DNA from: Ianthella basta
Taxonomy: Eukaryota > Porifera > Demospongiae > Verongiida > Ianthellidae
Direction: 5' to 3'
Assembly: GCA_964019415.1 (NCBI GenBank)
Contig: OZ025880.1
Span: 2,968,813-3,032,812 of the forward strand
Length of the DNA: 64,000 bases
Under the pieces are notes generated by a model, which had not been told where the DNA came from, made no database searches, and saw only the letters and a list, made by a program, of their open reading frames with translations. Positions 1-64,000 of the stretch are shown here, piece after piece. The position numbers and the translations under genes are program-made. Every line of letters begins with the position of its first letter. Positions within the stretch are counted from its first letter, which is position 1.

Positions 1-396
1 CGTGTTTGTTAGGGGGTTGCTGCAGGCGATCCATGGGGTTCCTTTGACGAAACGCAATATCCGCTCGCACCACTTTACGCTGTCAAAGGAACGGACCTTT
101 TCCACGGTGTACACTTGCGACACGCACTTTAGGGCCATCCCAGCGTTCCAATTCTGCTTGCACAGAAACGTATCTTGCTCCTGAGGTGCCCACTGGACGC
201 TGAAGAAGTGCACCGCCCACTGCTGCGGATTGTTTGGGTCTTTCTCCTGCCTCAGCGCCCCTGCTGGACCAGGCGGGTTTTCTCGGTCGCCTGCGAATCG
301 GTACACCAGACTACCTTCAGGCGTTGTGTAGTACTCGACTGGCCCGAAGAACCCTCTGAAGTCTTCCCACACTTTGCCTTCAATCACGATCTCCAT
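1..396 (-). CDS. Unrecognised protein, N-terminal part, runs off left edge
   Basis: From an ATG at 396-394 the minus strand reads 132 codons with no stop up to position 1, so the end lies outside the window. The predicted protein begins MEIVIEGKVWEDF and is rich in Trp, Phe, Tyr and Cys, as a folded globular domain would be. No signal peptide, membrane segment or familiar motif is visible, and I do not recognise the family. The stretch is clearly richer in G+C than the DNA just upstream. The ATG follows a purine-rich GGAGACGGAAG context, and an AT-rich TATTATAATATT lies about 30-45 bases further upstream, which could be promoter-like. It could be the first exon of a host gene or a transferred gene; only the continuation to the left would tell. 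The plus-strand reading frames over it look like shadows. Confidence 0.5.
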   Translation of the reverse strand, partial: MEIVIEGKVWEDFRGFFGPVEYYTTPEGSLVYRFAGDRENPPGPAGALRQEKDPNNPQQWAVHFFSVQWAPQEQDTFLCKQNWNAGMALKCVSQVYTVEKVRSFDSVKWCERILRFVKGTPWIACSNPLTNT

Positions 397-744
397 CTTC
401 CGTCTCCGCCCAACTACTGGGCGTGGCAATATTATAATACGCAAATCACGACTAGTCTGCAATATCATTCTTGTTACGCAATTGCAATATGGAAGCATCT
501 CACATTAACACACAGTGGCCTGAACATCGCAATGCAGGGCACCTCTCTAATGTGGACAACTGTACCAGCTTGTAGACTGCAGCTATATTCTTATTAGTAG
601 TAGTATGCCACATGCCCTCAGGCACTGGGGCCAAACTGCTCAGTGAGGCAAAAAAGGAACAGCAAAGTAGCTAGCTAGCTAGCTAGCTAAACATCATAAC
701 ACACACAGTCAGTACTGTCAGTGAGTCAGTTCAGCAACAATCAG
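397..744. other. Non-coding spacer with TAGC repeat
   Basis: I see no coding signal here. A (TAGC)n run lies at about 667-690. The stretch separates the left-edge gene from the LINE remnant. Confidence 0.4.
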
Positions 745-2150
745 TCAAGCCAGGTATACATGGAAGGGGGCATTAGCTACTAGAATTGAGCAGTCCACAT
801 CTTCACAATGGCTTTCAATACTGCCGCATGCTGACGTCCCTTGTCCACTAGCTATGCAGATCACCTTGTCATCATCCCCGAGACTATCAAAATCTTTGAT
901 TATTTGCCTCATGCACTGCAGGAGAGCTTGTCGTTTTGTGCCCCACGCATCACACTCCAACAACCAATGAGGCATATCCTCAATCTTCCCTGATTGACAC
1001 TCCCAACACTTTCTCTCCTTCCTCACGCCATTGTCCACTCTCAATCATAAAGGGGGCTGTCCCACCTCTCAACATCATCAATATTTATCTCAGAGTCTTA
1101 CTAGCTACATCCAACTATCGTGATTCACTCCCCTTTTCTCTTAGTAGCCACAAAGTTAGCTACCAACATAGGTTTGGTGCTAAGCTCACATGCCCATTCA
1201 TCCTCAATCAACGTAGCTACCTCTTTGTACAACTCTCTAGCATAACTTTGATTTCTAAACTGGATAAGCCCTGTACCTCCTCAGCTCCAACACCACACCA
1301 CCCAAATGACTTAAAGCACTCCTGCAGTTTCATATAATCTTTGACCCTCCACGTGCACACTCCATAGCTTCCATGGCAGTGCCTACTCTCAAAATCCTCC
1401 CTTTGTACAAAGGGTTAGACAGTATTCTAAACCAAAATGCAGCACGTCTGACCCTAGCTAGCCAAGCAACTGGCACAGCATCTGCTTACATCAGCAATGT
1501 CCAACACCAAAAAGATGTGCAAAGCCTGTAGCTAGCTGGATCTGGCTCAATCCGTCTAGCCTGTGGTGCATGGCAGCCTCAAACCTCAACTCAATACATT
1601 AACACAGGTTCCAGCCAGCAAAGACTGCAACAGTTGTAGAAAGGATCTGCCATTCACCTCTCCAACTGACTCGCGGTACCTCTGCAATCATACATATGTG
1701 CCCAAAGCCTGTGAACCTAGCTTCACCAGATGCTCTATCCTAGAACAGTCACTCTAGAAACTCATCTATCTCACACCCTAAAAGTTTATATAAGAGGAAA
1801 CCCAAGGGATTTCATCCACACCAATCTTGAAGGTAGCTGCACATCTGTTCACTCTCTTCTTCCTCATGTGCATCATAGCACTCTTCTCCACATTTATCTC
1901 CACAGACCACTCCTCACACCAAGACTGTAGACACTGCAGGCTACTCCTCATATCCTCTGCACTCTCAGCCAAAAAGACTGTGTCATCTGCAAACAGCTGA
2001 CAATACACCATCATTCCACCACACAGAACCCCACAGACTCTACAACTCTGATAGTAGGCTGTTTATAATATTATGTACAGAGTAAACAGAAGTGGAGACA
2101 GAACACATCCTTGGAGCAGGTCTCTCCAGTTTTTAATGCTCATGCACCTG
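745..2150 (-). pseudogene. LINE reverse transcriptase remnant, 3' half
   Basis: On the minus strand, fragments in several frames follow the order of a non-LTR retrotransposon. Near 2100 is a QGCVLSPLLF-like core, then CQLFADDTVFLAES at about 2010-1960, which is the FADD form of the catalytic YxDD box. Near the end (1044-745) is a Cys-rich tail with CWECQSG and PHWLLECDAW, resembling the C-terminal zinc-knuckle region of Rex1/CR1-like LINEs. Many frameshifts and stops make it non-functional. The matching upstream RT part lies at 2640-3150 on the opposite strand. Confidence 0.65.
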
Positions 2151-2639
2151 AGACATATTGCCATCGTGCAACCCCTTCAAGAACCTTGACCTACACTGTC
2201 AGTTCTCTGAAATTATGAAATAGGACAATAGGAAATAAGACACCTATTCTCTGTTCATGATGATGACGCATAGGTGGCTGGCTAGCTACTAAGGTAGACC
2301 CATCCTGAACTGTCCCTAACTGACTGGAATCATAGATACCCAAGGACGGGTTTGGCACTTCACAAATACTCGTGTGCATCTATTCGCTGGAACGGAGAGG
2401 TTCCACTGTAGCTACAACAGGGCAATATTAATAACTATAATGCATTGTAATGCCGAGCATGCAACGTTGGTACATGTGTCGCTAGACCAATGGGGAGCTC
2501 GAGGGGTCAAGCAACATCCAGGGGTCAAGTCATCCAGCAATGCATGCAATAATTCAACATGGAATCTACAGCAGGCCCATAGGCTGGTCAGGAAATGGGA
2601 GGATTCTTGGCCACACAACACAGTGAAGCAACACTGGAG
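2151..2639. other. Spacer between the two LINE halves
   Basis: No convincing coding sequence is visible. It lies at the junction between the oppositely oriented LINE halves and may hold unrecognised LINE 5' sequence or a later insertion. Confidence 0.35.
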
Positions 2640-3150
2640 GAGGATCTGGAAATAGTGAAGGAGGAAGTGAGAAGAAGCTGAAGATGAGAAAGGCACTTGG
2701 TATCTGTGTGATTGTGCCAGAGGTGTTAAAAGCAGGGGTGAAGCGGTGGTGGATTGGATGGCAAAGGTGTTTAAGATAGTATGGAGAGAGGGGGTGGCCC
2801 CTAGTGACTGGAAGAATGCAGTGATTATGCCAGTATACAAGAAAGGCAGCAGGCTGGCCATGGATTGCACAAACTATAGGGGAATTAGCTTAATGAGTGC
2901 TGTTGGTATAAAGTGTTTGCACGGGTATTGAATGAGAGGGTGAAAAGATTGATAGTTCACGAAGTGATGGAGAAGCAAGGAGGGTGCAGGGCTGGAAAGG
3001 TATGCAATGACCAGATATTCACAGTTAAACAAAATTGAGAAGGATAAGAAAATATACATGGCATTTGCGGACCCAGAGAAGGCATATGACAGCTAGTGTA
3101 AGTAGGAAGAAGCTTTGGAAAGTGCTAGATGAGTATGGGGTGAGGTGAGC
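2640..3150 (+). pseudogene. LINE reverse transcriptase remnant, fingers/palm part
   Basis: The plus strand encodes RT blocks: PEVLKAG, then WREGVAPSDWKNAVIMPVYK with NYRGISL after it (2746-2900), then EKQGGC.AG..CNDQIF and AFADPEKAYD at about 2960-3090. This is the RT region just upstream of the FADD box and is interrupted by stops and shifts. It complements the minus-strand half at 745-2150, so both probably derive from one element. Confidence 0.65.
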
Positions 3151-3468
3151 TTGCAGCCTTGCCACTATGTAAGTACCCCCCAAACCCAATCACATTCTGC
3201 CGCCACTGGATGCATTCAGTTGGTATGTTGCAGGTTCGTTTGTGGTCGACGCAATTGCAAGGTGAGTAACAACCCGTTGATCAACTCATCAGTTTGCATT
3301 ACGTGAAGCAATGAAGCTTGGTATTGTACGCCGGGACACTTGCATGTCACGCGCTATAATCGTGCCGAAAATTTTCAATTGATCGAAACAGTCCTTTCCT
3401 TCCTGGACCACCCCCGATCATGCGTTCCCATCTCTGATTTTACTTCCCATAAACCACACTATACTGAC
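3151..3468. other. 5' flank / possible leader of the NLR gene
   Basis: No gene recognised. Short upstream ATG frames (for example at 3311 and 3420) end before the ATG at 3469. If exon 1 is real these would be uORFs. Confidence 0.3.
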
Positions 3469-3549
3469 ATGGACCTTGTCATGATCATCCTGACTGTCTT
3501 TTTGGCCGGTGTTGTTCTCGTGTTGGCCACCTTCTGCGCCTGGTTTCGG
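3469..3549 (+). CDS. Candidate exon 1 of NLR gene: hydrophobic N-terminal segment
   Basis: ATG at 3469 opens 27 codons beginning MDLVMIILTVFLAG and ending ATFCAWFR, followed by GTGAGC, a good splice donor in phase 0. About 22 consecutive hydrophobic residues would form a signal anchor or signal peptide. The next candidate exon (6052) also starts in phase 0. Assignment to the NLR gene rests only on strand, position and phase. It could instead be the first exon of another gene or chance. Confidence 0.35.
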
Positions 3550-6500
3550 GTGAGCCTGAACTCTGCCTGGTTCTTTTACCCCAAAGTATCTCGTACGTGT
3601 ACTGTGAAAGGGGAGCATCGGAGCTCTCTGGCAAGGCAACGGACTACGGTAAATGATCGATCAAGATGCGAGCAGGTTAGCGATGGCAGTGTTGTAATGT
3701 GTGTTGTATTTCTGTGGTTGCTAGCTAGCTACATGGTTTAGGTAGCTTGCTAACAGATAGATACAAAGCGTGAAGTGACTTGAATGTTTCCAGTCCTGTT
3801 CGCGTAGTGCAGATATCACAGATAATGGAATCTCTGCCCATCCTGCTGGTGTTTTCTATTTTATTAACAAATATATATTATACGTAGATAGAGATCCCGT
3901 TACCATGGCAACGAGCCTCTTTTCGCCATCTCTAAATCTCGTAGACACCCCAGCTTTACCTTCGCACCACAACTTCTATTTCGTCTAGCTGGGCATTAAC
4001 TAAGGCGTGTCGTTCACACTGGGAATTTTATAGCAGAGCACTGCAGCTGTTCCTAATTCCTGTTACGATATGATTCACAGGTCGCCCAATTAACTTACTT
4101 GTTTTGTTGATAAGCAGGGTACAGCAACAATCCGGCTACGAAGCAGAGCCAAGAAATTGGACTGCAGCTGGTTATGAGCTATGCAGGGAACAGGCTTTGT
4201 TAGCTAGCTAAGTACACAGCTCTGGAAAACACTGTGGCTAACGTGACTGACAGTGAGTAAAGTTACGCTTAGCTGATGCGCTGCATCCACTGCAGCTGCC
4301 AACCTGTAGGAAACTACTGCTGTGAGATGACCAACCTAACTTGAGAACCAAATCACACAACGTTTTCTCCACCACTGTCAGGAGTAGCTAGCTGCTTCGG
4401 GAAGACGTGTGATGATGCAAGGACAAGTAGATAAGCTGATTTGCTGCCGCCTCCTCACCCAATCGTTTGGGATCTATAACACTTAAATGCTGACCAAGAG
4501 GTGTCTCTGAAGATGTACACCACTCGGCACTCTGGCGCTTTGCGCCCTCGTGCCTCGTGCTCTAATTATAAATCTCAGAGACACCTCTTGGTCAGCATTT
4601 AACTACATTGTCACTTTCTGAAGCTTGTACATTAGATATCATTAGGATAGAGACGTACCATACAATGTGGTCCATTAAGTTGCAGACTGTGGAGCCTAAA
4701 AAACATGATACCTGCTTTATATGGGAACGCTGTCAGCGACTCAGTGATTCAGAGACATCCCCTGTGGTCACATCTTGCCATTTTTATATAATACTCGGTT
4801 AGCTTCTGGTCACCATTTCTCAGCTCGTTCTGGTGGCCTAGCATGGAAAGGTGCTGATGAGCTCCAGAAATATGGTCCTATGCCTGCATGGATGTGTATG
4901 TCCTGTGGTTGCAACTTAGTCTGCCTTCCTGACTCTATACGAATAAATAGGGTCTGGTGACCTTCACCACATACTCGTGGCACGTTAGAATGCAATTATG
5001 GCGTGATGTCATGACAATAGTTCGCACCTATGTACGTGTTTGGTAGAGGAGATTGTGTAGTTGTGTTTGCTGTGTGCAGAATGGATACTCACTCGCTCTG
5101 TCAGAGCACGCTGAAGAGCGCAAGCCAGCAAAAGAACTGTAGCAGAGCACTTGCCATTTCCTTTGGGCAGGCTGGCAAACACGTTGCTCCAGCATACAAA
5201 TTTCAAGATTACTTCCTCCTGTTTGGGTCAAAGCTTCGAATATCCCATCTGGGTTGTTACCTTCGTACTAAGTACTTTCTTCATCTCCATCGCTACAAAA
5301 GTTGCGGGATTTAATACAAAGTATTTAGCCACAACTCGAGAGAGCTCCCCGTCTAAAGATATGGCGCAACGTGATAATTAGTTGCTGCGCAATGTGATTG
5401 GCTTTGCCAACATTCCGACAGTGGCTACGAGTATGTGGCAAAAGTCACCAAACCCTATTTCTTTGTGTTTGGATATTGGGGGAAATAGGTGCTGGCGTGC
5501 GTGACTATAGCTGCAACTTAGCATGTGCAACTTGCACACCATAAAAGCACAGAAACTAGAATTAATAATACTTTTGTACAAAGAAATAGTAAGGATGCAT
5601 TTGTAGGGATGACACAAAAAGTACAGAAACAAGTAAAGGCTGTTACATGGTGCAGTATTAACCGTCGTCCCTAAATTCAATGATGTAAGACTATTTATAA
5701 GGTGCGACATTCTTGCATGTAGGGACCATAGTTAATGCTCTATTGTGTAACAACCTCTACTTGTTCCTGTACGTTTTGTGCCAACCCTACATCCTTACCA
5801 TTGTAGAAATTTTAATTAATTCTAGTATTAATTATGTGTTTAGATAAGTGCATTATGTTGTTACTTGCACTGCATATAGATGTGAGCTAGGCTTCACTGT
5901 ATCTTCAGCCTTTTATTGTTTTTTGTATATATTTGCCCTTTTGCAACTTCACCTTGCACCTTGGTGTATTTTCAATATTAATAGCAACAATTATGTGTAT
6001 GCATGGTGCAATTGCTGTATAACGTCCATCTCATTTCTGACTAACCAATAGACTAGTGGACAGTTTGCAAAGGGAATTATCCCAGAGGATATTTCTGGTT
6101 CTCAAGACAGTGATTCCCCATGGCCACCAAAAAAAGGATCCTCTGTAAGCAAGCAGCAGTCTGATGAGATGCAGCCATCCACAGTTGCAGACCCTTCCTT
6201 GGCACCACTACCGAATGAAGATGTGTCCTTAGGTACCTATGACATTGTATTGTATGCTTGTGTGTGTGCACATCAGTGTTCTCTCTATATAAGAGCTTCT
6301 TCTGAAGGGTATGGTAGACTCTGATAGATTTATGTGATCTGATTGGTTATTCCGGGATCTCGGAATGAAACGTCACTGCGCCAGGAATGTGGGCTCAGTT
6401 TCCCAGACCACCTTTCGGGCCATGTATGAAATGGCAGCCGGAAGTGGGCTGGGAACGAGACTACATGGACTGAAACAACCTTCCCCACAATTTTTCTCAA

Positions 6501-9210
6501 TTTAAAACAGACAATATCTACAACGCAACGAATGTGAATTGTTTTACCAATCTCTTCCAAATGATTATTGCACACTGCATCTTTCAAAAGAAAATGCCAT
6601 GGGGACAAGCAGAGCAAAGTGAGGATCACTGTTGTTTGTGGTGCCAATGCAGCAGGAGATAAGTTGCCGCTGTTTGTCATTGGGAAGTCTAAGCAGCCAA
6701 GATGCTTCAAGGTAGTCAAGAATTTGCCCTGTTGTTACTGTCATGCTTCTTATTACAACGGCCAAAATATGCAATGACCAAGGGACGCTTCAATTAGAAG
6801 GGGGCCTAGCACGTGTGTTAGACCGGAATAGTACTTCTGAGCGCCTGCGTACGGAAGAGCGTATTGCTTTTGTTTTGCGGTGTACTGGCATTGACTGGAC
6901 TTGGCACTTGTGGGCTCCTCGCTATCAGCAAATACAGGTGCCACCTGGACATCCTCTTTGTCAAAGTTTGTCAAAGTGCAACAGAGAGCCCATCAACTGT
7001 GCTGTGACTCAGTTCCACTAACTCAAAATTGACCTTTAGTGCGAAGTGTTCCCTTTTATCAGATCTGCTCACATATTGTGAATGAAAACATGGCCGATTG
7101 CAAACGACACTCAGATTCAAAGCAGACTTCTTTACCGAGCCAAAGGATGCCAGTGGGTACTTGAGAACTTCCATTCACTCGATCAGTTCCACTAACTCAA
7201 AATTGACCTTTAGTGCGAAGTGTTCCTTTTTCTCAGATCTGCTCACATATTGCGAATGAAAACATGGCCAATTGCAAGCGACACTCAGATTCAAAGCAGG
7301 CTTCTTTACCGAGCCAAAGGATGCCAGCGGGTATTCGGGAACATATCATATCATGAAGACTATCATGAAGAAGTTTCACTCCAGAGATGAAGGGGGCGCT
7401 TCAAGAACAAAAAAGCGACAAAGTGCAGCAGGTGAGAACATGTTCTACGTACTTAAACATCAAAACGGCCTCTTGCTGTAGGCCTAATTCCTGCCTGTCC
7501 TGCCTGCTGCTGTGGACTACCACTCCTAAGTTTGGAAGTATTAGTTTCAAATGTATCTCATATCAAGTAAAACCGAAAAGAATCGGTATCCTGGTATTGC
7601 TATTCAACCTACCAGTACGAAGTGGAAGTTCGTATGTTATATTCAGTATCTAGTAAACACCAAAGTTAACTAACTATACCTAAATACTGTCCACCTGTAC
7701 CCAAGGACGCTTCAATTGGAAAGGGAAAAAATAGGTACACCCTAGTAGGCGCTTTAATTGGGGTGGCGCCTATATTAGAAATTATATGGTACGTCAAAAA
7801 CACAACTGATGGACCAAGGTGTTATCTGCACCTTGTAAGCATACTATAGGACACAATTGGTTCAGAGAGCATTACAAGAAATTGACGAACAATCTGACAG
7901 TAGCACCATAGAAATGTCAAGAACTTTGATCTTAGATGCCATGCTGATGCTAAAAGTTGTATGTAAGTGATAGAAAGCACAGTTACTGCATAATTTTGTA
8001 AAGCAGGAATCAGTGAAAGTGCCACCGACAGTAGCTACGACAATCTATTTGAAGGAATGCAAGAGCTGCAATCCATCCAGCCAGAATTGGTAGAAGCCAC
8101 AGTAACCCCTGAAGAGTGGGTCAATTCTGATGCTGTTGTCGAAACCAGTGCAGCAATTACAGACTAAGTCATCATCCAGGAATATCAGAGAACTCACGAT
8201 GGTGACGCCACTAGCGACAAGGACGGCGATGATGACTTTGAAGTGCACGACAAACTGCAGCTTCCACCGTTGATCAAACAAGTTTAGGCTGCTATGGATG
8301 TGATACAGCGGTATTCTCTTTATCTGGAAAGCACTGATGTTGCCTTACAAATAAAAGTTCATCCAATGATGCGGCAATATATAGTACAACAGAAGAATCA
8401 GGCCAAAATTACTGATTATTTGTGAGCGATTTGAGAAGATGACCCACATCACACAATATGTAAGCAATAGCTATGGGACAAAAACAGTCATGCGGGTGAT
8501 ATTTCATCAAAAAATGGATTATGGCATCATTCATATCTATAGTACAGTCCCTATCTTGTTGTCAAGTTTGAATCCTATATTCCTTCTCTGAACGAAGACT
8601 GCGAATTTACACTGTGGCCGTCGGGCGCAACGTATACGAACATGTCATGTACGCATGAAAAGCTATACATGTTATTCAAGGCAACCAAGCCTTGCTCGAA
8701 GTCGACGTACGTACACTACTCCGGCATTCCCAACGAGCGGGAAGACTTTCCCGTGCCGAGGACTAGGCAGGAATGCTTCCCACGACGACTAATCCAACTT
8801 GTCCGCCATTTGTGCCGTGACTGGAAGTCCATGTTTCTATTGCCTTTTCTTCGGCCAAGCACCTAGCGTAATTTCGTATTTTAGGCAAGCGTATTTTGGG
8901 AACTGAAGCAGCTATCAAAACGCAACAAAAGGCAATAGAGAGCTCAACCACTCATGACGGTTTAAAGCTAAAGCACGCACAGTTACTCTTTGAAATTTCT
9001 TCCAAATGGTGCATAATGGTGCGATAGAGCAAACTGCCTTCTGCCCAACAGAACCCTAGCTGCTGCAATGACTGCAGGTGTGCTGTAATGCACTTGCAGC
9101 TATCTGTGTGCCCTTCATCCATATCCCTCTCCTCTCATCTATGTCTTTTAGAGAGCATGTACATATGTTTGCATGTGTGTGTTTAGCTACATGTGTGTTT
9201 CTCTCTCTCT

Positions 9211-9266
<56 letters not shown>

Positions 9267-12200
9267 TGTGGGTGGGTGGGTGGGCGTGTGTGGGTGTGTG
9301 CGTGTATTTGATTGTGTTTTTGGCAACTCTGAGAATGTGCAAACTGTGTATAAAGTACATGTACTGTGCCGTTTTGAACGTGTGTAAAAATATTATTGAC
9401 TCTATTCATGTCCACTTCAATCGTGTTCATTCTTGCCTATGAAGTGTGTTTACAAGTGTGTTGATGAATTACACAAAATTTAATACTTGCAATAGCTACT
9501 ATATATTGATAACACAACAGCGACTGTAGACCGTAAGTATTTTAAGTTGGGCCGGCAGCCCCATGAATTTTATTTTTACTCGAAATACTTGTTTCCTAAC
9601 GTCTCTTCATGTACCTATTCTACATTTTAGAATACACAAATTAAGTGTTCGTGTTGCATGCATGTGTTGACTATTTCTATACACAAAGTACATTAGAAAA
9701 TGTGTGTCTAGTGCTAGCTGGCTATCTCCCCCTAACTATAGATGATGCTTATTTGCAAATTCGTCCCACCATGGAAGTGATATCCAGAGATGTGGTGCCT
9801 TTGATAGCTTTCCGATGGAATTATGTGGGTCTACAACTGGGGATGGTCCATGAGTGTTTAAATGTGATTGAAAAAGAGCAACGCGGAATAATGGAAGACT
9901 GCTGCACTGTCATGTTCAGTAAATGGATGCAAAATAGTTCAGGTACAGGCTGCAAGAAACGCTCATGGGAGTCAGTCCTGGATGCAGTGGACTTGGGACA
10001 CGGCAATAGTGCAAAGGAGACCATAATGAAGAAACTGAGTGAGGTTGCACCAGAGCATGGCTGCCAAGCTACTAACTGTGATCACAAGGTGACTGCATGC
10101 AAATGTGTGTAGTTAGATTGTTTACAGGCTGTGTGCAGATGTTGACTGAGGATAATCTACTCACATGAATTGATTGATGCGATTTCACAATGCAAGGCTA
10201 TTAGTGTCAACTATATGATTAGGAGCAGAGTGCTGGTTGTTCACTGCACACATACATAGTTAAGGGATTGCCCACTTTGCTCCTACATTATGTGCACTGA
10301 ATTTGGGTACATGACATGTACACCAACTCTGCTGCATTGAAGCCAATCAACCATCTCCTTGCTTCATTTGCTTTAGCTTCTACTGACATTATTGTACCAT
10401 AACCACAATGTCCCTTGTGCTGCAGTTTCCAATAGTAGCCTCTGTATTGTTTTGTTTGACCAGCTTGCCAGGAAGCCTCTGCCCCTAGCCCCAACTTGTC
10501 ATTGTGAGTGGGAGTGGAAAAAAGTAGCAGGTCTAGCAGAAGGTGTAAATTCCACACCTTGCAACCAATATGCTACTGGGTATTTATCAATAACATTGAC
10601 TACAAACAACGTTGGTAAATAAAACTCATGCAGTAACCTGGGCAAAACAATGATCAAAGTATGGAAACCATTGCCGCGTAGGCTTTCCTTGAGGATCACG
10701 AGCTTCACAGCTTGCAGTGAACGTATTATTGTCTTGAATACAGCTGTTGCCCTGTCTACTTTTGGTACAATAAGTGCCGGTGTCTCCATAATCACTGCTT
10801 TGCTCTGAGGCAACAGCAATTTCATTGGTCAGTGCGAGGTGTGGAATTTACACATTCTGCTAGACCCTGCTTTTATTCCATCACCGCAGGCGATGACAAA
10901 GTAGGGGCTAGCGGTAGTCTACAATCTTATTTGCCGTGCCATTCTCAAATTAGCACTTGTAACCTAGTTTCACATCTTGTTACTAAGGTTAAAACCATTA
11001 TAACTCCCTTTACACAGATGTGTTAATCTGCATTAAGAAACTGAATTCAAACCTCGGGATTGATTACCAATTGTGTTCCCACAGCAGCTCATAAAAATAG
11101 CCGGAAGTGTAGAGATTGTGTTGTAAGCCAGCATTTAACTTGTTAGCTGTGTTGATTATAATTTGGCTAAACTCAAAGAGATTGCTATACAGAGTGTCCT
11201 TTTTGCGTTGCAGGAGATACAAATGTGAACGAAATAATACACCCCGCTTGCAGTGGTTTGTCATCTGCTGCAGGATACGTGGCTAGACAGAATGGGGTGG
11301 GTTCAGTGTAAGGGCATGGCATAGTGTCTTTGGCCCAACTTTCTCGAAGTGTTCCATCTCACAGTTTCTCCACGTATTAGCTATCACGTTCTGCCATGTT
11401 TAACAATGATTAAAGTAGGCTGAACCCACCTGCAAGGTGGGTTCAGCCCAGTTGTTAATCTGGATTAAATCATCCATGTGAACTCTGCTTATCCAGATTT
11501 AGCCCAGATCTGACATATTAATCCGGGTTAGTAATCTATGTATTTTGCTAACCTGGTTCAACCTGGGTGAAGCAGTGCATTTTAACCCTTTGACTTGATT
11601 TTGTCCCTGTTTCAAGTGCACATGTAAAAGCAGTCTTCTTTTGTTTGTGGTACAGTTTTTTCTCTGCATGTGGGACATGACAGTCCGTTTACATAACGTG
11701 AACCTTGAGGTATTTACACCTGGAGGTGTTAACTTCTTACGTTGCCATGACTACGCACTCGCTGCATGTGATGTGTGTGTGATTTGAGAGGATTGAGAAA
11801 TTCACCGTCATATCCGGTGATGGCAAGAAACAAAACTGAAGAGGACAAGAAGAAGTTCTGGTAAGAGAGAAACAGAGCTGATGTCTTCGTCGTTCTCAAA
11901 CTTAAAAGGGATAGATGTTTCAAGTCTTTATATAAAGGAATTCACACTTGGAACTCTGCGAACGTTGAATGACATCATATGCTTGCTTCTGTTTTGTACT
12001 CCATATATGGTTTGTCATTAGAACGCCATGCGATGCGCTTGGTAAAGAGGCTTTCCTGCCATTGCTTTCACAAACCACCGTTGTCAAAACTCTGAGACAA
12101 TTTCTTGGCCAGATATCTAAAAATGAAATGGTTAGTCAAGTGAGTTTTCTACATTTTCCACAAGGGATTATGCTTTGCACCTTTTTATCTACAGTTAGGC

Positions 12201-15200
12201 AACCCGAACATTTTTTAGATCAACAAGTAGTTATAGTTTTCTTGCTATAAGTTCTCAGTAGATTGGTTGATTAACTAATCCCTCATGCAGAAGTTAGATA
12301 GTACTATTGTGCACCCAATGATGCCGTTCTCTGCACCCTTCCATTGATTTTGACATCGTCAGTTACTATTATGTTGGTGGCTTTGTAATTGTTGCTATAA
12401 CTTGATATAGCAAAAATTATTAACAACACTTAGGGTTAGGTCAGGTCAGGGTCAGGGGATCATTATTTAGACTGGGGAGCCTTTAGCCATAGGCTATTCT
12501 CCCAGGCGCCCAGTAAAGAAAAGGGAACACAGTACAAAACAAAACAGAGAGACGAAATGATGTAAAGTAAAGACATGCATGGAGGATTTACATTGTTGGG
12601 TTCATTCAAGCAGTTATAAAAAAAAATTAAAATGGAAAATAGATCATGACTGTCAAGCACATAAAGGTCAGTCCAGGAGAAAAACTTCACACTTGGTAGA
12701 GAAAGCCCGGAAATCTTTCATCTCGTGGATGTTCGCAGGGAGTGATCTCCACATAGAGGCACCAGTAAAACTGAATGACCTTTGACCAAAAGATGACCTT
12801 GGGAGCGGGAGGTTGAGTTGACAAGAAGAATACGACCGAGTGTGATAAGAGGAGTTTGGACCAGAGAAGAGCTGAGATAGGTAGGACGGACAATAAGAAG
12901 AGAGGCACTTGAAGACAGTCTGGGAAAGATGAAGCTTCTTTCTGGAGGACAGTGTTGATAGACCAAGATCGTGGCGAGCAGCAGAAGCAGAAGAGTGTTT
13001 ACATCTATGAAGAACAGTACGGCAAGCAAAGTTCAACAAAGACTCAAGGTGATGGGACTCAGATTTGGTACAGCCAAACCACACAACATCACAGTAGTCA
13101 AAGTGGGGGAGTATGAAGGACTTGAGAAAAAGAACCAGGAGAGGGCTGGGGAAGAAACCAAGAGAGACAACGAAGCAAATTTAGACTGCGAGAGACCTTC
13201 TTACAAACCATGTCAATGTGATCAACCCATGTGAGGGTGTCGTTGACTACTACTCCAAGGAATTTGTGGCACCGAACCTGCTCCACAATATTATCCTCAA
13301 TCTTCAGTGTTAAGTTGCCATCCACAATCTTTCTGCTGGAATGAATTAACATCGACTTGGTCTTTGACACATTGATCTTCAAGCCATTTCTCTGTAGCCA
13401 TAGGTTGGCAAGGTCCAGGCAAAGCTGCAATGAGGATTGAATGGAGGAAAGATTGTCGCTGACGATGTAGATGGTGGTGTCATCTGCGAACAGTACTGTG
13501 GAGTCAGGAGGAAGCACAGAATGAAGATCATTGATAAAAACAGAGAAAAGAGTAGGACCAAGTATCGAGCCTTGTGGAACATCAGAGGAAGGGAAGCCAG
13601 GGGAAGAGTAAGAGTCAGCGACACGAGTGACATGGCAACGATTGGAAAGATAAGAACAAAACCAGGAAACAGCAGAGATGGAGAGGCCAAGGTTAGAAAG
13701 CTTTGATAACAGAAGTTCGTGGCTGACAGTGTCAAAGACCTTGGAGATGTCAAGAAAGATGACTCCAACTAGTTTCTTCTGATCAAGAGCCTTGCACCAC
13801 CTGTCTAAGCAATGAAGAAGTAGAGTTTGTGTGGAGTGGGAAGGGCAAAAGCCAGATTGAAGAGGAAAGAGAAGGCTGTTGGAGTTCAAGTGTGAAGACA
13901 GCTGAAGTTGGACATGTTTTTCCATGAGTTTGCTAGTAGCTGGAAGAATGGAGATGGGTCTGTAGTTTGTTGCCTTCTCGCGGTCACCCCCCATGTGGAG
14001 TGGACGGACTGAGGCACATTTCCACTGACAGGGAAAGTTGGAAGATAAGATGGATGAATTGATGATGGATGAGAGCGGAAAGCAGATTATGGAACGACCA
14101 GCAATAAGTGCAGATGGAGGTAGTTGATCAAGGCCTGTGGCACATCTGGGTTTCAGCTTGGAGAGAGCTTGCTCACACCATTCAGGAGTAGTTGGAGACA
14201 GAGAGAGGATGGGCATGGAAGTAGAAGTGGGAGTGGCTGGGAGGAAACAGAAGAAAGAGAGGCAGGAGCAATGGTGTTACAACTGACTGAAGCAAAGTGG
14301 CTGTTAAGGGTGTCAGCAACAGAGGTAGGATCTGAGCCAGTGGAAAATGAGTTATTTGTTTGTACTGAAGTGCGGGTAGCCAACTTGAGTGTATTCCACA
14401 GAGCCGATGGATGAGACTTCTTGAGCAACAGACGATGGAAATACGCAGACTTAGCATTGCGCTGTAGCTGAACCACACGGTTCCGCTGAGCCTTGTATAT
14501 CTGCCAGGCAGTGGTAGTGGGGTTGCGTCGGTAGAACCGATAGAGCCTGTTTCTTCTGTCCATCTCCTTACGTACTGACTTGGTGATCCACGGAGATGGC
14601 TTCTTCTGTACTCTAACTGTAATAACCGGGGCATGCTGATCCAAAACGTCTGAGAATAGAAGGTTAAATGCTTCAAGTTTGTCATCTGGGTCATTAAAGG
14701 CATCCATCACACACCAGGGAACAGCAGATAGGTCTTCCTCAAAACTGGCCTTAGAAAAGTGTTTAAATGAGCGGTATCTGGTGAGGGTGGGAGAAGCATG
14801 GGGAACAGATGAGTCAATGCATAGGAGGATGGGTAGATGGTCAGAAAAAGCAGTGTCAAGGACAGAAGTGCTGGAGATGGAAATGTCTGAAGTAGTGAGA
14901 AAGAGATCAAGGACTTACTCACAGAGTTATAGAAGAGTTCTTTGTCTTTACGTTCGTACTTGTCCCACTCTGATCCAGCTGAGCCTGTGGGAGATATAAG
15001 CAAAAATAGGAAGGGCAAAACAGGCCACATGGAAGCCACATTGTTTACATAATGGATATGTCCCACATGCGATATCTGCACAGTCTATGCCATCATTGAA
15101 ATCAAAAGTATAGGAATGCATACTTTTTGCTGCCACAATTATCTACTATATTATAGTGAACTAGCAGGGGAGCCTGCCGAAGTTGGTCTTCCCTGCTACA

Positions 15201-18200
15201 ACGCACCAACAAAGGCTAGCTGGCAAAGGCACATTGACAATAGTTACTTGGGTTTTTGACAGCTGACGAAGGCCTATGTGGCTGAAATGTCCTGTCACCA
15301 TTGTCTATCACCCTTCTGCTATGTCTGATGCTCACAATAATTATTACTTCTTTGGTTTCAATGAATGTAGCAATGAGCCTCTACAGCTTCATGATGATAG
15401 CAATGGTGACAAAGATATATTATTGATGTTAGTGGCATAGATTGTGCATTTGCCTTTTCGTGTGGGACATGTCGACTTAGTTTACATAAAAGTGAACCTT
15501 GAGGTATTCACACCTTGAGGCATGAAATTCATGTGTTGCCATGGCTACGCTTGCGCGCATGTGATGTGCGCGTGATTTGAGAGGCCAGTGAAATCAAACA
15601 ATATATCTGGCGGTGCCAAGAAACAGGACTACAAAGAGTTTTGGTAAAAGGAAAACAGAGCTGATGTCTTTGCTGTTTTCAAACTATGAAGGGATCGGTG
15701 TTTCATGCCTCTATAAGAACAAATTCCACACTTTGAACATGGCGAACATTGTATGATGTCATATGATTGCTTCCGTTTCATACTCCATATATGGCAGGTC
15801 ACGAGATTGTCGTGTGACTCAAGCTGTTCGAGAAGGCAGAAATGAATTTTGCCGTAAATCGCCTTCCTGACGACTTAGAACGCCAGAATTTGCATGATGA
15901 GGCCAGATTTGGTAACGCAATCATGCTTTACAACTTCTCCATGTGGGGGTGTTTGATCCAACGTAATCCAGTGCCAATGATTCAGCCGAGAAGGAAGAGT
16001 TTAGTTTTCGCGAAGTAACTCACAAACGGATTGGTTTATCAAAAGCCCCCAAAGTTAGATGATGTGACTGTGCATGGTTTTGTGCTATTTTAATCGCTTT
16101 AAGCCCCTCCACCGAGGTCGATTTGGTGATTTTGAGCCTTTACACAGGTAATCTTGTAGGCGGTGATTCTTCACCAAGGAAACCTTCACTGGAATATACT
16201 TATTACATTTAATTGTAGTGCATGAATGCAGCTTCAATTACATATACAACTTGCTTGGTGCAAATCGTATCTGCAGGAAAAAGAGCAGAGAATACGATGG
16301 TCAAAAATTGGCCCACATTGTTTACATAGGACATGTCCTACTTGTGTTCCTTTTCTACAGCAAATTTGTAGCAGACTGCAAGTTTATATGTATAGCATAC
16401 TGCTTACCTTCCATATTGCGTTTTGAAATTCTCTTTCTGACCAGGTGGTTAGCTGCCTCATGACACTTCTAGCTGAACACACTGCACAGCAGGCACTGCA
16501 CTGCATGATAACCCTACAACCATGGTTTAATTCATCATCATGTATTTGCATGAGTACTCAGCGCTATTAAGGCCTGGGTCACATGACTTTTACCAAAAAT
16601 GTATACATGTTTGGTGTTGATTTTATTCTGAATGCTGCCGTCTATGGGGATCAAGTTTAGATCAGATGGAAGTTCAGACACTGTTGTATTACCTTATCCC
16701 AAATAATATAGCGCTTAAAGAACTGGGTGCATACCAGCGACAGTCAACCAGATGATGGTTGCCAACTTTGCAGGCAAAAGGCAGAATAGTAGGAAACCAC
16801 ATAGAAGTCCAAGAATAGAGTCACACAGGCAGATGCAATGTGTACTAACATCTCACCTGGTAGATAGTTGAAATCTGCTCCAGAAGTGTGGTAAACCGCC
16901 AAGTCACCGTCTTCGCCATACAATTTTCAAGCACATTTCACCTCGTATCTGCCTACTACTTCAGTCTTTTGGGAATCTACCCAGGGGGAAGCCGTAGCAT
17001 ATCATCTAATACGTATCTAACTAGTCACAACTCTCCTAGCGCAAGTCCTGATATTCTGCATTTTCAAAAGAAGTCTAAAGGTACACATGGCCGCCTTGCC
17101 GTACGTACAAGATATGGCTTATGCACACAACCCGTGACTCCACGTGACTTAGGAATGCTTTTTCAAAGGGGATAAACAATGAATTAAGTTTTACTTTGGT
17201 ACGATTTGTAACTGAACTCGACGGTGATAAACCATGAATTTAGTTAAATGAAAAGGCTTCCCATAACAAACATGACTCAGGCCTTAACTGCGCTGAGTAT
17301 ATGAAGCATAGTTTATCTATGACATCTGTTCGTGTTATTTATGTCGATTCCATGAGTATTTTCACTTGATTGTTTAATTCTTCCCTTTACACATACAGTG
17401 TCTCCGTACCAAACTTGGACATTACTACACCAAAGAGTGCATACAAGACAACCCTTTGCTGGTCTCTTCAACCATGGACTACATTAAGCTCAATTTGGTT
17501 GATCTGAAAAAGCAGGGACCAGCACAGAAAGTTGGTGAGGCAATGGCATTACATCTAGCTAAAGGAGGTCTTGAGCAAATTCAGCATCAAAAAATTCAAG
17601 TTGACTATGATGAAATTTTAATCTTCTCCCCTCCGGCTGGTATCTCCAGAAAGCGGTTGCTAGTAGAAGGTGTGCCGGGCAGTGGCAAGAGCACGCTAGT
17701 CCAGCGAATGTGCTATGATTGGTCAGTAGGCTGTTTTGCTCAGGACTATGAAGTAGTTATCCAAGTCAACCTTAGGAATCTCCCAAAGGACCAGAAGCTG
17801 AGCCTGGAAGATCTCATCTTTACATCTGTCAGTGATGCAAATGTTGTTAAAGAAGTTGCTGACTATGTTACTGCATCCCAGGGACAGACGGTCCTAATTA
17901 TTTTCGATGGTTTTGATGAAATGTCAGATGAAATGCAGGAGAAATCTATAGTTCATGAAATAATTGCTGGTCATGTTGCCCCACAGTCATCTTTTTTGGT
18001 GACTACTCGTCCCATTTCTGTAGAGAATCTCTATCACTATGTGGACAGGCGTGTGGTGATCTGTGGGTTTGAAGAGGAAGAAATCGAGAAATACATTACT
18101 GAATACTTTGCCTTTAACCCTTCAGCAGGAGAGAAGCTCCTCAAGACCCTCTCTGATCACCCTCACATTGAGAGGCTCTGCACTGTGCCACAGATGTTGC

Positions 18201-21200
18201 TGATGGTCTGCTATAGAGCTGCTCATGGTGACTCACCAGATCTCCCTTCCACACTCCACCAGCTATTTCTGGACCTCATTCTCCTCACTGTCAACCACAA
18301 TCTTAAGCGCGCAGAGCTAAAAGAGCATGTGAACAGTCTCCAAGACGTAAGGCGCCTCTGCCCCAGTTTCAGCAAACTGACTGAATTGGCACTGGATGGG
18401 ATCGAGAAGGACCAAACCATATTTCCCAACCCTGACTTTTGGGTGGACAGTGCTTTACATGGCTTGTTCAATTGCATTGCAGCACGCAATCGATTCGGCA
18501 ACATCTTCCACATATGGCACTTCTTGCATCTCATTCTACAGGAGTTTATGGCAGCCCTTACCGTGGCCTCGAAGACAACAGAGGAGCAGGTTTCATTCTG
18601 GAAAAATCACCTTACCTTGAAGTACAACAAGTATGGAAACTATATTCTTGCAGACAATCGATACCAAACAATGTTCTTGTTATACTGTGGGATGAGTGGC
18701 CTCAACATCCCCAGCATGCAGAATGTGCTATTGGGCACACTGAACACGGTAGTGGAGCCTTGCATTAGCAGCTGTACTCCACTTCCTGCACTGTGCAAAG
18801 CTGTTGCTGAGAGTTGCAATGAACAGCTGGTTAATTCTGTTTTGTCGCCATGTGGACCAACGGTGGAGATTGAGGAAGACTATCTCAAGGATGGCGGCAT
18901 AGCATGGTGCATTGCTCAGTATTGCAAGCAGGTGGCTGGGGCTGGAATTAGGATTAGTGGGTCAGATATCAGCAGCTTTCTCTCTCAGCTTGGAGAGACT
19001 TCAACACTTGTCAGAGTGGAGTTACCACGAATGGACACAAGTGGTAAGTTCCCTGGATCACATTAGTTTCAATCAAACTACAGTTGAGCTGCTATCCTTG
19101 CAAGTTCAATTTACACCTAAAATTTCTTGACAGTTGATAATATATAGGAAAATGGGGATAATGTGTTCCAAATTGCTACAGACTGAGTTTCAGTCTTCTA
19201 TATGCAATCACCCTATGAAAGCATCATCTGTACTATTTTCTCACTAAAGTAAACACATATGGCAGCTTGTCAGAGAGCCAACTCAACATCTGTGTTAGCC
19301 AGCTTTCCATAGATAATTGTGATAAAATTATGGTGTGGATTGCACAAAACTGCAAACTGGAGTCATCGTCAACTGTGACAGCTCTGATCCATTTTACGCT
19401 GGCTACTGATCGTTACTTGGCATGCAATATTTAATGCATTTTCCTGAATGGAAGTGAGCTCTTACGTAAGGAGTTCAGTCGCATAAATGTTCCCCATATG
19501 CGACACTCAGTGGTAATTTTTCAACCACTAACTACAACACTCTGTGCTGTGTATGTGCGCAGGATGACCTTGACAGGCTGGACATTGACTTTGGAAAACA
19601 GGTCCTGCTGTTGCTATTGAGACATTACAGATACAGCTGCCCCTGTATTAAACTCCATAGACACTGCAGCCCCATTGAACTGCACATTGACCATGATGGA
19701 TTTTGGGTGTCCTTTTTTCAGCACAGCAATGGAATCTCCTCTGCTTTGGAGTCCGCTGATGTCAACTGGTGTGCTTTCACCTCAGTACCAGTGTTCTGCC
19801 AATTTACACCGGCCGATTTCTGGTGACAGCACACATTTACAAGGTTACCCTTGCTGTGGCAGATGTACTTCGCAAAACGACAATTGGTAGTCACATAATT
19901 CAGTCCCCCACAACAGTAACACTCCCAAAACCGTGGCAATTCATGAGGCAGCATGGGTTCTTCTTTGTCTCTGGGACTGTGATGATGCCCACTATTGTGA
20001 AGGGTGTTGTGATAGCTTTCTCAGAGTTGGGTCACTTTCCCGCAGAGTTCATGTGTTCAACTCCACAGTCTCCAAACTCTGGGCAATAGTCAGCACCTTG
20101 TCCAGAGTCAACTCAGACTGTGAGAGCAAGCATTTCTGGTGGGCTTTCTTCTCAGCCCACACACAAGGCAGTCTCGCAGAGGCTCACTCGGGGAAGCCCA
20201 AATGCCCAAATTTGCAGAAGACTGCCATCTTCCTTAACTCTGCAAGGTAAGTAGACACTGACTTGCCTGGCCGTTGTTGGCACTGGTGAAACTAATAGCA
20301 TGCAGCCATAACTACCTTCTTTGGTTCAAAATGTCTCTGCAAAATCTCTATTAGCTTCTTCAAAATTCTTTCCGTTGGCTTAACTGGAGACAACAAGTTT
20401 CGTAGCAGAAAATAGTTCTCTCGCCTGATCACACTCAGGAATGCCTCAACCTGCTTCTCCTACTTGATTTACCATTTGCCACGAAGTACAATTCTGCGAA
20501 CTCCATGGCCAGGTACACCCTAATTGTTTCAATGTCTGGGTTAAACTGCTCCAGTCTTCCAACTGCAGCTCTTGCCATTGTAACTTACATGCACTCCAAT
20601 GGTCTTAGGTGCTCCTATCCCATGCACCTTCGTCACCGCTGTGGTGTTGCAAGGAGCACGCAATTGGGTCACGAGTTTGCAAACACAATTAATCAATCAA
20701 CCAGCAAGTACAACAACACATGTTCAAGGCATAGACTAAAAAACTGCACATGTGCATATATAATACATGTGAGCAACAACATGATACAATGATGTCAGAA
20801 TATTAAATATTACAATGTCAAATACAATACCATGCAGCATACAACTAAGGGTGAGTAGTTTTGCCAAATATAGCACCTCAGTATTCTTGATAAAATTATT
20901 GCGTTTTAACTACCTACCTACTGCTTTGAGCAAAATGAATTGCTGACATGCTAATCACTGTTATACAGAATATATATGGAAGATTACAACTTCTAAGGCT
21001 AGGACAGATGTTGACGTATACTTTGTAGTTTCATTTGTGTACACAGTAGACAAGGTTTGCGCTACATTTGTATTAGTATGACATCACAAGAATGGCTGCC
21101 GTGTGCAAAGGTAACAATTAAGTCACTTAGAAGCATGCAAATAAGAGAACGAATCATAGCAAAATTAATAATTGCCGAGCCAAAAGACGAGGCAAGTAAT

Positions 21201-24200
21201 CGTGACACGTTGTTGTCCCCCGTTTGTATATATGTATGTATGTATGTATATATGTATATCCATCCCAGTCAACCCGAGACACCTAGATTGTGCAATAGCC
21301 CAGTGTTCTCCGCAGGCGCTCACGACAACAAAGCGCTCTACTTGGTCACCATCGGCCACGAAACAGCCTAACATTCCACCTCATCACTGCACCCTGCGTT
21401 CAGATTGGTGTTAACGTCGCCCCTTGCTTCAGCGAGGGCTACATGCCTGTTGGCCATTCGGCCATATTGGCTGACGTCATTTGCCCCGCATGGCCGGGAA
21501 CACTTCCCACTGTTCACTCGGGTGAAGCGATAACGTGCACTGTGTTAGCACAGGACTGATGGGCTTCCCTGTGCAGCTCCAAATATGTAAGTGTCGATTG
21601 CCCAGCTGCCATCCAGTGCTTGGTCTGGCTTGCTATTCCTTCTTTCTGACAGCCAGTGAAAGCAGATTACAATTCTATTGCCAAAAATGTACTTGCCCTG
21701 GCTGGGTTATGCTCATGAACCGTACTTTACTAAAATAGCTAGCTATATACGTTCAAGCGAGGCTCGTTGCACTTTAATGTATGCCCTAGTATGCCTAATT
21801 TGTCATATTTACAAGGGAATACCAGGTAACTAACCAGTATTTTGGTATCTGGTTTAGCAAATATTGATATTTATTGTTGCCCTCTGTTGGCAACCTCTCT
21901 GGTCTCCTGTCAGTGCCCGAGGCGTGCAAACATCTGTCAAAGATGCGCAAACCGTACCTTCTTTCTCACGTAGTTTGAGCAATTCACATTGCTCAGTCTC
22001 AGTCTTGTCATTTAGCCGTGTCAGGTAATTCTTTCCTTTTGCAGGCCATTTGGGTCCAAGGAAAGGCTTATAGTTTACAAACCTTACCTTTTGTCACCGT
22101 CTTGCTTGCTTGTAAGCCTAACCTGTGTGCAGGGTCCACAAGAGGCTCAAGGGGGACTGTGAATCCTCCATTATGCCAAAGCATTAAAACACGCTCCTTA
22201 TCTTTGTCATTCGGCTACAGAAGTGGTTGATAACTGACAAACGAGTTACCACAAAATCTTCCTTTGTGCCACCATATTAATTATGCGACTTAGTGCAGCA
22301 TGCAAAATTTACATTCCGCGTATAATGGGTTAAAGAAATGCTGGGAAGTGGTTATTTCTCTACTGAATGCAACATGTTTCCACTGCTGCACAGTACTGCA
22401 ACAAGCTAAATTGTTTCTGTGCAAGTGGGGCATTCTCGACAACACTTACAGTTGCTGCCTCATCCCCATTTTGTAGCTACAGCAAATTATGATGATGTTT
22501 TCTGCAAGTGATCCAAACTCCAAACCAGTCTAGCATACACAACTACTTACTGTGATCCTGTATCCCACTGTTGAATATCTTCAGAGACTTAAGACGTCGG
22601 AACGACGGTTGCTACGCTGAAGCATCCTTCACGTAGGCCTCGTTGCAGCCGAAGTAGTTACTAGGTTTCTCCGGCCATGGTGAGAACAAGAGCAGCAAGC
22701 CCTTCTACAAAAGAATTCTTCTGAGTTCTTGTGTGTTCCTTCTGATCCGCTACACGCTTTTGGCAACTAAATGTTTGAGGGTTCAGCGAATCAGCTATAC
22801 GTTCTTCTTAAATTTTGAAAACACTGAGCCAATTTTAATACACTAAGCTGGCTTCGCACCCTTGGACCTCTATCATTGGCTCATGAACTGTCAATGAGCA
22901 CAAATGCTTACATGAAGGATCCCACCTTTACCAATTATGTTACTGCTGGCCTATGAATCCTACACTTTTGAAGCATGCAGATGAACCAACCTTTGTCTCC
23001 CTAGACACTGCAGACTAATCATCATTCATCGTGCTGTACAACCTTAAGTAGAACGGCATTGATGATCCACAAATTTTACATGCATGTCCAAGGAAAACTG
23101 AATTAAGCTATGAAATGACTTTACAAATGTTCTGGCAGTATTGATAGGTGTCCATCAATTCATGCACAATTCGAAGGTTACTCAAGAATAGTAATTATGG
23201 ATGGTGAAGGAATGAGAGGTAGCCAGTAGGGATTGATGGCCAGCCCACTTGCACCTATAGGTTAGCCTCAATCCCAGTCAGTACCCACCTGGCTACCTCT
23301 ACTGGACAATATCCCTCATCCTCTTGACATCCTTACTTATTCTTACTTCTACTTGTTCCACATTATCATTTCATTTGCAACAACTTTGTGACTACAATTG
23401 ATACACCTTTTTTTAAAAAAATATTGAAGCCTTGCTATGCTACATTTTGTGACAGTTGAAGAAGATCCACGGTTTGAACATCTTGTCCTTTAATGAAGGG
23501 ACTGTTGTGTTTAATATTTTTGTTCAGTAATTTACTTTACCAGAATTGACCGAATTCAATGTAAAACTGGCTTCTGTGGGCATTCAGCAATTATAAGTGT
23601 ACTTATAAAACGCCAATAGAGAGTGCAGGATTATAGGGAGTAGACTCCATCTCAACCATCATCTTCAGTCATTCTCTAACACAGGGTGCGAAATATTCAT
23701 AAAATGCCAACCATATCCAATAGGTAAAGAAGTCTGTAGATTGGGGTCCATTGCTGCATGTTACAAGAAAGCACTAATCCACTATCATTATGACAATCGA
23801 TGGAGTAGATGCTTAATTTGCATTTAATACTACATCTAATTATAATAAATGTAATGCACATTAGTCCTTCAATTCTGGACAGAATGTCACAAAATGCAGT
23901 AGGATGTTGGAGAGGCGTAGCGAAAGTATCCTGGTTGAGCCCAAATTTGGTTTAAAGTTGTTCCATCTGAGTTCTTGCTACATTTATGGTTGCCGCCATA
24001 TCTAAGAGATAGGGGGAACACAACTTTGTTCAGAAACTCCTTCAATTTTCTACCAATCTTCACCAAACTTGGAAGAGTATATCACGACAATACAGGGGGT
24101 GACCTAAGGTAGTTAATGCCTTTGCCACATTTACTCCTTTAGACGAAATGGGTTAACATAAGTAAATTCTATGCGCACCAAGAACCTGTTTCATATCCGG

Positions 24201-27200
24201 ATACAATCCGGACATGAAACCGGTTCGCCCGATCTGAACCTGGATGCAGTCATATGAGTGTTTTTGTATCGTGGTTAATGACGTCAGCCTTCCAAGTTAG
24301 CTTAACGAATGAGGTAATGCATGACATCAGTTAATGAGACGAAGATGCCGATCACGGTGACTACAATGTGGATGTTTGTGTATTTTGCGCTCCTGTGGCT
24401 TAGGATCCGGCAGAACAGACGTTCTAGAAGATGAAGAGCACTAGAGGAGGCTAACAGAAGATGTTTGGCTGCTCTCTGCATTGAACAAGAAGATTTACAC
24501 GAGGTCTTGTGTGTTCTTTGCACACGAAGGCTTTTCCTCAGCATGCTGCAGCGGAGATCAAGCTAGATGATGCCCAGGAGAATTGATTTCAGCGTCAACA
24601 CAATACGCTCGTGGAATGACGGACGATGGAAGGCCACTCTTCACGTGAATAAGGTGACTTTTCGATATTTGTGCATTGAATTGCGTGGACGTTTGCAGCG
24701 GAGGAGATTTGTCAGAGATACAATATCTGTGGAGAAGAGGGTAGCCATTACCTTGTGGAGGTTAGGAACCAACCATGAGTATCCCATCTCTTCGGTGTAG
24801 GAATGTCATCGGTATCATAGTCCATGAGGTGTGTAAAGCCATTGTGGACTGCCTCTTGGATAAGTACATCCCAATTCCAAGAGGAGAACCGGGTATGGAA
24901 GTTGTCCGGAGATTTGAAGAGGTTTGGCATTCCCTCAGTGCTTTGGAGCTATCGATGGCTCACACATTCCTATTCTGGCACCTAATGGCCGTGCAACTGA
25001 CTACTACAACCGCAAAGGGTTGCATTCAATTGTATTACAAGCACTAGTGAGCCACGATTATCTTTTCATGAATACCTACGTTGGATGGCCGGGCAGTGTA
25101 CATGATGCACGCATTTTCAGCAGTTCCGAAGTACTTACTAAGGGAGAAGTAGGAACACTTGTACCTAATTCAGTGCGAGTAATTTCTGGTGTGCGTGTAC
25201 CAGTGGTTATTCTGGGAGATCCTGCCTATCCTTTACTCAGCTGGCTAATGAAGCCCTACACTGGTTCTGGTTTACGTGATAGGCAGAGGCGGTTCAATTA
25301 TCAACTCAGCAGAGCTCGTGCTATAGTTGAGTGTGCTTTTGGCCGACTAAAGGGATGATGGAGGTCGCTACTCAAACGCAGTAGTGATGTACATACGTAT
25401 TGATTTCATGTCAACTGTGGTCACAAGCTGTTTCATTTTACACAATATGTGTGAAATTCACAAAGATGGTTTCAATGAACAATGTCGGAATGAGGAGGTG
25501 ATGAGGCAGTCAATCACCACAAGTGGTGCAAATCCCACACAGCATTCTTCTCATACAGGAGGCATTAGAAGTGCACTGACATCGTATTTTGAAACCCATT
25601 AACTGACTGTCATACCATTATCTTTTCTTTGCTGTTTTTAGCAAGTGGACTTACCTTGTGTACTGTTGCATAACCTTTTGCATGTTGTGTTGTCATCATC
25701 ATCATCATCATCATCATTAGAACACAATCTCCGAAACACATGGGGGTTGTTCATACAAATGAAAATTGAGCTTTTAGTATAATTATATTGTCATAGGTTA
25801 GATACTATAGAGTATTCTTAAGATTACTAATACTGGAATGTCTACATCATGGCATCCATCAGTAAGCATTGCTCCATCGTTTTCTTGGCCTCCCTCTTGG
25901 TCTTTTCCCTGGTAACACTCCACTCATTACCATCTCTGTTATAGATCCAACTTGTTCTTCTACCTGTTTCTTCCAGACTTCTCTCCTTCTGCATACCTGC
26001 TCCACAATTCTTTCCTGCCCTAACTGTGTTCTAATGTCGTCATTTCTCACGTGATCTATTCTCTTCACTCCTGCTATCTTCCTTAGCACTCTCATCTCAG
26101 CTGCCTGTACTCTTTGTTTCTCCCTCTCCTTTAACACCCAAGATTTTGCACCATATGTCAAAGTTGGCTCTATCATTGCCTTGTACACCAACATCTTTGC
26201 ACTTCTACTTAATTCTCTGCTCTCAAAAACTTCTGACTTCTCCCGCTGCACATAAAGCTGCACCAATTCTCTTCTCCAACTCACATTCCATTCTCCCATC
26301 CTCACTCAGAATCACTCCCAGATATGCTTGCTTCCCTGCATTCTCCAGTTTCCGGCCACCTACCTCCACACTACAATCCGCCTGCTTCTTGCTAAAAACC
26401 ATTGTTGTTGTCTTATCTGTGTTCATTGCCAATCTATGCCGCTTCACCGCTTCACTGAACTCTTTAACATTGTGTTGCAGATCTTCTTCCGTCTCAGCAA
26501 GGAGGACTGTATCATCTGCGAACATTAGGAGTTGCATTGTACACTTGTCCAGTCTGACTTCTCCATTAAACTGAGCCCTAGCTTCTTGGGCCACCATGTC
26601 CAAGAAGACATTAAATAGCCATGGGGATAGGGGACATCCTTGCCTCACTCCCTGCTGCACCTCAAAACACTCCATCAGTTCATCTTCCACTCTCACCCTG
26701 GCCTTGCTGTTTTCATACAGGGCTTTCACAGCTCTCAGAAGTTTGCCTGACACTCCATATGTAGCTAAAGTCCTCCACATATCTTCTCTCCAGACTTTGT
26801 CATAAGCTTTTTCCGGGTCAATAAATGCAGCGTACATTTTACCATCCTTCTCAAGAGTCTTCTCTGCCAACTGTCTCATAACAAAGATCTGGTCTCTACA
26901 CCCTCTTCCCACTCTAAAACCTGCTTGCTCTTCCATCACCTGACCTTCTGTCACCTGGCGTATTCTGGCATCCAGGATCTTTGCAAAGATTTTGCCTGGG
27001 ATACTGAGCAGACTGATTCCTCTATAATTCTTGCACAATTTCTTGCTTCCTTTCTTATGTATTGCAACTATCACTGCCTTCTGCCAGTACTCAGGAGCTT
27101 TTCCTTTTTCCCACACTATATTGAAGATTATGTGCAACCATCTCACTACTGTGTCCCGGCCTTCATTTCTCCCTGTATATATACCACACACTCCAGCAGC

Positions 27201-30200
27201 TTTGCCCCTCTTCAGTCTTGCTATAGCTCTCCTGATCTCCTCTTCTGTAATCTCCTCCGATAGTCCTACCTCAATCTCCCTTTCTTCCAGCACCATATCT
27301 ACCTCTCGCCTATCACCTTCTAACGACTCACTAAAATGCTCCATCCACCTCTTCTTCACCTCAACAGTGTCAGTCAGCAATTTGCCATCCTTTCCCTCAA
27401 TTCCGGCTTTCAGTTGTGTTGTAATTGTACAATATGTAATAACAAGATCTAGGACCAATATGTATGTACATGTACTGTATGTTTGGCTGGTCTGTGTGCA
27501 ATCTCTGGTGGTTGTTGAGACGTCGGGCGTCTACAATTGCGATAGAAGTACAAGAGAAAGAAAATGTTATATAAGCAAATTTGAGCGAGTAAACCTGTTT
27601 ACTTAGCAAGACTTCATGAAAGCATGAAAGTAATAAAGTAGTTCAGTGATCAGGGTCATCATCATGAAGTTTGTGCTGCTGCTGCCAGGAGGAGGGTTGG
27701 AGGTGTCCAGAGTGGGGGCAGACATGTTGTCTTTAGGTTGGTTAAGTGGCACGAAAGGACCTGGATAAATGCCTGGTGCAGGCTGACTACCAAGTGGGCA
27801 TCCTGGTCCAGGCTGATAACCTGTTGGGAATGGTGCAGGGGGGTATGACAGGGCTCCAGCTGACTGAACCCTTAGAGCCATCATTTGCTGCATTTGCAGC
27901 ATAAACTGTCTGTCTCTCTTCACCTCACGCTCTGCTATCTGTTTCGCCAATTCTAATCGCTTCCTCTCAATCTCAGCGGCTTCTGCCCTCCTTTTCTGTT
28001 GATCAGCTAGCACTTTGGCAAACAAGGCATCCGAGGATTCTTCTGCCTTCTCCAGCTTAGTCATCTTAGTCTTTCTTCTCTTCTTCTCTGGTTCATAAGA
28101 AACTTTGTCAGTGGATGTTGGATCAGGCCTGCTTGATAGACCAGGGGTGCCAGATGCAGTCCTACTAGATGGACCAGGGGCGTCAGATACAGTCTTACTA
28201 GCTGGCAATCCTGGGCTGTCAGGCATCTCAGTGTCAGGGGTACCTAGCAAGCTGATCACAGGAGTAGGGTCAACCCTGCCAGGTAAATATCTAGGAGTGT
28301 CTAGTCTGCTTGTATCTGATTTAGGAGTTTCAGGCCTGCATGCTGGGGGTATCAGGAACATCGATGTCATCTTCCTCATCCTGAATCCTCGACTGTGGCT
28401 GGGTGTGCGCAAGGCTGTATCCAGCAAGAGCACAGGAGATATATTTCTTCTGCCCATTACCACATTGATGTCGTCGAAGAAGGGGAATTTAAATCAGCTG
28501 GCACTTCGTCTTTGTCCGATTCCCTGCCTTCTCCATTCTTCCGCAGCCTGTCAGCAATCTTCTTATATATGACTATTCTTTAAAGCCTTTATCTTTGCGC
28601 GACATTGCTGCGTGTTCCTGATGTAGCCTCGCTTCGCTAGCATCTCTACAATCTGCGTGTACACAGCATCGTTTCTCTTCTTCCCCCTCAGTAACTTCTG
28701 GATGCTCTCATTACTCCAAGTATCAATTAGAAACTTTGTCTCCATCTCTGTCCAAAACTTTCCTTGCTCGGCCATCTTGTTCGCACCTGAAAAATGGTTG
28801 CGCAGCGACAAATCTGTTCAAGATGCTGTTGCGTATGAGGTTTTAATACTGGTTTTAGATCCAGGTAAAAGCCACTAAAACTGGATTCAAAACCCAATAA
28901 GTAGCTCGTGTGAATGCACTAAAGTGGTTCGAGGTGTCCATGTGCAAAAGGGGGAAGGAGTTTTACGGTGTGAGTCTACGGAATGCTCCCAATTAGATAG
29001 ACAGTGTTCATTGGTTCAGTGCTCAAATTTCAAACAGTATGCTGTTTACCCACCCAAAGGGCGGGTATTCAGCTAGTATGCACATTGAATGCCCATAAGG
29101 GTTACTACTTCCTGTTTAACATTGATTTGGAATTGAGATCAAGTATGACACCTGAAGGTAATAGTTATGCCACATGGTCACTGCATGGAGGTTATAAGAC
29201 TGGCATATGCACTTTCTCTAGTTGTATGGAACTCATTTTCAAGAGAGTTTTTTACACTTTTGATTTCTACAGACCTGCCAACTGTCAGGCAATTTCTTTT
29301 GAAGCAAGCTAAGCTCAAGTATTTCACATTTGGACAATTCAAACTCACCAAGACAAGAATTGACACTGTGAAGGTATTATATGCAGCTACAACCTGATTT
29401 GCTAGTTTTTCAAAGTGCTGATGCATGTATGTCATGTGCCATTGTGGGACCATGGAGACTGTGTTTGATCTGCAAAGAGTCTGTGCAAGTGTACAAATAG
29501 TGAAATGTGCCTCAAAAGTGTGTGCAGTACCCCATTTGAGCAATGTGTGTATGTGAGTATACTTTTACTTTGTTTCTTGTAGGCTGTTATGACACACCAT
29601 AAAGAGTCACTGGAGGAAGTAGCACTACATGGGATCTTTAGGGAAGGTGTGTTGTAAGCAACACATCATGCCACACCATATATATACAGGAAAGTCTATC
29701 GATAAGGCAGGAAAGCCCACTGTCAGCAGGCTTTCCTGCTCCAGCACCACGATGATGGAGAGTCGACAGCAGCCTGGCATTGCCAGTGTGCTAATATATG
29801 ATGGTGTGTGTATGGCAAATAGTAAGTAAGACGCAATGATTTTACAGGTGATACTGTGTAGTAAGTAAGTTTAGCATGGCACCCCTTTTGAAGAGTGAAT
29901 TTATGGGATCTACTGTACTATGGCATCGGTAAACACATATAATATGGCATCTTTTCTGATTGGTGATTGTCCTTGAATGCCTCTTTCATGCCTGATCCTT
30001 GTACACATGCATATCTGATGCTCATTGCAATTCCTTCCATTGGTTATTTTGTACTATACACCATCCAGTTGCCTTGGACTCTTTGGTGGAATCCTTTGTG
30101 GCATGCCAGAGGTTGACTTCTTTGGAGCTGAGGGATATATCCCTGTCCCTTCAGAGTTTGTTGACAATTGTTGAGGAGCTACATAATCTAAAAGCACTTA

Positions 30201-33200
30201 AATTGGAAACAGTGTCTTTGTCAGATGAAGAAGTAAGTCGCTGATTGTGCTGCATTAAGTTTTAGTATTAGAGTATTAGTTCTCGTAGTTGAAGTTTCAG
30301 CTGTCATACTGTTTGTTGTCTTCTCTTACAGTCAGCCACTGCTTCAGCTGTTTGTCATATTGCATCAGTAGTGGAACTCCACCACAATCTCATAGAGTTG
30401 ACTGTTGAGCGGTGCAGTAAATCCTTCACAGGAGTTGTGGAAGGAATGGCGAAGAGACGTGATGTGGAAAAACTAGCCGTGGCACAGTATGAGGAAGGTG
30501 AGTGTCATCCACGAGCAGTTGTGGGCCAACTTGTGCTGATTGTGCAACATAATGGTAACCAGAAGAGGCAATGAGCTGTCTATAATGTTAGCCGATAGAA
30601 TTTATGAAATGTTTATAACCACCTGTCTGTTCATATTAGCTGATTGGGCAAGTAAAGTCTGTGTCTTCTTGTTTGGTGCATATTTACTGCAATGGACCTT
30701 ATGTGAAATTAATGAATGACATATATGTGTGTCAACAGGATCTGTTGGGTTAAGAATTCTTTGCATTGTGCTGAAAACGTGCATTACAGACATGTTCTAC
30801 CAGTCATATTCACATTAATTTTAAATAAATGAGATGTGACTTGAACAAGGAGCAATGTTTACCATGGTGACATCAATGTCTGCTCTGTTGTATTTGCAAG
30901 CTAGTACAAACAAAAGTCAGAGCAGTAGATAAGAAGCTGCACAGGAGTTGACATCTTAGATGCACTCTATGAAATGATGAAACTCAATGAAAATAGTGGA
31001 TTCTGACCATTTGACTCAGCAAGTACATATCGAATATGCAGTAATGAATGATGAAGTAGTAATGGAGCTTGAAAGAATAAAAGTCACTCATGGAGAAGCC
31101 CGGATCATCAGTTTAATGAATAACGACATGCATATGTACATGAATTATATACCAACAAGGAAAAACAGGCAGACAAATTTGGAGATGCCACTGAATTGGA
31201 TTTTAGTTTGCCATACTTTCTTATGGTGTATTCAACAGGAGGATTTAATTGACATCCATCTTTTAGACCTGGTTCAGTAGTATCCTGGTACTACCAGAGA
31301 AGTGGTGGTGTTGGCCAGATTGTGAATATGAGACAGATGAGGAGGGCTAGTACTTATTTCCACCAGGGACTTGACATATATTGATCTTTACTGCCTTGAC
31401 CAAGCTTCCTCTAATTCCATACTCTTCCAACATTCCAGATCACTCCCTGTTTACACTGTTGTTAGCTTTTTCAGGTCCCCACTAACTGTGATAATTTCAT
31501 CACTTCTCGCAATAGACTTTCATTCAACATTTTCACAGTAAACAGTTGCCCTGTACAGCTCCTCGTATTTCAGAGAGCTCCTTGTTTTCCTAAACCATCT
31601 CCTTCATGTCTTTCATCTTCTGGTGTAGTATCTTGCTGGAATCTATCACAAAAATATTAGTAACCTAGGATGACCAATGACTAAGATCATCTGAAAGATG
31701 GAGTGTTTGCTGTCACCACCACACATTGAAAGATAGCTCTCAGAGTTGATTGATTGAGTGAGTGAATTAATTTTGTCTATATAAACATGTGGACAGGGTT
31801 GCACAACAGGTAATCCTATAATAGTGCTCCCCGGGACACGCACATAATTATACATACTACATATACACACATACATACAGGGTAATAAGTAAGAGGTGGA
31901 ATTACAGGGCCTAAATGGAGAAAAGGGCATACTGGTAGCCATATTAACACTTAGCTGCCAAACCCTAATTGTTACTAGATATAGTACATTACTATTATGG
32001 TTGTGTTAATACCTGATGGTAACTATTGTCTTGTAACTGTCTTATGCACGTGTTCTTAATTATGATATCAGTCTTAGCACACTGTCAGTGAACGTGAATT
32101 GTTAACTGGTCATCGACATGTCGTACATGGTGTTAGAAGTATGGCTAGCGTCTGCCTGCAGCCTCCCCCGTCTTTTGACTTCAAGAGCCCTGATGAATAA
32201 CCCTGGTGGAAGTGTGAATTTGAGCAGTTTCGCCTCACGTCAGGTCTGTCAGCTGAAAGTGACGACAGATAAGTCAGTACCCTATTGTATTGCATGGGGG
32301 AAGATGCAGAGTAAACCCTTGCTTTCACTAACATCTCCAACATGGATCGGAAGAGGTACAGCACGGTGATCCAGCAGTTTGACAAAAGAACGTCATCTTT
32401 GAGCAGGCACAGTTTAACCATCGCTGCCAGGGAGAGTGTGAATCCTCGGAACAGTCCATAACCAGCTTGTACCACTTTGCAGAGAACTGTGAGTACGGCG
32501 CTCTCACGGCCAGATGATTTGCAATCGAATTGTAGCTTGGAATTCGCAATCAGTCACAGTCTGTGCAGCTTCAAATGGACGCAGATCTGACCCTGGATAA
32601 GGCAAAAATGCTAGTGCGACAGCGTGAGGCAGTTCAGGAGCAGCAGGTTTTTCTGCAGACTGATCAGACAGAGGAGAAGATGGTTGATTTCCTTTGACAG
32701 AATCCCCAGTTCAAAGGAATAGGGAAACAATCCCAAGCACCTGCCAAGCAACAGCGCCAGCACAAAGAAGTGTTCCCAATGTGGCCAAGGACCCCACCCA
32801 AGACAACAGTGTCAAGCCCGAGAAGCCAAGAGCCACAATTGTAAGAAGAAGGGGCACTACAGCGCACAGTACTTTCGCAAGTTAGTTGCGGAGGTAGTCA
32901 CACCCATGGAGTCAGATGCAGCAGACCACTATGATATGGCTTTCCTCAATGTCATTGGGATTGACCAAGCCACTACATGGAACTGCACGGTACTCGTGAA
33001 TGGACATGAGGTACCCTTCAAAGTGGACACAGGCGCAGAGGTAACTGTGATCTCAGAAAGCCTGTGGACATCCCTGGGCATGAGTGAGGTCAAGACGCCC
33101 ACCAAAAACTCCATGGACCCGTCAGTAAGCAAATCAAGGTCAGAGGTGAGCTCCATGCCACACTACAGTACAGAGGCCGCCAATGTACACAGCCCATCTT

Positions 33201-36200
33201 TGTGGTGAAACACCTCCAACACAGCCTGCTAGGCCTACCAGCCATTCAGGGCCTGCATGTACTTGCCCAAGTTGATGGTGTTAACACTCCTAAGTTCTTC
33301 AGTCGCTACTGTAGCATCTCGCACAGGCACCGTGGTTGACAGAGCTGTTGTGAGCAGTATGGGATGGGCCAGGATTAACTTCCACATCTCCAGCAAGCAG
33401 TAGCAACCAGTAGTAATTTGTGAGAGCGGGCTGCCAACGCTGTAGGTAGGCTTTGAGGTGAGAACTCTTGCTCCCGACTCTGGTAATAACCGCATAGTGG
33501 CTACCCTTCACTAGGAGGTGAGTATGCACGAACAGTAGACTGCCATAAGCTTCTACATAGGGGTTCACAGTTCCCAAGAGGAACAGATATGATAACACAT
33601 CAGAAAAATCCACAGGAATCCAAGCATGCATCTGACTGTTGCCATCTTGACATGACTTGAGATATGGGTTGACTTACTAGGGAGCCCAGTGTAAAACCTC
33701 CATACGCTTCATGATCATGGTTAGAGTTCAAGTCACTGACCTTGAAACCATGCAAGTGATAGCAATCACTTCCAAGTTCAAAAATTCAGGGCCAGAGTTC
33801 ACCAGAGCTCGTAACAGCACAAGCTGTCCATTCCAAGAATTATTACATACATATTTGCATGTCCATCTTCCCATTCTGATTCCGATTGTAAAATTTTCGA
33901 GTTCCAGTTAGACTTCCAGCAATTGGCATTCACCATACAGGCCATTTATTGAGTAGTAATTTCCATGGGAAATTCTGTATGATAAATATTTTTTCATTTA
34001 TAGTAACTAGCTGAATGCCCACCCTTTGGGCAGGTTCCCAGCTTATCGCATGCCAGTGAATCAAAACCTTGCCAGTTTTGAACTATTTGCATAGGTAGCA
34101 ATGGAGGCTGGCTGCTATACCAATGGTAGAGTTTAATTTGAACGTTTGCCGACAACGAATGAGATCTTTCGTAGCCGGAAGTCCTAGAGACAAAAATAAT
34201 TAAAAATGGTGTCTCGGCCCGCAGAAAAAAAGAAGATCTTTCTTCTGCTGCAGGGCAGCTAGGTGAATGGCACCCCTCTAAAGCTCATGTTCCCCCACTT
34301 CCTTAACTGGCATGGCTCGTATCAAGTATGCCAATGACCAGGTGTGGAAGGGCCGGTTGATAATGTTAAAAATGGCGTGTCGGCCTGTGGAGAATTGACA
34401 AAGGACGTCTCGTTATTCGGCCGCAAGGCAGCTAGGCGAGCAGCGCCCATCTAAGAACATGGCCCCCGAGTTCCTCAACTGGCATGGAGCATCTCGAGCC
34501 GATTCCTGGCACGGCACTGATTTTATGGCTGAACAAACATACATAAAAATCCTAGATTCTGTGAATTATAGTAAGATAAGTAACATCATCATGGTGTAAC
34601 ATGATGTTTAGTTGTAGTTATCAGCCTATTGTGTTATAGTTTAGTTTCAATGAGTTACATAGACCATCATTTTGTCAGCTATAGCTATTCATTCATGTGA
34701 GCAGATTTGAGAAAAGGGACCACTTCGTGCTATGTACAAAGTGTCACTAGGGGTGAAAACACGTAAACGAGTCATGTTTCTAGTAAAATTAGATTACTGC
34801 ATCATACGCACCTGTGATATAGTCCCAACATCCTGGCCAAGTTTGAAACCCCTAGTTTTTTCCAGCACTTCAAACTAGGAAGACTAGTTACACCGACACC
34901 AAGTTTACGGATACATTAACGGAAAAGTTATGGGCCGTTTTCTCATAATTGCACCGAGCATATTTTTGTACTTTAAGCGAGCGAATCTTGGGAACGGAAG
35001 CAGCTATTGAAGCACAACAAAGTGCAACAGAGAGCCCATCAACTGTGCTGTGACTCAGTACCACAAACTCAAACTTGACCTTTAGCGTGAAGTGGTCTCT
35101 TTTCTAAGATCCGCTCACATGTGACTATCTTATGTATTCTTATTCATTCTTATTATATTTGTAATTACATATTCTTCTACCTATTCTTTGCATCTACATA
35201 TATGCTACGTCTGGCAATCGAATCTTCATCTGTGTTGTCCATCCTCCTCTACAGTCTTTAACCCCGATCGTCTTGTCCCGCCCATTTGTGCTATAATGAG
35301 GACAGGCTCACTGAAAGCCTTAAGCATTGGACTCGCTTCCCTACTAGCAGAACAGGTGGTGACAGAGCTACCACGCTGCACTCAACTTGTAGAGTTGGAA
35401 TTAGTGTTGGAGTCAGACAAAGTAAGTCATCTAATGTCATTTATTTCATGTGCACACAAACATTAGATTGACCTAAGCATTTATATGTGACAATTGAAGT
35501 GATTCGAGTAATAGTTATAACATGGCTACAAAGCTGACAAAGCTAGCACAATAATGGCCACAATATTATGTATGCAGTTCAAGCAGAAGTGATTTGGGTG
35601 TGAACGTAGAACCACTGGACATTATAGTCTTGCCTCCAGTTTGTTTTGGTGTATGGCTTGCTCATTTAACAACCCTGATTAACAGGTGCCTAGTTACAAG
35701 AGTGACTAATTTATGATGGCAGAAGGTGGATAAACTCAGATTGATCATGGGACTGTGGCTTTGCTGGCAAAGTCCACAGCAAACAATGAAAACTACACAT
35801 ATTAGTTAGCAATGTGTGCTCTGTATAACTTCAAGTTGCTTATTACAAAAGAAATTTTTCCATAGTATGGTGTGAATCATTACTTGATTGACACTTCTGT
35901 TATTGAAGTAACCTGATTAAAAGGCACAAGATTTCCCCAGAAATGAAATCAAACAACTTCAGAAAAATCTATCTGGTTTATCTGTGAATGACCAAGAACA
36001 CTTACAACTGGAAAATAGTACCTACTGGTACAGTAGGTGTGCATGAAAGTATGGCAGGACGCTTGCGTATTTGCTTGCATTGTGGAGTTATTCGCTTGTC
36101 ATGTAAAAGTTGCGAATTTGCAAAAATTACCTGCAATTACAATTTTCCAAGCATCCTGCCATAGTTTTCTGCACATGGTCATGTATGCTGCAATAAAACC

Positions 36201-38524
36201 AACCACATTCGATGTGTTTGCTTCGTTGCAGACTAGAATGCATGCTTTTTCCATTACTTGATTGTTATATATTATGTGAGAGTTGCCAGTAGAAATTGAA
36301 GATTAGCGCATTTTGGCGATTTGGAGATTCTCCAAGATTTAGGTAGTCACACGTCTTCTTAGAATGTTTAGCAAGTTTGAGATGCACCTGAGCTTCCATT
36401 GCCGTGAAATTGTCAGTTGAATGTAACTGACTCGCCATTTTATCTATATACACAGGATACAAAATGGCAATTAAAAATGGCTGCTCCGCCTTAACTGGGA
36501 CAAATTCGGTCTCATTTTGTACCATATTGATGTTTAATAGAGCCAACAGTGCATATCCAGCTCACTTCCCAACAACAGTGGATGACCTCTTTTCTTGTCT
36601 ACTAGTTCCTACACAGCCATCTCTTTACTTGCTTTCTATCTTTCACCAATTCCACCTCATACTGCCTCTGAGTTCGCACACTGCTTTTCTTGGGAGGACA
36701 CCGGGAACACTTTGGAAAAGAATGGTACGGTCCATGTTACACCGTACTCTGCTACCCTTTTCCCAATACGAGCCTTTTCCTTTGGGTAAAGTGCTTGTAC
36801 ACTCCACGTCATGAACTGCAAGCAGTGTCCTCTACGCCCGCATCAGTGCTGATGGCCTTCTTCACCACTTCATTGGCAGCTACAATGGTGGATGCTGGTA
36901 CTACTGTTGACAGCAAACTGTCTGGCTTCTGTGGCAATGCACCAGTGTGCATGAAGTAGTAAAGAGGCAGACTCACCCATAACAGCTGAAAACGTTTGGG
37001 CGGCAGCTGTAGCAGTAAACACTCGGTGACCAGATCATTAGCAGAAGGCACACATGCAAGCTAGGCTAGTTCTGCTGTGGTGTATAGTTACAGGCAACTA
37101 CGCCATAATTTGTCTAAGTTCACCACCCAATGTATAAGCATAGGGTTAATGCAAAATATTCACGTGGATTATTTCGTGAACCGTTGTCTATCTACAAAAT
37201 TTGCAAAATTTTCTCCCATGCAAAATTTTCTCCCATGCAACTTATGCGCTATATGGTATTTCAAGTTGAAAACCTCGTCGGGCTGCCACCCCAACTCAAA
37301 ATACTTGCTCTTTTTGGCCACTGCTCTGTCACCCATCATAGATAAGCATGACGTACAAACATGGAATGAGGGAGGGACATAAACATGAAACACACGCACA
37401 TGCGCACACACTCGCTCGTGTGTGTGCACACACAGCTCCAGCAGACAGACAGACAACTGCATACAGCACATGCTGAGTATGTACAGAAACATAACGTATC
37501 AAAGAACCTACAGTCGTGAGAGTAGCTAGTGTTCTATGAAGGGCAAAGAGCTACACAGCAGTACGTGTGGTTGAGGTTCTGAAGAGCATTTAGACATGCA
37601 ACTATGTGAGCTAAGCTTATCAACGCTACAGACGGTTGAAAAATGTTAGCGTGTACAAATCACGTGCTCACCAGTTTCTATGTTTCTCCTGTCAGTGTGT
37701 TCCAGGTGGCAGAGTGAAGGCTTCCGAGACGGGCAACCATTATTGAAGAAGACAATGGCTGGGCATATCTCTGTGCCCGTAGACCAGAAGTAGGAGCCTG
37801 TTCCACAATTAGCAGCGGAAGAGGACATTCAAAGTTCGCTAAGATGACATTTTGAAGCTGGTTTTGATAATTCCTGGTTGCACACGTTCCAAATCCAGCC
37901 GAATAAAATGGCATACAATATAAATTTCCTATACCCAATACTTTCCCCAATACATTAAATATAAATGTAAGCATTGGCGTACAACCGTAGCTTCACACAT
38001 TATAGTTCCGTAACATGAAACCATATGACAAAATCTCAATTTGAAAACAATATATGGGTTGCCTACGGCTGCCCCTAAAAATGAACATCAACACTCTAAT
38101 GTTGGAACACCTTTGTCGTATGCCTACTATACACTGTTAAAAATGGGTTGTGACAATCACTCCTAAATTGGTGTGAAACGGCTGCCACAATAACCACACC
38201 GAATTTGGGTGTGACTTTCACTTCAAACAGAATGGTGTGAAAGTCACTCTTATAAATGGGTGCGACTTTCACTCTTTTAAAAGGAGTGATGTTCACATAT
38301 ATGATACATGCTATATAGCTTATACAGCCACATGTGTGTAAACAATACTTAGCACACCAATAACATGAGGAGTACAGCTGTGTGTACGGCCAGAACTGCA
38401 GACAGTAACTGAGCAGAAGCTGTTTCGCCCTGTTTTGGGGCTCATCAGTGCAGTGCACTTTGCTACACACACAGACTGATACACGCCCCCAGCATGGTAA
38501 ACTGACTGCACAGAGCGAACCAAT

Positions 38525-38610
<86 letters not shown>

Positions 38611-41600
38611 TCCTAAATCACTACACAAACACAAACCATGCACAGAACACTCACTTAAAGCATGTTGATACAGTGGCTGATGGATCTGTACTTTTGATGC
38701 TTTGTAATGGAGTAGTCTTTCTGCACCACCATTGTCTTCATCTCACGGACTGCACAATTCCACTGAGCTCCAGATACTCGCATTGCTATTGAATAGACAC
38801 TTCAACGTAAGTGAATTCAATCGCTGGTGGAGTGGGAAAAGGAGATATAGGAGTGAGGGTAGATAACACATGTACACTACAACATGCGTGCTCGTGTGCC
38901 CCTCTTACACACACTAAAACAGGCCGCTCCCTTAAACATGTTTAACAATGCGAAAGCAGCACCATGGACTTGGGCCTAGCAAAAGAGTTTCTCGAGTGTC
39001 GAGGCCTAGGTGCCACACTGGCAGAAGTGTCTATCTGATAGACCCGAATTGAAATAAAACGGGAGGGTACATAATTCCTACAGTTAAACAGACATATCCC
39101 AAGGTATACTGTAAGATAAATGTACCTTGCCAAGCAGCAGCACCGTGCCAAGAACAAGTTCCTTGCCAGGTTCCATTTTTCATTAATGCGTTGCCAAGGA
39201 TACCTGTGCAGTAAAATGGCTGCGCACGGTTGTGCAATAGTGACATGGCGGCGGTGGTGTGATCGTCGCACTAAAACAACAGTGTGAACGATCACACCTG
39301 TGGTGTGAGAGGGCCATCCAGTCCAGGGCAAGGTCGCTGGGCACTGGTGGTGATCTCTTGGTACGGGAGCCTCGCAGGCCTAGGACTGCTGATCTGAGCA
39401 AAGCGAAACTCAGTGCTGTGCGGAGCCACCCCATTGTTGTGCTGTACTGTTGGTGTCGCTTCTGCACAAGGAGCGCTGCTAGCTGATTGTAGAAGACAAT
39501 GGCTGCCTTGCCCATTCTGCCACTTGCTGCAAACACCAATGTTGTGAAGGAGGCTCTCTCAACTTCATGGACATGCTGTTCATAGGCTCGGCGATTCTCC
39601 TGCTGTGCCTGTGGTAGATAGCTGTCGGCTGGTGAGACCGGTTGGTTGGGGTGCTTGGGTTGAAGACCCTTACATCAAAAAATGACAGTTCAAACCAGCC
39701 TCCCCAGAAACCTCTCACACTGATGTCCAATCTGGCTTTCTCTCCACGAATGCTTGTTCTCATAGACAGCACTTCTCCTGTGAGGAGTTGCAGAGGTGGC
39801 TCCACAGTGACATCACTGCATACCTCTTCCAGTAGATCTGCATTGATATCACGCAGATTGTTGTGGCACATAGATGAGTATCCACCAGTGGGACAGGACA
39901 GTGTATGGGCGATAGTGAATACTTGTCCACAGACACAGTGTGAGGCCAGCAGGGGTGGTGACCAACCATACCGCAGGCAGAGGGCATCATGGAATGCTTC
40001 CTTGTGCAGGTTGAAGCCATACCAATCTAGTGGTATCGCTGTAAGCCAGCTAAATGCACACTCCTCATTGGTAGTTCTGCAGAATGCTGTAATTCTGCTG
40101 GTAACTCACTGCTTCTTGTTGATGTTGCGCACGGAGTTGTGTGCCTCTCACGCTGTTTCAGTTCCTCTTGGATGTCAGTTATGTTTTCATCTTGGTCCAC
40201 AATGGGGTGACTGGGGGCACTGTCACAAGCTGTGAATTTGCCTGTTCAATCTCCTTTACTTTTGTGGGGTTAACAAGGCTTAAACCACCCAGTCTTGATG
40301 ATAGGGCAAGACGATCTCTCTCATTATTCCCAGGCGGGCTGCGTCCAGTCAGACTAGGGATACGTTGCAGTCTTAATAGCATCCTCTAGTGGCTGAAGGT
40401 GTTTGACTGTGCTGTTAGACACTCTTGTTTCCTATCCCTTTCCTATCAGACCATGGATAAAGGCTGCATGTGCTGCTTGGGGTTGGATCTGTGCTATAGT
40501 GCAAGACACCATAACTTAGCAATATTAGTTGTACAGCTTCAACAGCGAACAGGAATTTTGAAATTCACCACTTGTCACCACCTGCAGTAGAGATTGCTAA
40601 GTTATGATGTCTTGCACTATACATTAGTCAATCTGGAAACTTGTTGGATGATTTCAGTGAATTTCTCTTCTAAGTCACTGGTGCCGATGGCAGCTCCCAG
40701 AAGCCTCTTCCCTTCTGTGGTGATCTGTACTCCCATTCCATTGAACAGTCTCTTAGATTCTTCTGCTGCTGCTTCCTTCACCAGTAACCACGATTTGCTG
40801 GCCTTGGTATGGTAGCCATACCCTGGTTCATTTCTGTTCAAATAGCCCCACCAACTTCTTTCTTCTTTCAGCAATCCTCCACCTGTTGCATCATCTGTGA
40901 ACCAAACTTGCAGTAACCTAGTAACCTAGTAACAGTAACCTATTGTGCTTGCATGGATAATTAGAACAAAGGCCCACATTAGGAACGCAGGCACCCTCGC
41001 TGAGATTATACTTCAGGCCAGAGGGTATGAGCAAACACAAACTTAAGCCATCGAAGTACATTTTGGTCAGCTACCCTTGCTCTGCCCTTACTGATTTGTC
41101 TGGCTGATATGAAGAACAGTTAGCAAGTGAAATTTAGCCTGAATAGTGTTTCATTGACATCAGCGTCATCACAGCCTATACTGCTGGATGTATGCTGTAA
41201 GATACTGCTGTATATAGTGTTTCTGCTAAGGTCACTCAGAGCTGCATAAGCTGACAACTGGACTCACTCCTACTCCCTTGGCAGATTTGCTAATTAAGAT
41301 GCCCATGATTCCCGCTAAGTACTTATAGCTAAGGAAATTGTTGGCGGTTGTCAGTATTGGCAATAGTAGCAGAGGAGGGCGCCTTCGATGCCGTCCTCTG
41401 CTCTGGCGCCTGATGCAGGTGCTTCCGATGTCAGTACTTCTGATGCAAAGCACTTCCAAATCTGGCTACCGGTCAAGTAATGGCTACTGACACTATATGC
41501 TGTATAGTTGCAGTTGGCTATAGAGTTGCATGCAGCTGACTCCTGGCTGTTCCTTTGAGCTGACTTGTGTGGTTCTTCCCTTGAGCTGATTCCTGGTGGT

Positions 41601-44600
41601 GACTTCGGAGTGAGCATGTGTCTACTTTACCAACACTAATCACCTTCTGCAAGGCCAAGCATCTAGTATCACCCTCTGAATTAAACATAACAGACTCCTA
41701 ATGGCCCCCTTTGAGCTGATTCCTGGTTGTTCTCGTTAGCTGACTACTGGTTGGCGGTTTGAGCTGACTCTCCTTGAGCTGTCTCCTGGTTTTCCCCTGG
41801 AGCTGACTCCTTTGAGTGAAGGTTGAGTGGTGGTCTTAGAGTTCTGACAGTTGTCGACGGTTCCTAAGAGCTCTCATCATCCCCAAATGTCTTAATTTCT
41901 TGGTTAGTCAAGTGTTACCCTTAATGTTTGGCATATTTGCACTGCAGCAGTTGCAATTGCGTTGTAGGAAGAAACAAATAATTGCAATGATGTCATGGGC
42001 TCATTGCGTAAGCGTATGACCCGGATAACTTAAGCCCATCTTTTTGCAATCGAGCCGCTTTCTCTCGTGTAAGACAACGCTTTCGGCTATATAGCTTATG
42101 TCACCCACAGCCTTCTACTTTGTGCTAAAACATTAGCAAAGAAGCCGTCGCACCATCTCCACAGGAGGATTTTCGGAAGGAATTCGCTGCAAAATCCGTA
42201 ATCTACTTTGCTTTCTTATGCGTAAAGCAAAGATGGTGTCCCATAGTAACGTATGACAAGTCAGCGCAAAACCTTCATTTTGCAAGTTATTGTGGGAAAC
42301 CCTGCCGAGGACACCCTACAGATAGGGCTTTGACATTCAGACTGCGTTTGCTGTGAATCCTCGGGTCAGTTTCAGAGATTAGTGCGAACAAAAAATGGGC
42401 CTAGCATGTTATAGTTAGTGATGCTCTGCATCACTTACTATAACATGTGTATACCCTAGTGATACTTTGTGTGTGCCTAACATGCATGTGACTCCATGCA
42501 TTTATATTTGCAGGGTGATGGCTTCTCACCAGCATTTGAAGCTGATCTCTCTGAATGCACCACACTTCAGAAGCTGCTAGCATGGGGCTGGAATGGAATT
42601 GCCATTCCTCCATCTGTTACTGCTGCTCTGCTTAGAGCAATGAGTGCTATCAAGTCACTATCAGAAGTGTCACTGGACTGTTGTGACTTTAGTAAGTCAT
42701 TTGTTTGTGAGTAAAATTATGTGTAGAAACAAACATGTGTATATGTGTGTCATATTACCATTCAAAGCTTGTTGAGAAAGCTTTATATTCTTTGATTCTT
42801 TGTTTATGCATGGCTGCATAGTGTTACTGTGTATAAAAATTCCTTTACAATTAAAAGAGATTTAGGAATAGCCAGCAGAAAAAGCATAGAAACAAGCAGC
42901 AGTCACTCAACATCATGATGAACCACGTTTCCGTGACGTTCGCATCTGCATTCCTAATTTCCTGGTACAGCTACATGGACCACCCCCAAATGTCTAGCTA
43001 GCTAATCCCATGTAGCTACAAGGAATTAGGAATGCAGAGCGAACATCCCGGAAATGTTGTTCATCATGGTGTTACTGTTGCATGTTTCTGTGCTTTTTCT
43101 GCTGGCTATTCCTAAATCCATTTTAACTTTAAAGGAATTTTATACACTATTACATTGCAGTCTCTCATTCAGCTGCGTGTAGGCAGGCATGGAGAAACAT
43201 ACAAATGTAAATGGTGTAAGAGCTTGCAGTGATACCCATAGATTGTAAGCATTTTACAGGACATACCATATTTGACACATACTTATTTCTTGCTGCCAGA
43301 GCTATATACAGTGAACGTAAAATTTTCGTTGTGGAAATATCTTCGCTATAATCAGAGTCACCGTTATACTGCGAAATATAGTCCACAGAATATGCGCAGC
43401 ACATGTTACTCACAAGTGACACCCAGCCAGTTTGTAGAGATGATTTACCAAACTGTAAAGACTGTCCTTCTCAGAAATTCTAAGACTAGCCATCACGGAA
43501 GCCAACAAACAGGCACATGAGACAACAGTTGCACAATCATCGAAAATGAGGAGCAGAGAATACGTGAACTTCATAAGTAAATACGTCATGTCTTCTCTCG
43601 CTTCAGGCGTGTCTTGCCTCAACACTGCCACACAATACTTCACTGCAGCATCTATAGTGCTTCCACTGAGCGCAGCCATACAACTCTCCTAGTGTTGGAT
43701 AATTCCAGTAGAATTAAATTTGCATATGTGCATTGAATATCTCAGCTGTACATAGAAATGGTTTTTCCACTAATATTACCAGTGAAAATCTTCACGTTCA
43801 CGGTTTAAACTGTATGCACCTATTAGCTGGTTAGTATGATGTTCTGAGGTGTGCTCACACTTAAATGTGCACATTATTCAGAGTCATACTTGCTACCTCC
43901 ATCCTCTGCAGAATTTGAAGGTGCTGATGAGACCATGTACAGTTGTTTTCAGGAGAGCCAAGTTAGGAAGTTGGAGATGACGGAGTGTGTGAACCTATCC
44001 CCTGTCTGTCTTGCAGTCATGTGTGAAGGGCTACTTAAAAATGCCAGTTTAGAACAACTTGTGGCCAAGTCAAGCTTCATGGTGAGCAATGTCTGTACGT
44101 AGCTTGTTCATAATCTTGTATGAGGTATCATAAACACCATTGCCGGGGCAACGGCTGGTGGTTGAAATCTGTAAATGTGATATAACTGAAATAAGAGTCG
44201 TATGTACCTACATTAAATTATTATTTCACTTATGCCTTACCCAAATACTTGGAAGGTGTGAAAGCTAACAAGGAAGTGTTATTGATCACACCAAAGCACA
44301 AACACACAAATGCATTAACTTGCAGTCAGCTTCAGCTTTGCGTGGCTTTGGGAAAGTCCGCAAAGCATCAAAAAGGAAGAATACCATCACACGGAAACCA
44401 ATGCACGCAAGCCAACAACGTAAAGCGGTCCGTAGCTGAGCATATAATTAAGCCATGTACGTGACCCACACTGAAACAACAAACACATGCACAAATTTGT
44501 ATGCAACGGCACTCAAACTCACTGCAGCAGTGGGAAAGCATTGTTTCAAGGAGAACAGAAAGTCGACCAGCGATTGCAAAGAACCCTCGAAGCCTCAATC

Positions 44601-46015
44601 AATTCACTGGCTCCTTAGAGTGTTGCTCCTGTTGTTTAACTTCAGGCAAAAACTTCACAGCACTTGCAAATACAACAAGCCTAGGCAGCCACTCTTGAGA
44701 GCTGCCGTCCTGGAAGAAGCTCGCCTTTCGAATAAGAGCCTAGATGCGCTAGACAGTGTATATATCACTTATACCCAGAGCTTCAGTGCATATGAATTTT
44801 AACGCACTTGCCCTTCAGGCGCTATGCACCCTTGGGAAATGTTAAAATCCAAATACACCTCAGCGCCGTGGTATAACTGATACATATGTGAGCGGATTTG
44901 AGGAAAGGGACCATTTCGCGCTAAAAATCGATTTGAGTTAGTGGTACTGAGTCACAGCACAGTTGATGGACTCTCTGTTGCACTTTGTTGAGCTTCAATA
45001 GCTGCTTCCGTTCCCGAGTTACGCTCGCTCAATGTACGAAAATACGCTCGGTGCAATTACGAGAAAACGGCTCGTAACCCTTCCATTTTTATATCCGTAA
45101 ACATGGCGACGGCGTAACTAGTCTTCCTGGTTTGAAGCGCTGGAAAGGACTAGGCATTTCAAACTTGGCCAGGATGTTGGGACTATACCACAGTTGCGTA
45201 TGATGCAGTAATCCGACTTTACTGGAAACACGACTAGTTTGCGTGTTTTCGCCTGTACTGACACTTTATACATAGCGCGAAATGGTCCCTTTTCTCAAAT
45301 CCACTCACATATATATAGTATAAGGTACAGTTTTGTCCAAAGACACAATACCATGCATACATCCTTATTGACTTTTGGGAAGCTTTTATATTCCTTTAGT
45401 TCCTGCACATGCATAGTGGGACGTGCATATGGTCCAATGTTATGCAGTAGATGTATAGAAGACACATAGTTCTAAAGGCTGGCAGTCTCCCCTGCAGCAT
45501 GGATTTTCCACAACAGTACGATGATGAAAACCTGCATTGTTCCCTTTCCTAGAAAGATAAAGCACCAGCATCTAGGGCATTGGATAGCTGTAGGGGCCAG
45601 AGGAGATCATGCAATCCAGCCTGTATCCCCATTTCCCTGCATGTCATGCATGTTTCCAGTCTGTGACCAGTGCAGTGTTAGTTGTCACACCACACATTCC
45701 CATAACCACATGCAGGAAGAGATGAATGGTGAAGATGTGTCTGACCCTCATGTACTGGAGTCAGTGAAAACAGCAGTCATTCAGAATAAGTCTGTGAAGA
45801 GAATTGTAATCGAAGGCAGTAGATTGAGGTGGACCAATGTGGCTATTGCTATTATTGAAGGAGCACAGCAGAACACAGCTCTGAAAGAACTAAAGCTGGA
45901 AACACCAGTCATTCCAGGTCTGCAGGTGGTGGTTGAAAAACTGAGAAAAGCCAAACCAAAACTGCAGTTGGTTGTGAAAGCCGGAGATGGTGAGTGTTCA
46001 TACCCTGAGTACTAG
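3469..46015 (+). CDS. NLR-type gene: (TM?)-linker-Death-NACHT-LRR, 12-exon model
   Basis: NLR proteins are STAND NTPases that sense danger through LRRs, oligomerise through NACHT and signal through an N-terminal death-fold domain. Modelled exons: 3469-3549, 6052-6232, 9742-10088 (Death), 17399-19043 (NACHT), then LRR exons 29273-29373, 29583-29646, 30069-30232, 30332-30497, 35255-35421, 42514-42691, 43912-44081 and 45716-46015. Intron phases run 0,1,0,1,0,1,0,1,0,1,0 and every junction agrees. The sum is 3,564 nt, a multiple of three, giving 1,187 aa and a TAG stop. In this model Walker A is at residues 294-302 and the Walker B DGFDE at 373-377. Introns are swollen by transposons, up to about 10 kb. 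NACHT and Death are certain as domains. Their linkage to all LRR exons is a strong inference from phase and orientation, while exons 1 and 2 are tentative. A possible extra exon at 19250 is left out. AATAAA at 46063 fits the 3' end. Confidence 0.72.
3550..6051 (+). other. Putative first intron of NLR gene
   Basis: Apart from the hairpin repeat at 4483-4602, I find no convincing gene. Reading frames at 5030-5380 and elsewhere lack recognisable domains. Confidence 0.3.
4483..4602. repeat. Perfect 28-bp inverted repeat flanking 64 bp (TTAA ends)
   Basis: The left arm 4483-4510 and right arm 4575-4602 are exact reverse complements; each outer end begins TTAAATGCTGACC. The core contains a smaller GGCGC-TTT-GCGCC-type hairpin. 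It looks like a young, very short non-autonomous element. TTAA at both ends would fit piggyBac-type target duplication, but no autonomous partner is in the window. Confidence 0.75.
6052..6232 (+). CDS. Candidate linker exon of NLR gene
   Basis: A pyrimidine-rich tract and AG at 6050-6051 (alternative AG at 6062-6063, same phase) precede an open stretch that begins TSGQFAKGIIPEDISG and continues with Ser, Asp, Pro and Lys, ending NEDVSL before a GTACCT donor in phase 1. The composition is that of a disordered acidic linker. The phase matches the Death exon at 9742, giving ...VSLDDAYL. No domain is recognised. Confidence 0.45.
6480..8330 (+). pseudogene. Tigger/pogo-like DDE transposase remnant
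   Basis: Fragments of a pogo-clade (DDE_1) transposase appear in order. Near 6500-6530 is a frameshifted DNIYNA-like block. At 6595-6735 is a block containing KVRITVVCGANAAGDKLPLF and GKSKQPRCFK. After a gap, 8000-8160 reads DNLFEGMQELQ and TPEEWVN with an acidic tail, and 8165-8330 matches the typical C-terminus. The catalytic core between them is disrupted by other repeats (7010-7345), so it is dead. It sits in an intron of the NLR gene, sense orientation. Confidence 0.7.
7010..7345. repeat. Tandem duplication, period 174 bp
   Basis: The segment beginning CAGTTCCACTAACTCAAAAT at 7010 recurs at 7184 with few differences and ends near GGATGCCAG at about 7345. Each unit carries the terminal part of the 424-bp MITE family seen at 34696 and 44887 (CTTTAGTGCGAAGTGTTCC...CTCACAT), so a partial MITE copy was duplicated with its flank. 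Confidence 0.75.
8425..8995. repeat. Degraded copy of the 424-bp TIR element family
   Basis: It starts TGTGAGCGATTTGAGAAGA, like the termini at 34696 and 44887. It later contains GTATTTTGGGAACTGAAGCAG and CAACAAAAGGCAATAGAGAG, the inner right-end sequence of that family. The middle has diverged or been replaced. Confidence 0.5.
9213..9310. repeat. (GT)n microsatellite with GGGT variants
   Basis: About 100 bases of GT dinucleotides grading into GGGT repeats. Open frames across it encode only repeats of Cys-Val or Thr-His and are not genes. Confidence 0.9.
9742..10088 (+). CDS. Death-domain exon of NLR gene
   Basis: The acceptor AG at 9740-9741 leads into a phase-1 exon that ends ...CDHK before GTGACT (phase 0). 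The encoded 116 residues carry the hallmarks of a Death domain (six-helix homotypic interaction module). These are RWNYVGLQLGM (W..LG..LG), the Ile-Glu pair of VIEKEQ, CCTVMFSKWMQ (C...F..W) and RSWESVLDAVD (tW..ll.al), each followed by typical spacing. It would recruit Death-containing adaptors. Phase 0 joins directly to the NACHT exon at 17399. The donor is not strong, so a slightly different 3' boundary is possible. Confidence 0.72.
10089..11295 (+). other. Intron sequence between Death and NACHT exons
   Basis: No convincing exon or element is identified. Several open frames of 64-108 codons lack domains. Confidence 0.35.
11296..11448. repeat. Small TIR repeat plus perfect 14-bp hairpin
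   Basis: GGTGGGTTCAG at 11296-11306 is mirrored by CTGAACCCACC at 11420-11430, framing about 135 bp. At 11418-11448 GGCTGAACCCACCT-GCA-AGGTGGGTTCAGCC is an exact hairpin, as if two such termini lie back to back. Confidence 0.6.
11668..15068. mobile_element. TIR element copy 1, split by a LINE
   Basis: The left end GCATGTGGGACATGACAG is followed by TTTACATAACGTGAACC. The right end (15040-15068) reads TTTACATAATGGATATGTCC then CACATGC, its inverted counterpart. Sequence from 11690 to about 12030 is the same family as 15480-15800 (copy 2). The LINE at 12431-14915 sits inside it. No transposase is recognised, so it is probably a non-autonomous DNA transposon. Confidence 0.5.
12431..14915 (-). 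pseudogene. 5'-truncated CR1/Jockey-like LINE, copy 1
   Basis: The minus strand encodes, in order: the end of an endonuclease (LTTSDISIS, FSDHLPILL at about 14900-14840), a linker, a full RT (14216-13098) and a C-terminal region (13084-12668). The RT has TNYRPISILP, LQSGFCPSHST, GVIFLDISKVFDTVSHE, VPQGSILGPTLF and VLFADDTT, where FADD is the catalytic core. Frameshifts at about 14200 and 13090 break the frame. The 3' end has a stem-loop (12472-12505) and a tail of CCTGA-like repeats (12430-12457). A second copy is at 59055-60015. It lies antisense to the NLR gene, between the Death and NACHT exons. Confidence 0.85.
15263..15291 (+). ncRNA. Hammerhead-ribozyme-like core (candidate)
   Basis: CTGACGA, then a short imperfect stem (AGGCC-TATGT-GGCT), then GAAA and TGTC matches the order CUGANGA / stem II / GAAA of hammerhead ribozymes. 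GACA just upstream can pair with TGTC, but I cannot place a normal stem I and cleavage site, so this may be only a degenerate or half motif of the kind carried by Penelope-like elements and retrozymes. Confidence 0.3.
15460..16345. mobile_element. TIR element copy 2
   Basis: It starts TGTGGGACATGTCGACTTAG with TTTACATAAAAGTGAACC and ends TTTACATAGGACATGTCCTA. About 350 bp after the left end closely follows 11690-12030 (AGAGCTGATGTCTT, CTCCATATATGG). Length is about 885 bp. No protein is recognised. Confidence 0.5.
16346..17398 (+). other. Intron sequence upstream of the NACHT exon
   Basis: No exon or element recognised. It ends in a strong pyrimidine tract and ACATACAG acceptor at 17398. Confidence 0.35.
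17399..19043 (+). CDS. NACHT exon of NLR gene
   Basis: One 1,645-nt exon, from acceptor ACATACAG to donor GTAAGT at 19044, is open in a single frame from TGT 17399; internal Met codons are not needed as starts. NACHT is a STAND-class P-loop ATPase that switches NLRs from closed to oligomeric. Visible motifs are Walker A GVPGSGKST (17669-17695), Walker B LIIFDGFDE (17894-17920, with the second acidic pair typical of NACHT), a sensor-like FLVTTRP (about 17994-18014), the VPQMLLMVC helix, and a winged-helix/NOD2-like tail containing HLILQEFMAALTVAS (18526-18570). The C-terminal part after about 18800 (AWCIAQYCKQ, LVRVELPRMD) already looks LRR-like. Exon phase is 0 in and 1 out, which fits both the Death exon and the first LRR exon. 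There are no disabling mutations, so it is probably functional. Confidence 0.95.
19250..19433 (+). CDS. Possible degenerate LRR exon
   Basis: After a CTCACTAAAG acceptor the phase-1 frame reads NTYGSLSESQLNICVSQLSI and then DNCDKIMVWIAQNCK, echoing the AWCIAQYCK segment at the end of the NACHT exon. It runs into TAA at 19431 without an obvious donor. It could be an alternative terminal exon, a decayed LRR exon, or chance. Confidence 0.3.
19560..20560 (-). pseudogene. Gypsy-type gag-protease remnant
   Basis: The minus strand shows a gag motif resembling the conserved 'leucine-rich ... TLDKVLTIAQSLETVE' region (about 20140-20070), a zinc-knuckle pair CYCCGG and ICHSKGN (19920-19860), and a retropepsin-like block MEFNTGAAVSVMS (about 19660-19620; DTGA has become NTGA). 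Stops and shifts occur throughout, and no RT or LTR is seen. It is the left-over 5' coding half of an LTR retrotransposon in an NLR intron, antisense. Confidence 0.65.
20849..21880. mobile_element. MITE-B copy 1 with internal insertion
   Basis: The left end GGGTGAGTAGTTTTGCCAAA and about 300 bp after it match, in reverse orientation, the 490-bp MITE at 47712-48199; homology resumes at about 21767 (TTTACAAGGGAATACC). The 592 bp at 21175-21766, starting CGAGCC and ending GGCTCG, are absent from the other copy and are a later insertion. Confidence 0.6.
21881..24300 (+). other. Intron sequence, nothing recognised
   Basis: I see no exon with both splice signals and LRR-like residues, and no recognisable transposon protein here. 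Confidence 0.35.
24567..25602 (+). pseudogene. PIF/Harbinger transposase (broken)
   Basis: The protein is the DDE nuclease of PIF/Harbinger elements (DDE_Tnp_4). It reads across two shifts (about 24780 and 24925) and an in-frame TGA at about 25357. Blocks are the N-terminal RRIDFSVNTIRSWND and FRYLCIELRGRLQRR; then FGAIDGSHIPI (first D), RKGLHSIVLQA, YVGWPGSVHDARIF; then ILGDPAYPLL (second D); then ARAIVECAFGRLK (E); and FILHNMCE. All three catalytic residues survive, but the frame does not. Its partner Myb-like gene is the minus-strand gene at 27603-28811, the usual two-gene Harbinger arrangement, here split by a nested LINE. Confidence 0.88.
25690..27458 (-). pseudogene. RTE-like LINE, 5'-truncated, nested in Harbinger
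   Basis: The minus-strand frame 27458-26223 encodes a nearly intact RT: RWMEHFSESLEG, KRGKAAGVCGI, NYRGISLLSIPGK, FRVGRGCRDQIFVMRQLAEK, AAFIDPEKAYDKVWRE, VRQGCPLSPWLFN and LLMFADDTVLLAE (catalytic ADD). After a shift, 26305-25859 gives the C-terminal region (EPTLTYGAKSWVLKE, RPRGRPRKRW). The 3' end is a (GAT)n tract at 25690-25718 (ATC on the plus strand), typical of RTE-type tails. The endonuclease is missing, so it is a dead 5'-truncated insertion. It is relatively young compared with other LINEs here. Confidence 0.85.
27603..28811 (-). pseudogene. Harbinger Myb/SANT-like DNA-binding protein
   Basis: 28811-28563 encodes a trihelix Myb/SANT-like domain starting MAEQGKFWTEMETKFLIDTW with later CRAKIKALK. 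After shifts (about 28560-28460) comes FKFPFFDDINVVMG, the conserved block after this domain. Frame 28463-27603 then gives a Pro/Ser/Thr-rich region, a basic EKKRRKTK stretch and a Lys/Glu/Arg coiled coil. In Harbinger elements this protein brings the transposase to the element ends and the nucleus. The gene is convergent with the transposase at 24567. The ATG at about 28769 (MAEQGKFW) is the likely start. Confidence 0.75.
28812..29272 (+). other. Intron sequence before the first LRR exon
   Basis: It holds an ACCCACCC-AAA-GGGCGGGT hairpin at about 29047-29066, which resembles ends at 34017 and 46108. No gene is seen. Confidence 0.35.
29273..29646 (+). CDS. LRR exons (29273-29373 and 29583-29646) of NLR gene
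   Basis: The first exon follows TTTCTACAG and reads LPTVRQFLLKQAKLKYFTFG before GTATTA (phase 1 in, 0 out). The second follows TTTCTTGTAG and reads AVMTHHKESLEEVALHGIF before GTGTGT (phase 0 in, 1 out). Together they make about one and a half leucine-rich repeats. The phases fit both the NACHT exon and the next LRR exon. They are shorter than the other LRR exons, so boundaries are less certain. Confidence 0.55.
30069..30497 (+). CDS. LRR exons (30069-30232 and 30332-30497) of NLR gene
   Basis: The first exon (164 nt, phase 1 to 0) encodes SLVESFVACQRLTSLELRDI and LHNLKALKLETVSLSDEE, two LRRs with the L..L.L strand signature. The second (166 nt, phase 0 to 1) encodes LHHNLIELTVERCSK and KRRDVEKLAVAQYEE. 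Both have clean AG and GTAAGT/GTGAGT borders and are 100 bases apart. LRR arrays form curved solenoids that bind ligands or keep NLRs inactive. Confidence 0.75.
30498..32119 (+). other. Intron sequence with faint RT remnant
   Basis: Mostly nothing recognised. On the minus strand near 31440-31340 a short LEEYGIRGSLVKAVK-like stretch resembles a LINE RT fragment, but it is too short to be sure. Confidence 0.3.
32120..33315 (+). pseudogene. Gypsy-type gag-protease remnant, second family
   Basis: In the plus strand a gag-like region (WKWEFEQFRL-like, about 32195-32240) is followed by zinc knuckles CSQCGQGPHPRQQC and then HNCKKKGHYSAQ (about 32770-32880). Next is a retropepsin block VNGHEVPFKVDTGAEVTVIS (32995-33060, catalytic DTGA intact). 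After it comes IFVVKHLQHSLLGLPAIQGL (about 33195-33260), as in Gypsy proteases. Frameshifts abound, and RT, integrase and LTRs are missing. It differs in orientation and sequence from the remnant at 19560-20560. Confidence 0.75.
33306..33640 (-). pseudogene. LINE ORF N-terminal fragment with 2A-like motif
   Basis: The minus frame 33631-33299 contains LLLLAGDVEVNPGP. GDVEVNPGP (33391-33365) fits the D-V/I-E-x-N-P-G-P consensus of 2A ribosome-skipping peptides, which some non-LTR retrotransposons (for example sea urchin STR elements) and some NLR proteins carry at their N-terminus. It is followed by a Cys-containing stretch GACARCYSS and then abruptly by the Gypsy protease remnant of the other strand. 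The rest of the LINE is absent. It is not in frame with any NLR exon and lies antisense to that gene. Confidence 0.6.
34005..34560. repeat. Repeat starting with CCCACCC-TTT-GGGCAGG hairpin
   Basis: CTAGCTGAATGCCCACCCTT at about 34008 matches the reverse complement of 29045-29078 and resembles 46100-46125. The following 500 bp contain two related blocks (34200-34310 and 34365-34500), both with AAAATGGYGTSTCGGCC and GGCAGCTAGGYGARYRGC, so it is internally duplicated. No protein recognised. Confidence 0.5.
34696..35119. mobile_element. 424-bp TIR element (MITE-A), copy
   Basis: Termini TGTGAGCAGATTTGAGAAAA and its inverted version ...CTTTTCTAAGATCCGCTCACA enclose 424 bp that match 44887-45309 in the opposite orientation, including CATCCTGGCCAAGTTTGAAA. 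No coding capacity. A non-autonomous DNA transposon. Confidence 0.8.
35255..35421 (+). CDS. LRR exon of NLR gene
   Basis: Acceptor CTCTACAG, donor GTAAGT, 167 nt, phase 1 to 0, the same type as 30069-30232. It encodes MRTGSLKALSIGLASLLAEQ and then LPRCTQLVELELVLESDK, two LRRs. Confidence 0.72.
35422..36539 (+). other. Intron sequence, nothing recognised
   Basis: No exon-like LRR segment with splice borders and no transposon protein is visible. Confidence 0.35.
36540..36810 (-). pseudogene. pogo/CENP-B-like transposon N-terminal remnant
   Basis: Across frameshifts the minus strand reads FTQRKRLVLGK, VAEYGV, PKKSSVRT and KKRGHPLLLGSELD. This matches the N-terminal helix-turn-helix region and the KKRGRPLLLG linker common in pogo-like transposases of cnidarians and sponges. 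The DDE domain is missing. The frame further upstream to 37051 is probably unrelated. Confidence 0.45.
36811..38526 (+). other. Intron sequence with a mirrored GTGACTTTCAC motif
   Basis: No exon recognised. At about 38200-38250 GTGACTTTCAC and GTGAAAGTCAC form an inverted pair, with further GGGTGYGACTTTCACTC copies up to 38275; probably part of a short repeat. Confidence 0.35.
38527..38609. repeat. (AC)n microsatellite
   Basis: An uninterrupted CA dinucleotide array of about 80 bases. Frames across it are artefacts. Confidence 0.95.
39260..40880 (-). pseudogene. Retroelement polyprotein remnant (RT-associated, nuclease-like C-terminus)
   Basis: On the minus strand, consecutive fragments match a polyprotein type widespread in cnidarian and sponge genomes. 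They are ERSWWGYLNRNEPGYGYHTK, ASKSWLLVKEAA and TTEGKRLLGAAIG (40874-40650), then PSLTGRSPPGNNERDRLALS and RLGGLSLVNPTK (40360-40260). Near 39980-39890 come CVCGQVFTIAHTLSC and then GGY. Next are NNLRDINADLLEEVCSDVTV and ARLDISVRGFW...SFFDVRVFNP (39865-39640), and last ASGRMGKAAI with SFALLRSAVLGLRGSRTK (39535-39350). The ARLDI...FFDVRV block could be a PD-(D/E)xK-like nuclease core (inference). Shifts and an inserted inverted repeat (40495-40621) make it inactive. Confidence 0.6.
40495..40621. repeat. Foldback insertion, 29-bp arms
   Basis: TATAGTGCAAGACACCATAA at 40495 and its inverse ending at 40621 form 29-bp arms with one mismatch around a 69-bp centre. It interrupts the retroelement remnant, so it inserted later. 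Confidence 0.75.
41525..41825. repeat. Degenerate minisatellite (GAGCTGACTCCTGGT)
   Basis: Variants of TTTGAGCTGAYTCCTGGTKG recur about eight times at irregular spacing at 41528-41606 and 41708-41815, with an unrelated stretch between. Confidence 0.65.
42514..42691 (+). CDS. LRR exon of NLR gene
   Basis: Acceptor TTATATTTGCAG, donor GTAAGT, 178 nt, phase 0 to 1. It encodes LSECTTLQKLLAWGWNGIAI and IKSLSEVSLDCCDF, two LRRs. It pairs in phase with the exons at 35255 and 43912. Confidence 0.75.
42831..43145. mobile_element. Foldback MITE-C, copy 1
   Basis: Nearly the whole 315 bp is a palindrome. The left half (AAATTCCTTTACAATTAAAA, GGAATAGCCAGCAGAAAAAG) is mirrored by the right half (CTTTTTCTGCTGGCTATTCC, TTAACTTTAAAGGAATTT), outer ends GTATA...TATAC. 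A second copy lies at 47398-47704. No coding capacity. Confidence 0.85.
43912..44081 (+). CDS. LRR exon of NLR gene
   Basis: Acceptor CCTCTGCAG, donor GTGAGC, 170 nt, phase 1 to 0. It encodes SQVRKLEMTECVNLS and LLKNASLEQLVAKSSFM, two LRRs. Confidence 0.72.
44887..45309. mobile_element. 424-bp TIR element (MITE-A), copy
   Basis: Ends TGTGAGCGGATTTGAGGAAA and ...CTTTTCTCAAATCCACTCACA form TIRs of about 36 bp (with the inner GGGACCATTTCGCGCTA). Body matches 34696-35119 inverted. Confidence 0.85.
45716..46015 (+). CDS. Terminal LRR exon of NLR gene
   Basis: Acceptor CACATGCAG, phase 0. It encodes about 92 LRR-rich residues (IQNKSVKRIVIEGSRLRW, NTALKELKLETPVIPGLQVV, LRKAKPKLQLVVKAGDG), then ECSYPEY and TAG at 46013-46015. 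A GTGAGT after GGAGATG (45990) could be used as a donor to a further exon, but the stop plus AATAAA at 46063 favours this being the 3' end. Confidence 0.72.
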   Translation, partial: EEMNGEDVSDPHVLESVKTAVIQNKSVKRIVIEGSRLRWTNVAIAIIEGAQQNTALKELKLETPVIPGLQVVVEKLRKAKPKLQLVVKAGDGECSYPEY

Positions 46016-46025
46016 AGCACATCAG

Positions 46026-46068
46026 ATGTCACACTTGTGACATCTTTTAGAAATGAGCCCAATAAAAA
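46026..46068 (+). terminator. 3'UTR hairpin and polyadenylation signal
   Basis: AGATGTCACA-CT-TGTGACATCT (46026-46047) is a perfect 10-bp hairpin 11 bases after the stop. AATAAA follows at 46063-46068. Position and strand suit the NLR gene. Confidence 0.5.
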
Positions 46069-46097
46069 TGGCTACTTCGATCGTAATTTATTACTAG

Positions 46098-46890
46098 CGG
46101 ACAGACCCGCCCTTCGGGCGGGTCTCTCCGCGTGCTCGGGATATGCCAGCTGGTTGGACACAGGCTGGTAGTGCCATCGCTACTCAGGCCCCAGCTAGTA
46201 ATGCACTGGCTGGTCATGCATGCTCTGACAAAGGATAGTCCAGGCTGGCCTGGTGATGTCAGTGTGACTGACCTACCATGTGTGCATGCAATTTACATGG
46301 AAGATCACCATAAACAAACAACGAATAGTTGTAAGAAGCTGGTGGTTTCTGTGTGTGAGACAACCCCTCTTCCCTTTTTTCTCCGCTTCGGCATTGCGCT
46401 AGCTTGGGTGCCATCCTCGCACCTGTGCGAACGCCTAGGATACAGCATACTTTCTTCCAAGATCCAAGATGGCCGACGGTCGGTTTATCCTGGGTTTTCG
46501 CCGCGCGCTCCTTGGCAGCAGCTAATTTCAGCATGTCTACCACCTTATGTTGAGACGGGGTACAGAGTGCGACGGATGGGAACGTTTGGGCGCTATTCGT
46601 CCATGCTCGTGAGAGGAGTTCGCTGACAACGGTTTGGGTCTTCTTTTGTATTGGCAGCATAGGAGCGTGCCCGGAAAACCGTATATTTTCTCCGTAGATC
46701 CAAGATGGCGGACGGTCAATTCGAGGTATTTCGCCGCGCGCTCCTTGGCAGGAGCTTCTTTGCGCAAGTCGCCCCCCTTAGATCGAGACCCGGTATGGCG
46801 TCCATAATCTGGGAAAGTTTGGTCTCAATTGGTGGCCGCTCGCGGGAGAACTTTGCGGACAACCTTTTGCACTTCTCTTTATATATATAG
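46098..46890. repeat. GC-rich repeat with 236-bp tandem duplication
   Basis: It opens with GACCCGCCC-TTC-GGGCGGGTC (hairpin). GATCCAAGATGGCSGACGGTC occurs at 46461 and again at 46697, each followed by CGCCGCGCGCTCCTTGGCAG about 30 bases on. The ending TTTATATATATAGATGG is AT-rich. Short frames start at each AAGATGG but are not recognisable genes. Confidence 0.65.
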
Positions 46891-47397
46891 ATGGTGTGAC
46901 AGTGAAAAACAATTGAAGGCCATGGATAAGCTTATTTTGATGTACTGAAGACAGTAGTGCACCCAAAGCCAGCCTGGAGATGTGTAAGAGAACAGCCGGA
47001 TATGCTGCTTGTATCCCCTTTCTTCTGTTTATATTCGCCTTGTTACTCCTTCCCAATGTATATTTGTGCGCTCCTAGCACACGACACTGCACACCTATGA
47101 ACCAAAATCTCTACAGGCAAGGACTTACATATGGTAAGGAAGGGCACCTGTGGCAACCAATTAGTCCAGCATTGAAGCAAGTACGAATTTCATGTTCCTC
47201 ATGCATGTATTAAGATACCCCAGTGGCGCTTGCATACATAACCATTTTGGTATAACACGGCAGCCAGTTCATCCAGAGTAACTGTGCTTAATGTTCAGCA
47301 CTAATGGTATTATTCAGCACAAGTCTTAATCTGATGTAGCTGTAATCCTTTCTATAATAATATAATGATACAAAAGAGTACAAAATAGTATAATTAT
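46891..47397. other. Intergenic sequence, nothing recognised
   Basis: No gene or named repeat seen between the GC-rich repeat and MITE-C copy 2. Confidence 0.35.
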
Positions 47398-47704
47398 GAA
47401 AATTCCTTTAGAATTAAAGGGATTTTTAAGAATGACAGAAACAGCATAAAAACAAGCTACAATAGCTCAACACCATGATAAATCGTATTCCCATGGAGTG
47501 CACTCTGCATTCCTGATTTCCTTGTACAGCTGCATGGACCCAAATGTGTAGCTAGTTAGTCCCATCTAGATACGAGGAAATTAGGAATATAGAGAAAATT
47601 CATGGAGATGTCATTTATCATGGTCTTGAGTTACTGTTGCTTGTTTCTATGCCTTTTCTGCTGGCTATTCCTAAATCCCTCTTAATTGCAAAGAAATTTT
47701 TAAA
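47398..47704. mobile_element. Foldback MITE-C, copy 2
   Basis: Same palindromic family as 42831-43145 (AAATTCCTTTAGAATTAAAG ... CTGCTGGCTATTCCTAAATC), more diverged. It abuts MITE-B at 47712. Confidence 0.8.
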
Positions 47705-47711
47705 TATATAT

Positions 47712-48199
47712 AAGTGTGGGCGGTATACCGGTATGTAGTTATACCGTGGTATTGTTTCAATACTGTGAAGGTATATATATGCATCATATAAAATCCAGAC
47801 ACTGAAGTACCGGTTAGTTACACGGTATTCCCTTGTAAATGTCGCAGATCAGGTATATTATTAACTCTGCTACAATTCGTTTGCTTTTCAAATGTTTCTA
47901 ACGCTTCTATGTATGATTCTAAGAGACTTAATTGCTACCTTTGCACACGGCAGCCATTTTTGTGACATCACGCTAATACAAATATCGCGCAAGCCTTGCC
48001 CACTGCCTACACAAAATGAAGCTCCGAAGTATTCGTAAATCAACATTAGTCCTAGCCATAGAAGTTGTAATCTTTCATATACATGCAAGTAACAGCGATT
48101 TGCATGTCAGCAATTCATTTTGCTCTGGTATGTAGTTATACCACAATAGGTTTATCAAGATTACCAAGGTACTATATTTGCCAATACCGCCCACCCTTA
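47712..48199. mobile_element. MITE-B, intact copy
   Basis: TIRs GTGTGGGCGGTATACCGGTA and, inverted at the right end, GGGTGGGCGGTATTGGCAAA. About 490 bp with no coding sequence. Matches 20849-21880 in the reverse orientation. Confidence 0.8.
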
Positions 48200-50670
48200 T
48201 TTTTTATTAACTTTAATTATGCATAATACTATGGCTTACATGATTTATGGCTGCCCTGCTGTAATGCAACTTGCACCTTTATGAGTGCGATGGAAGTTTG
48301 TGAGCTTCGAGCACAGTATTAACTTCAATAGGGTACAGAATATTTTATTCCGTGGATCTTCATCAGCTGTAACCTCTACAGTGTCACCTTTATGAGTGTA
48401 TGCCAGTGATGCGAATGACCATGACTGACTATAGTATATTACTGCACTACCCTGGCTCTAATGTTTCTGATAACACATTACATGTGTACTGTGAACGTAT
48501 CACTTGTCCTTCATTGCAGTTAACATCTATGATCAGTTCATATACTTGTAACCTCCCAAAACGAACCCTAACCTGGTGAGTTGAGTAGTCCTCTATCTAT
48601 GACCTACCGTACCAGTGTTCACTATCCTAGCAGCAGTACCCGCAGATATAGTCATGTATGGAGGTGAGGGGGTCCTACTATAACAATATCTAAAATTTTC
48701 TTGACAGCACTAGTTAGTCTTGATTTTGTACCTGTGCATTTTATAGCTAGCTCCTTGTAGTGACACATATACGTACATCCTCTGGAAGACCAACAGAATA
48801 CAATCATACTTTTGCTGTTGAGACAGCACCTTTGGGTTGTCCATTTTGTCATTATCAGCTATTCATCCCTGTTCTCTAGGTCAAAAGTTGCCTTACTTCA
48901 TATTCAATGAATTCACAACACTTTTTCCACTTCCACAGGACTCTGTTCACACCACTAAGTGACCTAACACTGATACTAGTGTGTTCTAGCAATTACTTAA
49001 GCAAAAATGCTTGTATTGAATAGAGTATTTTCTTATGACTGTCTTCATAATTATGCATGTTACCACTAGTGGTTGATATACATTACATTGTTAAATCTTA
49101 TTAATTCATGTAAACATATAATTATACAGTATAATCATGTATAGTCAGGCACATCTATATGCATGGCCACGTGCTTAATTATAATTATAAAAGTAGCTAT
49201 AGAAAGAGTAGATGTCAATTGTCACAATTATTACCAAACATTTCGACCCATTCTAGGGTAGAGTAGGCCGAAATGGTTCCATTACGCAGATGCTCCAAAT
49301 GTGACGTAATCTACATAAGTTGGGAAGATGCATGCCCCTGCATTCCACAGTTATCAGCTGATAGTTGAATGGTCAGTGGTAGATCAAAATACAAGGCACA
49401 GCTAGTGCTAGTGGAGTTTCCTAAGAATGGCTACACCTAGCCACAAAGAGATTAGGCACGAGGCCCGAGGGTGGGAAATGCCCAAAAGGGGGTGCTTATA
49501 GATCAGCAACATCCCGAAAAGGAGGTGTTATATATATATAGGTGATTTATTTACTGAACAAAGGGAGGTGTGGGCGAATGGTAATTGGTTTCTTGCCAAA
49601 TAAGGAAAGCGCTAGAGAAACACGGGTGAATCCATTGCAGCGTTATTTTTGTTTACACAGAGGAGGCAGCGAACCGGCAGGCACAGAAACGTCTGTACAC
49701 TACCCCTCTGGAAACCTTTACGAAGGAGATGTCTTACCCATCTCCTGCAACGCAATCGGAGGTGCCAACTGTGGACAAAACTTGGCTGGTTAATCGTGCC
49801 TCGGCGGAAGATGCACCCTGTGACATTGGAGGCGGAGGGGGCCAATCTGGCTCAGAGGAATCTGACGTTGGGACAGCACAATGGATCTGTGATCAGCTGC
49901 AGCAGAATTGACCGTAATCTGAGTCTTTATGTTCATTCAGTAGCTAACTAGCTACCTGAGATGTCTTTCGTACATCCTCTCGCTGAATAATCAGCCACCT
50001 TTAGACGCACAATTTGTGGAGCTGATGGTAATCTCTATGTTGCTTCGTTACCTACACTATATCTACACTACACTACCCAACCATAAGGGTTGAGTAGTGT
50101 CATGTTGATCTGAATAAATTATGTTGTGCGTGCATCTCAAGACATGATAGCTACTACCAATCCAATGAGACAATGACATGCATACACAGTGCATTCATCC
50201 AAACGTCTATTTCCAAACTTGGGTAGTCACTAGGATATGGACTGTGTGATGTCATAGTTGTGTACAGATTATACATAATTATTAATATTAATCTATATAT
50301 AGCATGCATGGATTGTATGCAGCGCTATATAAAAATTATAGCCATATATAATGTATATAATTTTATACATGTACATGTGTATGGAAATATAGCTAGAATA
50401 AAATAGTTGTTATAATGCATGGTATAATATTTAGAAGAAGCTCTTGCAAAATTTATATATATCATGAAAGCAAAGGATAAAAAATGATACAAAGATTGAA
50501 AACAGAGTCATATGTATGTATAACTATCTGACATAAAATGTAGCAAAGGCAAACAGAAAACTTTCATTTACAGATATCATTATATAGAGAATCAAATAAA
50601 TAGAATGCCATTATCATGATTGACAAAGGAAATAAAAGGTTTAGTTGATCCAGGACACATGATGATAAGA
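48200..50670. other. Intergenic region between convergent NLR and integrin genes
   Basis: AT-rich sequence with no recognised gene. A frame near 49660-49790 contains YPSGNLYEGDVLP, superficially MORN-like, but no repeat follows. Confidence 0.4.
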
Positions 50671-53600
50671 CTAATACCACATTGAAGAGTTTGCGGAAAA
50701 GCGAGGATTCTGCAGCTGGCCTTGACTGGCACGCTCTTGGAGGTTCTGAGGGTTGCCACTCTGTATACAAGGAACGGAAACTATGTTTAAGCGACAATCA
50801 TCAATGCTGTAGGAGGAACATCTCAAATTCCAGTATACCGTAAATATTCTAAATAATTGAAAATCTAAAGTTCGCAAACTTCCAGTGATCTTGCCTCTAC
50901 CCGCTCTAAAAATTCGATTTATTGGCCGTCTCTAAAGTTTGGGAAAACCTCTAATTTCGGCAAGGGCAAGGTTATATATCGCCGTTCATTTCGCCTCCAT
51001 GCTTAATGAACACGAATGCTTCTCCAATACTGGGGTTCCACATCTCCTTGTAGACATGATATCCGCAAATAACGCACGATACTGTTACAAAGAATGCACC
51101 AGCGGTGGCCATTTTCTGTATGGAGCCTTCCTAAAAAAGGGTGGCAAAGGACGCTCCAATTTTGCAAGAAGGCTCTAATGTTCGCAAGAAGACAGCAAAG
51201 AAGATCATATTGCCTCCTCAAATTCAAAAGGTTAGATTTGAAATGAGGATAAAGTTTACGAATTTTTAGAATATTTACGGTAGAATTATTTGTAAAAAGA
51301 ACTATAGTTTGGCAATCCATGTAACTGTGGTATTTCACATTACCAGTATTATACCTTGCACATGTACTTGAGAACTACACTGGCAACTTACTTTTGGAAC
51401 TAGTGATACATGTTTATAGTGGTCCTGCATGAATGCACAGCAGAGGACACAGGAAAACAATAACTTTGTGTGGTGATCATCACATTGCAGCAAAGACCAG
51501 TATAGGTCTGCATGTGGAATGGCAGTGTATATGAGATGTGCGTGTGTCTCACTTGATGGAACAGGATGACAGCAGCAAGGATAATGGCAAGGAAGGCCAG
51601 TATTGGGACTAGGAGCCCCACGGCAATCGGGACAGCAATCATCAATGCAGTGTTATCTGGATGCATGGAAGTGTATGCCGGACAGCCTGCATGGAGGGAT
51701 GAAACATTTGAAGCATCAGATAGTGCACAACAGACATATCCTCTGTCTATAGTATGATGAATGTACAGTTGATGCATATATGTACATCACACATTGTAGT
51801 GTCCGTGTTGACTGCGCAATAATTGTACGTATACATTGAAGTGGTTATATACTTCAAAAGGTGGAGCAAAAGTGGCAGAATACGTATCTTGGACAGCTAT
51901 GAACCAGATCAACATGTGCAGGCAAGCATGCAGCTACATACGCAGAGTTGTTCTATATGAAATGTGCAAATCATTTTACTTCTTGTTGCAAATTTGTAAA
52001 CATTTAGCACTCACATGCTGAGGAGTTGGATACTAATATATCTGCAGATCCATTAGTGTTCGGCTTCACATAGAATGTGATTCCACTGCAACGCCAATCT
52101 ACTGGGGCAGTAATGCAAGTATAGGTCCCATCCAGACGGGGATCACTTGGTCCCGAAATGGTGTCAGCCATAACAGTGGCATTGACAGCATCACAGATGG
52201 ACTGACAGCTCTCCTCCCCTGTCTCCTGGAACACACCATCCACAATTCTATACAAGCAGTTGGTGCAGTTAGTGTATCGACTACACTGCTCTGGGCCACA
52301 TATCTGCAAACAGGGAAGAAAGGAAGCATTGTACAGTGAATGTACATACGTATGTGCAGCAGTGAAACATAGAGATACCGAGACACTATGGACATTGGTC
52401 AAAAGTATTCCTCGGGTGATAAGTGGAGCAATGGAAGATTAATTGCAAACATGCTGAGATTGTTTCTACAGGAAGGTGCATTGTTTTGGGAGTGCACACA
52501 CTTGCTCCCGTCACAAGGATTTCTCCTGGCTATGATTACATGTCAAGGGTGTAGCCAGGGGGGTCGGGGGGTTCGGACGAACTGACTGTGGCCATGAATC
52601 ACGTGCATTTAGTTAGCTAGACGACAGGCACGCACACTAGCTAGCAGACAGTGTCTGGTTTAATGGTAAACAGTAACGTACCAGACCCCACAATGTAATG
52701 TAACAATGTAAGTCCTCCGAAAGGAAAATTGGCATAAGTGGCATGTGAATAAGTCATGATCACGACAGGTGAACTCACTACTCTTTCAACGCACTTCCTG
52801 TTGGGCCCACATTCACAAATGTCCCCAGAGAACCCTTGATTACAAGTGCAAGTCCCATTGCAGCCACACACTCCATTCCCTATAAATAAGACAGAGACAC
52901 AGCAGTACTAATGACCTGCATGATTGTTGCAAGCTCTCAGATCAAAATTTGAAGCAGTAAAGTGCACAAGAGACATACATAGAGCCACCAAAATGTACAC
53001 TCAAATGAAAGGTGCATCAAACGGGCACTGCACATACATGTCCATGGATTCATGGCAGCTCTCCCTTACCACTGCAGACTTTGCCTGTCATGTCCATGCC
53101 ACACTGAAAGTTATTGCACTCACACATCTCACCAAAGTACATTGATTTAGGAACCTGCATTATAGGAAAGCAAATTAAAAGCATCATAATACTATAATGC
53201 TAGGAAAAGTGCAACTTCATAATCATGAATGCCTATAAAGCACTGAGTATAAGGCCAATTCCAATGCAACACATTTGGTGGGGGAGAAGGCAGGGGGATT
53301 CAATACTGTAGCAAGTCTACTGTCCAGCTATGAACACTGTACTGTGCATGAGTCTGACCTGCAGCTGTGGGTTGACATTCTGTCTACACCTGCACTGTCC
53401 ACACACACACTCTCCTGCATCAGGGCCTGAACAGACAAGACCATTGGGGCCAGTGCTGTATAGAACAAAGAGAAGAAAGAAGTTGTATGTGGGACTCATG
53501 CTGCATTGTGTTACATGAGTGTGTATGGAGATTTGATCATACCGGCATGAGTTGGAGATGGGTCCAGGGGTGTTCTTGATATCGCAGTGACACATGTGCC

Positions 53601-56600
53601 CAATCCTACAAGGCAAGCACCAGCATACAATCACTCATTCGTTACACATGCATATCTTATGGGATTTGTGCCTACACTAGCCGCATGTAATGGGCCAATG
53701 TCAGAGGTCAAAGTTCAGACGTTTTGCCGTTAGTTGCACTGATTATGCACCTGCACTAACCTTCCTTCTGCACATTCACAGAGACCACACACAAGGTCTC
53801 CTTGGTTGGAACAGTAGGAGCTGTTCACCATCTGATGAATGAAAGTGGGAAACAGCCAATACAACTGACACTACAAATGTGCCCTGTTTAGGGATGAGCA
53901 ACTGTATAACAACTTACCTTATCCATTTCACAGTCACAGGAGCACACACCCTGAACATCAACAGTGACCTCACCAAACAGTGTAGATGAGATCTTAAAGC
54001 TGCAATGACAAGACAGCAATACATAAGTATGCACAATATAAGAATAGACTACAATAGACTACTACAGTGACTCTGCACTGTAACTAGGCCTGACCTAGTG
54101 CCTTTGATCAGTCTTTCTGTGCACTCACTAACTGAAATAGTGGCCGTGAAGGTGATCTGCACAAATGAACAGGACAGTGGTGATGAATGTGAGAAAGTAC
54201 ATAAAGTTACATCCTCGAATACCACACCTCAGTTTCACTGGCCACTGTAGTACAGCCTCCAGCATCAGGATATGCAAAGGGGCCACAGTTAGCACTGAAC
54301 GAGACCTCCAAACCAGGAACACTCTCTGCAGTGAGCCTCACATTGGATACAAGCTCCTAAACATACAGCAGGGCATGTGTGCAGCAAATGCAAAACCTTA
54401 GTGTAGTCAGACCGCAATTTTGCTCGGACTCCGCAAGGGTAAAGTCAGAGCAATATAAGAGAAATGAACTAAGGCCATAGACATTCAGAGGCTATTCTAG
54501 AATGCCTCAAAATACATGGGATGAAGGCAAGTGGACTCACAGTATAACCTTCTGTAAATGCTTCAATCAGGTTCTGTGAGTTCTCATCCAGGAGTCTCAC
54601 AACAGCATTGTCTAAGGCACTTTGTAGTAGCTACACACAGTGAGCAATGATGCAATTGAAGAGCAACCAAGCATCATCCAATTACTTCACTGAGATTACA
54701 GTAATTACAGCACATTCAGCACAGTACTACACATGTTATGTACTGGGTACAGATGTACATTAACTTACGTGGTACAAGCCCAGCTGTGCAGACGTCACCA
54801 AAAAGATTGGGGAGATCCCCCTTTCCAGGAGAAGATGTTTAACCATTGCAATAGATGGGTAGTCCTATGGCAGGAGCATATCACACACACTAACCGAATA
54901 TTGCAATAGACAATTATATACTGTAGGACACGAGCTATAAATGTGCCTTCCACAGTCTCAGAAGTAAAATATGCATTAGTACAGCATATAATGTGTGGCA
55001 TGTATAGTAGCTACTTTTTACATCAAGAGATGGTTATGTGCTTGTCTCCAAAATCAGCCATTGGCAAAGTCTTCCTCACCAGTCTCAAATCCTCTTCATA
55101 CTTGTAGTATGTTTCTCCTCCACTGGTTACTCTATGAAGGTGGCATTGACCATCATGTGGAGTGACAGCACCACCAATCTGCAGTGCAAACAAATCCACA
55201 AGTAGAAACCAATGCATGTAGCATTTAGAAGCTGCTACCATAGTAATGCAGTGCAACTAACCTTGCCATCTCCTCCAAAGTGGAAGCCAGCATCTGACAT
55301 GTACACCAGCAGACGTCTAGCAGAATTTTCTCGCCAACCAATAATCTGTGCAATGAAGTGGATTATGCATAATGTGTATGGATGCAATTCTGCATGCAGT
55401 CTGTACTAGCTTGAACAATGTGACTCACATCTTGGCAGACCACAGCCTGCAGCAATCCATCCATTCCACCTTCTGGTGCGTCAAGGTTACTGGAAATAAT
55501 ACGCTCATTCACAGCATTCTGACATAGGAAAGACACACACATGCAGTAATAACATAAAGATAGGCACAAATATTGCACACTACATGGAACATGTGAATAG
55601 CACTATGCATACAGTCCTCACTAACAGCAAATGCATTGGAGTCATTTGTGAGTGAGATAAAATGTCTGAAGCTGTAAGGTGCCTCACAGGCTTCATCTGT
55701 TTCACAAGATGCCATCAGCCTAGTGGCAAGAGGAGAAAACACAGCTACTGAGACCGTAAACTAGGTCACAATGGTTTAAAATCCCTACTTATCTGGTCCA
55801 ATGTCAGTGTAAGGTGATGTCCGCTTGTCCAGAAAGGCTCCAAACCCCAAGGTAAAGTTGCTACTGATTGTGCTAATGTCACGGGCTGTATTGGGAAATG
55901 AAGCAAACGATCAAATATCACATGCACTTTTTTAGCTGTTGCATAACTACTGTCAGGGGCATACAAAACTAGAAAGGGAGTTCTACATATTACCATTCTG
56001 TTCATTATAAGCCAAAATAAGAACTTATACAGGGCTGTAGCGCCCAGTCCGGCCGGTCCGGTTTTTGCTGCTGGAACAAAATTCTAAATATTGAAGATAT
56101 GCATTCTAAACACACTTCCAAATTGGGAAGGGGGTACTAGCCTAAGGTTAAACAATGTTCTAAAAGCAGAGTGGTCTTGTTACAGTGTTGCAGGACTTAG
56201 TTTGAACAAGGAATAGCCAGATACTTAGTCCTCTAACCAACCTTAACGGCGGCAGCCATTTTACGGATGTCGCATGACGTTTTTGACGTTTTCTGATGCG
56301 TAAAAAGGTGTGTTAATCGATCGCCATGCAAATCAGACAGCACAGTAGCGCTTCAGTCATGTATAGCGGATTTATGCAACCTTGCAACAGTTCCCACACC
56401 ATGGGTAGTTGTTACCTAGGATACGGACTGGTACTGTACTCACCTATTATATATCACCCTGTTCATATCCTAGGTAACGACTACCCAGGTATGGGAACTG
56501 TTGCAAGGTTGCATAAATCCGCTGTACATGGATGCATGCATGCAGCATGGTGGTATATATTTGTACATGGGAACATGTACGTAGCTTGAATGGGCATATG

Positions 56601-59600
56601 CATGCAATAGGATAGTCTCCTGTGGCAACCCTTGTTATTGCACACTCACATGTACACTTGCACTATAATACACAGGCGGAGAAACAGGGGATGGTAGCAA
56701 GAGCGGCAAAATGTTGGCAGATGTAGGGATGGTGAAAACGTATTCAAAGTCAGCGCAAGCTAATGACCTGGGTTTTGCATGGACCAGCCCTCCTTGTTGC
56801 ATGGACCGGCTGGCCCCCCTCTTTGCATGGACTGGCCCTCCTCCTGTCTTTGGAGGAAACATTTTTACACACCTTTTGCATTGATGGTGTCTTCTATTCA
56901 AGGGTAGGAGAGATTTGTGCTGCCTAGCATCGGAGAGACAGCCAAAAAAACACTAGATTTTGACTTTTAATGCGCAATCTTCTTATTTCAATGCATTGTA
57001 TTACCTGTTTCATGGCACTTGATCGCCTTTCCTGCTGTAAGTGCCTATTGGTAGATGTTACATTTTATCATACTCATTGAAGTGTTAATGGGCCTAGAAT
57101 TGCTCCAAAAGTACTCACAGAACATCTAAATTTCAAATATTTTCCTGGGGGGGCATGCCCCCAGCCCCCCTAGTTTGCGTCACGTCATCTATGGCCTGAC
57201 TGGTTTTTATCTTGGTGCTATGGCCCTGTTATAGCATAATTAAAATGGCTGCCCTCACCAAACACTGAACTATGCAATTCTGCATATCTGCGAATATGTC
57301 ACCAGTGAATATTCGCACACCATATATGCTCCAGCATCAGTGAATTTAAACGCGAAATCCATGAAAATTTCAAATCAGCAAATATAAGCCCATGAATATT
57401 AAAGTACATAAAATAGTTATTCATTCAACCACTCACAAATATACACATCTCACCAATGTCTCTTGTAATTGACTGTAGTGTTGCCAAGTCATCACTCATG
57501 GATTGAGAGAAGTCCATCAGAAAGTACACATCAAGAGGAAAGACAGCTGCAGGTCTCACAGTGATGGGGACAGACTGGGGTTGGCCTAAGGGGGCAATGA
57601 GTTAAACCTGCAAATGGAATCTGCCACAATTGAAATTGAAGACCGCATAATCTGAGACAGCAAACAGCATGCGTGCTTATCACAGTAATACTTTTACTCA
57701 ATTTAAATGATAATTTTATGGTTAAGACGATCAAATACGTATGTATGCTACATAGAAAGCTCAATTACAGTAATTGGGGGCATACAAACTAGTGAGGGAC
57801 ACCCAGCTAGCTCAGACTGTGAAGTGTGAACAACTGAACAGCAATGATTTCTCCTACATACACACACATATAGTGTGGTAAACCTGTAGAACTTTGACTT
57901 CGAATTGCTTCAGCAGTTTTCAGCTCTTTGGGAATTCATGCCCATTATGCCAATGCATATGGTAAGCAGAATGAACTAGCTGTAGATACACCATCTCTAT
58001 ACACATACTACCACAAATGGGGTTGTTGCATAGCTACACCTACCCAAATTCTCCCAATTTACAAGGTGAACTTGGATTGAGGTCCCATGTTATGTTCATT
58101 CATAGGATGGCATTGGTCGGGACATTCCCCAAGGCTGGTTTCATGCATCTTAGCACCCCCCCCCCCCAAAGCTTACAGTATTGTGGCAGCAATGGAGTAT
58201 ACTGAAATGGTAGTGTGGCTAACTGCAACCATTGTAACTACATGCACAGTTACAACAGTAACATGTTCAGGCCTTCTCAAACAAATAACATATGACATCA
58301 GAAAGGGTTGGTTCTCTAATACCAGCTTTGCAACAGGGTTGAAAACCTTGCCGACGTTTCGACCAGATGCTCTGGTCTTCTTCAGGGCGAACATATGACA
58401 TATTTCAGGAAAAGAACCACACAAAGGAGTCAGTCAGGAGTAGTGCATCTCTGTCTCACCTGGTCTGACTTTGAGTGACACAGCTTGTGGAGTTATCTGC
58501 ACATCATCACTCAGTGAGTCATTCTGAGTGGGAGAGGAGGAAGGTGTGTGGACAAGTGAGATAGTGTGAAGGCAAATCAGAACTATTAAGACTGCATAAC
58601 AGTAAAACATGGAAGTAATGTTGATTCACAATCATTTCTCATTTCAATGCACCTATCTCTGATTGTATTATACACAAATCATAGTACAATTCCATTATAT
58701 CTGTAATGGAGATTGCCAATGAGGGGGGGGGGGGGGGGGGAGTGAGTAGAGATGATTGTGGATCGATGGCCATGGTTTTTTAGTGTTGGGCGGTGACACT
58801 ACCATCAGAAAACTCACTTGCAAGATAGCTTGGTTTCCATTAGGGTTCTGAAGAAACTCAGTCTCACAGTTGGGTTTGGACGCACTAGCGTGAATACAAT
58901 GACCATTATTCTAAAGAAGGTGGACCAGAGCAAGGAAGGCATTGAGTAACAATGCTTAGGGCCAGGAGACATGGCTGCAGGCAGGCAACTGACATGGTGT
59001 AATGGTGTCATTACAAAGTGTTCTGAACATTGCAGTTTGATGTGGCATGTGTACAATGCATGCTGATACACTCAGCACGAAAGAAGGTCAGCAGTGGACT
59101 GAAGTTGATGATTGATGGTATGGAAGTAGAACAGGTTCGAGTTTTCAAGTTTCTTGGAGTCTTGGTTAATGACACTCTCACCTGGTCTGACCACATCGAC
59201 ATGGTCTGCAACAAGGTCACCCGTGGCCTCAATCTCCTACGTCGTCTTTCTTGGTTTCTCCCTCAGCCTCTCCTTCTTCTCTACCTCAAGTCCTACATTC
59301 TTCCCACTTTTGACTACTGTGATGTTGTTTGGTCTGGGTGCACTAGGGATGAAGCTCTTCGCTTGGAAACCCTGCTGAACTTTGCTTGCCGTACTGTTCT
59401 CCGTAGGCGTAGAGATTATTCCGCTTCTTCCGCTCGTGGTGAACTTGGTCTCTCCACCCTTTCCGCAAGAAGAAAGCTCCACCTGGCCCAAACCATGTTT
59501 AAATGTTTGTCTTCTCAGTCTCCTCCTTATCTTTCTCAACTTTTCTCTTCACCAAACTCTCACTACAACACTCGTTCTTCTTCTACTTGCCAACTCAATC

Positions 59601-61305
59601 TTCCTTCTTCAAGAACTTGCTTCGGGCAAAAGGCTTTCAGTTTTGCTGGTGCTTCCTTGTGGCGGTCTCTTCCGAAGAACATCAGAACATGTGCAGACTT
59701 TGGAGCTTTTTCAAAACTCTGTGAGGCATACTTATTGTGAACACTGTCATTACTAGCTATCAAGAACATTATTTCAATTTACTCCAACTTTTAGGTATTT
59801 ATCAGTTGCACGAAATTGACCCATTAACATAACTTAGCCAAAATATTATGTTTATATTGCCGCTATTTAATAGAATTTGCTTGTTTGTTCTAGTGTTTGT
59901 TTTGTGTTCATGTATTTTTTTTTTGCCTTTCTTTTCTGGGTGCCATTTACAGTAGCCATTGGCTAACGGTTTCCCAGGTAAAATAAGAATACCTGATACC
60001 TGATACCTGATACAAAGTTAGTAAAGGAACAGGAGGTTTAGGATTACATCAGAGGAATGCAAAACAGAAGCAAAGTGGCTGGCCTAAACTCCAACTTTGA
60101 CAGAGCCGTACCAACAAGCTCTTTGAAGGGGGTGCCTGTACAAGTTGCAAATGTTAGTATACCCCACTACTTGTATCTATGTACTAGATGTAGGAAAGAC
60201 AACATAAGCAATGTAGTAGAGTTATAAAGAAAATGGGTACACTGTAATAAGTGAAGAAATAACTAGTTGAACATTAAATTCTCTTTCAGTTCTGTATGCA
60301 CAAGTATGCTGCTGAGTAAGAGGCGGAAGGGTGGGACTGATTAGTCTGCACACACATGGCGGCCATGTGTTTAAGTAAACAGCTTATGTCAACTAAGAAA
60401 TCTCTGTAGGGGGGATACATAATATATTTTGCCCTTTGCTCCCTGTTCTGTTCTGTTGAATGTGAGCAGCACAATAATCCTGGCACTCCTTTGTTATATG
60501 AAATACTCAAAATCACTGAATCCTGACAAGCTGTAAAGGCATTTCATTATCGCAATTGGGCATCTTAGGAAACAGGCACATCATAAGAAATCACGAGTAG
60601 CCATGGCAACAAGGAATTCTGCCAATACCACATGCACATGGGTTATGTAAACTTAGTGTTATCATTGTCCTGCATTAGTCTGGCAGCATGGGTACCCCAT
60701 CTCATCCGCCCCCACACAATAATAAGAGTTGGAGCTCTGACTAGCAATACTGATACCATGTGCACTGCATGCATCTACCTAACACACAGGTGGTGTAGAC
60801 ATCAACTGCACGTATCAGAATGTGTGTGGTGCAGTCCTCACTGGCATGGCACACCACTGGCACTGCAAGGGTGACTGGATGCAGGAGCGACAGTCAGTGA
60901 AGGAGGAGCAGTCCTGACCTACAGTGGGTGAGACATGACTAGTAGGTCAACACACAAAACACGATGGGACCCTCTCAAATGGCGCATAGTGAATGGTATA
61001 AAACTATCCGTAATGCCATGATGTAATGCACATCGGCTTGCACTACAGTCTGCTCCTCCTACGCCGCACTCATACGCTACAACTAGCTACATTCTCTCAG
61101 TGTAGCTATACCAGGTATACAGGTGCGTATATATATATGGTTAGTTACTGAAGCAGGGCTAGGTCATGCTGTTAACTGGCATCGTAACAGGATTAACTAA
61201 TCGCTCGTGGACGAGCCATACATCACTAGGGCTCGGCTCACCTTTAGTATAGTAGACACATCCGATTACTAGGACGGCACACAGGTACACTGCCGTAGGA
61301 TTCAT
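50671..61305 (-). CDS. Integrin beta subunit, complete 23-exon model
   Basis: Integrin beta chains pair with alpha chains as adhesion receptors. Exons from 5': 61305-61242, 60918-60842, 58910-58818, 58523-58460, 57585-57454, 55885-55789, 55719-55626, 55518-55429, 55345-55262, 55178-55080, 54864-54769, 54630-54541, 54356-54228, 54156-54133, 53992-53918, 53831-53761, 53605-53543, 53455-53359, 53154-53070, 52879-52779, 52303-52015, 51686-51553, 50760-50671. Total 2,238 nt, 745 aa, every phase consistent. Order: signal peptide (MNPTAVYLCAVLVIG), PSI (DCSSFTDCRSC...WC), hybrid (ITPQAVSLKVRP), betaI domain with MIDAS D124-x-S126-x-S128, ADMIDAS D131/D132, NLDAPEGG with E223 and SDAGFHF with D255, I-EGF repeats, beta-tail domain, one TM (about 685-713), short tail ending in NPRF then SANSSMWY and stop. 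The length is near the family norm. Odd points: a tail without the HDRxE motif, NPQN where NPxY is expected, a 24-nt exon, and a weak AAG acceptor at 53993. Confidence 0.93.
50836..51282. mobile_element. TIR element (MITE-D) in last integrin intron
   Basis: TACCGTAAATATTCTAAA at the left and TTTAGAATATTTACGGTA at the right are exact inverted termini; similarity continues inward (AAAATTCGTAAACTT). About 447 bp, no coding. TA at each tip would fit mariner-type insertion. Confidence 0.75.
51392..51424 (-). CDS. Possible 33-nt cytoplasmic-tail microexon of integrin beta
   Basis: Between the TM exon and last exon, a CATTCATGCAG acceptor and GTAAGT donor frame 33 bases in phase 0 that read DHYKHVSLVPK. 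Inclusion keeps the frame (756 aa) and lengthens the membrane-proximal tail. It does not resemble the usual HDRxE..F segment, so it may be alternative or spurious. Confidence 0.35.
56358..56530. repeat. Foldback repeat with about 65-bp arms
   Basis: CATGTATAGCGGATTTATGC at 56358 and its inverse ending 56530 start two long arms that pair with only a few mismatches (GTTCCCACACCATGGGTAGT against ACTACCCAGGTATGGGAAC). The loop is about 43 bp. Lies in the integrin intron between exons 5 and 6. Confidence 0.8.
58353..58385 (-). ncRNA. Hammerhead-ribozyme-like core (candidate)
   Basis: The minus strand reads CTGAAGA, then a strong stem-loop AGACCAGA-GCA-TCTGGTC, then GAAA and CGTC: the order CUGANGA / stem II / GAAA of hammerhead ribozymes. 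GCC just before and GGC just after could pair. No clear stem I with cleavage site is identified. It lies in a short integrin intron. Confidence 0.35.
58722..58740. repeat. Poly-G tract
   Basis: About 19 consecutive G residues in an integrin intron; a poly-C tract of ten lies at about 58157. Confidence 0.85.
59055..60015 (+). pseudogene. 5'-truncated CR1/Jockey-like LINE, copy 2
   Basis: The frame to 59740 is the C-terminal part of the same LINE as 12431-14915 (VFKFLGVLVNDTLTWSDHID, LLNFACRTVLRR, ARRKLHLAQTMFKCLSS), ending CEAYLL and stop. The 3'UTR carries a stem-loop (59937-59978) and three ACCTGAT repeats (59991-60014). Only the last quarter of the element is present. It lies antisense in the integrin intron between exons 2 and 3. 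Confidence 0.9.
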
Positions 61306-61779
61306 GTTTGACAATAGAACTGAGAGCGTCTATAAAGCAGATCGAAGGATAATTACCGTTTGAAGACTCATAAGTGCTCTCTGAAAGCGAAGGCATACTC
61401 TCTGGAGCTACGTATGCCCTGTAAAGCCAAAGGGGGTGTAGCCCCGCGAAAATATTGCACAACTCTTCATTCCGGCCGCTTCCCCCGGAAACACGGATAT
61501 GAGGCTAATCTTATCTCGACCGCTGATGACAGCCTGTCACAAAGTTAAAGTGGCTTAGTCTGCAGCTGGGCGTACATGTTTTCATCGAGATACGGTTTAA
61601 TAGTCATTGCCAAGCTATGAATATTTAATACAATTGCTGGTCACCCAGAAATGTCCCGCACGAGCTTCCAGATCATCTATATATCCTGATGTTCTCTCCG
61701 TTTACCTGAAGATAACAAAAGGAATCCCCGATACAGCGCATTAGCTTCAGCTAGAACCTCTTAAAGATCAGTTAGTTGG
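61306..61779 (-). other. 5' flank of integrin beta gene
   Basis: No gene seen. Minus-strand TTTATAG about 30 bases above the ATG is a weak TATA-like site. Part of 61430-61500 is CpG-richer than its surroundings. Confidence 0.3.
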
Positions 61780-62260
61780 TGTTGGAAAAAGTGTTGGGGA
61801 TCTTGTTTGAAGTTGAAGATAGGCTGCTGTTCCTTCCTCCAGTCTTCTGGTACAGTTCCTGTCTTTTTGAAGCCATGGATGTTCACAATACTGCACATCC
61901 ATCTGCCCCCTACTTTGCCTCCTGCCTTGATCATCTCGCTCGCTATCCCACACACACCAGCGACCTGCATGGCGCTTTCTTACTCTTCAGCTTGGAATTG
62001 TTGACTCTTGTACCATGGGGTGCAGTATCTATGATTGTACCCACTTCTTCCAATGAGATATCCTCCTCATTTGCCTCTTTCAGCTTTCATTTCAGCCTTT
62101 CACTCCTAGCCTGCCAGCTGCAGCTTCTTTCTCTTTTGCTCCTCCAAACAGTGCACTTCTTACATCATTATTTCAACATTATTGCCATTCTTTCCGATCC
62201 CTCCCTTCCACACTCAATCAGTTCTTCCCACCAAGGTATTAAAATCACCCATTACATGCA
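61780..62260 (-). pseudogene. LINE endonuclease-RT remnant
   Basis: The minus strand shows GDFNTLVGRTD (APE endonuclease) near 62250, then, after missing sequence, EEDISLEEVGTIID, VCGIASEMIKAGGKVGG and TGTVPEDWRK near 61960-61820. Most of the element between and after these is lost. Confidence 0.6.
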
Positions 62261-62510
62261 ACCAGATTATCACTTCTAGGGACTATATCTCATCATCACA
62301 TACCTCTGGATGATTTAAGAACATCATCATCCACGAGAGACAGTGCATCTGTTGGCAACAATCAATTTTACAGGTGGAATAAGGCTATATACTTTCCAAA
62401 GATATTATAGGAACACTTCTTCCTTCTACAGAATGTTGTGCATATATATGCATCAACCAATCAATACAGGTGCATTGCACTTAGGAAAAGTGATACTGCT
62501 TAGTCTAACA

Positions 62511-62552
62511 TGTGTGTGTGTATGTGTGTGCGTGTGTGTGTGTGTGTGTGCG
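62511..62552. repeat. (TG)n microsatellite
   Basis: TG dinucleotides with TATG and CGTG interruptions. Confidence 0.85.
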
Positions 62553-63711
62553 TGGCACGCGTGCACACAAACGTAGTTCTCTGTTGGATGCTAGTGAACT
62601 TCCTAACACTGGTTGTAGCTATGTGCAACTTATGATATCCGCCTATAGATATTTACTGAGCTGTATATATAAAGGTGGGGACTTTATGGCCATGGTCAGT
62701 AGCTATAGTCCAGAACGGTTACTCTGAAGCCGTTGTTCAAGGCCATACCCAACCTCGAGTCTCTCATGTCATGGGTCTTGCAACCATGCATGGGTACCCC
62801 TTCTGCACCGGGCATACCATACAACTGGCCCGGGTAAATGAAGCTGGTGTTTCTGCAGCAAATGGTGCCACCAGTCTTGTCACCTAGCTGCTGGCTCACT
62901 ACATTCATGGGGCCCACATTGCCAAGTGTTCATAGCAGTATTGCAAGTATTGCAAGTGTGTGTATGTATGTGTGCTCCAGAGATACTCTGTGGCCCAAAC
63001 ATGAAGTGGTGTCATGTACATAGGAGTGCCTGGCTGTGTGTCATGATACATAATCATAGGTTATACACACAATGCTTGTCAATACAATTTCGTGTATATA
63101 CGAGATGTGCACAGAAGCCTCAACGTGCATGAAATTTATACTGCATGACCTTAAAGATACAGCTACACATACAGTGAAGAACTCAATAGTCTCCTCACCT
63201 CTGAATCAGTGGAAATGTTACAGTATCCCTCACCATGCATGGCCTTCGCACAGATGCACCATGTATGTATACATGTATACATTTGCATTTGCCAGCTCCA
63301 AAGCAAAGATACGTATATAGTTAATCATGAGTACATGGTGCAAGAAATATATACTCAATGTACAATTTATAATAATTATACATATAAGAGCCATTCGGCG
63401 GTCCCAGCACTTGTGTATATTTAGGAGCAAAATAATTATGGCTTTGTTTATAATTTCCAACAGTTGATATGAATATGGCTAGTGAATAGTACATAATTCA
63501 ATGATATTGCACAGTGTTTGCTTGCCAAAATAGATTCACACAGCTAGTACTTAAAGCAAAGTAATAGTAAATGACAGTGATATAGTGGAAAACGTTGGAG
63601 CACATGTTATAGCTATGTATGTAGCTAATACCATATTTAACCACATCTATAACTATGCGTACATCTACATGCTATGAATTCACTCTCAATGAACCATGTA
63701 CACACACACAC
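62553..63711. other. Intergenic, 3' of second integrin gene
   Basis: A minus frame at 62917-62696 (contains GGTICCRNTSFIYPG, ends DYSY) has a protein-like composition but no recognised domain. Otherwise nothing. Confidence 0.35.
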
Positions 63712-63786
63712 TTATTTAAAATCATTCCTGCCAAAAGTAGGGTTAATGATTTCCTGATTAGCACTCTTGTACAGAGGATTGTCATT
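63712..63786 (-). CDS. Second integrin beta gene, last coding exon (partial gene)
   Basis: After a CCATCCTCTTCAG acceptor the phase-0 exon reads NDNPLYKSANQEIINPTF then GRNDFK and TAA (63714-63712). NPLY and NPTF are the two canonical NPxY/F motifs of integrin beta tails, which bind talin and kindlin PTB/FERM domains. Exon position, phase and the placement of the first NP (third residue) match the last exon of the neighbouring integrin gene, so the two are tandem paralogues on the same strand. The TM and extracellular exons must lie beyond 64000; none is seen at 63787-64000. Confidence 0.82.
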   Translation of the reverse strand, partial: NDNPLYKSANQEIINPTFGRNDFK

Positions 63787-64000
63787 CTGAAGAGGATGGA
63801 CAGAGCACAGTAAGAATGGTGATCGCATTAAGGAGCTACATTTGACTGCATGTCTTTGCCACAATGAAGATCAGTAATATAACTGGCCATGGTGTATTAA
63901 CCTTTCTATTTTACCTCCACTCATTAAGGCATGTACTTCCATAGTAGTTTACAATTCAATACTCTATTAATTTATTTCTACATTCACTGTTGTCGAGGCT

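Follow-up and report, generated by a model that had tools for sequence, protein, structure and literature searches.

A conserved Death-NACHT-LRR gene with a probable N-terminal membrane anchor and transposon-bearing introns in the sponge Ianthella basta

Can a chain of short open segments, dispersed over tens of kilobases of transposon-rich DNA, be read as one gene, and what protein would it encode? This question is raised by a stretch of 64,000 nt of the Ianthella basta genome (C13:2968813-3032812, hereafter the window), in which a first-pass annotation had proposed a Death-NACHT-LRR gene on the forward strand, running from 3469 to 46015 and consisting of twelve phase-matched exons with a total length that is a multiple of three. 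Exon boundaries were placed from tblastn matches to paralogs together with AG/GT dinucleotides, and the gene could be rebuilt as 12 AG/GT-bounded segments on the + strand with a total of 3690 nt, encoding 1229 amino acids. Position 3469 is the A of the ATG that opens MDLVMIILTVFL... and the TAG at 46013-46015 closes an LRR-like frame. The cumulative phases at the 11 junctions are 0,1,0,1,0,1,0,1,0,1,0, with a single terminal stop. As the phases alternate along the modelled chain, dropping any one internal exon breaks the frame. The features of the gene model, all on the + strand, are:

3469-3675 (+): exon 1, ATG and N-terminal hydrophobic, signal-anchor-like segment; ends in phase 0, donor GTTAGC
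6052-6232 (+): exon 2 (probable), candidate Ser/Pro/Gln-rich linker; phase 0 to 1, donor GTACCT
9742-10088 (+): exon 3, Death domain; phase 1 to 0, aligned with C5 relatives
17399-19043 (+): exon 4, NACHT with Walker A and Walker B, followed by helical domains; phase 0 to 1, PF05729
29273-29373 (+): exon 5, LRR part; phase 1 to 0, 101 nt also in the C4 paralog, found in the C8 paralog
29583-29646 (+): exon 6, LRR part; phase 0 to 1, C4 and C8 paralogs
30069-30232 (+): exon 7, LRR part; phase 1 to 0, 72% identity to C4 and 67% to C8
30332-30497 (+): exon 8, LRR part; phase 0 to 1, C4 and C8 paralogs, 60% identity
35255-35421 (+): exon 9, LRR part; phase 1 to 0, 72% identity to C4, fragment only in C8
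42514-42691 (+): exon 10, LRR part; phase 0 to 1, 178 nt also in the C4 paralog, found in the C8 paralog
43912-44081 (+): exon 11, LRR part; phase 1 to 0, C4 and C8 paralogs
45716-46015 (+): exon 12, last LRR part with the TAG stop at 46013-46015; 58% identity to C4 and 65% to C8
46061-46066 (+): candidate poly(A) signal AATAAA, from sequence, 46 nt past the stop

The predicted twelve-exon frame could thus be rebuilt, with the restriction that exon 2 is weakly supported, so that two of the eleven junctions are unproven. Exon 12 has an extra C-terminal tail relative to the paralogs. A match at 29487-29558 that is common to the paralogs was omitted from the model, as it sits between exons 5 and 6, which are already phase-matched. 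When a hexamer coding score was trained on 30 NACHT loci, it recognised the NACHT exon but missed the small exons.

The agreement of phases at all eleven junctions had been regarded as improbable by chance, and this argument proved weak. Random sets of 12 open segments, drawn from the same stretch as the gene, often reach 11 of 11 when the boundaries can be chosen freely. When boundaries could shift within 40 nt, on average 8.1 (+) and 7.8 (-) of the 11 junctions could be matched, and complete agreement was reached by 3.3% (+) and 1.5% (-) of 5000 sets. With 60 nt of freedom this was the case for 30% (+) and 26% (-) of 3000 sets, and with 20 nt for 0.03% (+) and none (-) of 3000. The gene is counted as real because of homology, rather than because of phase agreement.

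The NACHT domain lies in a 562-residue open frame at 17378-19066, which contains PF05729 (E 6.1e-28, 98.2 bits versus a cut-off of 26.7). The Walker A and B motifs, annotated as intact, were indeed read in the NACHT exon as GVPGSGKST and VLIIFDGFDE. Mammalian NLRP3 and NLRC4 resemble this part of the product, since a PDB profile search with NACHT and the following helical region matched NLRP3 chains with E 1.2e-16 and NLRC4 with 8e-4. These two proteins carry a PYD or CARD in place of Death and are not known to have an N-terminal anchor. Genome searches covered the assembly of 209,087,449 bases in 96 contigs. With the NACHT frame as query, 79 places were found at E<=1e-20 including the query itself, the best others having 66-68% identity, and many of these places are in tandem on contigs C4, C5 and C8. 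Family counts were made on 56 of the 79 NACHT rows, excluding 23 at 54-56% identity on C10, C9 and C13. At the level of at least 57% identity, 50 of the 56 family genes sit on C4, C5 and C8, and the window gene is the sole member on its own contig. Upstream of the 56 NACHT exons, a CARD-type exon was identified in 46 cases, a Death exon in 6 and neither in 4, among the matches listed; the domain rows used here (7 of the 150 Death and 52 of the 150 CARD matches listed) lie near family NACHT exons and were picked by eye, one CARD row being entered by its end coordinate. The CARD exon of one locus (L051) matches PF00619 with E 1e-5. In the C4, C5 and C8 arrays, CARD and Death exons alternate ahead of one NACHT-LRR family.

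For comparison with paralogs, 47.6 kb around two NACHT places was taken, and when the window frames were compared with the paralog regions by tblastn, exon 1, NACHT and the LRR part had collinear, same-strand matches. In the C4 paralog, all nine exons from NACHT to stop were recovered in order, three of them at identical length, and joined they form a frame of 990 amino acids with zero internal stops. Only boundaries with the phases of the window gene were permitted in this search; equal phase was thus a condition of the search, the stop-free joined frame was not. In the C8 paralog eight of the nine exons could be recovered and exon 9 was identified as a fragment only, so that the support for all nine exons comes from the C4 paralog only. 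Past NACHT in a C5 gene, the first LRR match lies 3.6 kb into the locus (L073), which ends shortly after, and a lone low match labelled 'd' was discarded. Altogether, eleven of the twelve exons have a basis in homology: nine in the C4 paralog, the Death exon in two C5 relatives (L071 and L072) and exon 1 in 16 other copies. Across these eleven exons AG/GT is canonical and internal stops are absent. These comparisons of genomic sequence demonstrate the chain from NACHT to stop, and the first-pass annotation is supported in its main reading, a conserved Death-NACHT-LRR gene on the + strand.

The gene extends over 42.5 kb, of which 38.9 kb are introns. Its length comes from introns, the long ones bearing transposons, rather than from extra coding content. 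The introns after NACHT measure 10229, 209, 422, 99, 4757, 7092, 1220 and 1634 nt in the window (total 25.7 kb), compared with 463, 222, 302, 96, 540, 440, 611 and 615 nt in the C4 paralog (total 3.3 kb). The heavy transposon load that had been annotated was recovered as two reverse transcriptases, two DDE transposases and a gag/protease fragment inside introns:

6565-6774 (+): DNA transposon remnant DDE_1 (PF03184, E 9.7e-7), presumably Tigger/pogo-like
13098-14276 (-): retroelement reverse transcriptase, antisense (PF00078, E 1.5e-31)
24918-25358 (+): DNA transposon DDE_Tnp_4 (PF13359, E 3.2e-27), which we take to be Harbinger-like
26223-27530 (-): retroelement reverse transcriptase, antisense (PF00078, E 1.5e-38)
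32723-33208 (+): retroelement gag/aspartyl-protease fragment (PF13975, E 1.1e-7)

A 429-nt repeat was also observed as an inverted pair in two introns (34695-35123 and 44883-45310, 86% alike), perhaps a non-autonomous transposon. A transposon-swollen NLR gene can thus be recovered exon by exon via compact relatives in the same genome.

A Pfam check of the conceptual product had been proposed together with the annotation; here the NACHT model matched, and neither the Death exon nor the window LRR part gave a Pfam match at E<=1. The Death exon has 52-54% identity to the Death exons of the two C5 relatives, with a conserved acceptor; the donor in these relatives may lie 21 nt further on, in the same phase. 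In the genome, the Death exon finds C91:29015-29281 (E 1.4e-10), a place where PF00531 scores 41 bits (E 3.3e-8), this overlap being the single one spotted by eye among the matches listed (150 + 150). The exon can be assigned as a Death domain through a relative only. The Death exon of the paralog L071 reached a Pfam E of 0.057, under the cut-off, and a PDB profile search with the Death segment found no Death protein. AlphaFold prediction of the Death exon (three sequences) gave a five-helix bundle with a mean pLDDT of 71.6 for the best of five models and 44-56 for the others. For the LRR part, the C4 paralog, 59% identical to the window in this region, matched an LRR model with 1.4e-8. LRR-type motifs numbered 14 in the window versus a shuffle mean of 9.7 (p 0.086), and p was 0.015 for the C4 paralog. 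No LRR protein, and nothing else relevant, was found in a PDB profile search with the window LRR part.

Within the Death exon an in-frame ATG at 9771, in the context CCACCATGG (9766-9774), is a possible alternative start; it is missing from two relatives, which read CCACCTTGG or CTACCTTGG. Among the matches listed, the window Death exon has 53-59% identity to 11 Death places on C18 and 57-60% to the best four of its own family. This similar closeness suggests an exchange or a retention of exons.

Selection was estimated as omega on the branches of three-sequence comparisons (Nei-Gojobori, bootstrap), in which the paralogs' stem is counted with the window branch. For NACHT (548 codons, dS 0.84) omega was 0.21 [0.16-0.28], for seven of the eight LRR exons (360 codons) 0.33 [0.24-0.45] and for the anchor exon (69 codons) 0.39 [0.19-0.85]. 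Purifying selection is thereby detected on three of the four parts. The Death exon (115 codons) had an omega of 0.74 [0.42-1.37], not distinguishable from neutral, which makes a decay of the N-terminal part possible. Neutral NACHT exons simulated at 0.1 substitution per site accumulated a mean of 6.1 stops, versus 0 in the window exon. The omega values and the absence of stops indicate that selection has acted on the gene over most of its separate history. The description of the gene as living therefore holds, in the sense of conserved, for NACHT, LRR and anchor and does not extend to the Death exon.

The three parts of the annotated gene occur in the proposed order, yet the title of Death-NACHT-LRR gene omitted an N-terminal membrane-anchor exon, which is the source of the start codon at 3469. 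This codon opens MDLVMIILTVFLAGVVLVLATFCAWF, a hydrophobic segment with a mean KD value of 2.92 over 19 residues from residue 3, and no 19-residue stretch above 1.6 occurs later in exon 1 or in Death-NACHT-LRR. The segment is long enough to span a membrane, and a membrane localization is predicted. The charges of exon 1 are acidic ahead of the helix, with 9 K/R versus 3 D/E behind it. Exon 1 is conserved, with 43-68% amino acid identity to 16 other genomic copies. For fifteen of the 17 anchor copies, counting that of the window, a family NACHT exon follows 2.3-16.5 kb downstream on the same strand, with 0.7% expected (kinship uncorrected); in one of these 15, at C5:10553557, a second anchor copy intervenes before the NACHT exon. 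The position of the GT donor of exon 1 is the same in 8 of 12 aligned relatives, the remainder being three relatives on the wrong strand and one (L063) in which the exon is fused to the next. For two anchor copies, at C6:7672427-7672615 and C5:113607-113717, the 25 kb downstream contain none of the 56 family NACHT exons.

Exon 1 ends in phase 0 and the Death exon begins in phase 1, so that they cannot be joined in frame without a bridging exon or an alternative donor. In relatives, an exon designated X fits between the anchor and the Death or CARD exon from phase 0 to 1, with 160 nt in C5 and 1378 nt in C4. The gene at C5:10610648-10624698 has the order anchor, Death, NACHT as in the window, with exon X ahead of Death. 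Exon X matches 55 places at E<=10 in the genome and is present in 13 of 14 anchor-bearing family genes, the fourteenth being the window gene. It was not found in the window by DNA alignment, protein alignment or genome search, with no match on C13 even at E<=10. Counting rows up to E 2 and taking a gene as intact if any X row is stop-free, at least one such row was identified in 13 of 13 anchor-bearing genes with X versus 11 of 27 anchorless genes (Fisher 3e-4, kinship uncorrected); in one of the 13, a stop-bearing X row occurs as well. In L063:1501-1711 (C4:36823) the anchor frame continues straight into the X frame within one exon. This fusion is a natural sign of a common reading frame in at least one relative. 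Between anchor and CARD of the C4 paralog (L054:6521-7898), X consists of ~70 copies of an 18-nt QGQQAV-like unit, open over 459 codons, and other X places have open frames of up to 913 amino acids. The openness of the QGQQ array is weak evidence, as one of the other two frames is open and one has two stops, and mismatches in the repeat show no preference for third codon positions.

Between exon 1 and Death the window holds 501 open AG..GT segments of the right phase, and phase therefore selects nothing for a bridging exon. The boundaries of exon 2 (6052-6232) were picked to fit the phases. In a genome search with this segment, all four non-self matches at E<=10 (E 0.5-2.2, 44-45% identity; C5:10586620, C8:8288993, C5:10558378 and C4:52440) fall within the N-terminal part of an NLR gene; by eye, three were placed between X and CARD and the fourth behind an anchor-X pair. 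Since NLR arrays arise by duplication, these matches are hardly independent. The segment 6052-6232 is taken as a probable bridging exon. An alternative donor of exon 1 after 3592 (GTACGT) would also bridge to Death, but it is not conserved in relatives. An X-like candidate at 7063-7156 (top score 32 versus 26 for reversed queries) was rejected, as it lies in a tandem dispersed repeat, and 7994-8164 was omitted as an exon because its frame presumably resembles the C-terminus of a transposase.

The locus is very likely a single functional Death-NACHT-LRR gene (a sponge NLRD), a divergent member of its family with a probable N-terminal membrane anchor. It is rather unlikely, yet to be taken seriously, that the gene is alive from Death or NACHT on with the anchor no longer joined to it, X having been lost amid transposon insertion, exon 1 being a relic or a separate short transcript and translation starting further down, possibly at ATG 9771. 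The missing exon X, the clash of phases 0 and 1 without a third exon, the DDE_1 remnant between exon 1 and Death, and a constraint on the Death exon that is weak or unmeasurable would all fit such a history. Exon 1 itself, however, is conserved, the upper bound of its omega staying at 0.85; moreover, 6052-6232 offers a bridging exon with weak independent support, and the non-conserved donor after 3592 could bridge too.

That an old functional gene became a pseudogene recently, its expression having just ended after the transposon expansion of its introns, appears improbable. The enlarged introns after NACHT and the missing exon X are compatible with this, but eleven homology-based exons keep canonical AG/GT without an internal stop, AATAAA is present, and the broken exons that occur in some relatives are absent from the window gene. 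Scarcely credible is a chance chain, or a set of at least two separate genes for the N-terminal exons, NACHT and the LRR exons. Phase matches alone are easily obtained and introns of up to 10.2 kb separate the exons, whereas compact relatives show the identical order and strand, with the LRR part ending within about 6.2 kb of the NACHT start; on alignment with the C4 paralog this reading appears largely refuted.

If the gene is a single functional one, a signal-anchor helix at the extreme N-terminus would tether the protein to an endomembrane, with the remainder in the cytosol. The LRRs may sense a microbial or damage cue, upon which NACHT would bind ATP and oligomerise, and the clustered Death domains could recruit a Death adaptor, leading to caspase or NF-kB signalling from the anchoring membrane. 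Should the anchor be real, the signalling site of a Death-type NLR becomes testable. It is possible, if somewhat doubtful, that the gene belongs to a signal-anchored NLR subfamily, in which the anchor exon and a glutamine-rich (QGQQAV)n exon of up to ~70 units or more form an N-terminal cassette that is kept or lost together, before interchangeable CARD or Death exons and with strictly alternating phases. The (QGQQAV)n array could then be an expandable tether or a self-assembling segment that nucleates membrane signalling. Within this gene family, it is the anchor and repeat cassette that merits following.

The signal-anchored plant NLRs compared here are of the TIR type. N-terminal signal anchors are predicted for the plant proteins L6 and M, and plant NLRs with a predicted uncleaved N-terminal signal anchor, located on Golgi and tonoplast, are the nearest functional analogy, by description only and as far as the available text goes (PMC3801107). 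The sea-cucumber proteins AjNLRC4 and AjNLR-new are, in the available description, membrane-located invertebrate NACHT proteins like the predicted window product, but they differ in having Ig, transmembrane and NACHT domains, and for AjNLR-new an extracellular NACHT is reported (PMC13133943).

Among sponges, 126 bona fide NLRs, 25 with DEATH and 20 with CARD, are given for Dysidea avara in the text available (Koutsouveli et al., 2026, PMC12909245). Putative membrane-bound NLRs are described there for D. avara, the first report being that for Amphimedon queenslandica (Yuen et al., 2014, as cited by PMC12909245). According to the available part of this source, the NLRD genes of both sponges share with the window gene the domain order, a large expansion, a conserved NACHT core and putative transmembrane segments in some members. 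In contrast to what is described there, the anchor of the window gene is a dedicated, conserved first exon common to CARD-type relatives, and the intron phases and the exon-X repeat are known from the present analysis alone. The D. avara NLR TR172577_c0_g1 was up-regulated after microbial stimuli and counted among the strongest responders to microbial patterns (Pita et al., 2018, PMC6208332); by description only, and within the text available, it can be likened to the window gene, being a bona fide NLR of a sponge for which a transmembrane domain is predicted. Death-NACHT-LRR domains with putative transmembrane segments are therefore already published for sponge NLRs, and the window gene adds one more. 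An NLR family that combines an anchor exon with a QGQQ repeat exon was not found described in the available text of open-licence PMC papers. To the domain predictions on which the available literature on membrane-anchored NLRs of sponges is based, evidence at the level of exons is added here.

Adjoining the gene, integrin-beta-like fragments and a separate hydrophobic stretch were observed at 51400-53634 (-); the fragments match PF23105 (Integrin EGF) with E 1.7e-5 and 25.2 bits, just below the cut-off of 27.
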